Below, piece after piece: positions 1 through 64,000 of a DNA stretch of 64,000 bases. How positions within the stretch are numbered: the stretch's first letter is position 1; every line of letters starts with the position of its first letter. The position numbers were made by a program, and so were the translations under genes. The notes under the pieces are model-generated. The model worked only from the letters and a program-made list of their open reading frames with translations. It had not been told where the DNA came from and ran no database searches. Origin of the DNA: Telopea speciosissima (Eukaryota > Streptophyta > Magnoliopsida > Proteales > Proteaceae). The stretch lies in the NCBI RefSeq assembly GCF_018873765.1, contig NC_057920.1, forward strand, positions 12,661,307-12,725,306, given 5' to 3'.

Positions 1-38
1 CATCCGATAGAATAGACTAATCAGAGTAAAGCACACGG

Positions 39-122
39 ATTTGGTATTTTTGCTTCAAGGAAGTTCTTGAGAAGATCTGTCAATCAATTCAACCAAGAAA
101 TTGACATGAGAAAGAGAGAGAA
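39..122 (-). pseudogene. Fragment of a reductase exon 2/intron 1
   Basis: This short stretch resembles 3418-3514, the start of exon 2 and the adjoining intron 1 of the reductase gene at 1862-3814. Both contain the same run ending in 'gaagttcttgagaag', followed by an 'aattgacatgag' unit. The fragment lacks the splice acceptor and the rest of the exon. It is probably the remnant of a tandem paralogue lying mostly outside the window. Confidence is limited by its length. Confidence 0.5.
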
Positions 123-1358
123 AGAATCGTTACCAAGACTGACTATAAAAAATTGTAGGGTAAGAGAATGCTGATCCATTGCGATAGCCAATGAAACTGC
201 GCATTGAATCATTAATTTTAAAACCATTTAAAATTTCAACAATCCCACATGATTCAAAATATCATGATAACTAACAAAACAAATTAAACACATTAGAATG
301 AGATTGACGTATCATTGCAAATGTTTTTAAAGTTGAATATGATAAGTCATGTTATAAAGTATGGGTCAAGTCAGACTTCTTGAATTATTCCTTTTAATGT
401 AGTAGGCTGACATACCCTATATATTCTTCTATTTAACTTTTTTTAATGGCCCTTTCGAATATGTGGATATTTTTTGCCTTGTTCTCGTCTCATAATTGTA
501 GATGTTTAGGAAATTCATCCTTAAAATTATCATCGGAGGTAGCCCCTCACTCCTACGCCCATTTAGGCCAGTCTATCCTCATATGACATTAGTCATGGTT
601 GATTAAAAGTTCTAAGACACATAATCTTTAATTTTCATTATCATAAGGATTACCTTTCCATCTAACCAGAATGAATGAAGTATGATACTACTAATCAAGT
701 CATCTGATGACTTCATTTTGCCCTTTGAACCTATATTCCGGAGTCACCTATCACATAAGTAATATACCCATGATGGGCTTAGTCTTTGTAAGAATGCCAA
801 TCGTATTGTCCTCTGTCATCAATATCATTAACCTTTTCAATTCACAAAAGAGTTCTACATATTGAAAAGTTGAGTCTCAAAACGAAATGAAAGTATGAAA
901 CCCTAACTATTGAATACATTGTGATTCTTGAACTTGAAGTCTTGAGTGAATCTAATTATCTTAATGACTGAATATCGTACTCATTAATGACTTAATCCTC
1001 ATTAGAGAGATGGACTCCTTTAAAATATTTACTGGAGTGATGTGATAAATTAGAGAGATTAGGGTATTTTTGTTGTTGAAGATAAGTTCAGGTAAGCATT
1101 GGTAGAGTGTCAAGCTTTCACTTGTTTCACTTTCTTGTTTGAAGTGCTCTACATGCTATAGATATTGGGTTAAGACTAAAGAGTCTAACGTACAATGTGC
1201 TTTTTTAGGGAGGAAGGTAACTGAAAAAGAAAGGTAAAAGCAAAACAGCAAAGTTGAATGAGGGAAGCAGAAATTGGTACATGGAGGAGAGATTATCTTT
1301 CCATTTGCCCTGCCTTGGTGAGGGTGAACTGTATTCCCCTAATCAATGAGTACTTGAT
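123..1358. other. AT-rich intergenic stretch, nothing recognised
   Basis: I see no open frame, no clear repeat and no splice-linked exon here. It separates the reductase fragment from the tRNA-like sequence. Confidence 0.5.
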
Positions 1359-1438
1359 GGGTCTTTAGCTCAAATTGGTAGAGCACTTGGAACATAAGCA
1401 TGTTCCAAGGGGATGGTGGTTCGAATCTACCTATGCCT
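1359..1438 (+). tRNA. Degenerate tRNA-like sequence with overlong anticodon arm
   Basis: An A-box-like run (TAGCTCAAATTGGTAGAGC) and a B-box-like run (GGTTCGAATCT) lie at tRNA spacing, and a T-rich stretch follows. The D arm (GCTC/GAGC) and T arm (GGTGG/CTACC with one wobble) can form, and the acceptor stem is only partly paired. Where an anticodon stem and 7-base loop should be, 1386-1409 forms a perfect 10 bp hairpin with the four-base loop AAGC. A normal anticodon cannot be assigned. It is either a decayed tRNA gene or the head of a tRNA-derived SINE; no SINE body is visible downstream. Confidence 0.4.
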
Positions 1439-1861
1439 TTTTTATTCAATTGTTCATAACATAGTCAGTTATGACACTAATCCACACAAAAACCCAATTT
1501 TAATGGCATCTTTGAAATGTGATATATTTTTATAATTACTTTATTTATGTTAATGAGATATTTTAATTTTATGTTAAGGTGGGTAAGAGAGAATAGGATT
1601 TTATAAGTATTTTTTGGTATTATTTCATATAGCTTCAAGATTAATCCCATTGACAGACTCAGGATAACCAAACAGTTTTTAATAATGATTCAGGATGAAT
1701 TCAACTGACAGAATCAGAGTAACCAAACAGTTTATTTTTTTGAAATACAAATCCACAGCAACTCCATCTAGAGATTTACAAATCAAAATCAATTCATACT
1801 CCCACAGATTTACACAACCAAACGCACAGTACTACCATGCAGGTGCAAATTTGTTAATTAC

Positions 1862-3814
1862 TTATTCAAAAGCACCCATCTTCCTCAAACATTGAAAGCT
1901 GTCCTCAAAAATCAACTTAGCATCATAGCTATGCTTGAATCCCACATCATTCAGCTTCGTTGAACCCCAACGCACAGTACTACCATGCCGTCCAAGAAAC
2001 CTGATATAGAACCACACAGCTCTTTGTTATTTGGATTATCAAAGACCAAAAAAAAAATTTCTTATTTCTTATATGAACTATTTTTTTCAATGGCTTCTAT
2101 TTCTTCAAATAGATTAAACCATTTAAGTAATTTTCTATTTACATGAGATATGGAGAAAATTAAACTCGAAAAAATGAAACATGACTTCGGTTCTGTTTGT
2201 TTCGGTGTAAAATTTTACTTGAAAATTTTCACTTTAAAAAAATTGACATGTAAAATTTTACATTTTGCAAAGTGTTCCAATGTTTGTTTTTTGATGGAAA
2301 AAAGCATTGAAAAAATTTTCAACATATAAAATTTTAGTTCACGAAGTAAGATTTACCAAGGAAAATTTTCCAGGTAAATTTTACGCCGAAACAAACAACG
2401 AAGCCTTCGAAGAAAATTTCAAACTTAAAGGAGATATATTCTTACTCGTCTGCAATGCAAATATCCGGATGATATCGACAAAAATAATCTGCAACCTCCT
2501 TTGTAGTTATGAAGTCACTTGCACACAAAAATCTGCCCTGCAATGACCATTGATCCATACAGAAGATATGGGCTTCGCATACGTCGTCGATGTGCACAAT
2601 TGGAACTTTACCCAACAACTCTTGTAAAAATTCTAGGCTTTGATAACTGTTTGGATCATTCAAAGGTTGGGACATAAGGCATCCCAAGCTTGCAGGTATG
2701 TAAGATAGAACAGTATCTCCTCCCACAAGGCCACAAGCCAAGCTCACCAATTCCAGTTTATTCTCTTTACATTCATAGTTCAGTAACTTTTTCTCTGCTA
2801 TTGTTTTCGAAAATGTATAATCCTGCAATGTATTATTTAAGTTAAAGAGTTTCACCATCTTGTGAAAGATCACTATAATAAAATTGGGTTTTAAGTAAGG
2901 GTGTCAATCGGTACGGGATCAGTACAGATATCTCATACCCATACCGATATCATACCATATCTATTCCGTACGGTTTCGAGAAAAGTAATCAATCACCTTC
3001 AGAAAGTTGGAACGGTAATAATTATTTGGGAGATCAAGAGGTGTCCAACAAGACTCATCCATGGAGTCTTTGAAACCAGAACCATCTTCTTTCCATGGTG
3101 ATGCAGCCATCACACTGGCAGTATATATGAGTCTCTTCACTGTTCCTGATCTTAAACAGGTCTTCACTATGCTCTCCACTGATGCTACGGCTGCTTTAGT
3201 TGTGTCTTTGTACTGTTTAATCATCATCAAAATATAACAAAAATCCAGTGAGAATGAATGAAGAATTAATTAAAAGATTCGAGAAAGAGAAATTAACAGA
3301 CTTGAGAGCTCTGGGTGCTGTTTTGAAAGGGAGTGGCCACATGGAACACGAAATCGCAGCCCTGGATGGCGAGATTGAACTCATCTGGGTTATAGATATC
3401 AGCCTTGAACAGCCGTAATTTGGTATTTGCTTCAGGGAAGTTCTTGAGAAGTCCTACTTTTGAATGGTCGTCTGTGAATCAATTTAACAAAAAGGAATTG
3501 ACAAGAAAAAACAGAGTGAGAAGAGAGGTCATCTGTGAGTCAATTCAACAAAGGAATTGACATGAGAGAGAGAGATTCATCCGTGAGTCAATTTAACAAA
3601 GGAATTGACATGAGAAACAGAGAGAGAAAGGTGACTGTGAGTCGATTCAACAAAGGAATTGACATGAGAGAGAGAGAGAGAAGTTACCCAAATTCCTGAG
3701 AGTTGCATGGACGGTGTGGCCTTTCTCTAAGAGCTTCTTGACCAGAGAAGAACCAATATAACCTGCACCACCTGTAACACAAACAGTTCTGTGGCGACTG
3801 TCCTGTTCTTCCAT
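1862..3814 (-). CDS. Anthocyanidin-reductase/DFR-like NADPH-dependent reductase
   Basis: Five exons join in frame on the minus strand: 3814-3688, 3471-3302, 3212-2997, 2822-2446 and 2000-1862, giving about 342 residues, the usual size of the family. All introns are GT-AG. The N-terminal Rossmann motif GGAGYIG is at residues 15-21. The catalytic set reads Ser132 (YTASV), Tyr173 and Lys177 (YTFSK), as in extended short-chain dehydrogenases of the DFR/ANR/vestitone-reductase group, cytosolic enzymes that reduce flavonoids or related carbonyls with NADPH. The substrate cannot be read from sequence. I chose the Met at 3814 (MEEQ...); an upstream in-frame Met at 3850 would add 12 residues. The gene looks intact although introns 1, 3 and 4 carry repeats. 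Confidence 0.85.
2185..2404. mobile_element. MITE inside reductase intron 4
   Basis: An element of about 220 bp has long terminal inverted repeats. The left end reads CTTCGGTTCTGTTTGTTTCG followed by GTAAAATTTTAC; the right end is its imperfect reverse complement. The interior is AT-rich and non-coding. It lies wholly within the 2001-2445 intron, leaving splice sites intact. I could not fix a target-site duplication. Confidence 0.65.
2896..2986. mobile_element. Truncated GTCAAT-type MITE in intron 3
   Basis: The left end (AAGGGTGTCAATCGGTACGG) and the 'cgatatcatacc' interior match the element at 5873-6171. The right half is missing, and exon 3 begins just beyond it. Confidence 0.5.
3472..3687. 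repeat. Intron 1 minisatellite, about 50 bp unit x 4
   Basis: Four imperfect copies of a unit containing 'gtgagtcaattcaacaaagg' and 'aattgacatgagagagag' fill the whole of intron 1 of the reductase gene. The GA tract at the donor-proximal end varies in length between copies. Confidence 0.8.
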
Positions 3815-3850
3815 TGCAGAGTTGCAGACACTAATCTTTCTGGAAATCAT

Positions 3851-5499
3851 TTCGCTTTATATCTCAGAAGGGGTTTTTTTTGTTTTTTTGTGTGGTTGTA
3901 AACGAGTTAGATTATGATTGGACGAAATTAGAATTCCATTAAACAATTTTTTAACTTATATTTAATTCAGCCAAATTAAATGCGATTCAAAGCAGGCGGG
4001 GCTGTCATATTCTACCTATACCTTTCCTAGACACGTTGAAGATTAGATGAGGCATGATGCCATGGGCATGCTGAGATTTGGATTTCTTGAATGGTAGGTG
4101 GGTTCCCCGCTGATGGCCAAGAAGAAGGTGAGGTTCTTGCCTGTTATTTTGGTTCTCAGTTGTTTTTTGTAATTTGTTCTTTTTAGTTTTTTATTGTCAA
4201 TGACCTTTTAGCCAAAAAAAAGAATCGATAAGATCTTCAACTTCAACGTCTGGCTACAAAAGTCCATGTGTCCGATTTTTTTATTTTGTTTATTAGAATC
4301 CATGTGTCAATTTTTTGTTTTTCTTTTTACATCTTTTTAGAAAGCAAATGTATTGAGAAAAGGAGCTTACTACAAGCATGGATCCGATTCTTCTACTTCT
4401 GTAATGGTACTTCCATCTTATTTCCGTAAGACCTAAACACGCCATGTGTACAAGAAGCCATCCAATGGTTGAAAATGAATATTCAAAAATTTTCAAAATT
4501 TTTTTGAATCCCAACAGGTTCAATAATTACTCAAACCAAACCCCAACCCCAAAACCCATCTTATCTCAATCTTAAACCTATACGAGACCCAAACCCATTT
4601 GTTTCTTATCTTCTTCTTCTTCCTCCCAAAAACGATTTGCAGCCGCTAATCTCTTCTTCTCTGTTTTTCGAAAATTTCAGAGAAGCATTGAGAGATCCTC
4701 TTGCTACATCTGCTGGAAACGATCCATCTGTTCTTATCTTCTTCTTCTTCCTCCCAAAAACGATTGGCAGCCGCCACTCTCTTCTGATTTTTTTTTTGAA
4801 AATTTCAGAGAAGCATTGAGATACCAAGGTTTGTATTTCGTCTTCATCTAGAACAACAGGTGACTTGCAAATTACTATGAAATTGGTGGGGTGAATCTTC
4901 CAGGGTGTAGTTGCAAATTTGCAATCAAGGTTTCAATTGTGGGGAGTTGCACACTTGTTTAGTTAGCAACATAATCTGACCTAATTTATTCTTAGCTCTC
5001 AATTTCTTATTAAACTAAGCATCACAGATGGATGTAACTTGGATATAAATTTAGATTTGAGTCATCACAAAATGGTGCACCCAACAAATGTGCACTACTT
5101 AGACAAAGGAGGTAATAAAACAGATCAATCACCTTCAAAACCCTAATCGTTTGCTTTTTTCTGTCTATGGATGGATTTGATTTGTGTAGAAATTTTAAAT
5201 GTAATCCCCTAATCCAAGGTACACTTCCTCTTGATTTATGCCTTAAATGGTAGAACAAAACATATCAACTTTTTTTTTTCTTCTTTCTTCCGTTTTCACT
5301 CTGCACAATCACCACCATCCCGTAGACAAAAGCAAATATCTTTCCTGGATTCAATCCCATTGAATCTTCGTATGAAAAGTCAATTCTGAGAGGTTTATAG
5401 TATTCTTGCCATCAGATGCAACGGGATCACATGGGGAATCCTCAGAAAATTCAGTTGGCAAAGACTTCCAGTGTAAACACGGTTCCCACTCGGCTTCCT
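3851..5499. other. Reductase upstream region with a 90 bp direct repeat
   Basis: This region holds the reductase promoter but no further gene I can support. At 4604-4694 and 4732-4823 a pyrimidine-rich segment of about 90 bp is directly repeated ('cctcccaaaaacgatt' through 'tttcagagaagcattgaga'). The short open frames across it read through this repeat and resemble no protein I know. Confidence 0.55.
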
Positions 5500-5725
5500 T
5501 GAGGACCTTCAGAGATATTCGGAAAAAATATCCGAATACTCCGATAAAAATTCATTCCGAAAAAAAAAATTTGAATACTTAATAATAAAAATAAATAAGT
5601 AAATCATGATCTAAGAGATATGGATTGAAAGTGAATTGTATCTGCTAGGGGGAGGAAGGTCCGGATTACACAAGGTAGAAATGTAAACGGATGGTCAAAA
5701 ATCCGAATTCGAATCCAAGTGTAAC
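5500..5725 (-). mobile_element. Truncated copy of the AAACGGAT hAT-like MITE
   Basis: The stretch is the reverse complement of the interior of the elements at 19959-20383 and 35703-36125. Shared landmarks include 'gaaggtccggattacacaagg', shortened here to the core 'tccggattacacaagg', and 'aaatgtaaacggatgg'. Both outer ends are missing. Confidence 0.55.
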
Positions 5726-5747
5726 AACAAAATTTCGTCCCTATACC

Positions 5748-5851
5748 ACCATTAATGTGCCTCAATTATAAGTTGCCCGTCATAACCAGAAAAATAAAAA
5801 GCTGTCTATTTTACTTTTCCTCCAAAGCTGAGGAAAAGATACGAATCATCC
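5748..5851. repeat. Copy A of 104 bp duplication upstream of the NLR gene
   Basis: Copy A matches 6733-6834 imperfectly over its length, starting at 'accattaatgtgcc' and passing through 'aaaagctgtc' and 'ctgaggaaa'. The pair brackets the MITE cluster. Confidence 0.7.
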
Positions 5852-5872
5852 ATGGGGCCATCGATGACAAGG

Positions 5873-6171
5873 GTGTCAATGTGTACTGTGTACTGTGTAT
5901 CGTATATCGATATCATTTACATACCAAATTATTTGTATCGAATCACATCGAATAAATTCAGTATGGTATCGGTATGATATACCTATATCGAGTCAGTATT
6001 CGATATTGTATCGATATGGGCATAATGCGGAAAATACACCATACTGTACCGCTTAATACCGAATCGATTCGATCTGGTATCGGTATGAGATATATGTACT
6101 GAATCGGTATTCGGTATGGGGGTAGTGTATCGTACCAAATACCATATACCGTACCAATTGACATCTTTAAT
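5873..6171. mobile_element. GTCAAT-type MITE, full length
   Basis: The ends are AAGGGTGTCAAT on the left and ATTGACATCTTT on the right. The interior is rich in 'cggtat/ataccg' palindromes. Flanks ATCGATGA and ATCATTGA suggest a decayed 8 bp target duplication, consistent with hAT-type insertion. Confidence 0.6.
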
Positions 6172-6217
6172 CATTGAGAATATCCTAAGGATTCTAATAC
6201 ATCATCACTTGTGACCA

Positions 6218-6475
6218 TGGTTTTAGTGCACGATATCATATTGGGTATTGGTCACTTTCAAAATCGATATGATATTGATATGGTATTGGCCATATTGGAC
6301 AAGTTTACCATTGATTTTCCTTAAAATAAACAGTTTTTTTTACTATTTTACCCCTTGTTAGTACCATTTCACCGATACGGTATCAGCTAAGTATAAGTAT
6401 CAATCACCTTCAAAACCGTGCAGTTTAAAAACCATATCGGGCGATCTAGTACCAATACCTCAAACCAAGCTTGTG
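6218..6475. mobile_element. CATGGTTTTA-type degenerate repeat, copy 1
   Basis: The copy shares 'catggttttagt...gtattggtcact' and 'ttttaccccttgtta' with the copy at 6553-6720, in the same order and spacing. The end 'gtttaaaaaccatatcgg' is roughly the inverse of the start. It is non-coding. Confidence 0.5.
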
Positions 6476-6552
6476 ACATGTCATACTATGATCACTAATC
6501 ATATATCTTACTTCTCACAAGTCTCAAAGGAATTTGCATGGGTAACATGGGA

Positions 6553-6720
6553 GCATGGTTTTATTACATGGTATCAGATCAGGTATTGGTCACTAGCAAA
6601 ATCGATACGATACTGATATAGCATCAACACGGATCAGTTGTATCGGATAAATTTGCCTTTGATTTTTTTTAGATAAATAAGTTTTGTTTTTACTGTTTTA
6701 CCCCTTTATTACAATTTCAC
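6553..6720. mobile_element. CATGGTTTTA-type degenerate repeat, copy 2
   Basis: This is the second, right-truncated member of the family at 6218-6475, in the same orientation. It ends just before copy B of the 104 bp duplication. Confidence 0.45.
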
Positions 6721-6732
6721 CAATCCCTTATC

Positions 6733-6834
6733 ACCATTAATGTGCCCCAATCAATGGTTGCCCATTTTGACAAAAAGAAAAAAGCTGTCCATTCTGTTTT
6801 TTCCACCAAACTGAGGAAAGGAGGCCAATTATCC
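6733..6834. repeat. Copy B of 104 bp duplication, NLR promoter region
   Basis: Copy B pairs with 5748-5851 and lies about 225 bp upstream of the receptor start codon. It is probably the original promoter-proximal copy. Confidence 0.65.
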
Positions 6835-7057
6835 TCAGGCCTCACATGGCCTCACATGGTCATTGGACGTTCACATGAACATTGAAATTTCTAAACTACC
6901 ATTGGACCTTTCAAGTGCTCACTTTTCATAAATCTTTTTTGGGCATTTTTTCATCCTTACTCCTTTTCTCTGCTTGATCAACAGTTCTAATTCCCTCTTA
7001 AGTTACAGCAGCTTTAATCTCTTCTTCTTCTTCCCGTTTGCTCTGTTTTATCCTCTC

Positions 7058-9928
7058 ATGGATTTCATTGGGCCATTGGTAGGTGTTATTGATACATATC
7101 TGATTGCTCCCTTTGTTCGACAGATAAACTACTTGAGAAGCTCCCATGACAATGTCAATGGCCTGCAAACAGTAGTTCAAAATCTGACAGCAAAGATGAA
7201 GGATGTGGAAACCACTCTAAAAGCAGAAGAAAACTCTGGACAAGTGAAGACTGCCGTAGCAAGCAATTGGTTCGAAGCCGTCGATGAAATCAAAGAGGAA
7301 GCCAAAGTCATAGAGAAGGAGTATAGTGAAGGGACTTGTGCAGGGGGTTGGTGTGTGAACTGCTGGTCACGCTACAAAATGAGCAAGAAGTCTGCAAGAC
7401 TCAAGGTAAAGGCAATTGTTAGGCTCGATGAACAATTTGATGTGGCAAGGCCACCTTCTCCAAAGACTGTTATAGAGATGCCAAACGAACCAATAATTGA
7501 GAATCAACCATCAACTCAAGGCATGCTGCAACTGATGCTTGATTGCATAGGTGATCCAGAAATTGGCATTGTTGGAGTATATGGTATGGGGGGAGTTGGT
7601 AAAACCACTCTGGCCAAAGAAGTAAATAATCACTTCAAAAATGATCCTTGTTTTGATACTGTAATAATGGTCACTGTGTCTGCCACTCCCAACATACGAA
7701 ATATCCAAACCAGTATCAGTAAGCGACTCGGATTACCGGAAAATAGTGAGAATGATGCATTGTTCAATGCCCTAAGGAAGAAGAAATTTCTTCTAATTTT
7801 GGATGATGTGTGGTGTGAATTAAGGCTAGAGGATGTTGGAATCCCTCGCCCTCCAAACGAAAAAGGGAGCAAGATTCTTGTGACGAGTCGAAATCAAGAT
7901 ATCTGCACTGATATAGGTGCTAGAAAAACAGTAGAAGTGAAGCCATTATCAAAAGCTGAATCATGGGATCTCTTTGTTGAAAAAGCAGGTGAACATGTTT
8001 CTGCCGATGGTGTAAAATACTTTGCTGAAAAAATTGTTGGAAGGTGTAAGGGTCTTCCCCTTGCAATTGTCACTGTGGCTCGAGCAATGGCAAATCGTCG
8101 TGGAGTTGGGGTGTGGGAGAATGCCTTAAGGGAAATGAAGCATCTCCGAGGTATGATAGATAAAGTATTTGTTCCTTTGAAATTCAGTTTTGATAGCTTG
8201 GAGAATGATATGCTTAGGAATCTATTTCTTTATTGTGCCTCTTTCCCTGAAGACAATAACATAGAGGTAGATGAGATGTTAAATTATTGCATTGGAGAGG
8301 GATTAGTAGATGAATTAGGGAGTTTGAAAGCTGCTAGGGATAATTGTATGGATCTGATTGAGAGCTTGAAAATTGCTTGCATGTTAGAAGATGGAGAGAT
8401 TAAAGGTAGTGTGAGGATGCATGATATCATGCGGCAGCTTGCACTTTGGATTACTTCTTCAGAGTACTCTGATAGTAGTAGCCCCAAGTTATTGATAAGG
8501 ATTGGTAAATCATTTAAAGAGGCACCACAGGCTCCTGAGTGGGTAGATGCAACAATGATTTCTCTATATGATACCCAAATAGAGAAGTTGCCAGAGTTGG
8601 GAGAGACATGCCAAAAACTAACTACTTTGCTACTCATGTGGAATAGGATTCTAACTGTTATTCCCCCAACAAATTTCTTGCAACATGTGGATCATCTTAG
8701 TGTACTCGATCTTTCTTTCTCAGAGAAGTTGGAATATCTCCCAGATTCCTTATCATGTTTGGTGAAACTTCGGGTGCTTAGGCTAAATTCCTGTCAAAGT
8801 TTGAGATCATTGCCTGCATTGGGAATGCTCCAACAGCTCCAAGTTTTAGATTTGGGTTGGTGTTCAGTGTTGGACCAACAAATCCTCGGATCTGAATGCG
8901 TGGGAGGTTTAAGTAATTTAAGATACTTGAATGTGGAAGTGAGCAAAGTTTCTATTCCAACAGGGGTAATTTCTCATTTGCACAAACTGGAGGAATTGAG
9001 ATTTTTTAGAGCCAATAAAATAAAATGGTGTGTGAGTTCTGCTGAAGATGAAAAATGGGACAAAAAGGAAGAGAGAAGTGGGTCTAGTACCAGTGACTCC
9101 TTCATTGTTGATGTGAGGGAGTTGTCCGAGTTGACTTATTTAACCTCTCTTTCCTTTTCCTTCGAAGATATCATTATCTCTTACTGGTTCAAACCTTTGG
9201 CCAAGAAGATTACATGGTTGTCTCTGAAACGTTGCAGAGTCATAAAACAAGAAGCTCTAGAAGATCTCAATGAATCCCAAAATCTTCAGTACTTAACAAT
9301 TGAGGATTGCCCAGGTGTGAAATGTGTGCGCATTAGTGTTGGATTTACCAAATTAATAAACTGTGAAGACTTGGAAATGGTGTTGGATGAGGAGGAGGAG
9401 GTCTACCATCACCAAAATCCCTTCATTGGTAGGAGATTAGACCTAAGAAAATTGCCAAAATTGAAAAGGATATGTGGTAGTTCTATCACACCACTAAATT
9501 GTTTTGGTCAACTTTCATGGATAGGAATAGAGCAATGCAATAGCTTGAAGATGGTCTTCACAAAGGGAATGCCAGGCTTGTTCAACAACTTGATACATAT
9601 TAGGGTTTATTCTTGCAACAGAATGGAAGTAATAATTGAAGAAGCAGAGGAAGAAGAAGAAGAAGTTAATGGTGCCAGGGGAGTCATCTCAACCTTCCCG
9701 AGACTGATGACTTTAGAGTTAGATAACCTACCAATGCTAGTTGATGTGTGCAGAAACCATATCTTGCATTGCCCCCTTATAGTAGATGTGCATGTGAGCA
9801 AGTGTCCGAGTTTAAAGAAGGATCCTCTTCACATACAAAACGCGAACGGGTTACTTGTCATCGAGGGGGAGCGTTGGCTAGGAGACATTAAAGTCATGGA
9901 AGATGAAATCCAAGCTTATTCTCTGTGA
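7058..9928 (+). CDS. CC-NBS-LRR disease-resistance protein (RPS5/RPS2-like group)
   Basis: One uninterrupted exon encodes 956 residues from the Met of MDFIGPLVGVIDTYL; the frame is open upstream but has no earlier ATG, only a TTG. An N-terminal coiled-coil region (1-150) is followed by an NB-ARC domain: P-loop GMGGVGKTT at 176-184, kinase-2 LLILDDVW with DDVW at 249-252, RNBS-B KILVTSR, GLPL near 332, RNBS-D FLYCASFPED and MHD at 454-456. Leucine-rich repeats run from about 510 to the end. Every key nucleotide-binding motif is intact, so it is probably functional. Proteins of this group sense pathogen effectors or modified host proteins and trigger cell death; the target here is unknown. Acidic runs (DEEEEV, EEAEEEEEEV) lie between late LRRs. 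Confidence 0.93.
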   Translation: MDFIGPLVGVIDTYLIAPFVRQINYLRSSHDNVNGLQTVVQNLTAKMKDVETTLKAEENSGQVKTAVASNWFEAVDEIKEEAKVIEKEYSEGTCAGGWCVNCWSRYKMSKKSARLKVKAIVRLDEQFDVARPPSPKTVIEMPNEPIIENQPSTQGMLQLMLDCIGDPEIGIVGVYGMGGVGKTTLAKEVNNHFKNDPCFDTVIMVTVSATPNIRNIQTSISKRLGLPENSENDALFNALRKKKFLLILDDVWCELRLEDVGIPRPPNEKGSKILVTSRNQDICTDIGARKTVEVKPLSKAESWDLFVEKAGEHVSADGVKYFAEKIVGRCKGLPLAIVTVARAMANRRGVGVWENALREMKHLRGMIDKVFVPLKFSFDSLENDMLRNLFLYCASFPEDNNIEVDEMLNYCIGEGLVDELGSLKAARDNCMDLIESLKIACMLEDGEIKGSVRMHDIMRQLALWITSSEYSDSSSPKLLIRIGKSFKEAPQAPEWVDATMISLYDTQIEKLPELGETCQKLTTLLLMWNRILTVIPPTNFLQHVDHLSVLDLSFSEKLEYLPDSLSCLVKLRVLRLNSCQSLRSLPALGMLQQLQVLDLGWCSVLDQQILGSECVGGLSNLRYLNVEVSKVSIPTGVISHLHKLEELRFFRANKIKWCVSSAEDEKWDKKEERSGSSTSDSFIVDVRELSELTYLTSLSFSFEDIIISYWFKPLAKKITWLSLKRCRVIKQEALEDLNESQNLQYLTIEDCPGVKCVRISVGFTKLINCEDLEMVLDEEEEVYHHQNPFIGRRLDLRKLPKLKRICGSSITPLNCFGQLSWIGIEQCNSLKMVFTKGMPGLFNNLIHIRVYSCNRMEVIIEEAEEEEEEVNGARGVISTFPRLMTLELDNLPMLVDVCRNHILHCPLIVDVHVSKCPSLKKDPLHIQNANGLLVIEGERWLGDIKVMEDEIQAYSL

Positions 9929-10703
9929 TCTCGCCTCATTCCATCTCTGTCCATCTCCCGGCGATCTATACTTTACTTTATTAATTAATGTTATAGAACA
10001 GAGAGGTCCTTGAAGATTGGCTCCATTTGCAGGCTTTTCATGGAAGTAGCCTTTAAGCTACCAAAGCATAGTTGTTAATTAATCTTGTTTGTAGGTTAAT
10101 TCTCTTCTTCTCAAGATTTCTAATTACAAGACAAACCATTCGATGATGAAAACTATAAATCTTGGCCTTCGCAAGAGCATCATTTCAATCTACACATGAA
10201 ACTTTTAAATTATCTCGATCTATATATCTTCCTAAAGAAAGAATGCCAATGATCAAGCTTGCCCACGTTAGGTGTAGGCACTCGGAGTGCAATCCCATTG
10301 AGCTTGCCCTTCCTTAAGCTAAGGCAACACTAAGGACACAGCCTCAAAAAAGTTCCAGCATAATTGTCTATTAGAAGGAAAAGTAATAAAAAAAACAATT
10401 GAAAACATTTGGGTTAAAAATGAAGTTCTACTGATTGCCAAACTTCAGCATAGAAATTTGGTTTTGGATTTTGGGTTTTGGGTTTTGGGTTTTGTTCTTC
10501 CACCATTCATTCTGTAAAAGACTATATATCCAAGATGGTTTTGGGTTTTGTTCTACTACCATTCTGTAACCCACCTTTCTTCAATGTCTCTCCCGCCTTT
10601 GTATCCGACATGGGACTAATAATTTTGTTAAAAAGTTCAACTAATTATATCTTAGAGGCTTAGAACAAGAAATTAATACTTTCACTAAAAAGAAATGTAA
10701 AAC
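9929..10703. other. NLR 3' flank, no gene seen
   Basis: AT-rich sequence contains a short GGGTTTT tandem run at about 10464-10495 that resembles plant telomere repeats with one extra T. The 61-codon frame across it is composed of this simple sequence and is not convincing. Confidence 0.5.
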
Positions 10704-10890
10704 CGGATTGTTATCCTCTACCGCCCACTGCCCAAACAGCACCTACTGTCCCCTCACATGGGGATGAAATGACGACTTAACCTCCTTGCCCGAACACACT
10801 GCCCGAGGGAGGTTAAGTCATCATTTCACGCCCCATGTGAGGAGACAGCACTGTGCTGTTCGGGCACCGGACACTAGAGGATAAAAATCC
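10704..10890. mobile_element. Palindromic MITE (CTCTA-end type), copy 1
   Basis: The whole 187 bp folds back on itself: GGATTGTTATCCTCTA at the left pairs with TAGAGGATAAAAATCC at the right, and the interior arms 'cgacttaacctcc' and 'ggaggttaagtc' also pair. The loop is GC-rich. Confidence 0.7.
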
Positions 10891-11084
10891 GTGTAAAACC
10901 TTTTCTTGTCGTGGTTTAAAGATGCTAATGTCATTCTATTCCAAGGCAACGGAGTACTTTCGTATCGATCCGATGCCTAGTAGAATAGAAGACTAATCAG
11001 AGTGTTTTGTGTTTGATCTTGAAGATGTATGATAGTAGTCCAAATCTGTTGATTAGTCAGCGAATAGAAGCAGGTCCACCTTCT

Positions 11085-11253
11085 CGAATCGTTATCCTCT
11101 CCTGTCCGCTGCCCGGACAGGACCGTGCTGTCCCCTCATATGAGGGCACGAAATGACAACCTAACCCCCTGCCTGAACACACTGCCTGGGCAAGGTTAAG
11201 TCGTCATTTTGCGCCCCCATGTGAGGGGACAGCACGGTCCGAGGAAAAAAATT
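11085..11253. mobile_element. Palindromic MITE, copy 2
   Basis: This copy is related to that at 10704-10890: it shares 'gttatcctct', 'gtcccctcatatgagg' and the 'cctgaacacactgcctggg' loop. The right arm ends 'gacagcacggtccgagg', so its terminal part is shorter than the left arm. Confidence 0.65.
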
Positions 11254-12866
11254 CCACCTTCTCTTGTTTCTTTCTCACTAGATATGATAATATCAAAACA
11301 CATAAAACTAACTTACCAATATTTAATGACTGTTGACAAAGTTTTATGTTTTTTTTTTTTTTTATGCGATTAAGATGACTCACTGAGTTAAACCTAGCTA
11401 GTTTTACAACTATAGTTTGTTGTAATTATCCCACCACAAGCTTACCAAAAAAAAACAAAAATAATTTATCCCATCACAATGATTTTTTTTTTTAATATTA
11501 AATTTCCATGTCAATTTTTAAACTTTATATCTAAATAAACTGGGGGAAAATATTTTAAATATTAATTTTCCTTTGCATATATCTACATGAAAATACTGTA
11601 ATTGAATAATCAAAGCAGTAGTACCAAACATAATCAAATTTCCAGAGAATATAAATCAGATTTAGGAGAAATCACATGTATCAAAATCAAGAGATCCGAT
11701 AGCCTCTAAACTCAGGTCGAGTTCAGTAAACAAGAGGTAGAAGACACCACTCTATCCAAGGGCTAGATCAGAAGTTATGATTCAATTAATCTTAGTACCA
11801 CTAGGAGGGGTATATCTGTAAACTCACCACTCAAAATACAAATAAGAAAATAGGAATATAATGAGCAATCAATTCTGAACACGGTATTCTAGTCATTTAA
11901 CAAATTTTTAGTAGTGGCATAATTCAAAATTCATTTTTATTCAGTTTTTTTATATTTTTTTAAGGTTAAATAATGGTAATTTGAGTTAGTATTGTTTTAA
12001 AATAATGTTCGCATATATTTTGGCTTCTAGAGTAAAATAGGTAATATGTAGGGGTAATTTGTAATTGTAACCATATTATTTCTTAGTAAAATAGGCCATG
12101 CATATGGCCTTGTGGCTGCTGCCTATGCACTATGGGCTTTGTGGCCCTGTGCCATGGGGGCCTTGTTGCCGCCCAAGCCATGCACCCCTTGCTGCAGCTA
12201 CAGGCCCATGCCGTCCACCCATATGGCCTTGTGGCCTGCTGCTGCCTATGCACCATGGGCTTGTTGAGAAAGTATATCCAATATGTTTCCTTGTGTATCT
12301 GTCTGTGGACGGCAAATGTGATGCTGCTGAATTGAATATTGACCATCTGTGCTTTCTTATGCTGCATGCTTATACTCTTTATATACAATATTTCAACCCC
12401 CCCTCCCCCCAAAAAAAAGGAAAAGTCCCTTGATTGCCTAGCCTTTGTTCCTTGCCTATGTTGAAGAATTTCATAACCAGACATCTAGAATTACTTTTTA
12501 TTTGGATCTATAGAGTTGAAACTCTTGTGAATTTCAGAAGGGTGATTCATACAAGTTCAGAGTAGAATGGACTTGATTAACACACTGAAGTGCAGATAGG
12601 ATGAGGTAATTACCATCCTTCATAGGTTGAGTGTTGAAATCTGTTGATTGGGGGAGTTGGAGTGGGGCTGGTAATTCATGCGTTGTAGCTAAACTTCTCC
12701 TAATCCAAAGCAAATCATGTGTGGCATTTGAGAAACCCACGAGGCTAATATAGCCTTCTGGTGTTTTCTGATTGCTGTGAACTGAGATCATCTAATTTCA
12801 ATGGTCTTCCAGTGTATATAGCTTTCCTACTTGAGTCTGCAAATTAATGAGCCAGATTGGTTATTC
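11254..12866. other. AT-rich intergenic region with a GC-rich repeat island
   Basis: No gene is supported. At 12098-12139 and 12218-12262 a segment of about 40 bp ('catatggccttgtgg' to 'ctatgcac.atgggctt') is directly repeated inside an unusually GC-rich 190 bp island. Open frames on both strands there are repeat-driven. The rest is AT-rich. Confidence 0.5.
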
Positions 12867-13027
12867 GGACCTCGGCGCAACGGCAAGGTTGCTCCATTGT
12901 GTCCTAGTGGTTGCGGGTTCGACTCAGGAAATAGCCTCTCCGTGAAGCAGGGGTAAGGCTGCATACATTATGATCCTCCCAGACCCCACAGTGGTGGAAG
13001 CCTCGTGCACTGGGTCTGTCCTTTTTT
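12867..13027 (+). mobile_element. Au SINE, plus strand
   Basis: The tRNA-like head includes 'gcaacggcaaggttgctcc' and the B-box-like GGTTCGACTC. The Au family body follows: 'gaagcaggggtaaggctgc', 'cagaccccacagtgg' and 'cctcgtgcactgggt', ending in a T run. The match is to the plant Au SINE as I know it. It lies just downstream of the PILS gene. Confidence 0.85.
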
Positions 13028-13310
13028 ATTGCTGACAGTGTGGATACTATAAAAGGCATCTTGACATTTCTCTTCCTTATCCTTTTTGTTTTTGTTGGTC
13101 ATCGTTCAACATGTAACCTTCATTCAACGAAGTCATTGTTGAGAACAAAGAAATTCTTCCATAAATCTAACATGGTCAGTAAACAGTTGCAATGCTATCA
13201 ATTGTAATTTATCAAAGTGTATAGAGTAACCGCTTCAATTGTAAGGATCTCTCTCAACATCTCTTGTCCATCAAAAACTTTGCATAGCTTCTCTCATACA
13301 TTAACAATCT

Positions 13311-16152
13311 TCAGGACAGGACCCACATGAACACTGTGGACCACATAGTGAGAGAAAAGGCTGCAACCAAGTATGTCCAAATGTATAGGACTGAGCACTC
13401 CTCTTTACCCACATCAAACAGTTGGGTCATGGTACCTACATCATCATCATATGTTCTGTTAATGTAAAAATGGCCTGTCTGATATATACTTGGTACCCCC
13501 TATGTAGTATTTGGGTATGATGAACATGACTGAAACCATATTAATATGAAACAAGAAATTTGTGAATGAGTAAATACCGACACTCATGGCAGGTGGAAGT
13601 GTAAATTGTAACATTAGGACGTATCGATAGAGAGGGTCTGGTGAGAGGAAACCCAGATCACCAGCTACCTTAACCACACCCATTCCAATCACAGGAAGTA
13701 TCATGTATCGCACTACAATGACTCCTACGATGAGCAGTGGCCTCAATTTTGCCGAGCGTAAACCTGCTTAAGCAAACACTTAGTGTAAGTTCAAATACAG
13801 AATCCAATTGTTCTCCATTCTTTTCATATTTAATTGGATAGTTATAGATCTCATTTCACCTTGAATGAGGTTAGCTCCTACTATAAGGGTGCTGCAGGGA
13901 ATTGCGCCTTCCCTACACAGTTAGATGTCTTGATGTCAATAGAAGAATGAGAATCCAGACTGAGATGATACCATGTAAAGGGGAAAGCAATGACTAACTT
14001 CAAGTGCTCTACTTTTTTTCCTCTCACAATATATTTGTATTGCAGTAGCAGACACAAACAGAGATACCAGGAGAATATCACAGTACAAAAGAAGAGGATT
14101 GTGAATAAGGTGAGAGTTTTGTGCTTATCATGGATAAGATGAAATGTGTAGAATTCCAAAACAGAGAACATAATATCTATGTTGAGTTTTCTATTTGACT
14201 ACTCATGTGCTGAACGCGATTAATTCATTATACATACCCAAGTAATTTAATCGAGTCCTGGATCAGTCGTAGAGGAGCAGTTTTACCGACAAGAAGATTC
14301 TTCAGCCATGGCACACACCCAAAGATGAATCCTACTAACTGTTAGGATACAGAGAAGGTAAGCTTGTCTCTTTACCTTAGCAAATTAGAACATTTTAGTA
14401 TCTTAAAAACACTTACTGCAGCAATAGTTGGTGGTGCCATCAACTCCTCCTCAATCTGGTAGAGAATTCCTGTTACTTTTCCCCATGATGATGATCTCTC
14501 ATCCCCAGCCTTCCCAGAAGACTGAGCTAGAACCTAATATGGGAAGAATTTGAGTTTTGCAGAAAACAGTAAATAAACTTGGTCTTTCATATTGCATCAA
14601 GAACTCCTGGGACATGTCAAAGGATTGACAGCAAGACTAAATTCTTAGAACACTTTTTTCATAAATATTTGCTTTAAATTATTAAGGAATTAACAACCTC
14701 ATCAATGGGCTTTGCTTCATCTTCATAATCTACATTGAGAAGGTGAGATTCACTGTTGGCATCTAAATCTTTGTTAGGCTTCTTCAATGCTTCCTCAGCA
14801 TCTTGAATTGCTTTGTATCTTATTGCTGAACTTCGTACAAGATGATAAGTGTAAGTCCAAATGTAAAATCCGCCGATCTGCATTATAAGATAGAAAGTGA
14901 TGAAATCTTGATGTTTCCATGTTTAAATAAACTTGACATTAGGCCTAACAGATTTTAGGATCTAGATAATTCACTGAGCCAAATGTTTTCAAGAAAAAAT
15001 ATGTAAACAAACTGAAAAACTTAAATCATTATGTAAATCAAGTAATGGTTCTCATCAGAGATGTATCATATATGGAAGATCAACTCAACTGGATGATAGA
15101 GAAATGAAAATTTGTTTCTTTACCGCCATGGAGAAAGATGCATAAGAGAGAGCCACGGCGTTGCAACTATTACGGTCTCTAAATGGGCTGCCCTCTTCAT
15201 TACAGATTGCAGGGACAACTACTAAGATAAGGTTTCCTATATTCCCTGTTTTAAATGAAAAATGATACTCTGAGAAAGTAATTAAGGACCTCAAAGAGCT
15301 AGGATTCAGTAGCATTGGGTAGCAACAAAACTAACACTAAAAAGAAAAAGATTTCAGTAACTCTGAGGGGACAAATAACCTGCTGAACATGTAGCAATGA
15401 TGAGGCCTTCTAGATATGGTTCTGGTTTTAAAATTTTCACAACTATCCACCCAAGTAGTCCTCCAATAAAAAAGATTAATCCCACATTGATGGGCATGAA
15501 CCACCTAAAGAAATGGAATTAAAGAATCAGGTCAAAACTCCATCAGGGTTTTGTCAATAAAAAAATTCCTTTTACATGTTATGAGAAAAGGTTTTCTGAG
15601 CCGCTGGGTGGGATACACTAGCACCTCTCTATCTATCTCTTTCCTCCTCACATGAAATGACCTCGCTGCCTTCCAATGTACGATACTGTTTTACCGCACC
15701 TCATTGGTGTGCTCCTCTATGCCATTTGCTCAGAGAATCCTCTCCCATATAATATATTGTGATTGTTAAATGCTTGTTAATTGTAGCTTACCATGTAAAA
15801 ATATCTTGGAGATCAACAGTCTTAACTAGACTTGCAAACATGAGTGATGGACCAAACACATCAAACACAAGCTGCATTGCCCAAAAAGTTTTGTCATCAG
15901 TATCAGAAAGTCTTCTTAATCAAATTACAAAATGACCAAAATTATTACCTCCACCCACCCATGCTAAATAGATAGATATTTACATGTGTATGTATTGCTT
16001 AAAAGTAGTTAAGTTACCTTGTTCAAGTATCTCCGAGAATCTGGATTTAGAAGGTTCAAATACTTGGTTGCCATGAAAGCCCCCAGAGTACTGATGAGAA
16101 GGACCTGCAACATGGGCATGGCTGCCACCTCGAGAAGTGTCAAGAACCCCAT
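13311..16152 (-). CDS. PILS: PIN-LIKES (PILS) auxin transport facilitator
   Basis: Ten exons join in frame on the minus strand: 16152-16018, 15871-15792, 15504-15380, 15245-15124, 14877-14698, 14533-14417, 14338-14238, 13912-13860, 13763-13578 and 13435-13311. They encode 407 residues, the normal family length, with GT-AG introns throughout. The N-terminus (LLEVAAMPMLQVLLIS) and the motifs WWFMP, SAGNIGN, GAIPCSTLIVGANL and LPPAM belong to the PILS branch of the Mem_trans carrier family, proteins of the endoplasmic reticulum membrane that hold auxin inside the ER. A hydrophilic loop is encoded by exons 5-6, between two hydrophobic blocks. No damage is seen, so this is the probable functional copy. 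I cannot assign a PILS number. Confidence 0.92.
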
Positions 16153-16384
16153 CTTCTCTTCTCCCTTTTCTCCCTCTCTCCCTCTCTCCCTCTCTTCTTT
16201 ATCACTTCTGATTCTGCCCCTGTAATATTGGAGAAGTATTTGAAAGCTCTAGTTGAAGAGGGAGAGAACCCTGAGACAGAGAACCAGTAAAGGACAGAGA
16301 TTTGGGTTTAAATTAGTTTTCACAGTTAAAAAACACAATATTTTCTCTTTGCAACAGAAGAGATAGGGGGAAACAAATTGGGTC

Positions 16385-17230
16385 AGAATAATATTGAAAA
16401 TTATCCAAACACAAACAGTCCAGGGAGGAACTCAACAGGATCGTTCTTCATAGTAAATCTTTTGAACCTGAACCAAGCCATTGGCTAGAAGAGCATGTGA
16501 AGCCATGCCTCAAAAAATAAGTTTCCTTTCTCGTCATTATGTCTAGTGAAGTATAACATTTCAGTATTTTCCACATGACACTCATTGATATAATTTCAGC
16601 TTAAAAAGAGTAGAGGAAATAGCTAAAATTATAGAAGATGTCATTTTGTATTTTCATCCATTTGATGACATTTTGATAATTTTACTAAAATTTTGAATCA
16701 GAGTTTGAATAACTTTCCTCACTTACTTTGAACTAAAATTTGACTATTGTATGTGGGGTCCTTTATCACATGGACTAATCCATGCACTGCCGTGTGATAA
16801 ATAGTGAAATGTTTTACTTCACAAGGCATAATGTCGCCTAGGAGAACCCCCCTAAAAAGGGAATTATAGTAAAGGAAACTTGTAGAAGAATCTTGACTGA
16901 TCCAGAACTATGTTGGCCAAGATACGAAGAAAAAAACATGGAAAATTTTAACTTGATGAAGATGTTAAGATTGGTCTGGTTTAGAGCGACTCTGATCTGA
17001 ATCGTTAGGGATCAATCTCGGCTAATTCGACCAATCCAATCTTGATCTTATCTGTGACTTTCTATAAAGGGCAAACGCAGTGCACAAGGCTCCCGCCACT
17101 ACAAGGTCTAGGGGGCATCATCTATGGCTCTCTATATGTATTCTAAAACTCAAAGTATATATCTATATATATAGAGAGAGAGAGAGAAGGGGGGGGGGGT
17201 GGCCCTGGACCCATCTGATAAGGCCAAACT
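16385..17230. other. Unit 1-only segment with Au SINE fragment
   Basis: Unit 2 reads straight from 'caaattgggtca' to 'ggttggttgg' (near 32735), skipping this 846 bp. It is either an insertion here or a deletion there. At about 17067-17122 it contains the 3' half of an Au SINE on the minus strand ('cagtgcacaaggctcccgcc'), then a GA/G-rich run at 17171-17201. No gene is seen. Confidence 0.55.
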
Positions 17231-18724
17231 CAGGTTGGTTGGTTAGTTATATTATCAACTTCTTCATAGAAGCTAACGCATAAGTTGTTGAGATACTAAC
17301 ACACACCGCTAATCCCCTCCCCATAGGAACTCTAAAACCTTTAAAATATAAGTTTTATTTTAAAATTTAGGGATAGAGAACGCTACCTGGTCGCTTCAAT
17401 TTTATCTGAGGTGGTCATTTCGCCTGTCCCAGTGTCTAAGCGCAAGGGAGCACATCGCACGCGCCCAAGTAGTGATCTTTCTCCCTAAAATTTAACACAA
17501 AAAATATAATGGATGATTAATGATTATGAATTGCTTGGATAGCTAGACATCTAAGTCTTCTCTTTCATTTTTGTAAAATAAAAATATTTTGAAGGAAAAA
17601 GAACGCTACCTAGTGGCATGGCCCGTGTGGCTCCTGTGCCTAGACACATAAGCGTGTGAAAATACCACTGCCCCCATGGAAAAGTTAGAAATCCCATCCA
17701 GGTGTGTTTGTGCATGCGCTCCCATGAGTCCCATCGGCCAGCACGCACTTGCAGGCTCTAGAGCTCAGGCAACAATCTCTTTCTCTATTTTAAACCTTTA
17801 AAATAGGGAAAAGAATCACCACAAGAACTGCTATTTTCATCTCATTTAGATTATAGGGGAAAATGCTTTTGAGTTTGAGATGTAAGTTATGCCAGTTAGT
17901 AGTCTCTCTCTCTCTCTCTTTTCTTGACACTCTCTCCTCTCATCTCTATTGATGAATGTCTCCCGTCGTCCTCATTGGGTGACTCCCCACCCAACTAAGT
18001 TTAGAGAACAATCTCCCATAATTATTTTAAGTTTTTTTTATTTTTCCAAATTTTCAAATACCCTACCCTACAACAAGGGAGGAGGAACGAGGGGAAATTT
18101 TTTATCCCTGTAATGAAAACTTAAATCTCATCACACAAGTAAACGAGGAAAAACTGAGTTTTGATCTGAAATCCCTCGCCCTCTAATGGTGAAAGGGTTG
18201 AAAGAGTACTACAAGCTTAATTCAAACAATATATATGCCAAAAAAAAAAAAAAAAGGGAGAGAGAGAGAGAGGAACGAACCTGCACATCCAAATTATTTA
18301 ATGGAGTCCAGGAGGGAGAGAGAGAGAGAAGGTCAATGAGCCAAAACCGAAATGACCAGTCGATGGAGAGACGGGAAGAGGAAGAGAAAGAGAGAGGAGA
18401 GAAGAGAGGTGGGAGTTAGCTATAGGGGAGAATAAGCCTTGAGAAAATTACCCGCCTATTTTTCAGGACGGAATTGAAGCTATACCCCAAATCTCAACAT
18501 TCTCATGCAATCTCATCATCTCCACCATCACAACAACAAAACCAAATGAAATAATTCGATGGCAGATATAAAAATCTTACAAAGAAAGAAAGGGCTACAT
18601 ATTTCATGTTTATATATAAACATAGGCTGCGTTTGGTAAGCAATCTTGGAATGCATTCTAGGTCGATTTCGCATTAAACCGAGAATGACATGTAGAGAGA
18701 GATAGAGTATAGTAGGGTAAGTAC

Positions 18725-18928
18725 TACGTAATGGATCCAGATCTTCTACGACGTGGGCTGCCCATCTTGCCGTGCTGCACAGACACAAGGTGGCTTGCAT
18801 TGACCGCCTTACCCCTGCCCGAGCGTCTTGTCCAAGTGGGAGTAAGGTGGTCATTGCGTGCGGCCCTGTGTCTGCGCAGCACAAGCAGGATAGGACAGCG
18901 CACCGTAGAAGATCTGTGTTGCTACGTA
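18725..18928. mobile_element. Palindromic MITE (TACGTA-end type), unit 1
   Basis: The ends TACGTAATGGATCCAG and its near reverse complement enclose paired arms carrying 'ccgccttacccctgcccgag' and 'gtaaggtggtca'. It is present at the same place in unit 2 (34205-34410) and so predates the duplication. Four overlapping short frames on both strands are artefacts of the palindrome. Confidence 0.75.
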
Positions 18929-19366
18929 ATATGCATAAGGTATGTATAATTTGTAAGTAATATGGTATATTAGCTGGACTAGCTGGATTGGTGGAAGAAT
19001 CCTTCCATCAGCTCCATCGCCACCTTGCCTTCCATAATTATTTTATCTAATTTTGTATAGTCTTATCCTTGTATATTGATTCCCTCAATCAAGGGGATTG
19101 CATTGTTACTTGTTCTATATATTTACACCATTGTGTGGGTAATAAAATCACTCAAAATATTCTATTCATTATCTGATTTTTACAGGGTAAAAGTTAGGCA
19201 TGCTGACGGCTAGCACTGTGCCTAGCCTGAGTCTGTCTCTCTCCCACTTCGTATGAAAATGACCTCCTTGCCCTTCCTTTCCCACCCTCTCCATTGGGCA
19301 CAGCTGCTAGCTCTAGGAAAGGCAGCAGTGTGCCTGGCCAACCCTCTCCCATATTATATTTTGATA

Positions 19367-19367
19367 T

Positions 19368-19410
<43 letters not shown>

Positions 19411-19411
19411 G
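19367..19411. repeat. (CA)n(TA)n microsatellite
   Basis: About nine CA followed by about fourteen TA units. The unit 2 counterpart near 35116 is only 'catcacacatatatgg', so the tract expanded in unit 1 or contracted in unit 2 after the duplication. Confidence 0.85.
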
Positions 19412-19666
19412 GAATCTCAATTTGGGGCTTGGCATAAGCCATATAAAATACAATTTGGATTCATTTCCATTATATCAAACTATACTATCTGTCTCCATAT
19501 TAAAAATACAATATTGATCTTATACATGGTGGGTTATATAATTGTGACGAATTAATAGATTAAATTATTATGTAAATGAAGTAATGAGAAATATAGAAGA
19601 TCAACTCAACTGGATGATGAATACTATAATTTGGTTAACCAAATAGAAATAGAAAATTGTTTCTAC

Positions 19667-20485
19667 TGCTATGGAGAAAGAGGCACAATAGAGAGCTACG
19701 GCGTTGCAACTATTACGGTCTCTAAATGGATTGCCATCTTCATTACAGATTGTAGGGACAACTACTAACATAAAGTTTCCTACATTCCCTGTTTAAATGA
19801 AAAATGATAGTATGAGAAAATAATTAAGGACCCCAAAGAGCTGTGATTTAGAAGCTTCGGGTAGCAACAAAACTATAAATCTAAAATGAAAAAGATTTCA
19901 GTAACTCTGAGGGGATAAATAACCTGCTGAACATGTAGCAATGATGAGGCCTTCTAGTTAAAGTCTGTAAACGGATCGGATTTGGCTCGGATACGGATCG
20001 GATGTGATCGAACCCAGATATTAATTCCTTGGCCGAATACGGATACCTCTAAACGGATTTGGATGCAAATCAAATTCGGATCTTTGACCACCCATATCTA
20101 TTTACATTTCTGCCTTGTGTAACCCGGACCTATTTCCCCCTAGTGGATACAATTTACTTTCAATCCATCTCTTAGATCATGATTCTCTTTTCCTCATATT
20201 CTAGAACTTGTTGAGTCTTCAAAAACCCTCAAGCTCATTATTTACCTAATTTTTTATTATTTAGTATTCGGATTTTTTTCGGTTGGATTTTTTTTCCAAA
20301 TATCTATAAAAGAATATGAATATCCCTAAACGGATACGGATGCAGATCGAATTCGAAATTTCAATTATCCATTTACAGCTCTACTTCTAACTAGATATGG
20401 TTCTGGTTTAAATATTTTCACAACTATCCACCCAAGTATTCCTCTAATAAAAAAGATTAATCCCTCGTTGATGGGCATGAACCAC
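19667..20485 (-). pseudogene. PILS relic with exons 3 and 4 only, unit 1
   Basis: Exon 4 (19788-19667, 122 nt, same size as in the intact gene) is open and would read NVGNFMLVVVPTICNEDGNP. Exon 3 is split by a hAT-like MITE: 20485-20384 and 19958-19924. Neither exons 1-2 nor 5-10 are found near it. It is an older, separate PILS duplicate already broken before the large duplication, since unit 2 has the same remnant and the same MITE. Confidence 0.8.
19959..20383. mobile_element. hAT-like MITE rich in AAACGGAT, 425 bp
   Basis: The ends are TAAAGTCTGTAAACGG and the inverted TTTACAGCTCTA, flanked by CTTCTAGT and CTTCTAAC (8 bp, decayed). It sits inside the exon 3 relic of a PILS pseudogene. Multiple 'cggata/tatccg' motifs fill the interior. 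No coding capacity. Confidence 0.75.
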
Positions 20486-20742
20486 CTAAAGAAATGGAGT
20501 TAGAGAATCACGTCAAAACTCCATCAAAAAGCAACCAGTATAGTGTTGTTGACTAGATTAAGGATTGTTGTAATGTGGAATAAAACATGTCCAAAACAAA
20601 ATCAAGTTGATATATAAACCAATAATACCATTTGTGCTGCCCCAAGTAATTGCTCATGCAATTTATTTGACTAATTTTGAATAAAACTAAGTTACATCTT
20701 GCGTAATGATTCTTAATTAGAGAGAATAGGTTATTAATTAAT

Positions 20743-21743
20743 GGGTAAAATACACGTACCCCTGTAATGCACCCAATATTCCTCGTACCCCCTAAGTTTC
20801 TGATAAGTCCACATACCACCCCTCAATATTCCATGTACCACCCCTGCTTTACCCCCCTAATGCCATTTAAGTCCACATCAAGTGTTAAATGCTAAAAAAT
20901 GACCAAACTACCCTTTCTTCTATCTATTCTAAAATTTTGAAAAGACCTAATTGCCCTGACCTATTTGCTAAAATTTGAAAATACCAAAATGCCCTCATCT
21001 TCCCCAAATCATTATCTTCTTTTACATACCCAATACCACCACCACCACCCACAATTAACACCATCACCACCGTGAAGCCCCACCTCCAGCACCACCGCCA
21101 CCCACCACCATTAATACCACCAACCACCGTGAAGCCCCACCTCCAACACCACCTCCATTGCAGAAATTCTGGGATCCTCCACTTTCGTTGGATTGTGACG
21201 TTGACGGTGTCGGAACCCATGGAAAGGTGGAAGAGACCTCAAATTGGAGCAGTTCCCGATCTCCGGTGGAATCTTATCCACCAAACGATTACCAGAAAGC
21301 TTCAAATGGCTAAGAGACTCGCATCCACTAGAAGGATCGATCTTTATTCAAAATCCAACGGAAGTGGCGGATCCCAGAATTTCTCCAATGGAGGTGGTGC
21401 TGGAGGTGGGGCTTCACGGTGGTGATGGTGTTAATTGTGGGTGGTGATGGTGGTGGTATTGGGTATGTAAAAGAAGATAATGATTTGGGGAAGATGAGGG
21501 CATTTTGGTATTTTCAAATTTTAGCAAATAGGTCAGGGCAATTAGATCTTTTCAAAATTTTAAAAAAGATAGAAGAAATGGTAATTTGGTCATTTTTTAG
21601 CATTTAACACTTGGTGTGGACTTAAATGGCATTCGAAGGGTAAAACAGGGGTGGTAAGTGGAATATTGAGGGGTGACTTATCAAAAGCTTAGGGGGTGCG
21701 AGGAATATTGGTTGCACTACAGGGGTGTACATATATTTAACCC
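20743..21743. mobile_element. Foldback MULE-like element carrying an LRR-kinase fragment
   Basis: Long inverted arms of roughly 370 bp start GGGTAAAATACACGTACCCC and end in the inverted GGGGTGTACATATATTTAACC(C). Both sides are flanked by the 9 bp repeat TTAATTAAT (20734-20742, 21744-21752), the length typical of Mutator insertions. The central part, minus strand at about 21305-21180, reads KLSGNRLVDKIPPEIGNCSN, a leucine-rich repeat as in LRR receptor kinases, so it looks like a captured gene fragment (Pack-MULE). Unit 2 lacks the element, so it inserted after the duplication. Confidence 0.8.
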
Positions 21744-21784
21744 TTAATTAATTAAAAAAATAGTTTTCTATCCGGGAGTGTGCG

Positions 21785-22043
21785 TAGGGGTGTAAATGAA
21801 TAGCCAAAATCCGTTTTCGTATCCGTGTCTGTATCCGTTTAACGCTTCCGAAAGCTAAACGGATGCGGATACGGATAGGCTATAGCTATCCGAAAACCTA
21901 TATTTATATGTAAACGGATAAAATATCCGATCCGTATCCGTGTCCATATCCGTTTAGCACTATCCGAATCCGTCCAATAGCTAATCGGATGCGGATGCGG
22001 ATATAAGCTTCTCCAAGGCGAATCCAATCCGTTTACAGCCCTA
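21785..22043. mobile_element. hAT-like MITE, 259 bp, perfect 8 bp target duplication
   Basis: TAGGGGTGTAAA at the left pairs with TTTACAGCCCTA at the right, and AGTGTGCG flanks both sides (21777-21784 and 22044-22051). An 8 bp duplication and TAGGG-type ends fit hAT elements. The interior is rich in 'atccgttt/aaacggat'. Confidence 0.85.
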
Positions 22044-22648
22044 AGTGTGCGTTTGCATTGAATCAAATATTCCTTGCCTTTCTCTGTGTTATAAACGAGA
22101 AAATCTAGGTGCAACTATATATACAAGGAAATTAAAAGAAGAGGTTCCCCATCCACGTCAGCGATCTGTGTGAACCCTTACCATTACATATCGACGCTCC
22201 GATTGTAAACCATTTTGGCAATCCCCAGCCGTAGATGTTTCTCCCATAGGCAATTTTCCTTTTTCTCGATTTTCCCCCAAACCCCCTTCGTAAATCCTTT
22301 TAAGAGTTCAGAACATCTTCCATGTAATTGGCCACCGAAGAGGTGAGTAACCATCTACCACTCCACTGTTGGGTAGTTCGGCAGGGGCTGTTCTTTTGTT
22401 GTTAATGAGATTTCGCCACTTGGGAGAGAAGTTCTTTGTCTTGGATCTAATCCTGCTGCGTCCCATATTTGGAGGTAAAAGAATTTGGTTGTCATACCTA
22501 TGATATAGAGCAATCTCTCGGCATAATCTCTCTTTAAGCATTTTGTCAAGAGGGAGCTTTTTTGTGAACCAAGATTTTGAAGCTGCACCAAGAAAATGAG
22601 AGGAGAAATAAATGCGGTCATGGGTGGTCAAATGGGTTTGGGTGGCGT

Positions 22649-23575
22649 TGGAAATATCAAAAGCTTAAGACCGAAAAACTAAGGAAAAGTGTTCCTACGT
22701 GCACTCAAAAAAATTCACTGACTGATAGAATATGGATTGCTTGGTAAGTTGTTCTACGATAATTTTGATTTTTGAGTGAATGTAGGTTTAAAGTTTGGGA
22801 AAATATAGTTTTTATTATGTGCAGCTCACTCTAATATATGAGCACTAGATTAAGTCAGCATAGACTAAAGGCCTTAATCAGCTTAGGTTGAAGGGCTTAA
22901 TCATAACTAGGGCAGCACCCTTCTCTGTATTCTAATTAATCCTTCTTTGTATTACAATACTCTGTTAGTGATACTTATCTAATTAACGATGATCTACATC
23001 GGTGTATCCAACCGACTACTTAGTGGTGCACGCACTTTGCAAGTTTCGAGTGAGATTTAATCTGGACCATTCTTTTTGATCCAGTGGTCCAATTTGAATC
23101 TGGATAAGATCAATGTATACAGTTGATCAATAGTTATGGCTATTATATTTTTGGATGGTTTAAATCGTACAGTTATGATCTAACGGATCAGATTCAAAGA
23201 TGGAAGGATCCATCTGTTGGGAACAGTTGCAAAGTGGCTTATTAATACCCAAAGTTATTTTAAACTTGGTTATATCCACAAACGTTCTTCTCCTCCCTCA
23301 TTCTCAAAGGTGATTTTGTAGGGAATCTGTTTTACTGTAGGAAACAGATTTCTCTGTTTTCTGGCTTTTCTGTTTCTCAAAAGGCTTTCAGGCATCGATT
23401 TTGGCTTCGTTTGTGCAATACGCAGCCAAGATAATCAACAAGTTTGGGCTTTATTGTATCGTGGGAGATAATTCATCTGTAACCTATTTGTATTTGGAAG
23501 TAAAGACGAATTTCGTCTTAAGGACAGCGACTCTGTAACGTGCCTTGAAGATTCAAACTAACTTTCTATTCTAAC
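22649..23575. other. Unit 1 segment replacing the PPR region, possible LTR debris
   Basis: Homology with unit 2 stops at 22648/37195 and resumes near 23576/40375. Here unit 1 holds 930 bp without any PPR sequence. Runs such as 'ttctctgtattctaattaatcc' followed by an AT-rich stretch and 'cgtcttaaggacagcgac' look like LTR retrotransposon debris, but I recognise no protein and no clean ends. Confidence 0.45.
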
Positions 23576-23761
23576 ATCCCTCTCTTGACTTACGATAGAA
23601 CTAGAATGCTGTGACTGAATTAATTAAATCTGAATTGTTTCTTCCTTAAATATTGTAACATTTGTTCTTCGTTGTGTACTTCGAGTGCAAAAAGTGGCCA
23701 TGGACGAGGGCTTTCTTTTGTTACACAAACAATGCTATGAAACTGGCCGGAGAAGACGACA

Positions 23762-26618
23762 TGTCACGCCCCCATCCCAACAAGGGATATAATACATTAT
23801 AAGGGGTGACTAGGACGACGCATGTCATCCTACTAAGCTGCCAGGATCACTGACACAGTGTCCCAACGCACAGTCATAACCAATATTAAAACAATATAAT
23901 ATCAGAGTGCGGAAAGGAAAATATTACATTCCAAAAGATCAATAGTTTTGCGGAAGCGTATAAAATCAATAGTTACAAGATGATCAAAGCCTAGATGATA
24001 AATACTGTAGTTAATCCATTTTTCATTACCATCTAATAATGATCAACAAGGGTATAGCAGTAAATGTTTATACATGGGCCTACGCCTAAAATAAACAAAA
24101 GGAGAACAAGTCCCTAGAATTCTCACGGCTCGTAGGCACAATCGTCACAAGGACACCGTTGCCATGTTCCTCTAACACGACTTCCGGCTCCTCCGTACCG
24201 CATCATAATCTAAAAATTGTATACACGAGGGGTTAGCTCTCCACTGAGCTGAGGGGATGGGGATGTACAAACACACAATTCACATAGTCCAATGATGCAT
24301 GCATATGTTAAGTAAATTTTCCACCTAACATCACAACTAAGTCAATGGCATATGCTCTTGTGACAACTCGGGAGACACTGTGGGTCACTTAACTTATCGC
24401 CACAATGAAACCTCAATTGTCACCGGGACCTACGCCGATCGAAGCCTCCAAGACCACTCTCAAGTGCGACCCCGATAACCAATACTACCATGATCGGCCT
24501 CTCCCACCTCCACAGAATCCGGTGTCGATTACCCAACACCTAAACCCCTGTTGGTAAGGGTCGTAGCATAAGGGTGTAAAATCCTAGCCACACTACATGC
24601 AAGTCCTATCGTCCCGAGAGGTAATCCGGCGCATCAACTTTCATCCGGTTTAGTGTCCGGTTACAAGACGGCACGGCGCTCTGATTCAACATGACATTGA
24701 CATAATTTTTCATAATTATATATATTATCGGGGTTCCAAGAGGCACCCACCGCACCGAGACCCATCAAAGTAAAGCATCTCCAATTTACATCATAACATT
24801 CATATATAAAATATGCAATATGCACAAGCATGCTTAATAATTTATAATGATGACATAATATAAAATGCAATAATAATATCAAGCCCAAACAACCAAACCC
24901 ACTCACAACGTATACGCCAAGCACCAAGATTATCGGTTGTCGCCTCGATCAAGCAATAAGCCACAAGATGAATATATTAACCTAAACAAAGAGTGAAATA
25001 AGGTTAAACGAGCGAAGGAAAGGATCCCCAAAAGATCTCCCATAATCACTTAAGTATAAGGTTTGAAACAAAGTGGTTGCGGGAGTGGTTTCATGCCCAA
25101 ATTCCGCAACCACATGTAAATCCTAGGAAACCAAGGGTTCGGGACGTTTTAGTCAAGGTCGGTTGCGAGATGTGGTTGAAAACGAAACCGAGTGTAAATC
25201 CTAGGAAACCAGGGGTTCGGGACGTTTAGTCAAGGTCGGTTGCGGATGTGGTTTTTAAAGCGAAACCGAGTGTAAATCCGAGCTTCACAGGGGCCTTCTC
25301 GGGAAGGTAATTTCGTGGTGGTTTCTTGCGGTCTAAAACCACATGTAAATCCTAGCTAACCAGGGGGCTTAGGAAGGTCTCTGCAAGGGTGGTTGCGGGT
25401 GTGGTTTCTCGAGTCCGAAACCACATGTAAAACCACATACCCGAGAATCGAAAATTGAAGGGTTTCTTGTTAGGGATTCATTTTCCAAGGGGTTTAAAGG
25501 TAGGGAGGCTTCAAGAAAGCTTCCTCCTAGGTCCATTAGGGTTCTAAGACCTCATTAGGTCCATGTAATCCCATGGATTTAAGAGGAAAAACAAAGATAA
25601 TCTAATTTATGACATAATAGGGTAGAAACCTTAAATTTCTCAAATGGAAAGAGATTGCTTAGGCTTAGAGGTTGTAATGGAGTGAAATAACTCCACTATA
25701 GTGTAGGTTTAGAGGTTCCATCGATTCCTTGGGTTCTAAGAGAACCCTAGGTCGAATTTCTCCCATTTCCCAAACCTTAAAACTCAAAATAGATGAAGAG
25801 ATGTGGGTTTCAATGGCTTACCTTCCCCAATGTAGAAAAGCTCCACGTAGAGGGCTCCACAAGGTGAGGTTCCAAGCCTTCAACCAAGCTTTTCCATTCC
25901 TCCTTCTCCTTTTCTCCTTCCTTCTTTCTTCTTTCCTTCTTTCTTCTTTCTTCTTTCTCCTTTCTCTCCTCCACGATTTAGGTTAGATGGGAGAATAAAG
26001 AGAAAGAAAGCTTCTCCCCCTTTTGTCTTATTTAAAGAAAATGGACCTTGGGTCCTTTAAGTTAAATGGGTCATTAGGCCAAATGGATAGTCTAAGTTAA
26101 ATGGGTCAAGAGGGCTTAATGGGTTGACCCATGGTCTTATTTAGAGTAAAGGAATGGGTTAACCCATCTTTGGGTCAAATAAGTCAAATGGGCCCTCAAG
26201 TTGAATGGGCCTCTTAACTAAATGGGTGCCTGCCCAGGTTTCAAATAGAAAAGAACCCACTTGGGGATGGGTCCATCCACCATGGGATTATAAGTCCATC
26301 ACACGCTCCCTTAAATAAGTGGGACCCACAAATAGAATATTCCCAACTCAACTAAAATAGCCCGGTCCAAATCTTGACCCGCATATTCGAGGGCATCGAG
26401 GAAAAGGGTAAATAAATAAACTTAAGGGCTGAACTTACTATTTCCTTGTCATGGTTTGTCCCCATGACCCGAATAGTTTCCTCCACAGGTAAACCCGACT
26501 GTGGTCAATAATTTTGTAGGGTTTGACCACTAGTGAGAAACTCTCAGATACGCGTGGATGATAACCACACGCACGGGAAAAATAAAAATTAATTATGATC
26601 GTAAGTGCGGGTATAACA
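23762..26618. mobile_element. Solo LTR of about 2.86 kb, unit 1 only
   Basis: It begins TGTCACGCCCCC and ends GGGTATAACA (TG...CA). Unit 2 reads through the site without it ('gaagacgatagacaatgg', near 40552). Flanking CGACA and CGCAG may be a decayed 5 bp target duplication. There is no gag-pol and no second LTR, so recombination between LTRs is likely. The TGTCACGCC start is typical of some Gypsy LTRs. An internal tandem block of four 80-90 bp units lies at 25065-25440 ('ccacatgtaaatcctagg', 'ggtcggttgcgg'). A 257 bp open frame at 25729 is low-complexity. Confidence 0.7.
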
Positions 26619-27240
26619 CGCAGACAACGGAGATAACTCTCAAATATGATTTATTTTTAAGAGAAGATTTTTGAGCCAACTGCGGAGGGTTTCTCTCTCT
26701 CTCTCCTTATAAGAAGTGACCTCTCTACCTCCAATGTATGAAACTGTTTTGCAACTCCTAATTGGTGTACTCCTTATGCCGAGAACCCTCTCCCTATTTT
26801 TAATGGGTAAAAGTAAAAAATCTAATTTGAGACAAGGTGACTCTTTACACAAGTAATGGTTTGGAACCTTCATTAATATATGTGGAGAGGGATATGTCTT
26901 GGCATTTCAATTCTCACACGGCATGCCAATGGGCACACGGGAGGAAGTTCCTCATGATTTGTATACAATGGTAATCCACATGGTCATAGAGGAGAGAGAG
27001 TGACAAATACATAATGTTAAAATAGTTATACCTTCTCCATCAGCATCTATATAAAGCTTTCATTAGCAAAATTGAAAATTTGAACTCAAAAGCTGGCCAT
27101 GGATGAGGGTTTTCTTTTGCCATACAAGGCTATGCAACTGAAGATTACAACGGTTTTGAAAACTTGGACTAAAAAACTGAACAGTAATCAGAGATTTAGA
27201 AAATTTGAATTCAAAAGCTGGCCATGGAAGGGAACTACTT

Positions 27241-27418
27241 GGCTCCTGTCCAGCACTCTGCCCAGGCTACACATGCAACGCTGGAGACAGAGTGAGGTGT
27301 GAAAAGAACGCCTCACCCCTACCCGAGCGCCTTGCCCAAGCAGGGATGAGGCAGTCTTTTCACGCCTCACTTTGTCTGATGCTGCACATGCAACCCGGGC
27401 AGAGTGCTGGACAGGATC
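27241..27418. mobile_element. Palindromic MITE, post-duplication insertion in unit 1
   Basis: GGCTCCTGTCCAGCACTCTG pairs with CAGAGTGCTGGACAGGATC at the other end, and 'gcctcacccctacccgagcg' in the loop matches the core of the copy at 18725-18928. Unit 2 (near 41330) lacks it. Overlapping 100-codon frames on the two strands are by-products of the palindrome. Confidence 0.7.
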
Positions 27419-28055
27419 TTTTTTGCGGCAAAAAAGTCTTTTCTTTTGCCATACGAAGTTATGCAACTGAAGAACTTTATAGGCAAACAAGATGACTCTC
27501 AAATACATCTTTTTTCTTCTTTGTTTTTTTTATATCTGGCAAGAGTGAAACTCAAATATGTCATACGATGATTATTTTTATGTTGGAAGGTACTACAATC
27601 CAAAACCTCAAAGCATTAGGTGGAAAGAGGTCTTACCAAGGACTACAATAAATCAATGTGAGATATGTAACTCATCGAATTGTGTATTTCAGGTGGAAGG
27701 AGGAGATCTTTAAACTCTCCCTTCTGAGAGTGTTAATGTGGTCCTCAACATGTTAGAAAAAGCTTTATCCTTAATAGATTCATAATTCAGACCACCTTGC
27801 ATTGCATTGTATTTAATTGCATACCCATGCCTTGGCTGCCTACCAGCAGATGCAAGTCATATTGGTGCCAGGTTGAATGTTATGGCAGAGAGGTCCATCC
27901 ATCAATAACATTCACCGCCATTACAATGAACATAAGCATTTAAGAACACAGTAAAAAAAAAAAATAGTGATTAACTCGCACCAAAGGTTGCCTTCCATCT
28001 GAGATAATATTCAAAATGTGTCTGAAAACTCTTGTGTGAAGTAAATGGAAGGCTC

Positions 28056-28164
28056 TCAAATAGTCGCTTCAATTTCATCTTCTGCACGGATCGAGCTGAG
28101 ATGAAACATCATCAATGGCTGATTTCAGCTGTGCAATCTTCTCTGTTAATATCTTCCTTGTTTT
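28056..28164 (-). pseudogene. Frameshifted copy of the plastid-gene last exon, unit 1
   Basis: This is the counterpart of 42036-42167. It starts at a preserved acceptor and reads [20 protein letters not shown], then loses 23 nt and shifts to ...SQLDPCRR and a stop. The other four exons are not duplicated, because the duplication edge (29232) lies in the preceding intron. It cannot make a protein by itself. Confidence 0.85.
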
Positions 28165-29232
28165 CTGTTGATGCCAATGGATCATCCAGGGCAATGTCAG
28201 TGCAGGTTTCAGGAAGTGGGATTGAAACATGTCATGCACGAAGACCCATAGAAATATTAAGATTATTGCAGGCTGAAAACAAGAGGATTTAAAGAAACGC
28301 CTACAATAACAAACTAAAATGAAAAAGCAAACCATAAAGGAAAAATGAAGTTGTTGCAGGATGAAATCCATGTCAAACAATTTTGGAGAAAGGCGTGATC
28401 AACAGAGTACAGTGATTGTCCTATTTATTAGATTGTACCCAAAGCAAAAGTTTCACTAAACTTGCTTTACTGTCATAAGATAGCAGAACTAACCCCAAAA
28501 AGCAAGTTCGTGAAAACCTGGAATATGGGTTTCTGAATTTCGTGACTGTTGTTCTGCAACGGGATAAACAGGAACAATACAGAGAAGGAACAAGAAGAGA
28601 TAAAGAACGGAAGGAGAATAATAGTTTTTTCTACCTAGCCCCTTGATTCTAGGAGCACGGAACAATGAAAATTTTGAGTCTCACCACACCCTCGACAAGA
28701 CTGCAACTTCCTACTAAATTGTAACTAAGGAATGCGTGAAACATTTAAGGGGACACTCAATACAACTAATCATTTACGACTCAATGATATTGTTGTTGCC
28801 TGGCAATAAGAAAGTAAAAATAGAAATCTGCTAACCATATTTTCTGAAGACTACTGTATGGTCCATGTGTTTATATGGTCCGGACTGCTATCATAGGCAT
28901 GGAGGTTTTGAACAACTCTTGGATCTCGGACTCATGGATCCCAATTATTCTCCCAGTACAACATTAATGAAGTTCGTTGAAAACCTTTTGCAATCAGTTT
29001 CGTTCCTTTCTAACCTTGAGCAATTCCAATATGACCAGGAATGAAGGATCCATACCTAGAGTCATAAAAAAATCCATCATTGTATTCAAAGAGAATGTTT
29101 AAGGTGACATTGGGAAGGTGCTATAACTTCTTTGTTAACCCCAACACCATGGGGTATCAGCCTCACATGCTCATAGCCAACAATTTCCTAGTAAGCGTAC
29201 AAGCAGTACTCTGTACAGACTAGGTAAGATTT

Positions 29233-30240
29233 GTCAGCGGACAGTGCCCCGGGACCGGATGGTTTTTCGGGTTACTTTTTTACTGCTTGCTGGAAAATCA
29301 TAGGCAGTGATGTGTGGGAAGCGATCAAGGACTTCTTTGCCGGCAGTTTCGTCCGCAGGAGTTTACTTCAACTCACCTAGTGCTTATCCCCAAGAAGGAC
29401 GGACCTGAGGTAATGTCTGACTTTCGCCCTATTAGTCTTTGTAATTTTTCTTACAAAATTATTGCAAAGGTAATTGCTTCCAGATTAGCTCCAATTCTTC
29501 CCTCTATTATTGTTGAGGAGCAAAGGGGATTCGTTAAAGGCCGTTGCATCCATGATAACATTGCTTTGGTTCAGGAGGTTGTGAATGATATAGACAAGAG
29601 GGCTCACGGGGGAAATGTGGTCCTCAAATTAGACATGGCCAAGGCTTATGATCATCTTGAGTGGGATTTCCTATACAAAGTTTTAGATAAATTTGGCTTT
29701 GCCTCCTCTTGGATTAATTTGATCAGGAAAACTGTGAAAAATTGTTGGTTCTCATTAATTATGAATATAGGCCCTACAGGGTTTTTCAAATCTTCTAGGG
29801 GGTGAGACAAGGTGACCCCTTGTCGCCTTCTCTCTTCATTCTGGCGGAAGAGGTTTTAAGCAGGGGCCTCAGATCATTGTTCTTGGAAGGGAGGGCGAAG
29901 TATTTTCATCTCCCCAGGGGCTGCCCAGGAATTTCCCACAGTCTTTTTGCAGATGACACAATTATTTTTGCCAGGGGCCTAAAAAATTCTCTGAAACAAA
30001 TCATGGGGTTCATCACCAGGTATGAGGTTGCTTCAGGGCAACTAGTTAATAAGCAGAAAAGCTGCTTTATTGTTGGGAAGAGAATAGAAGACAGTAGATG
30101 TCACCTCATTGAGAGGATCACAGGGTTTGGCAAGAATTGAAAAAGCTTCCCATAACCTACCTGGGGGCTCCTCTGTACTCGGGGCGTCTTCGAATCTCTT
30201 TTTTCGATGACTTTTTGGCAAAGATGCGAATGAGAGTGGC
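29233..30240 (+). pseudogene. LINE reverse transcriptase fragment
   Basis: Frames together show the plant L1-type RT: PGPDGF, then LVLIPKKDGPEVMSDFRPIS, KLDMAKAYDHLEW, RQGDPLSPSLF and HSLFADDTIIFA (catalytic FADD). Frame shifts occur near 29380 and at 29802, where a stop interrupts the RQGDPLSP region, and again near 30140. It copies LINE RNA into DNA when intact; here it is dead. Confidence 0.88.
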
Positions 30241-30879
30241 AGGGTAGAAAGGAAAATTGTTATCCTCAGGGGGGGGACTCATTCTTTTGAAGCATGTTTT
30301 GAACTCTATGCCAATCCACATTGTCTCTACACTGAATCCGCCAAAGGCAGTTATGAGGAAATTTAATAGAATCTGTGCCGATTTTTTATGGGGGCACTCT
30401 GAGTGGGGTAGACGTCACACTGGGTGGGGTGGCACAAGATCACTCAGCCTTTGGACGAAGGGGGCCTTGGCATACGCAAAATGAATGACAGGCCTAAGGA
30501 ATATAGGAACGGTTTCATGGAGGAATGCTCTTAAGCACAATGAACTTTTAATTGCTAATTCCAGATGGCTCATTGGCTTGGGAGACATTAACTTCTGGCT
30601 TGATAATTGGTCAGGATGGGGTCCTCTGTTGGACCATGTTGATGGAGCAATCAATCTTGATCTGGATACTCAAGTTAGAGAAGTGCTTCATACTTACGGT
30701 AGTTGGAATGACAATATCTTAATGCAAATTGATTCCCAGGCAGTCAAAGACAGTATCTTGGGTGCCAACTATTCTCTCTCCAACAAGGACTATAGGTTAA
30801 TCTGGGCTTCCACTAGCGATGGTACTTTTTTGACAAGATCTGCTTAGAATCAAATCAGAGTTTCTTCTTCTCATAAGCA

Positions 30880-31937
30880 GTTTGCAAAATGGGTCTGGAA
30901 CCAATCTCTTCCCCCTAAGATTGGTTTCTTTTCTTGGCAACTCATGTGTGGGGACATATCAATCGATGAATCATTGGAAGGTTTGGGCGTTCCTTTGGTT
31001 TCCAAATGCCTTTTTTGTGCTACGTCAGCTTGTGAATCAACCTCTCATTGCTTGGTGGAGGGTATGACAACGTCCAAGGTTTGGAAACACTTCGCCTTGG
31101 TCTTCAATGTAGTAAACCCCACGTCTCAGGATGCTAGGGGTTGTATGTAATTTTGGCATGAGCATGCCAAGGGGAAAGGTTTTTGTGGAAAAATTATGGG
31201 TTTGATCCCTTCCCTCATCTACTGGGAATTGTGGAAAGAAATGAACAACAGAAGGCAAGGCGGGAGGCCAAGACTTGCCAGTGTCATTGTGGAGGTGGTG
31301 AAAAATTGGGTGAAAGAAGCTCCTTTTATTGGTTTCTCTAAAAGAGCTCCTTCCTTTCATGAAAACCTTGTCCTCCAAATTTTTAATATTGCTCCAACCC
31401 CCCCTCGGTTAAAGCCTCATCTAGCTGTTTATTGGTGCCCCCCCCCCCTTCTCTGCAGTAAAGCTTAATGTGGATGCAGCTTGCAGGGGGAACCCCGGAG
31501 TGGGTGGAGGAGGAGGAATTATTAGAGATGGTGGAGGAAAAGTCCTGGTTGCCTACGCTAACTATTATGGGGAGTGCACCAACTCCATTGCGGAATCCAG
31601 GGCCTTAAGGGACGGTCTAACGCTCTGTGCTGAGATGGGCTTTACAGACTTCCATGTAAATTCTGATTCTACTCTAGTTGTGCATTGCGTCTCTAAAAAG
31701 AGATGCAACATTTGGAAGGGGTGGTACTGGTTCCACGAGATTCTGACTTTGGCTCAAGGCCTTCAGCCGATGGTTTCTTTCACTTTTAGAGAGAGCAACA
31801 AAGAGATTGATTGGTTAGCCAACTACACCTGTGATTCGGCGTCCAAAACTACTTTTAATTCTTGGGCTGACATCCCGCAGGAGCTAAGGAAAATTATTTG
31901 TGAGGAAGCCACAGGTTTGCCTGTTATCCGTACATAG
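30880..31937 (+). pseudogene. LINE zinc-finger and RNase H region
   Basis: A zf-RVT-like segment (FFSWQLMCGDI...CLFCATS) is followed, from about 31468, by a type I RNase H: LNVDAACRGNPG (Asp), SIAESRALRDGL (Glu) and VNSDSTLVVHCV (Asp), with the stop at 31937. The RNase H frame itself is open for 155 codons, but it is out of frame with the RT. RNase H of this kind is common in plant L1 elements. Confidence 0.85.
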
Positions 31938-32144
31938 AATTCTTTTGTGGTTACAGGATGTATAGTGTGCAGTTCCTTTGATGAGAGAGTGAGATTCTTT
32001 TGTATCCTCGGGTTGGGGTAAGGTGGGTTATGTCCCCCCCCCTTGTAATTCTTGATCATATATGTTTTGATTCTTAATAAAATGACAGGGGCCATCCTGG
32101 GTCCTAGATAATATTCGGGGTTAAAAATAAAAATTGTAGCTTAC

Positions 32145-32505
32145 CATGTAATAATATCTTGGAGATCAATAGTCTTAACTAGACTTGCAAACATGAGTGA
32201 TGGACCAAACACATCAAACACAAGATGCATTGCCCAAAAAGTTTTGTCATCAGTATCAGAAAGTCTTCTTAATCAAATTACAAAATGACCAAAATTATTA
32301 CCTCCACCCACCCATGCTAAATAGATAGATATTTACATGTGTATGTATTGCTTAAAAGTAGTTAAGTTACCTTGTTCAAGTATCTCCGAGAATCTGGATT
32401 TAGAAGATTCAAATACTTGGTTGCCATGAAACCCCCCAGAGTACTGATGAGAAGGACCTGCAACATGGGCATGGCTGCCACCTCGAGGAGTGTCAAGAAC
32501 CCCAT
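32145..32505 (-). pseudogene. PILS 5' fragment (exons 1-2) with lost splice acceptor
   Basis: Exon 1 (32505-32371) is intact, with the same 45 codons as the functional gene except Gly for Ala in ISTLGGFMAT. Exon 2 (32224-32145) follows, but its acceptor has changed from CAG to CAT (positions 32225-32226). All later exons are missing because the duplication edge and the LINE come next. The upstream TC-rich leader is also duplicated, so it may be transcribed. Confidence 0.88.
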
Positions 32506-34204
32506 TTTTCTCTTCTCCCTTTTCTCCCTCTCTCCCTCTCTCCCTCTCTTCTTTATCACTTCTGATTCTGACCCTGTGACATTGGAGAAGTATTTGAAAG
32601 CTCTAGTTGAAGAGGGAGAGAACTTTGAGACAGAGAAACAGTAAAGGACAGAGATTTGGGTTTTAATTAGTTTTCACAGTTAAAAAACACAAAATTTTCT
32701 CTTTGCAACAGAAGAGATAGGGGGAAACAAATTGGGTCAACTGAGGTTGGTTGGTTAGTTATATTATCAACTTCTTCATAGAAGCTAACCCATAAGTTGT
32801 TGAGATACTAACATACACCGCTAATCCCCTCCCTATAGGAACTCCAAAACCTTTAAAATACAAGTTTGATTTTAAAATTTAGGGATAGAGAATGCTACCT
32901 GGTCGCTTCAATTTCATCTGAGGTGGTTATTTTGCCTGCCCCCGTGTCTAGGCACAGGGGGAGCACATCGCACGTGCCCAAGTAGCGATCTTTCTCCCTA
33001 AAATTTAACACGAAAAATATAATGGATGATTAATGATTAATGATTATGAATTGCTTGCATGGCTAGAAATCTAAGACTTCTCTTTCATTTTTGTAAAATA
33101 ATAATATTTTAAAGGGAAAAGAACGCTACCTAGTCGCATGGCCCGCGTGGCTCCTATGCCTAAACACATAAGCGTGCGAAAATATCACTGCTCCCATGGA
33201 AAAGTTGGAAATCCCAATCAGGTGTGTTTGTGCATGTGCTCCCATAAGTCCCATCGGCCAGCACGCACTTGGAGGCTCTAGAGCCCAGGCAACGATCTCT
33301 TTCTCTATTTTAAACCTCTTAAATAGGGAAAAGAATCACCACAAGAACTGCTATTTTCATCTCATTTAGATTATAGGGGAAAATGCTTTTGAGTTTGAGA
33401 TGTACGTTATGCCAGTTAGCAGTCTCTCTCTCTCTCTCTTCTTGACACTGTCTCCTCTCGTCTCTATTGATGAATGTCTCTCGTCGTCCTCATTGGGTGA
33501 CTCCCTCACCCAACTAAGTTTAGAGAACAATCTCCCATAATTATTTTAAGTTTTTTTTTTTTTTAATTTTTCCAAATTTTCGAATACCCTACCCTACAAC
33601 AAGGGAGGAGGAACGAGGGGAAAATTTTGTTCCCTGTAATGGAAACTTAAATCTCATCACACAAGTAAAAGAGGAAAAACTGAGTTTTGATCTGAAATCC
33701 CTCGCCATCTAATGGTGAAAGGGTTGAAAGAGTATTACAAGCTTAATTCAAACAATATATATGCAAAAAAAAAAAAAAAGGGAGAGAGGGGGAGAGAGAG
33801 GAACGAACCTGCACATCCAAATTATTTAATGGCGTCCAGGAGGGAGTCAATGAGCCAAAACCGAGATGACCTCTCGATGGAGAGAGGTGGGAGTTAGCTA
33901 TAGGGAGGAGAATAAGCCATGAGAAAATTACTCGCCTATTTTTCAGGACGGAATTGAAGCTATACCCCAAATCTCAACATTCTCATGCAATCTCATCATC
34001 TCCACCATCACAACAACAAAACCAAATGAAACAATTCGATGGCAGATATAAAAATCTTACAAAGAAAGAAAGGACTACATATTTCATGTGTATACACAAA
34101 CTTAGGCTGTATTTGGTATGTATTCTTGGAATACATTCTAGGTCGATTTCGCTTTAAACCGAGAATGACGAGCAGAGAGAGATAAGGTATAGTATGGTAA
34201 GTAT

Positions 34205-34410
34205 TACGTAATGGATCCAGATCTTCTATGGCGCACGGGCTGCCTGTCCTGCCGTGCTGCGCAGACACAAGCCGGTGGGCATTGACCGCCTTACCCCTGC
34301 CCAAGCGCCTTGCCCAAGTGCGGGTAAGGCGGTCATTGCATGCGGCCCTGTGTCTACACAGCACAGGCAGGACAGGACAGCGCGCCGTAGAAGATCTGTG
34401 TTGCCACGTA
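34205..34410. mobile_element. Palindromic MITE (TACGTA-end type), unit 2
   Basis: The counterpart of 18725-18928 lies at the same place in unit 2, with a slightly better preserved loop ('cttacccctgcccaagcgcc'). Confidence 0.75.
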
Positions 34411-34653
34411 ATATGCATAAGGTATGTATAATTTGTAAGTAAAGACACAGACGAGTAGACGGCGGGGTTGTTGTGTTACTAACTTTTGTAAAGCTTCTAA
34501 AATATTATATGGTATATTAGCTGGATTAGCTGGATTAGTGGAAGAATCCTTTCATCAGCTCCATCGCCACCTCGCCTTCCACAATTGTTTTATCTAATTT
34601 TGTAAATTCTATCCTTGTATATTGATTCCCTCAATCAAGGGGATTGCATTGTT

Positions 34654-34839
34654 TTTTTGTTTTTTTTTTTTTTTTGAAGGCAGGAGGGGTATCCGACTTT
34701 AGGCCGACTAAATCCCCCCTGGGCCTGTACATGACCCCTGCGCCACGCACGAACCGGGAGCTTCTGGGCCCTAGTGAGCTCAGGCGGATGGCCCCAAGAA
34801 ATTATGCAGCGGCATAAGGTTTGATCACAAGACCTCGCT
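34654..34839 (-). mobile_element. SINE with 19 bp target duplication, unit 2 only
   Basis: The T-rich left end is the A tail of a minus-strand element; the body of about 165 bp reads on the minus strand from AGCGAGGTCTTGTGATC. Flanks 34635-34653 and 34840-34858 (TCAAGGGGATTGCATTGTT with one mismatch) are the target duplication. Unit 1 at 19091 has the empty site. The box-B-like CCGGTTCGTGCG lies mid-element. The family is not recognised as Au. Confidence 0.8.
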
Positions 34840-35410
34840 TCAAGAGGATTGCATTGTTACTTGTTCTATATATTTACACCATTGTGTGAATAATAAAATC
34901 ACTCAAAATATTCTATCCATTATCTGATTTCCATGGTAAAAGTTGGGCATGCTGGCGGCTAGCACTACGCCCAGCCTGAGTCTGTCTCTCTCCCACCTCG
35001 TATGAAAATGACCTCCCTGCCCTTCCTTTCCCACCCTCTCCATTGGGCACAGCTGTTAGCTCTAGGAAAGGCAGCAGTGTGCCCGGTCAACCCTCTCCCA
35101 TATTATATTTTGATATCATCACACATATATGGAATCTCATTTTGGGGCTTGGCATAAGCCATATAAAATACAATTTGGATTCATTTCCATTATATCAAAC
35201 TATACTATCTATCTCCTTATTAAAAATACAATATTGATCTTATACATGGTGGGTTATATGATTGTGACGAGTTAATAGGTTAAGTCATTATGTAAATTAA
35301 GTAATGTTTCTCATCAAAGATATATCGATCAAATATAGAAGATCAATTCAACTGGTTGATGAATACTATAATTTGGTTAACCAAATAGAAATGGAAAATT
35401 GTTTCCTTAC

Positions 35411-36227
35411 TGCCGTGGAGAAAGAGGCATAATAGAGAGCTGCAGCGTTGCAACTATTACGGTCTCTAAATGGATTGCCATCTTCATTACAGATTGTAGG
35501 GACAACTACTAACATAAGGTTTCCTACATTCCCTGTTTAAATGAAAAATGATAGTATGAGAATATAATTAAGGACCCCAAAGAGCTGTGATTTAGAAGCT
35601 TTGGGTAGCAACAAAACTATAAATCTAAAATGAAAAATATTTCAGTAACTCTGATGGGACAAATAACCTGCTGAACATGTAGCAATGATGAGGCCTTCTA
35701 GTTAAAGTCTGTAAACGGATCGGATTCGGCTCGGATACGGATCGGATGTGATCGGATACGGATATTCCTTGGCTGAATACGGATACCTCTAAACGGATTT
35801 AGATGCAAATCGAATTTGGATCTTTGACCATCCATATCCATTTACATTTTTACCTTGTGTAACCCGGACCTTCCTCCTCCTAGTGGATACAATTCACTCT
35901 CAATCCATCTCTTGGATCATGATTCTCTTTTCCTCATATTCTAGAACTTGTTAGAGTCTTCAAAAACCCTCAAGATCATTATTTACCTAATTTTTTATTA
36001 TTTAGTATTCAGATTTTTTTCAATCAATTTTTTTTTCGTAAATATCTCTAAATGAATATGGATGTCCCTAAACGGATACGGATGCGGATCGAATTCGAAA
36101 TTTCAATTATCCATTTGTAGTCCTACTTCTAGCTAGATATGATTCTGGTTTAAATATTTTCATAACTATCCACCCAAGTATTCCTCTAATAAAAAAGATT
36201 AATCCCTCGTTGATGAGCATGAACCAT
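35411..36227 (-). pseudogene. PILS relic with exons 3 and 4 only, unit 2
   Basis: The counterpart of 19667-20485. Exon 4 is 35532-35411 (122 nt). Exon 3 is split by the MITE at 35703-36125, and its first codon is changed (GTGG to ATGG). Splice dinucleotides of exon 4 remain. Confidence 0.8.
35703..36125. mobile_element. hAT-like MITE in PILS relic, unit 2 copy
   Basis: The orthologue of the 19959-20383 element, with flanks CTTCTAGT and CTTCTAGC. It was present before the large duplication. Confidence 0.75.
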
Positions 36228-36439
36228 CTAAAGAAATGGCGTTAGAGAATCACGTCAAAACTCCATCAAAAAGCAACCAGAATTGTGTTGTTGACAAGAT
36301 TAAGGATTGTTGTAATGTGGTATAAAACATGTTCAAAACAAAATCAAGTTGATAAACCAATAATACCATTTGTGCTGTTCCAAGTAATTGTTCATGCAAT
36401 TTATTTGACTAATTTTGAATAAAACCTAAGTTAAGGACT

Positions 36440-36842
36440 CTTAACTTTAGAGAATAACTTATTAATTATTATGAGAGGTTATAGGGGTTTGTTGAATTTA
36501 GCTCGTCTCTAAAGAGCCCAACACGTTTAGGGGGCCCCCCCCCCCCCCCCCCCCCCCACCCGGCCCCCCAAGGTCCCCCCCCCCCCCCCCCCCCAAAACC
36601 CCCAGTTGCTGATCCCCAGTTCCCCATAGGGTGTTGGCCCCCCCCCGCGGTTTCTGTAGAGAGGTCATTTCAGCCCCCCTTTGTTAGAGGAATTGGGGAA
36701 CTGAGCCGGGCAGCCAACCGGAGGTGATAAAGATCCACACTTGGATGCCTCCTGAACGTGCTGGGATCTCTAGAGATGAGCTAAATTCAACGAACCCCTA
36801 TAACCTCTCATAATAATTAATAAGCTATTCTCTAAAGTTAAG
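36440..36842. repeat. Palindrome with poly-C core
   Basis: The left arm 36440-36512 (CTTAACTTTAGAGAATAAC...) is the near-perfect reverse complement of about 36770-36842. Between them are C runs of about 30 and 20 bases (36537-36595) and further C blocks. The arms include host sequence that is single-copy in unit 1 (20713-20742). It is either a foldback insertion or a sequencing/assembly artefact in a homopolymer. Confidence 0.6.
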
Positions 36843-37191
36843 AATCATTACAAAAGATAAAAACCCTTTTTAAGAGTTTAGAAAATCTTCTGTCTCTTTT
36901 TCTCCTGTGATGTCTTTATCCATCTATCTTCTGTTCATGTAATTGGCCACGGAAGAAGTGAGTAAGCATTTTCCACTCTACTGTTGCTGTTGCTCGTTCT
37001 GCAAGGGGTTGTTCTTGTTAATGAGATTGTCTTGGATCTAATCCTGGCGCGTTTCCTATTCGGAGGTAAAAGTATTTGGTCATCATGCCTGTGATGTATA
37101 GCAATCTCTACATAATCCAAGATTTTGAAGATGCACCGAGAGAGTGAGAGGATATTAAAATGTTGCATGCTGGTTTGTCAAATAGGTTTGG

Positions 37192-39747
37192 GTGGTGACG
37201 GATAGCTTGTTTTGTCACTCTCCACTGCCCAAAATTGCTTCTCCCAGTCCTACCCACTTCAATCACTTCCACGCACGAGTCCTTCTCTCAATCACCTCTG
37301 CAATCTCATCCAAGAGAACATCGAAAGAATTCATCAAACGTCGTCTCTCCTCCTTCTCATGGAACTCCCTCATCAAAGAATTCACTGCAGGTCGTCGATT
37401 CTTACAGACCCTTTTCATCTTCAAGAAACTACTCCTTACAATCGACTCAAAACCCGACTGCTTTACCTTCCCTCCGCTTCTCAAGGCCTGCTCTGGCCTT
37501 CCTGCTCCTGGCACGGGCTTGGGCCTTCATGGTTACCTGATAAAATGTGGGTTTGTAAGTCAGACAGCGATTGCCAACTCTCTTTTGTCAATGTATTCCA
37601 AAGTTGGAAGAACTCAAGATGCCGTCTTGGTGTTTGATGAAATGCCCATGAGAGATGTAGTATCGTACAATACGATGATCAATGGTTTTGGGTCAAATGG
37701 GTTTTATGAGGAGGTGATGATGGTTTTTTATCAGATACGCAAGTCGGGTTTCTTACCAAATATGGAGTCTGTTTCCCATGCAATTATGGCTTGCGGTGAA
37801 CTGAAGTGCATGTCAATGGGGTTGTTGATTCATTGTTTTGTGATTCAAAAAGGCTTTTACTCGGATGTTGCCATTATTAATTCATTGATTTCGATGTATG
37901 TTAAAGCAGGTAGGCTTGAGATAGGGCGTCATATTTTTTATGAAATGCAAAAGAGAGATCTAGTATCTTGGAATTCGTTGATCACTGGGTATGCACGGAA
38001 TGGTGATTGGTTTGAAGCAGTCGACCTTTTCTTAACCATGCAGAAGGTTGAAAGTTTTACTCCAAGTCCAGTGACCTTCTTGGGTTTGGTATTAGCATGT
38101 GGGCAGGCTAGAAATCTTTATATGGGGGAGAGTATACATGGCTTGTTGATCCACATGGGCCTATTATCTGATTTTCGGTTAGGAACCTCAATTGTTGACA
38201 TGTACTCGAAATGTGGGAGAGTTGATTGTGCTCGAAGCATATTTGATGCTGACTTGTCGGAAAGAGGCTTGGTTTCATGGAATTCACTGATTGCAGGGTA
38301 TTCACAGAATGGGTATGATTATGATGCAGTATTGCTGTTTGAACAGATGCTATTAGACGCACATGTTAACCCTGATTCAATCACCATTGCTAATGTTATT
38401 CCTGCATATGCAAGCTTAGCAGACCTGAGAAGCGTTAGTACAGTCCATGGAATTGTTATCAAGAGAGGTCTTGAGTTGGAAAGTGATACTGTTTTGGGCA
38501 CTGCAATGGTTGATGCGTATGGCAAGTGTTTAGATATTGAATCTGCTACCTCTTTGTTTGCCTCCATGCGGAAATTCAATGTTGCTACTTGGAATGCATT
38601 GATTTCAGGGTACAATCTGAATCAGCATGCTAACTGGGGCATATCACTCTTTCTTGAAATGCTTCAGATTGAGGTCTTGCCAGATTCAATCACCATGGTG
38701 ATGCTATTTCAATCATGTAGTGAATTTGAATCTCTAAAACAAGGAAGTATGCTTCATTGTCATTGCCTTTCTAGAGGTTTTGATTCACATATCACTGTTG
38801 GGAATGCCATTATAGACATGTACATGAGATTTGGAGGTGTAAATACTTCAGTGGTGCTTTTCAACATTATGCCTTCAAAGAATGTCATCACATGGAACAC
38901 AATGCTTTGTGGATATGTCAAGAATGGTCTATCAACCCTGGCACTGAAGTTGTTTCACCGAATGCAGTTGGAAAACCATCCTAAAGTGGACCCAGTCACA
39001 ATGATCTCCATTATTCAGGCCTCTACTACCATTTCAGCTGGTCAAGGTACTGAAATGATGCATGGTTTTGCTTTGAAAATTGGCTTTGACTTGGACACTA
39101 TGGTTGGCAATTCATTGGTTGATGCTTATGCAAAGAATGGTCTTATAGTCAATGCAAGGTCCTTGTTTGAGCAGATGGGTCGGTCAAGAGATCCAAGTTC
39201 CTGGAACACGATGATTGCAGGGTGTGGAGTGAATGGACAAGGAGAAGAGGCATGTTCACTCCTCTTTCAAATGGAAGAAGATGGCTTTAAACCGAATCCA
39301 ATCACCTTTATATCTTTACTGTCTTCTTGCAGTCACTCGGGCCTTGTCAAGGAGGGGTGCAGCTATTTTTATTTGATGATCACAAAGTATGGAATCCAGC
39401 CATCTTTAGAGCATTGGACATGCATTATTGATATGTTTGGACGGGCTGGGAGACTAGAAGAAGCATATCAGTTGATTCAATATGGGTTTCAGTGTAATCT
39501 CTTATCAGATTGTGATGCCATCTGGGGAGCCCTCTTGAGCTCCTGTAGGGAAAATAGGAATATGGAACTTGGAACACTCGCAGCGGAACAGCTTTCCAGA
39601 CTGGCTCCACAAAACTGTGGGTATCACACATTGCTATCAAATTTGTATGCCTCTGTGAATAGATGGGATGAAGCAGAGAAGGTGAGAAGAGTGTTTGACA
39701 ATGGGAAACTAGTGAAGAAACCAGGTATTAGCATGGTAATGGTATGA
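37192..39747 (+). CDS. Pentatricopeptide repeat protein, E type; no AUG start visible
   Basis: The frame is open for 851 codons and carries many PPR motifs in P-L-S style (NSLLSMYSKVGRTQDAVLVF, WNSLITGYARNGDWFEAVDL). It ends in an E domain (GYHTLLSNLYASVNRWDEA) with no DYW, typical of organelle RNA-editing or RNA-binding factors. It has no intron and no internal stop. The 5' end is odd: a stop lies at 37183, the frame then has only GTG, and the first in-frame ATG is near 37588, after the first repeats. Start options are CTG at about 37219, a missing upstream exon, or 5' loss. The frame begins where unit 1/unit 2 homology ends. Confidence 0.85.
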   Translation: MVTDSLFCHSPLPKIASPSPTHFNHFHARVLLSITSAISSKRTSKEFIKRRLSSFSWNSLIKEFTAGRRFLQTLFIFKKLLLTIDSKPDCFTFPPLLKACSGLPAPGTGLGLHGYLIKCGFVSQTAIANSLLSMYSKVGRTQDAVLVFDEMPMRDVVSYNTMINGFGSNGFYEEVMMVFYQIRKSGFLPNMESVSHAIMACGELKCMSMGLLIHCFVIQKGFYSDVAIINSLISMYVKAGRLEIGRHIFYEMQKRDLVSWNSLITGYARNGDWFEAVDLFLTMQKVESFTPSPVTFLGLVLACGQARNLYMGESIHGLLIHMGLLSDFRLGTSIVDMYSKCGRVDCARSIFDADLSERGLVSWNSLIAGYSQNGYDYDAVLLFEQMLLDAHVNPDSITIANVIPAYASLADLRSVSTVHGIVIKRGLELESDTVLGTAMVDAYGKCLDIESATSLFASMRKFNVATWNALISGYNLNQHANWGISLFLEMLQIEVLPDSITMVMLFQSCSEFESLKQGSMLHCHCLSRGFDSHITVGNAIIDMYMRFGGVNTSVVLFNIMPSKNVITWNTMLCGYVKNGLSTLALKLFHRMQLENHPKVDPVTMISIIQASTTISAGQGTEMMHGFALKIGFDLDTMVGNSLVDAYAKNGLIVNARSLFEQMGRSRDPSSWNTMIAGCGVNGQGEEACSLLFQMEEDGFKPNPITFISLLSSCSHSGLVKEGCSYFYLMITKYGIQPSLEHWTCIIDMFGRAGRLEEAYQLIQYGFQCNLLSDCDAIWGALLSSCRENRNMELGTLAAEQLSRLAPQNCGYHTLLSNLYASVNRWDEAEKVRRVFDNGKLVKKPGISMVMV

Positions 39748-40375
39748 TACAAATAAAATAAAATAAAATCTTTAACTAGTTGAATCATATATTTATTTCT
39801 TTCTCATTGGTGCATGTATTTCTTAATCTTTTAAGAAAAAAAATCTCTGGTGGTGTTTCCTACGCCTTTCATAGGAAACCCTCAGATGATGCCTCTCCTC
39901 CTCCCTGTGTAGATAGATACCCAGGCTGGCCCAGATGCAATCAAGTAGAGATCTGTTGCTCTTGCCCAATCTTTTATTACATAAAATTATAATGGGAAAA
40001 AAAGAATGCTACCTGGACATGTTTAGTGCACTGCCCTTCGCCTAGACAGAGGGCCAGGGCACGTAAAATGACTACTGTACCACCATGGAAAGGCGGAAAA
40101 TCCCAGAGGTGTGGTGGTCATTTTGTGTATCCCTCTCTCTTGGCTCAAGGAAAAAGCACACCACACGTCCATTGTTTCTTGCATCATGAGTCCTGCGATC
40201 CTAATTAGGTCTCTTGATGACCTTATTTCTATTCTTCGCATTTATTCATCTGATCAACATTTGATTCCATAAACTATTTCTTTTGAAAGCTAACATTGCG
40301 AAAGAAAGCACTTTTATCCATTTCATCCCCTTCCCAACTTCAATTCTCTATGGCAAAAGTACTACTTCCATCTTT
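39748..40375. other. PPR downstream flank with a CTACCTGG repeat
   Basis: It is absent from unit 1. At about 40006-40165 lies a GC-richer repeat starting 'gaatgctacctggacatg', related to the segments at 17362-17490, 17605-17770, 32884-33000 and 33118-33290. No other gene is seen. Confidence 0.5.
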
Positions 40376-40962
40376 CCCCCTCTTGACATACGATAGAACT
40401 AGAATGCTGTGACTGAATTAATTAAATCAGGATTGTTTCTTCCTTAAATATTGTAACATATGTTTTTCATTGCTTACTCCGAATGCCAAAGGTGGCCAAG
40501 GACGAGGGATTTCTTTTGTTATACAAACAATGCTATGAAACAGGCTGGGGAAGACGATAGACAATGGAGATAACTCTCAAATATGACATATTTTTAAGAG
40601 AAAAAGGTTTTTTGAGCCAATTGTGGTGAGTTCTCTCTCTCTCCTAATAAGAAAAGACCTCTCTACCTCCTATGTATGAAACTGGTTTGCAGCTCTTAAT
40701 TGGTGTGCTCCCTATGCTGCTTGCTCTGAGAACCCTTTCCCTATTTTTAATGGGTAAAAGTGAAAACCAAATATGAGACAAGGTGACTCTTTAAACAAGT
40801 AATTGTTTGGAACCTTCATTAATATAATGGGGGGAGGGATATCTGTATTGCCGTATTGGCATCTCAATTCTCACACACCATGCCAATGGGCATGCGGGAG
40901 GAAGTTCTTCATGATCTGTATATAAGGAGAATCCATATGGTCATGGAGGAGAGAGAATGTTA

Positions 40963-41190
40963 GATAATGTATGAGAAGAGACAGTGTGATACGACGTATA
41001 ATATCGGCAGTGGACATCTTTATTCCCTCAAATTACATGCCCCCTCAATTTCCTTGATTCCATCTAATAGGGGGTAAAAATGACCACCCTACCCCCTGTC
41101 CAAACACACTACCCAATAGGGGTTCACCTCCATCCATTTGAGGTAATGGATGAAATTGATGGGCAGGCAAGTTGAGGTGATAATTTTCGT
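40963..41190. other. Unit 2-only segment
   Basis: The sequence between 'agagaatg' and 'aaaaggtggcaatgg' has no counterpart in unit 1 near 27001-27090. It contains 'ccaccctaccccctgtcc' and 'acacactaccc', reminiscent of the palindromic MITE cores. It is probably a decayed insertion. Confidence 0.4.
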
Positions 41191-41402
41191 AAAAGGTGGC
41201 AATGGATGAGAGCTTTCTTCTGCCATACAAGCTATGCAATTAAAGATTACAATGGTTTTGAAAACTTGGATTCAAAATCTGAACAGTAATCGAGATTTAG
41301 AAAATTTGAACTTAAAAGCTGGCCATGGAAGAGGTTTTTTGTTTTGCCATACAAAGTTATGCCACTGAAGAATACGACAAGCAAACAAGATGACTCTCAA
41401 AA

Positions 41403-41533
41403 ACGAGTTGGGATCAGCTACCCATATGGGGAGCAGTGGGAACAGATCCTAACCCTCCATGGGCTGTGGTATCCATGCCTCATCGACGGTTCAGATCAGT
41501 CACCACCGTCCCCAAGTGGGGAGCAGATCCGGA
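41403..41533. mobile_element. 131 bp insertion with 7 bp target duplication, unit 2 only
   Basis: Flanked by CTCAAAA at 41396-41402 and 41534-41540; unit 1 shows the uninterrupted site ('gactctcaaatacatc', 27491). The motif 'tggggagcag' recurs near both ends in direct orientation. It is a non-autonomous element of unknown class. Confidence 0.55.
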
Positions 41534-42035
41534 CTCAAAACATCTTTTTCCTTCTTTTTTAATATCTGGTTTATACAATGATGTTTTTTTGTATGTTTAG
41601 AGGGTACAATCTATAACCTTAAAGCATCATTAGGTGAAAGGAAAAGAATAAATCGATGTGAGAAATGTAACTCATCAAATGATTGTGTATTTCAGGTGGA
41701 AGGAGGAGATCTTTAAACTCTCCCTTCGGAGTGTCAATGTGGTCCGCCACATGTTAGAAAAAGCTTTATCCTTAAATAAATTCATAATTCATACCACCTT
41801 GTATTGTATTTGTATAACCATGCCTTTGTTACCTACCAGCAGATGCAATATCATATTGGTGCCAGTTTGAATGTTATGGCAGAGAGGTCCATCAATAACA
41901 TTCACCGCTACAACGAACAAAAGCATTTAAGACGAGTAAAGAAAATAGCGATTAACTCGCACCAAAAGTTGCCTCCATCTGGGATAATATTCAAAATGTG
42001 TCTGAAAACTCTTCTGCAAAGTAAATGGAAGGCTT

Positions 42036-42368
42036 TCAAATAGTCGCTTCAATTTCATCTGAGGCCACGGCTCCATTTGGGGCGTCTTCTGTTCGGAGCT
42101 GAGATGAAACATCATCAATGGCTGAGTTCAGCTGTGCAATCTTCTCTGTTAATATCTTCCTTGTTTTCTGTTGATGTAAATGGATCATCCAGAGCAATGT
42201 CAGTGCAGGTTTCGGGTAGAAAATGTTGGCTAACGATACCCCAAAATGTTTTAAGCAGAATGTTAACTATAAGACTGAAAGAAAAACAAACATATTTGCC
42301 TTAAAAGTCCTATCTAGTTCAATTGGATCTGTTGCATATGGTGTAACAACATTATATGATTTTTTTTC

Positions 42369-42406
<38 letters not shown>

Positions 42407-45400
42407 GGGAGGGGGGGGGGGGGGTGGGGAGGCAGGGGAGAAAAAGAATCAATGGTTTAAAGTAAAAGTGGTGAACTCCTTCTAAGGTCATCAGAAACAC
42501 TACAAGTAAGTCTAGAAGGTGGGAGGAACATCAGATTAATTTTTTTAGTGGGTAAACTTAGTTAATTTTCTATGTAAAATGATTGATGTGATCACTTTCT
42601 AATAACAGGTAGTAAACAGCATTTAGACATCCCAAATACTACAATAGAATTATGCCCTTCTGCCACCAATCAAAATTCACACACAAATGATGTAAATTTT
42701 TCTCCTGTTTATTCACAGAACTAGCTACTAAATCAAACCTCGCCGAGTGAGCATGAACACACGTGCACAAGGTGGGTCATAAAAAGCAATATAAAAAAAA
42801 TATATTAAGATTAATGCATGCTGAAAACAAGAGGATTTAAAGAAACGCCTACAATAACAAACTAAAATGAAAAAGCAAACCATAAAGGAAAAATGAAGTT
42901 GTTGCAGGAAAAAATTCATGTCAAACAATTTTGGAGAAAGGCATAATCAAAAGGCTACAGTGATTGTCCTATTAGATTGTACCCAAAGCAAAAGTTTTAC
43001 TAAACTTGCTTTACTGTCATAAGAGAGCAGACCTAATCCCAAAAAGTAAGTTCATGAAATCCTGGAAAGTGGGTTTCTGAATTTCGTGACTAGTTCTGCA
43101 GCGGGATAAACAGAAACAAAACAGAGAAGGAACAAGAAGAGATAGAGAAAGGAAGGAGAATAATAGTTCTTTCTACCTAGCCCTGATTCCAGAAGCATGG
43201 AACAATGAAAATTTTGAGTGTCACCACACCCTCAAGAAGACTGCAACTTCCTACTAAATTGTACCTAAGGAATGCGTGAAACATTTAAGGGGACACTCAT
43301 ACAACTACTCATTTACGACTCAAAGGCATTGTTGCCTGGCAAACATAAGAAATTAAAAGAGAAATCTGCTAACCACATTTTCTGAAGACTACTTTGTAGT
43401 CCATGTGTTTATATGGTCCGGACTGCCACCATAGGCATGCAGCTTTTGGACAACTCTTGGACCTCAGACTCATGGATCCCAATTATTCTCCCAGTAGAAC
43501 ATTAATGACGTTCGACGAAAACCTTTTGCATCAGTTTCGTTCCATTCTAACCTTAAGCAATTCCAAAATGACCAGGAATGAAGGATCCATTCCAAGTGCT
43601 ATTAATAATCCATCATTGTATTCAAAGAGAATGTTCAAGGTAACATTGGGAAGGTGCTACAACTTCTTTGTTAACTCCAACACCATGGGGTATCAGCCTC
43701 ACATGCCTATAGCCAACAATTTCCTAGTAAGCGTACAAGCAGTACTCTGTACAGACTAGGTAAGATTTCCCAACCAAAAGCATAAAAACGGAATTATTGA
43801 CAACCACGCTTATCAAAGCTATAAAAGTGATCCACCTCAATGGCAAAAATAGGAAATATTCATTGTGTTACAACTATCAACCAATAGCATTTTATCAGAA
43901 ATTTATGTCCATTATAATTTACCAGCAAGTGGAAAAACATAAAGAACAGAAAAGAGAAAGCTGTGCAGAAAATAAAATTACCAGATCAAAATGGTTACAC
44001 CTGTTGAAAGTGGAGCTCATGTGAATCTGAAAGATATTCAAGAAAAAGTACTCACCTCCAAAGCTTTTTCTTCATCATATATAAATTTCGGCAGTTTCCT
44101 CATCAAATCTTTTCTGTCAGCCCCAGCTAATGCCTTGCTGATCTGTAAGATAAGATGATCTGTCAATTAGTGCCTGCTTAAGTTACATGCCTACTTGAGT
44201 CCATACTGATGCATCATGCCAAGCATCCAAACAGTGGATTTGTCCAGGCTGCTTACTGCATTATTAATGTTTATCCATAAGAAACTGGGCCACCCAATGG
44301 AAAATTAGATGGGTGCTTCTTGTTGTCTCCAAAGTGGTATACTTAGAAGTTCTAACCATCTTTTGTTTACCCCTTATCTTATTGATGCAGTCACAGGATA
44401 TGAGGGATTTGGGGGTATCTTGTAAATTTTCCATATTCTATGTTGGGGAAGTTGGATACGCATAAGGGATTGAGCAGCTGTTTAATTACCTAGTTATTAG
44501 AGTTTCTATTTAAGTTGTAGAGTTTGATTAGGAAACTTAATTTTCTCCTTTCTTAATATATGTAATCATTGAACGAGAGAGATAGATTTGAAGATTTGGA
44601 ATGAAGTTTATTTGAGTTGTTATGCTGCCGATACATGGCTGTCTTCTTCCTCTTTCTCTACTCAACTCCAGAATTGATCCATTCTCTAGGTGTGATCTGT
44701 TTACTCTTCTTTCCACTACTCTCTTATTTTTCTTCTCGTTCCTCCTTTTATTTGTTACTTCTCCCTGCTGTTGAGTTTTGAACCATCTTCTACTGCTATC
44801 CTCTGTTTCTGGTAGTACTTACAGTCCAAGAGATTTGAATCGAACACTATCGATTCTTCTCTTTTTGGCCTGAGAATTCATGTGTCAAAACCTCATATAG
44901 GTGCGGCTTATCCTGCCCAGTTGAGTCCCTAATAATACCTTAGGGTTGAGAAACGTACCGGCAAACCAGGCTGGTTCTAGAAATACCGTTAGATCTGCCT
45001 TGCAGGAATTTCCTTTGAGTTTATGATCTCTGTTTGACTGTCTTTTAGTTGGAATCAATAGAGCTTTAAGTTGCGAACTTCCACCAGAATTTTCAGATCA
45101 ATCAAAATCACTTTTTACCCTTGACTCAAAGGGCTTTTAGTTGCAGACTTCAAATTCTGTTTTATCCTCTATTTATTTTCATTGTCTAGTTTGTCCCCTT
45201 TCTTTAATTTTAATTCCTTTCTAATCTTTTCCACCACTTAACCACTAAATTATCTTTGATATTCTGGTCATTTACGGTTCTGCCATTCCTCTTGTCAGCT
45301 TGCAAATAAATTACAGAATTGCTATCGAACATTTGATTTGAGTTGTTTAGCACTTGGGTGGAGCTATAGTGAACCCAAATAGGGTTTTGTAACCCGGGTT

Positions 45401-48400
45401 CCGTATCACTTATTCCCAAAAGTTCTTTGAGTCAAGGGTAAAATGAGATTTTTACTATTATGTCTCTACCCGGAGCTGTCATTGTCTTGCACACTTTTCA
45501 AGTTAACATGTGATATGACAGGTTTTTATTCATTGGAAAAAAAAATGTATGCTATATTAAAAGGGCAAAAAAGTAAGGTTACAACTTCTTTTTCACCAAC
45601 CTTAGTTACAACAAGATTTTCCCAAATTAGATGGATGGGTATGTGCAACAATGGCAGCTTCAGATGATTTACATAAACTTCTAGTCACCACAAGTTATTC
45701 AAGTCTGGTAGATGGATCCAGTGCTCCCACTAAGTCCCATTCAAAAATCAATGCACTATAATTGCCCCTGATGTAGTTGGAGCATTCATTGACAAGACAC
45801 CCAATGATGAACTAATAACTTATCTATTAGCACTTCTGCAATGAAATGATAGAATGAAAAGCATAGGACTTATAGCCTTAGCAATTGCACTAATGATGAC
45901 CCATCAACACAGCCTGAACCCAATTACAATAGATACATGCAGCAAATAGATCATGACATTACCTGAGGTGCATATACGCAGCCTAGTGTCCCAACCACTA
46001 TGCCTCCCAGTACAAATCCACCAATAAAGATACTTGCACTGTTTGGTTTTCCACCATCACTGCATTTGCAGAGGTATAAAATTCCGATAAAAGAAAGAGT
46101 GTAATTTGCATAAGAGATAAGAAACAACTAAAACTAAAAACATAGGGGAAAGAAGGAAGAGAAAAAAATTATACAATGAAAATTTTTTAGATACATTCAA
46201 TGGAGATGACTGAGACAATAATTTGACCAATAACCCATGTAGCAAAAACCCATAAAGGCCATAAAAGCACATCTGACTAAACAGGGGCATTGGCCACGTG
46301 GCAAAAATATGTAACAACAATTGAAGGTAACAGCAGACTCTCTTAAAACAACCAAAAAACATCAGAACCAAATGACATAAATGTTTTCCTTCAGAATAAA
46401 TTGAGAAAGGAGAAAAAAGAGAAGGAAATTTAAAAATTAAAATATAACCAAAGTAAAAACGTGTCACATTTAAAAGCCCCTTTTTTGAGAAGACAGTTAT
46501 TAGCATGCTAAAGTAGTTAACATATAACTGAGCCAATGTAGCAGGAGAAACCAAATGAATGAATGAATCATAGAAAATTATGGTACTTTACTTTTTGCAA
46601 TTTTGTCTGTAGGGGAAACTTCAGGCCCTTGAAGTTAGTAGATATTATGTGAAATTTGAGGTGCAAGAGAAACATTACAAAAAATATTAAGTTTTGTGGA
46701 ATTCCATAATACGTTTATACATACATGATTACTCACCCTTGACCAAAATACTCTATTGAACAACCATGAAAGTGTTACAAAGATCGGTATTAGAAGACAC
46801 AGTGAATCCCATATAAGTTTGCATTCAAATAACATGCATAATGGTTTTCTAAGTCTTAAAAAATTAAATAATGTGACACAAGTGGTGCTCCAACTCCTAT
46901 AATTAACCCAAATACATTTCAATGAACCACCAAAAATAGAAGAGAAATATTAGTAGACATTATGTGAAATCCTCATTAGATTAACTCTATGGTTTTGGGT
47001 TGGATTAAAGATATTGAATTGCCCAACCCAAAGCTTAAGGTGGAGAGGCCCAACTGGTATATGAAGTCATCCAAGGTCCCAGAGTTAGCCGATGTGGATT
47101 ATTCCCAACACTTAGGTGGAAAGGCCCAACTGGAATCTAAAGTCATCCAAGGTCCTAGAGTTAGCCCATGTAGGATTATTCCTAATGCTCCCCCTCACAT
47201 GTTGCCCCTCTTTTGGGTCATACTACATGTGGCATGTATGGCCCTCTTTGGGGTGACCGTATACATATGTTTAATTAACATAATGGGTCTGGTGCTCTAA
47301 TAGCATATTGAAGTGTCCAACCCAAAAGCTTAAAGCTATTAGGTGGAGAGGTCAACTAGTATACGAAGTCATCCAAGGTCCCAGAGTTAGCCATTGTGGA
47401 TTATTCCCAACACTTAGGTGGAGAGGCTCAACTGGTATCTAAAGTCATCCACGGTCCTAGAGTTGGCCGATGTGGGATTATTCCCAAGAGAAGAGAGAAT
47501 GTTAAATTGGAAATTTAACTGATCAAGTGGTTTGAAGGGGCTCATTTGAAATAAAAGAGAGGAAAGATAGGGTTTAAGAGAATTAGGCTCAGGACTTCGT
47601 GCAAATTAGGAAATAGGCTTGAATTTTATGATTTAATGTTAGATGTATTTAAGGGGTTAGGTGTCAAGCTGCTGGTCTGCAATTGCAGCAAGAAGAAAGA
47701 AGCAGTTCCAATATCAAAAACAGAGGTTCAATAAGGGTTTCAATGAAGAACCAAAATTGGATGATACAGAAAAGCGCTATGTAAAAGGTGCAGTTGGTAG
47801 AATTTACATATGGACATTGGAGAAATGCTGCCACTTCCTCTTATAGTCATGGAGTGTATGCAGAAAATAGGAAGCTCTGGGAACTAAGTATTTGATGGTG
47901 TAGGGTAGTACTAGGACTGAAAGAGAAGCACGATGAATCTGGTAGCAGGAAAGGGTTTTCTAATTTGAATAATGACAATAATAACAGCTGAAGGTATATA
48001 AAGAATAAAAATTTGTAGAAATTAAATTCTGTTGTTCAACTCATTAGAGACCCTTAGATCCCTTGAATCCACAAGGCACAGACAGACAATTCCCCCCCCC
48101 CCCCCCGCAAAAAAATATTTTTTTCCTAAAAAATGTCTGAACAGTATGAGCAAAAAAGCCTTCGAAATAATCTTTGTTTTCCTCTCTTCTAGGTCTCTTA
48201 ATTAGACTGCTACTAATATTGTGAAATTAAAAAAAAAATGTCAAGATAGAACCAGACCCAAACAATAATTAGAGACGAAGCTTAGTCCTGGACTATAATT
48301 TGCTCTCAAAATTTTGAAAATTTGGACCCACAAACAAAAAAATTTGCCACCACATTTCATGAATGTTCCTTCTCTTAAGCCCTTGAATTTTCCAATATAA

Positions 48401-50631
48401 TAAAAACCATTAACCTAATTGTAAAGCTCTGGTTACTAAGATCATAACAAGTAAAAAATTACTAAATCTCATGAGTTCTCAAATTTTGAGTTGTTTTACT
48501 ATTTTGAAATAACAGTAACAAAAAGTAATCCCAAATTTCAAAGTATTGGAAAAAAAACTCAAATTTAGTGCACTGGAACCAATAGTTGTCATGCCCAAGC
48601 AGTAATAAAATGACCATGTAGGAAAGGTGAAAACATAAATGAATAGATGGAAAGAAGTAGCCTAGCAAGTCTTGACTGTTCAATCAGTTTGCATGTGAAA
48701 AATACATCAAATAAAATCCAATTTTTCAAGAAGTATAGCTGACATGATTAAACGACTACAGATCTCAATGTTAAATATTGTGACCATATGTGATCGGAAC
48801 CTAAAACACATCCACATCAGCATCAAACTTGAATTGCAAATCACAATAAGGCATTGAAAAAAAAAAATTGGACTACATATGGAAACCAAAAAGATAAAAA
48901 ATATAAAAGAGAAAACAGAAACGTCAATAGGGTAAGAGTAAAGTAGGACCTATATGCTGCCTGAATTGTAAGTGGCCTTCTATAAGCTGAAAGTTTTGCC
49001 TTCCTCATATGAATGGGAATAAGAGCTAAATTTCTGGGGCTACTGCTCACAATAAATTGGTCCACTGGCTTCAGAGAGGAACCTAGCAGACAAATTAGGT
49101 ACAGTTCAGACATTCCAAGGCTCCAAGCAAACTCTAAAAATCATGATGATCATAACAACTGATATACATAAGTGCATCACACATTGTTCCAGTGAAGCTC
49201 AGACATAAAGTGGAAATAGATCAGTGATAGCATGCTCTAATAGAAAGTAATGAGCAGCAGCACCAAGGCTAGTCTCCTAACAAAAAAAAGGGCGTACCCA
49301 GTGCACAAGGCTCTCGCCACTGCAGGGTCTGGGGAGGGTCATAATGTACGCAGACTTACCCCTGCTTTCATAGAGAGACTGTTTCCAGACTCGAACCTGT
49401 GACTATTTGGTCACAATGGAGCAACCTTACCGTTGCACCAAGGCCCAGCCTCCAAGGCTAGTCTCCTAACATTCTTCTTATATGTAGATTGTTGTGTTTA
49501 CCATTGTGAGTGAGAGACAATATCAATGTTAGGTTCCCTAAAGTTTAAACAGAAGCAGTAACAAGCTTTCAATATTTTTCGACTTTTCACATTTTCTATT
49601 ATTTTGAAACTCAAACTGAATTCAATGCAAGCCATTTCCCAATTCACTGGGTAAAAAATTTCCTTGAACTTCCTTGATTATTCAGGGTGAAATATGTATA
49701 AGAGTTAAAATTCAAGACTTCAACCTGTTGTACGAATGTTTAGCATACCTAGGTCCCAAAATTCCTAGGTATCTTAGAATGTTTTAGGATCACCGAAATT
49801 ATGGAAAATGTATCACTATTTCAATCATAACATAATAGATGGAATAACAGAAAAGGGGTGAGGGGGGAATCACTCTCAAGTCCTGAGCTTGAATAGTAGG
49901 GGATGTAACTCATTCCACAATAATTTTTGACCTCCAATAGTAAGGGATGTTATTCAGTCCATAATAATTACCATGGCCCTAACTGGAAAACCCAAGCAGA
50001 AAAATAGAACAACATGAGAGACAATTCAACATCCATCACCATGGGTAATCTTATTGATTAAAAAACAATTTCACATCCAATTTGGTATTCAAATGTATGA
50101 CAAATATCCTGAATGTTCTCTCCTTACACAATCAGAAAGACCATGGTATTCCAAGATACATAAGTAGAAAATTATTGCAGTAACCTATGAACATAGTTCA
50201 ATCAATCCAAGGAAATTATTTCCATAGTCCATCTCCTAACACTACGAAGTATAAACATAGTTGGAATCATCATTAAAAAAATATTCACTACAAATATCAT
50301 ATTTTTCTTATACAGAATTAGAATTCTCTCCAAAAACATTATCCATACTAAATTAAGTAAACATCACAGGTTTGTCTCTGATGAATAGGGTGGGAACAAC
50401 GAGGTCAGGTACAACACATTAAATTTAAAGAAAACTTTCTCCAGAGAAAAATGCAAGGAAATAAGTATAGAAACAACAAAGATAACCAAGAGTTGCGCAA
50501 AAACTAAACCATTAGAGAAAGAGATACTAAAGCAGATCACAAAACTACCATTAATGATGATATCAAAAACAGAAATTTAGAGCATAATTACCATTTAAGA
50601 GATGGAATCGAGGACTGGCGATAGCAGTCAT
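42036..50631 (-). CDS. Conserved plastid single-pass membrane protein, function unknown
   Basis: Five exons join in frame: 50631-50592, 49133-48950, 46059-45963, 44142-44056 and 42167-42036, giving 179 residues over 8.6 kb. The start [12 protein letters not shown] and the Ser/Arg-rich first 75 residues look like a chloroplast transit peptide. Next come [12 protein letters not shown], a glycine-rich membrane segment ([19 protein letters not shown]), the strongly conserved [20 protein letters not shown] and a charged, probably coiled-coil C-terminus ([20 protein letters not shown]). I know this layout from uncharacterised plant proteins, with YtxH-like character, and cannot give a role. The exon 2 donor is GTCCTA, weak but in frame. 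Intron 4 contains the right edge of the large duplication. Confidence 0.87.
42371..42404. repeat. (GT)n microsatellite followed by a G run
   Basis: About 17 GT units, then 'tta' and a G-rich stretch at 42405-42431. It lies in intron 4 of the plastid-protein gene and is absent from unit 1. Confidence 0.9.
46985..47490. repeat. Intronic repeat with four 'AACTGGTAT' modules
   Basis: Modules of 70-80 bp at about 47038-47110, 47111-47180, 47330-47403 and 47408-47485 share 'ggtggagaggcccaactgg', 'gtcatccaaggtcccagag' and 'gattattccc'. The short frames here read the repeat. The two pairs are about 290 bp apart, suggesting duplication of a two-module unit. It lies in intron 2 of the plastid-protein gene; I think it is LTR-element debris. 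Confidence 0.6.
49283..49451 (-). mobile_element. Au SINE with 20 bp target duplication, minus strand
   Basis: The Au body on the minus strand includes 'gggcgtacccagtgcacaag', 'acttacccctgc' and the head 'ccttaccgttgcacc'. The flanks 49263-49282 and 49452-49471 (CCAAGGCTAGTCTCCTAACA) are identical, marking a recent insertion. It lies in intron 1 of the plastid-protein gene. Confidence 0.9.
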
Positions 50632-52966
50632 AGTTAAAATGATATTTCGAGGATGGACAGAGAAAGAGAGAGATGATTCAGAGAAGAAGAAATTGAACTA
50701 CTTATAACTACTTAGGGTGATTTCTTACTTGAAGTTTGATTTTTATTTGATTTTCGATAACTTTTTTTATTTTTTGGTAGAAAATTTTCGATAACTTCAA
50801 TGCTATTTTTAGTGATTTTGGGTCCAAGCAATCCACTCATTTTTTTTTTCTTCCGGGTCGGGGCTCTGGACCATCAGCACTTGGCCCGGTTATCTTTAGG
50901 CAAAATGGGTATCGGCCCATCGAGAGAGTACCCCCACAAACCGGTTAAGAAACGTTCTGCCCTATCTCTTGTAATTTGTATTAGGGCTAAAGTTTTTCCT
51001 TCACCTGTCTTGTGTTGTGTCGTGTTTGGAAGGGGAAAAGAACTCTGTTTGGTTTGCATGCATGGATACTGCTCCAAGTATAGAAGCACGTGAAATTACC
51101 ACCTCGTCTCTTGTGAAATAAAAAAATTTCATCTATGTTGATACCTCTAGGTACACTCGCATTGGCCCCTGCACCATGCGATCAGACAGCTAACTCTTGC
51201 CCTCAAAAAAAATTCCTACGCAGGTAATAAGGAGATGCTTTCTCACACCTTTTCACATTCTCGCAATATGAGTTCAAAGTTCACATTAGCATTCTCATTT
51301 TTCCCTAACATTGTGGGCCCCTTATTGATTAAACTTTTTTCTGTGTCGTGATTAGTGTAGCATAGGAGATTCTCCCTGCACAAACATGGGATACTCTTGC
51401 CATTTATATTTATAGTGGGGGGAAGTTTTGCTTCACAACTTGATGAAGGAATCGTACAACCATCAATGGTTGTCCTTCTCTACCCATCATTTATGAATGG
51501 TTGAACATACCCCTTGATTGTTGCACGATACTCTTTGGACACCAATCGAAAGCCATGATCAAGGAATTCTCTCTAACTGAAGGAAAACTTTGTCCTTTTA
51601 TAGTGTAGGACCAATTTATGTAAGAACTGAAAGGGGGATGAAACCTCTAGTCATGACTACAGGAATGGTGATCTATCATATGTCTATCAACCATTGGCCC
51701 AATATCAAGACAATTTTCAACATCTTAGCCGTCCAACTCCAAGAAGAGAGAGACAAAGAGATGGATTTCAAGGCAATACCAAAATAAGGAAAGTCAATCA
51801 TTATTATTTTTTTTGGTAAAAGGACAGTCGATAAATATGGTACCATAGAACAAATATATTGAAATATAAATGGGGAAGTGGTTTCTATGGGGGAGTGTGG
51901 CCCCTGTGTCTGTGCGGGGTCAATGGGAGGACATGTGGAAGTATTAGGCAGGCGGTCATTTTTTGCCTTTCATGGGAATGTGATAGTCGTTTTTTCCCAC
52001 TTGTGTCTAGGCATGAGCAGTGCACTCCCCCATAGGAAACATTTATCCAATAGAAATATATTTATATATGAGAAGAGCTGTCGTGCTGCTAGCTTGAGAC
52101 TAGTGTGTTAGAGACTTGGAGCCTTAACTCCCAGGATCCCCACCACTACCCCCAACCAAAAAAACATTCTACCTATATATTTTCAGGGCCAGGAAGCGGA
52201 TTGATGCCAGACTGTGTAGCCCTTGCACCAACGTGGCGTCCAGTGAGAGTGTGTGCAAGGGTAACCAATAGAGGTGAAACTTTTCATTTCACGGGGCGAG
52301 GTGGTCATTTAGCCCTTATCGTGTCTGGGCACAGGAGCCATGTAGCATGGCAGCACTCTTTTCCCTTTTTTTTTTTTTTACTATAGCAGATATATGTTTT
52401 GATATTATAGTGAAGACCTATGAAGATGATTTAGACCATCAGATATGTTCAACTGCAAATTTTGCAACTTTACTATAGGCAAATGGTGAAGGATTTGGTT
52501 CACCCACAATTCTACTATCAGTGTTACTCTCGTCTTATATGTTGAGGTCAATAATGCCGGGAAAAAAAAAATCCTCTCTGATTCCTTTAAAAGTGTAGTG
52601 CGGTGCAGTTCGGGGCTGAGAGCTCGGCGTTTGGGGCATGCATGTATAGTGTTTGTTCCCTTCTTCATTCTCCCCCTTAATCCCATCCAAAAAAATATAT
52701 ATATATTAAAACCCAAGAAACCATAAATTCGCATAGCTTTTATGGCTCCCTGATTGAGCCAAGAGAAGATGGGGCAACATGTCTAAATACTAGGTTATTA
52801 TAATATCGGGGACAGAACACTTCCAAGCTACGCAACATATGCTAGCGTCTTCCTTTGTTTATCTCTTTTCCTCCCTTATATGAAATGACATATCTGTCCC
52901 CCATTGTGGGGGGAGAGAGATAGACATAGGGATGTGCTAGCATACACTACAAAGCCCGATACCAAA
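50632..52966. other. Upstream flank of the plastid-protein gene, with MITEs
   Basis: 50632-50720 is the probable promoter and 5' UTR. A MITE with 17-18 bp inverted ends (GTTTCTATGGGGGAGTG and its reverse complement with one extra base) spans 51881-52040. A related GC-rich stretch lies at 52190-52345, and 52805-52957 carries 'atgctagcgtc...gtgctagcat' ends. I see no gene. Confidence 0.5.
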
Positions 52967-53134
52967 TATCTAGCCTTTGGTAAAAGGGGATATTACTGAG
53001 AAAGGGGGTGTGCACAGCTAGTGGCTTCATTCACGCAAAACTCCTGAAGCCACCGAATGGAATACGGCCAATCCGTCACACACACAAGAGACAGGGCCTT
53101 CCTTGCTAGGGCATCTGCAACCAAATTCATAGCC

Positions 53135-53890
53135 CTAGGAACAAAAGAAAAAAACCATAGAGGAGAAGGAGGGAATCAGCCCCACCACATCAGCTACAAG
53201 GTCTTCCACCTCCCACGAAGGGGTCTTCCGTCCTTCAATCATGAGAAGAGCATCTATGCTATCAGACTCAACAAGGATGTCCTCAATACCCATCTCCAAA
53301 GCAACAGTCAAGGCAAATCGGATTGCGAGGACTTCACCCTGAATAATACAACCAAAACGAGTGGGGATGGACCGAGCCAGGCGAGGAGAGCCAGTGTGAT
53401 CTCTGAAACAAACACCTACTCCTTCCTTGGACTTGTTCTCAGGTAAAGCAGCGTCACAGTTCACCTTTAACCTACCCGTCGAAGGGGGAACCCAATGACT
53501 AGGGTGAGGACTGAAGGCTGTAGAATCAGAGAGACTCGCACTGGTCACCAAATTTGCAGCAAAAAATTCCAAATACGCCTTCTCCGCCATTTGAATAATT
53601 TCTAAAGGAGTCCACTCCTTGCCACTGAGAACCAAGTCATTGCGAGCTACCCACAAATACCAGCAAATAAACGAAGCCTTTGAAAGAGATTCACGGGCTA
53701 ACTTCTTATCTCCCCTAAACCACACATTCCAGCTACTGATCCAATCAACTAACCTGGGATTGTCTCTAGGAGGGGAGAACTGGAGCGAGGAGCCAAACCA
53801 CACACAACGAGCGAGGGGACAGTCGAAGAGAATGTGATCCACTGACTCACTAGTAGCTCCACATCTCATACAGCTAGGATCAACCCGCAT
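53135..53890 (-). pseudogene. LINE zinc-finger/RNase H reading frame
   Basis: A 251-codon open frame carries the zf-RVT-like cysteine/histidine cluster and RNase H with Asp (NCDAAL), Glu (QGEVLAI) and Asp (VESDSID). It shifts frame just before its natural end; the next frame continues AMNLVADALARKAL. It belongs to the element at 52979-54993. Confidence 0.85.
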
Positions 53891-54639
53891 CTATCTAACC
53901 TAAAGACCAGTGCCTATGGCCAGAGCATCATTACTAGCTCTCTATAGAAAACTTATGATCTTTGGAAGCGTCTGTAACGCCCAGATTCTGTTCCAAATTG
54001 AATCAGCAACATGATCCCAAAGCCGAGATGTAGAAGAAGAAGCCTTGGCCCTGTACAACTCCTCCTCCTTCCTAGCAAGCAAACGGTAAGCCGATTTGAC
54101 TGAAAAGCAACCCTCCCTTGAGGCTTCCCAACACCTTTTATCTTCCCCAACCATCAGAGAGAGGGGAATCTGAGAAATGGCATCCACTTTAGCTGGTTGT
54201 AAAAAAGCCTTGAGCAAACTCACTTTCCACCTGCGAGACACCGGGTCAATAAGGTCTTTAACAACTGAAATAGAGCAACCACTCAGCTTTATGTACTGCA
54301 CTCTAAAATTTGGAGGGGCTGGAATCCATTTGTCTTCCCAAATATCAATCTTTGAGCCATCTCCTACTTTCCACACTAATCCCTCCAAGAGCACCTCCCT
54401 TCCCACCAAAATACTTCTCCACCCCCAAGAGGGGCAATTACCAACTTTGGCTTGCATAAAATCATAGTGAGGATAATAAATAGACTTTATAAATTTTACC
54501 CATTTCACATCCGGGGACGTCCATAACCTCCAACCAACTTTAGCTAACAACGCACGATTCTGTAATCTCGAATCCTTAAAGCCCAATCTTCCTCTAGACT
54601 TTGGTCTACATAACCGCTGCCAAGACATCCAGTGTATTT

Positions 54640-54757
54640 TCTGCTTATCTTCCACACCCCCCCCCCCCAAAAAAAAAAAAAAGTTGGACGTCCAGTGTAT
54701 TTTCTGCTTATCTTCGACACCCCCCCCCCCCCAAAAAAAAAAAAAGCTGGACGAAGC
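54640..54757. repeat. Tandem duplication of about 60 bp within the LINE
   Basis: The segment 'gtccagtgtattttctgctt...' with a C run and an A run occurs twice in tandem (about 54628-54690 and 54691-54757), both ending in a C(10-14)A(12-14) tract. In the protein this doubles the residues EDKQKIHW. It is absent from normal LINEs. Confidence 0.8.
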
Positions 54758-55622
54758 CTTCCTTACCAAGTCATGAAAAGAGAGGGGAAACTTGAAGTAT
54801 TGACTAGCATAATTTGCCATAGGAGCTACAGCAGCCTTCAGTAAAATTTCCTTTCCAGCATGAGACAGTAGCTTCTCTTTCCACCCCTGCAGTTTGCAAA
54901 GGGTCTTCTCCTTTATAACATTGAAGACATCCTTCTTAGACACACCAAAGTGAGTCGGCAGACCCAAATAATTTGTTAGGGTTTTAATTATATTATCTAG
55001 CCTTTCTTTAGTACAATGATTTTAAAGTCGAAGCTTTGAAAAGAAGGTTTGAGACATAGTCTTGATTCTCAATCAAGTAATGTTTCTTTCGGGAGTAGAA
55101 TTGAATTCCCATCTTATTTGCATCTGACATAAATCTGAGCGTTAAGGCTTTGTTTTGTATCATTTTTTAAATAGATTCTGCATCTAGGACGCATTTTGAA
55201 ATTAGATTACTTTCTATTTTCTCGCATCAGAATGCATTCTGCATTCAAATCTCTTTCGAGAATACGTATCAAACACAACCTAAAAATGCATCTGCATTAA
55301 AATCTCTTTCAAGAATGTGTATCAAACACAACCTAAAAATGCATCTGCATTCAAATCTCTTTCGAGAATGCATATCAAACACAGCCTAAAAATGCATCTA
55401 GGGGGATTTTCTCTTGAAAAATGCAATTTCACAAATTTGATGCTATGAATTCATTAGGACACATTGTTTGGGAAATCATTTTATAATGTGCAAAAATGCA
55501 TTTGTATTGGAGTCATAAGACTATGTTGGTGATTTTTTTTGCCAATTTAGAGAAAAAAACCCCTAGTCATGTAATTTAAGAAATTTCATTTTGAATATGG
55601 ATCGAGCTTTTTCCTTGAGGGC

Positions 55623-55792
55623 GGGCCTCAACGTAGCGATAAGTTTGCTTCATTGAGACCTAGTGGTTGCAGGTTAAGTTGGGAAATAGTCTTTCGACAA
55701 AGCAGGGGTAAGACTGTATACATATTGCGTACATTATGACTCTCCTTAAATCTTACAATGGCAAGAGCCTCATGTACTGGGTACGCCTTTTT
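55623..55792 (+). mobile_element. Au SINE, diverged, plus strand
   Basis: 'agcaggggtaagactg', 'gcgtacattatgactctcc' and 'ctcatgtactgggtacgcc' match the Au body. The head is mutated (TTAAGTT in place of TTCGAGT) and there is a short internal repetition around 'catattgcgtac'. It is older than the copy at 49283. Confidence 0.8.
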
Positions 55793-56483
55793 ACCCTTGG
55801 TGAAAGGAGAATCTCTTAATCAACGAGTTGGATTTGATGAGAATCATGCAAGGGCATTTTAGATTTCATACAAGGAAAAAAGGAATAGTATCACCCAAAT
55901 GGCTGGATTCTCTTCACCCACGGTGACAAGATCCTTATGGCTTACGATAAATATTTTTTTGATAGTTGAGCCCCAAGGAGAGTTGAACTCATGACCTCTT
56001 ATTTGTGAAGTGTTGGTCCTTGCCAAGTGAGCAAACCCCTTGGGGTTGGCTTAGGACATTTACTTGTTAGGGGAGTGCTAGTGCCACACTCATGTATTAA
56101 ATATATAGCCACATTGAAACAAAAGCTAGACACATAATGAACATTTTGCAGTCTCCCATATCTGGGCAACTTAACCATTCAAAGGGTGAAAGAACAAATG
56201 CTTGGTGGACACAATGACCACATGTCATGCTCCTATTGGAGTATACCCATATGCTCAATAATTGACGATCACACTAGCATTTTCCTTACTTATTAATGTC
56301 ATATGTTTTACCCAATCCAATGCCAAAAACCGGCACAAAGGCCTGATTCATTGGTTTCAGCTTAAGTACGAGGTCTGGACAAGACCATGATTTAATGAAC
56401 CAGATCGGAATCGATGGAAAAGCAAATAATTATCACTTCCAATTCGCGGGCACTTTCAATTCCTCTAATAGGGGGAGTGGACC
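55793..56483. other. Intergenic, no gene seen
   Basis: No convincing frame. Short degenerate repeats only. Confidence 0.45.
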
Positions 56484-56740
56484 TTGGGATGTAAATGAAT
56501 AGTCAAAACCCGTTTTCATAACGTGTCCATATCCATTTAGCACTATCCGAATTTGTTTGAAAACTAAACGGATGCAGATATGGATAGGCTATAGCTATCC
56601 GAAAAGTTATATTTACACGTAAATGGATAAAATATTCGATCTGTATCCGTATAGCACTATCTGAATCCGTCTGAAAGCTAATCGGATGTAGATGCGGATA
56701 TAGCACTATCCGAGCCGAATCCAATCCATTAACATCCCTA
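56484..56740. mobile_element. hAT-like MITE, 257 bp, perfect 8 bp target duplication
   Basis: TTGGGATGTAAA at the left and the inverted TTAACATCCCTA at the right, flanked by AGTGGACC at 56476-56483 and 56741-56748. Same family as 21785-22043, with the same 'tatccg' rich interior. Confidence 0.85.
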
Positions 56741-58800
56741 AGTGGACCCCACCTTGGGCAATGTTTTCGGACAGGGGGTAGGATGGTCATTCCCGCCCCC
56801 ATGTGAGGAATCAGAGGAATTGAAGGGGCAGTGAATTGGAGGGGACAACGATTCTGGAAAAGCCCAATTTCCAAACCCCTTTTTTTATTAGCCACAAAGG
56901 CAATTTGGATTGGTTTTGATTCGTGTCATCGGTTTCGGTGTGAGAATGAGTGATTTCAAAACATGATCCAATAAAGGGTGTACCGGTTTAGATTCGGTTT
57001 CTTATCGGTTTGTTATTGATCCGGGTTCAGTTTTCCATGCAAATATATTCATAAGTATGAAACAAATATGTTCTTTTATGAATTTCAGGCTGATATTGGT
57101 TTTTTATGGGGTTTTATCGATTTGGATTATGCTTTAGTTAGATTTTCTAAGATTGATACGGTGTCTTGTCGTTCTGGTGCAGTCCGATTTGGGTTCGGTA
57201 TTGCAAAGCCCCAATCCAAAACATGATCCAATAAGCTCATGTGGGTTTCAGTCCAACTTTTTAACACCAGTACAAGAGAGGGAGACAGAAATACTTTAAA
57301 GGTTTTGACTTCAAAGATGAAGATACCTCAGAGTACATGTTTTCCCCATGATCCCATGATCCCATGATGAAGCCATGCAGTGTCATAATGATCTGTGGTC
57401 ACACTTTCTGTCATGCTTCCCCCTAAAGATAGAAACAAGAACTAGAAAAAAGAATCAAGAAACGAATAAATATTTGAGAGACTAACTTTTTATAAGCTAA
57501 TGCATTGATATTCAAATCAGATTCATGTTCCTTTTAATTAAATTACTTCTCATGATAGCATTTTGTAATTAAATAACATGTAAAATCCTTATTCATTCAT
57601 AGATGGGCTAATTTACCAATTCTACCCCCCCCTTGCATTGTAGATGAATTCAGATCATTTTATAAGATCCACACTCATCCCTTCATTGTCCATTGAAGTA
57701 GAGGTCATTTTTTTTTTATTAAGACTATGGTTTAAAAACCCGGAATCATGATGATGGGATCGGAATTTGTCAAGATCGGTAATAAATCAATTGACATTGA
57801 CAAAACATGTCCTAATCATAGTTTTCGTATAATGATCAAACGAGTCAAATCGATTGGAATTTGGATCAGCCTGATCAACCAATATGATATTGATTCTTGA
57901 AATGCTGATTTAGACTACCATTTTTTAGTGAAAGTACCTATTGAATTCAATTTGGTTGTAAATAGAATGTTTGATGGATTATTATTGAACGCAGTAGATA
58001 TGTGATTTTTTGCATATATCAAGCAAGATCGAAATTAGACCGATAAGGTGTTCAGTCTACAAAAGCCAAATCAAAATTGATAGTTATTGGTTTGATTGGT
58101 TTCATTATCGTTTTTTTTAAGTAATCTGTAATCCTATACCTGTTTACTCGATCTCGGTTTTCATATATATATATATATAAGAAAATATGCAAAAACATGT
58201 TAAATTTGATCGTTCTCTTTTTCGGTTTTCAGTCCATGCAGTCAGTTTTGATCGGTCTTATTGATCGGTTTATCCATTTAAGGTTTTCTAAAAATAAAAA
58301 ACCGAGACCAAGCTAAGAAGAAGTTACATTAATCGATTCCAACCGGTTTAATCGAACCGGTCTCATTTTTTATATGATGGTGTAATGGTTAGGGTTTTAA
58401 TTATATTATCTGTATAGTAGTTAAGTTTATAAGTAAAATCCAAATCATCCTTCCCACGTGATAGTTCCTGAAATATGCCCCATGCCCTAGAATTTTGAAT
58501 TTGGAGTTTGGACCACACAGCTTTAATTAGAAGCAACGGTCCATCCACCATTTCTGAAAGAGATTGATGGTGGCATTCATGAAATTACCATAAAAGAGAA
58601 GATTTGTCATATGCGCCTTTTTTGGTCAATTCAATAACAAAAGGAATGTTTTAGTAAAAAAATTTGTTTAATAATGATTAAGGAAACATGTAAAAAATTA
58701 CTAGATCGGCTTTTTTTAACTCACACTCCAACCCTATAATGCGTAAAAATTTGATAAAACGCTGCGGTAAAAAAAAACACAGTAAAACCACTACCAGAAG
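56741..58800. other. Intergenic, repeat-derived stretches
   Basis: 56890-57240 and 57720-58350 are rich in 'ggtttcggt', 'cggttt' and 'gatcggt' motifs typical of decayed plant repeats. An AT microsatellite lies at 58157-58178. No gene is supported. Confidence 0.45.
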
Positions 58801-59154
58801 TCCAGAACACCTTCATCTGCTGTGCTGCTTCCATGGCTCTCCTATCGATATCCGATGATTCAAACTGAAGAAACCCTAGAAATGAAAATCAAGTTCATGA
58901 GCCGTCTCGGAATGTGTTTTGTACTACTGGGTCAAGAACTCAAGATCGAAGTCTTCTGAAAACGAACTGGAGATTAGGTGTGTAGTGCGATCTGGAGTGA
59001 GAAAATGGAGGAGTGGATCAGTTTTTGATCTTGTAGATATTGTATGTTGGGTTACACTTGTGTTCTCACTTCGTTCATATCGAGGTTTCGTGATTTACTT
59101 CAAATGCAAGTGCTGTTAGGGAACACAATTTGATTCGGTTTTCGCTTTTCAGTC

Positions 59155-62100
59155 ATGGCGAGGCGTCATGGATGGCAACTCCCAGCTCACACGTTTCAGG
59201 TGCATTGTTCTTTTCATTTGTTGTTTGTTTGGATCAGTTTTGGAATTTTGGGTTTTACTAGGGCTTAGGATACTCGGTGATATGGACTGATCTACTCATC
59301 CATCTCTCCTTCTGAATGTTTCGATTATGGTTATATAAATGCTTTAAGCTCCCAGGATTTTGGTGTGTAATGTGTTTCTTTCTCTCTATTTTTCAGTAAT
59401 CAGTTTGTTAAATTTAGGCGAATTCTGCTATGTGGGTTTTGCTTAGGGAATGGGAAATGCCAACAAACTGGTCCTCTGGCATAAATAGTATTGTTGATTT
59501 GTTCATGTTTTAAGGTTCTGAATTTCGGAGTGTTGTGACTTGTGAGGAATGGATAACTTCAGCCAACAGATGGTCTTAACCAGAATTTTTGGTGAATCTT
59601 CGGCACTATTAATCTTCCTGGTACTTATTTATAATCATTGTTGTCTTGCAAAGAAGTTTCTTCTTGTTTCTTACTGGAGGTCCTTTGCATCTGTCCCATG
59701 ACACATCTTGAGAAGCTTGACACCGTAGTCACAATAATCCCATTGCAGAGGATAGAGATCATGTCAGCATCGCTTAGTTGATCATTTGGAGTACAAATAG
59801 TACTTGAAAGGGTCAGTTAGTCATTGTGCTTGGTTGCCCTTTTTTCACCTGAACTTCTGAATATTGGTCACATACTGTTCTATTAAAGCAGTGGTAGCAA
59901 GATATTGATCATTTGGTACTCAGAGAGTGCAAATTCATTGGTTCTGACGTTATGGTTTCCTGTTCCATGGTTTTTGAACAAGTGGGGCCTTTCTCATGAA
60001 CTTGTTGACATTCTGTTATTTTGACAGAGTTTGAGAAAATTTTTGGGAGCAGTTTTTGATGTTCCCAGTTTTCCCGGTAATGGAGGGTCCTATTTATGGG
60101 GCACCAGGAACTGTCCCTGGAAACATTCCCAAACACAACTTTAGTTTCTACAAGAGCTTCTCTTCTCATGTTCATCTTTTCTTGTTTTTCAGGTTGTGGC
60201 TATAACTGTATTTTTCTTGCTATCGGTTGCGTACTATGCCTTTTTTGCTCCATTTCTTGGAAGGGACATTTATGAATATGTGGCTATTGGTGTTTATTCT
60301 TTCTTGGTAAGTACGATTCTTTGTGCCAAGGACAGTTTCTTTCTGGTCCTGTATGTTAACTCTTTTTTTATTTCTGTTCCTTTTTAAATTTCAGGCTCTT
60401 TCAGTGTTTATTCTCTATGTTAGATGCACAGCCATTAATCCAGCTGATTCAGGGATACTGATTGGTGGAGAGGGGATATCTGCCTATAGGTCTCACAATC
60501 CTGGTGAGTGGTTTTGACTTGATATATTCTGATTGGGGAGTTCAAAATTCTGCGAGGTTAGGAACCCCATTCAATCGGTACCAATATCATCCCCACTGAA
60601 TAATATAAAACCAACTACCATGTCCTGAGATGAGGTTTTAGACTGGATAGGTTTTAACCCAGGAGTTCTCCATTTTGGGTCTAGTTTGAGCCACATGGAT
60701 GACAGACTCAGTCAGGCTGGCTTCCATTCATCCTCGCATGCTGAAGTTAATTTGTTTCTGTTTAAATTATATTATTCTCTGGTAAAAAAATCTTTGCATG
60801 GCCCACATGCAAAGGCTTCCAGTTTTGGTCGATCTAATTGGTCCCTGTGGAAGAATAATGTTCCAATTCAGACCATTGGATAGATAAGGCATGCTCTGGT
60901 TTGGCCACATTTCAAACCCAATTTCAGACATGTAGCCCCCATTTATTTGCAATGTTTCTTGTATTTTCAGTTGTTCATCGGTTTTCAACTGTTCTTCAGA
61001 AATTTCAATTTTTTAGTAGTTTTCAAAGCTTTAGTTTGCCACGAGGCCAACTCTGTATGAATTTTAACGTGTGAGCAGAGACCTTGAGCCCTCCTTGTCT
61101 GCAAAATTTGGGTCAACATCCAACATCCATTCTGCTTCATGTTGTATATTGGGGTTGTTCAGAAATGTCTTCCAGCTGGAAAACTATCCCCCCCCCCCCC
61201 TTTTTTTTTTTTTTGAGGGGGGGGGGAGGGTTGGGGGGCGGGGTTGGAAATGAGTGAAGATATGTTCTATTGAATTATAGTTTATTTGCTTAATTTCTTT
61301 ATTTTTCATAAAAACTTCCTGTCACAGAATCAGGGAATGCTGCTCCAATTGAAGAACTTAGCAAGGTAGAAATGAAGAATGGAGAAAGGTCTACCAGGCG
61401 TAATTCAAGTTGTTGCTTAAAAACCGGAGGCTTCTTCTGTGGGTTTTTAGTAAAAGAAGATTGCCGGAATGATGTAGATTTTATGCATCAGCAAGCTGGC
61501 GAGGAAGATGCTTTATTTTGCACATTGTGCAATGCCGAGGTACAGTATATTCTTTCTTTCTATTTATGGAAGGAAGGGGGAAAAAGAACTTGCTAATTGA
61601 CTTGACCTAATCAAAATTCAATGAAACTGAGGGGGGATGGTTCCAGACAAGATTCATAATGCTGTATAGGGTACTGATAAAGATCTAGGAACTCAATGAC
61701 CTGAGTGAGGACAATCTATTGTAAACTAAGAACCTCTCGCCGAAACCTGAAACATAGATTATGACATAAGATTAAATATGAATATCCAATTATGAGTTGA
61801 TCAAGAATGCTCTGAGCCAAACAGGGTTTTGAATGTACATTTTTAAACCTTTTGCTGCTAGCTCATTTTATCAAATGTTAATGGTTTCTGCAGATTTCTG
61901 ACTTCTAATTCCCTTTCTCAGGCCTATAAAAAACTAGTTTTATGAAAAATTCATTTTGATTCATATGGTTGCTTGTTTTCCATTCAACTGCATCTGAAGA
62001 CTAATTGGTAATGTTATCATGGAGGTGTACCTGCTGTTTTATTTAATGCTGGATAAATGGCATTGATTTGTTCTTTTTTTTAGGTGCGCAAATTTAGCAA

Positions 62101-63441
62101 GCATTGCAGAAGTTGTGACAAGTGTGTGGATGGATTTGATCATCATTGCAGGGTATGCAAGCAATGTATTCTCTAGAACTTGCATCAGCACTCATGGCAG
62201 AATATACTGCATACCTTGATATTTGATTTATGATTGCTAGTTGCTACCTCGTTGATATTCACATTATGGTTGTCAACATTTTCTTCTTATGCATTGAGAT
62301 TATTATGGGCATCATTAGTTCTTTTTGTCTTTCTGATGCAGTGGTTAAATAATTGTGTGGGGAGAAAAAATTATATCACATTTGTGTGCCTTATGGCAGT
62401 GAGTCTTGTTTGGGTAAGTTTTGTGAATAAGATACTGTTTAATATTATCTTTTATAACTTTCCTTAGCACCCACCCATTTCCTCTCTACCCAGTCATAAT
62501 TATGGACTTCTCTTTATTTTTTTGTGCCAGCTCATTGTTGAATGTGGAGTAGGAATTGCAGTCCTTGTTCGGTGCTTTGTTGATAGAAAGGGTACCGAAA
62601 ATCAGATAATTGAGAGGCTGGGAGTTGGGTTTTCTAGGCCCCCATTTGCTACAGTGGTGGTATGTGGCCCATCAACTTTCTGGTTTCTCTTTCTTCTCTG
62701 AATTTCTTCTCCTATAGCTATAATGGCTTTAAAAGTTCCATCGAACTTGGAAATGGAAAATTTACGGTATCTTGCAGACCATAATGGAAGTCCACCAACA
62801 GCAAAGGGGGCCACATTGAAATAGTAGAAAAAATCTTCCTACCAAAAAAAAAAAAGAAATAGTAGAAAAATCCATGGGGCAGAAAATGAGGGTGCCCAGA
62901 TGACATAATCATCTAATCAATTTTGTTTATTTGGATGGTAAAAAGACAGAGGATGAAAAATGGGAAAGCAAAGGGGTCCAGAGAAAAGCCTGGGGACACA
63001 TTCTTGACTTCCATCTTACAATATTTATTTCTATAATATATTAACTAATTTTTCAGGCCCTATGTACGGCTGTTTCTTTTCTGGCTACTGTACCATTGGG
63101 AGAACTGTTCTTTTTCCATATGATTTTGATTCGAAAGGTTCGTTCCTTTAATTCTTTATCTTGTGTTTCCATGCCTAAAGAAAAGTACAAGAAAGGCGAG
63201 TCTGATTTTCCTCCTGGATTTTCTTTATTTACAGGGTATTACGACATATGATTATGTTGTAGCCATGAGAACACAAAGTGAACCACCTGGGCCATCTGTA
63301 GATGCAGGGGAACAACAGAGTCTTCCATCTTCACCTACAAGTTCAGCTGTGACTGCCATAAGCGGACGGAGCTCTCTTGGGCTAGGGTTGCAATATAAAG
63401 GTGCTTTTTGCACGCCTCCAAGAATCTTTATCGATCATCAG
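59155..63441 (+). CDS. DHHC protein S-acyltransferase (plant PAT19-22-like), 5' part
   Basis: Nine exons join in frame: 59155-59199, 60193-60306, 60395-60503, 61328-61539, 62084-62152, 62342-62413, 62531-62659, 63057-63137 and 63235-63441. They give the first 346 residues. Two membrane segments (about 16-36 and 46-68) are followed by a cysteine-rich domain ([19 protein letters not shown]) with the catalytic DHHC at residues 179-182 (62138-62149), then two more hydrophobic segments and a Ser/Pro-rich tail. Such enzymes attach palmitate to cysteines of membrane-associated proteins. The start [15 protein letters not shown] is typical of this plant subgroup. The last visible exon ends at a good donor (CAG/GTACGA), and family members usually continue for several hundred residues, so the gene leaves the window. 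Confidence 0.93.
61188..61240. repeat. C/T/G homopolymer hairpin in the acyltransferase intron 3
   Basis: C(12) T(14) followed by a G-rich run of the same length can fold into a C:G hairpin with a T loop. It also ranks as a likely place for sequencing error. Confidence 0.7.
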
Positions 63442-64000
63442 GTACGATATAATCTATAGTACCATGTAAATTGCAGATTGGAGTGCCCCATTCACCTCAA
63501 GATGCAGGGGAAAAAAATCTTCATATGACATAACTTTAGGCCATTGATACCATAACCAAGGGATACAGATAATGAATCCAAGCTGCAAACTTGGTGACCC
63601 TTGTTATGATCAAAGCTAAATGGCGTATGATCAACCAAGACAGTTTGTTAGATTCTTATATCGTTGGTTACATGCTCCTTGGCTTGGATTCCCTTTATTG
63701 ATACTATAAAAAATGGCTGTGACGCTTCTTTTATGAATTTTCCCCATTTTCATAGGAGTTGGTTTCTGCCACTAACAATGCCAGATTCCATTCCAGTTCC
63801 AACCATAGTTAAGAAATACACGAATAATTTGGCAAAAATTCAGTCAAAATCTGAACTGGTTTGAAAAAACTCAGAAATTTTTTGCGATTTTTGTCCTCCG
63901 GAGTTTCTGAAAAGTTCGTGAATAATTTTGGCAAACGAAAAATTTCCCCGAAAAAGCTCGGACTCTTAAAATTGGGTCATTTATATATTTTGTGAATAAT
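63442..64000. other. Probable acyltransferase intron, to window end
   Basis: No exon recognised. The tail contains 'aaattttttgcg' type repeats. Confidence 0.5.

Follow-up and report, generated by a model that had tools for sequence, protein, structure and literature searches.

A stretch of about 12 kb is present twice in tandem on a chromosome of Telopea speciosissima, as found by self-comparison of the window (the whole 64,000-nucleotide stretch of DNA that was analysed, which contains no N). The two copies differ in size (13.5 kb for unit 1 and 11.6 kb for unit 2) and are separated by a LINE that occupies the seam. The duplicated block has its two outer edges in the introns of two different genes, and each unit also carries gene pieces (Table 1).

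Table 1. Features of the duplicated locus, in window coordinates.
Feature	Position	Strand	Description
Unit 1 of the tandem duplication	15779..29232		Colinear blastn blocks with unit 2; edges read
Unit 2 of the tandem duplication	32132..43768		Colinear blastn blocks with unit 1; edges read
Remaining PILS exons, outside the duplication	13310..15545 (approximate, limits by eye)	-	Exon pieces read
Left edge, single-copy context	15775..15784		TT/AA (15777-15778 / 15779-15780); candidate site for the first nick by the LINE
PILS exon 1, unit 1	16018..16152	-	Part of the PILS gene running left to ~13.3 kb
Older partial PILS copy (exons 2-3), unit 1	19645..20526	-	Repeat insertion interrupts exon 2
Orphan last exon of gene G, unit 1	28075..28164	-	Frame-shifting deletion alters the C-terminus
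Seam LINE	29233..32131	+	RT, zf-RVT and RNase H; 5'-truncated just before the reverse transcriptase; A-rich 3' tail
Orphan PILS exon 1, unit 2	32371..32505	-	Start codon, reading frame and splice donor retained
Partial PILS copy (exons 2-3), unit 2	35280..36268	-	Insertion common to the unit 1 copy
PPR open frame, 853 codons, unit 2 only	37186..39744	+	Pfam PPR 3.8e-86
Gene G last exon, unit 2	42036..42167	-	Open up to the stop codon
Gene G exon just beyond the right edge	44056..44142	-	Acceptor TTACAG, donor GTGAGT

The left edge falls inside intron 1 of a gene that we take to encode a PILS protein (PIN-LIKES auxin carrier). This name follows the initial annotation, and the Pfam family matched by the nine joined exon pieces outside the seam, Mem_trans (8.3e-55), is wider than PILS. 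The edge lies between exon 1 (16018-16152) and exon 2 (near 15410-15545), which bears out its earlier placement in a PILS intron. The right edge lies in the last intron of a second gene, here called gene G, between exons 44056-44142 and 42036-42167. It had been assigned to an intron of an unrelated plastid-protein gene; the intron and the unrelated gene stand, while the plastid identity is not confirmed, gene G having no Pfam match above cut-off and its last exon no PDB match. Copies of both genes were thought to survive outside the seam, and intact-looking ones are present there, judged from the Mem_trans match for PILS and, for gene G, from the last two exons alone. Tandem duplications are mentioned for the PILS family in the accessible part of an alfalfa study (PMC13297628), whereas here the large unit holds exon 1 only, plus the older partial copy of exons 2-3.

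The extent of the duplication was delimited by searching 15600-29400 against 31900-43900 for matches of at least 40 columns at E <= 1e-3. Of the 21 matches, thirteen follow one another along a single diagonal; the rest are five local repeats, two inverted matches and one match that stems from the left flank. Matching blocks as long as about 1.7 kb, at E-values of 0, rule out chance as the source of the likeness. The initial annotation had described copies at 15778-29232 and 32134-43768 with at least eight ordered anchors, and had proposed a dot-plot as a check. Self-comparison finds two colinear copies at those positions, with homology that begins at 15779 and 32132 (1 and 2 bases off) and ends at 29232 and 43768; the 13 colinear matches agree with the anchor count and reject a scrambled order. 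The duplicated block is therefore confirmed. Ten segments, summing to 6232 unmasked sites, can be aligned between the units, and the rest of each is unit-specific. No long counterpart of the PPR frame was found in unit 1 at 22500-23600.

The seam LINE has Pfam matches to RVT_1 (2.4e-21, with a further match at 1.5e-10), zf-RVT (1.4e-13) and RVT_3 (6.6e-17). It is presumably of L1 type. The element starts directly after unit 1 and ends directly before unit 2, with nothing else between, its 5' limit being set by the end of unit homology. The 5' truncation falls inside ORF2, and the 3' tail is short and degenerate (TTAAAAATAAA). Its coding sequence has decayed: four stops lie in frame, and the frame changes three to four times. 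Recombination between flanking LINE copies is rejected, as no match to the seam LINE at E 0.01 was found in 12000-15778 or 43769-47500; a single 17-base match lies inside unit 1. Relatives were also sought in viral contigs, as stray plant sequence, with one pattern match and none confirmed. A second LINE is located elsewhere in the window, at 53138-55021.

The left edge begins with AATTG, which is also found at 32132, right after the LINE tail. If the LINE made the duplication, the pre-duplication sites at the two edges would be TT/AA and GGTAAGATTT. The standard of comparison for the left site is the L1 endonuclease nick consensus, of which TT/AA fits the core only; TTAA makes up 0.7% of positions in the window. 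A degenerate TTT/A endonuclease motif is given in the available text of PMC7058536. An ordinary target-site duplication is absent around the seam LINE, where the best flank score is 4; random pairs (n=300) have a median score of 3 and reach 6 at the 90th percentile. This rejects the idea that the LINE inserted later and made a short target-site duplication of the usual kind. The sole control, a SINE-like insertion in unit 2 (34654-34840) picked because its repeat was already visible, was scored in the same way with slightly different settings and gave 16, with a 19-base target-site duplication containing one mismatch.

Divergence between the units was counted on ten segments from the 13 colinear rows, after dropping the short rows 27436-27506 and 27498-27539 and aligning the two rows of segment M as one. 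The fourth left segment was begun at 19108 to skip the repeat of the SINE-like insertion, columns within 3 bases of a gap were masked, and segment M was excluded from the left/right tests. Nine of the ten segments diverge by 5.7-16.6%, while the leftmost 600 bases differ by 2.3% (14/601 sites). Selection on PILS exon 1 alone was set aside as the cause of this low value: the exon has 3 differences in 135 positions, one of them amino-acid replacing, and the 239 adjoining intron bases also have 3 (counted by eye on the alignment).

The left and right parts of the units are unequally diverged. Transversions affect 58/3290 sites on the left (1.8%) and 90/2118 on the right (4.3%; Fisher 8e-8), a difference reached by 0 of 20000 window permutations. 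All substitutions follow the same direction (213/3290, 6.5%, against 199/2118, 9.4%; Fisher 1e-4), as do indel events (22 per 4020 on the left, L0 included, and 27 per 2280 on the right), and 37 of 223 sites differ in segment M. One event of one age, as the duplication was originally described, is consequently not supported in that form, and the unequal transversion divergence makes a second event likely, or else gene conversion or unequal exchange at a later time. These figures could reflect two duplications of different age, with the right half and segment M older and the left half, perhaps together with the LINE, arriving or being homogenised later. We consider this possible but on the whole unlikely, and it is compatible with the other readings discussed below. 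The order and orientation of the blocks match one duplication, and transition rates are alike on the two sides (p 0.34 with L0, 0.77 without). By C context, right and left transitions per site are 0.36 and 0.26 at CG, 0.13 and 0.11 at CHH, and 0.12 and 0.13 at CHG, and so are higher on the right at CG and CHH, and not at CHG. Moreover, a single duplication followed by gene conversion would yield these figures too, and a regional difference in mutation rate is another possible source.

The decay of the LINE can be compared with these ages, if roughly. At the age of the left part, about 3.4 stops and 4.9 frameshifts would be expected, and the age of the right half predicts 10.6 frameshifts. The observed decay is close to the first expectation and below the second.

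Our preferred reading, in which we place modest confidence, is that LINE retrotransposition itself caused the tandem duplication. The initial annotation had the LINE filling the seam, and its position there holds, and the role of later filler is the less likely one, since an element flush with both unit edges that lacks an ordinary target-site duplication is more likely to be the agent. Under the LINE-made model, the endonuclease would nick the chromosome at TT/AA in PILS intron 1, where reverse transcription of the LINE RNA would start. Instead of being joined to the other side of the same nick, the incomplete cDNA would then be linked to a break in the gene G intron, some 12 kb downstream and probably on the sister chromatid. 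The outcome would be unit, LINE and unit in succession, so that the whole gene-bearing block would represent the target-site duplication of the LINE, and the left part of the units would have been homogenised afterwards by gene conversion or unequal exchange. The single event, the sister-chromatid step and the later homogenisation are what we infer from the arrangement of the junctions and the divergence. Several observations count against the LINE-made model: the unequal divergence of the unit halves speaks for a history other than one clean event, the LINE shows less decay than expected at the age of the right half, its tail is short and degenerate, and the nick site agrees with the consensus in the core only.

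The closest known counterpart is a 22.6-Mb LINE-1-mediated tandem duplication in one human tumour, for which the accessible part of the report describes the same layout and model (PMC7058536). There too, a single short L1 event bridges both copies. An endonuclease motif marks the 3' breakpoint of that L1, to which TT/AA is the candidate counterpart here, and the cDNA is likewise proposed to have been joined to a sister-chromatid break further downstream. However, that event is somatic and far larger, whereas the present one is in a plant, spans about 12 kb with its edges inside two genes, and is old (2-10% divergence in the main segments). In the available portion of a plant review, L1 retrotransposition figures among the routes by which copy number changes, with no plant case of a LINE-bridged tandem duplication among the best 12 of 14 places (PMC12073271). 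Similarly, the literature matches listed, seen as titles and the starts of abstracts, include no plant example of a LINE-made tandem duplication, which sets a low prior for this model.

Other histories could produce a similar seam. A tandem duplication of a somewhat larger unit might have arisen first, by unequal exchange or end joining. A subsequent LINE insertion would then have spanned its seam and removed sequence on either side, an occasional effect of LINE insertions, so that the present edges would be deletion edges. Such an ordinary insertion would leave an identical picture, which also counts against the LINE-made model. Missing target-site duplications are described as typical of L1-mediated deletions in the part of PMC7058536 that is available, and LINE insertions with target deletion share with the seam LINE an A tract and no target-site duplication. 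TT/AA would exist in unit 2 as well, and the LINE, being less decayed than the age of the right half predicts, fits such a later arrival. Nevertheless, this sequence of events requires an unrelated insertion to hit the one seam. A random landing within 15 bases of it has a chance of about 0.1% (30/27,990, in a 28-kb array), and a deletion-type insertion spanning the seam, although likelier than that, would still be rare. The flanks here are also copies of one block, with material gained and not lost. We regard this history as distinctly unlikely.

It is less probable still, and in our view improbable, that a LINE cDNA was trapped as filler when break repair linked two broken ends to form the tandem duplication, with no role for the LINE endonuclease. 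Repair of breaks is known to insert extra DNA or to duplicate DNA already present, according to the accessible text of PMC2671141, in which captured nearby DNA likewise shows local duplication at a break and imperfect junctions, and the 5' junction would appear identical. However, an A-rich LINE 3' tail that abuts TT/AA is the pattern of target-primed reverse transcription and not of random capture. The captured pieces in that study were sought as insertions in transposable elements, and an A/T tract is reported for 0 of 39 proximal ones, whereas here a LINE lies between two long copies. Finally, an assembly artefact in which two haplotypes were placed end to end would suit the allele-like leftmost 600 bases, but is highly improbable given the divergence of the other nine segments and the clean, N-free junctions with an A-tailed LINE flush with both edges.

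The broken introns of PILS and gene G are both phase 0 and co-oriented, and the seam could thus encode a predicted fusion in which PILS exon 1 is in frame with the last exon of gene G. The most far-reaching version, to which we give little chance, is that a germline plant LINE made both a giant 12-kb target-site duplication and a chimera at its seam. In this chimera, splicing over the LINE would link the PILS promoter and exon 1 (45 codons, with an intact donor) in frame with gene G's orphan last exon, for a predicted membrane-anchored protein of 74 residues.

New genes in plants stem to a large extent from tandem duplication, the causes of which are mostly deduced by statistical means. A seam that keeps the signature of the causative element would, if the LINE-made model is true, be a rare case in which the mechanism is readable from the junction. 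It would also offer a rule for finding others: truncated LINEs without short target-site duplications, both flanks of which are copies of one block.

The window has a G+C content of 38.9%, contains no N, and from its complement of PILS, PPR, and NLR genes appears to be plant nuclear DNA. Comparison of the window with itself reveals one block present twice in direct orientation (units 1 and 2), with coordinates that fall within two bases of those in the initial annotation. Between 15600-29400 and 31900-43900 there are 21 matches of at least 40 columns, of which 13 lie in order on one diagonal, bearing out the colinear anchors that the annotation had described. Of the remaining eight, five are local repeats, two are inverted, and one comes from the left flank. 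Homologous blocks reach about 1.7 kb in length. Unit 1 begins in single-copy context (...GCTTGTT/AATTGTAGC), and unit 2 begins with the same AATTGTAGC immediately after the LINE tail ...GGGGTTAAAAATAAA. Unit 1 ends in ...CTAGGTAAGATTT, with LINE sequence from the very next base, while unit 2 ends in the same ...CTAGGTAAGATTT and continues into single-copy sequence. Since both unit edges abut LINE bases, this seam LINE fills the seam exactly.

Coordinates and properties of features in the window
Feature	Position	Strand or direction	Remarks
NLR resistance gene	6932-9925		998-codon open frame; NB-ARC 1.2e-50
Unit 1	15779-29232	direct	
PILS exon 1	16018-16152	leftward	
Unit 1-only segment	16386-17226		841 bases; junction overlap about 2 bases (by eye)
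Repeat in partial PILS copy	19961-20390		about 430 bases; matching stretch in unit 2
Unit 1-only inverted-repeat element	near 20740-21755		about 1 kb; long arms, about 90% complementary
Unit 1-only insertion	23760-26621		2.86 kb; begins TGTCACGCCCC
Seam LINE	29233-32131	+	
Unit 2	32132-43768	direct	
Unit 2-only SINE-like insertion	34654-34840		
Unit 2-only inverted-repeat element	36432-36850		one arm with unit 1 counterpart; long C runs at centre (36535-36594)
Unit 2-only PPR frame	37186-39744		853 codons; earliest in-frame ATG at about codon 136 (by-eye count)
Gene G, last exon	42036-42167	leftward	acceptor weak
Unit 2-only sequence	most of 42220-42801		
Gene G, upstream exon	44056-44142	leftward	textbook splice sites
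Second LINE	53138-55021	-	internal 63-base tandem repeat (54624-54753)

The units are of unequal length because of the pieces found in one of them only. By eye, the 2.86-kb insertion is a candidate solo LTR, flanked by a possible imperfect target-site duplication of 5 bases. The PPR frame may have been inserted or have lost its 5' end; homology between the units ends at 37195, close to where this frame begins.

The seam LINE encodes a reverse transcriptase (RVT_1, 2.4e-21 and 1.5e-10 in two Pfam searches), a zf-RVT domain (1.4e-13), and RNase H (RVT_3, 6.6e-17), and is truncated at its 5' end just upstream of the reverse transcriptase. At E 0.01, it matched neither the tested outer flanks nor, as DNA, the second LINE of the window.

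Usual LINE insertion involves strand breaks 10-20 bases apart. An insertion with breaks 12 kb apart would yield the order block, LINE, block; the first nick would fall at TT/AA within intron 1 of PILS, and gene G, an unnamed gene that crosses the right edge, would take the second break in one of its introns. When the flanks of the seam LINE, which are the two units themselves, were compared for a short direct repeat, the best score was 4, meaning no target-site duplication (300 random place pairs: median 3, 90th percentile 6, 99th 8). The single control, scored by the same function with slightly different settings, was the SINE-like insertion, so named from its T run and repeat rather than from a library; it scored 16 (19 bases, one mismatch). 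According to one study, target-site duplications accompany 98.7% of canonical-class insertions in human long-read data (PMC12350158). A published two-chromatid model has cDNA begun at one site and joined to a downstream break on the sister; it was put forward for a single tumour duplication of 22.6 Mb in which the 3' breakpoint of the L1 carries the endonuclease motif (PMC7058536). We slightly favour a LINE insertion as the event that made the tandem duplication. The chief rival is that an ordinary LINE insertion came with a chance deletion of an older seam, a history that would leave the same sequence behind.

Divergence between the units was measured over ten aligned segments. The first 600 bases (L0) differ at 14/601 positions (transversions 7/601), the rest of the left part at 213/3290 (58/3290), segment M at 37/223, and the right part at 199/2118 (90/2118). 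Left and right differ in transversions (Fisher p 8e-8) and in all substitutions (p 1e-4), but not in transitions (p 0.34 and 0.77). The transversion difference was reached in 0/20000 permutations of 100-base windows, with or without L0, and transversions are also in excess over the left part when the end segment R5 is taken alone (p 8e-4). The left part, counted with L0, shows 22 indel events in 4020 aligned bases, against 27 in 2280 for the right part. L0 stands apart from the other left segments in all substitutions (p 2e-5) but not in transversions (p 0.39). At the unit 1-only segment 16386-17226, divergence rises from roughly 2% on one side to roughly 7% on the other; this segment looks less like an insertion than like sequence that unit 2 has lost.

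Given these left/right differences, the pair probably lacks one uniform age. The order of the matches is that of one duplication, as the single-event origin inferred initially would have it, but one event of one age is not supported. The simplest explanation is that the left part later underwent gene conversion or unequal exchange; it is also possible that there was a second event, or that mutation differs regionally between left and right. Along an automatic path, the seam LINE carries four in-frame stops and three frame changes, plus one extra stop at 29308, for which a fourth frame change near 29345 is an alternative by eye. Rough expectations are 3.4 stops and 4.9 frameshifts at the left-part age, and 5.0 and 10.6 at the right-part age, a weak hint that its decay is nearer the former.

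Nine PILS exon pieces, when joined, match Mem_trans at 8.3e-55. Each unit also holds a partial copy of PILS exons 2-3, split by a repeat insertion common to both. Its divergence from PILS is 11-13%, against 4.7% between its copies in the two units, so it is older than the large duplication. The repeat of about 430 bases interrupts its exon 2, where two self-comparison alignments share 7 bases, the pattern expected of a target-site duplication.

Any tandem duplication leaves neighbour-keeping gene copies at its outer ends, and the outer copies of PILS and gene G do keep their neighbours, in line with the initial view that functional copies lie outside the seam. The two genes are both oriented leftward, and as read here each of the broken introns is in phase 0, an agreement expected by chance in about one third of cases. 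In unit 2, the orphan exon 1 of PILS retains an intact start codon, reading frame, and donor; in unit 1, the orphan exon of gene G retains its acceptor AG. The gene G portion of the candidate fusion is changed by a frame-shifting deletion. Splicing across 4206 bases, with the seam LINE inside in antisense, would give an in-frame protein of 74 residues. It is possible that the duplication created such a putative seam gene, joining PILS exon 1 to the gene G exon.
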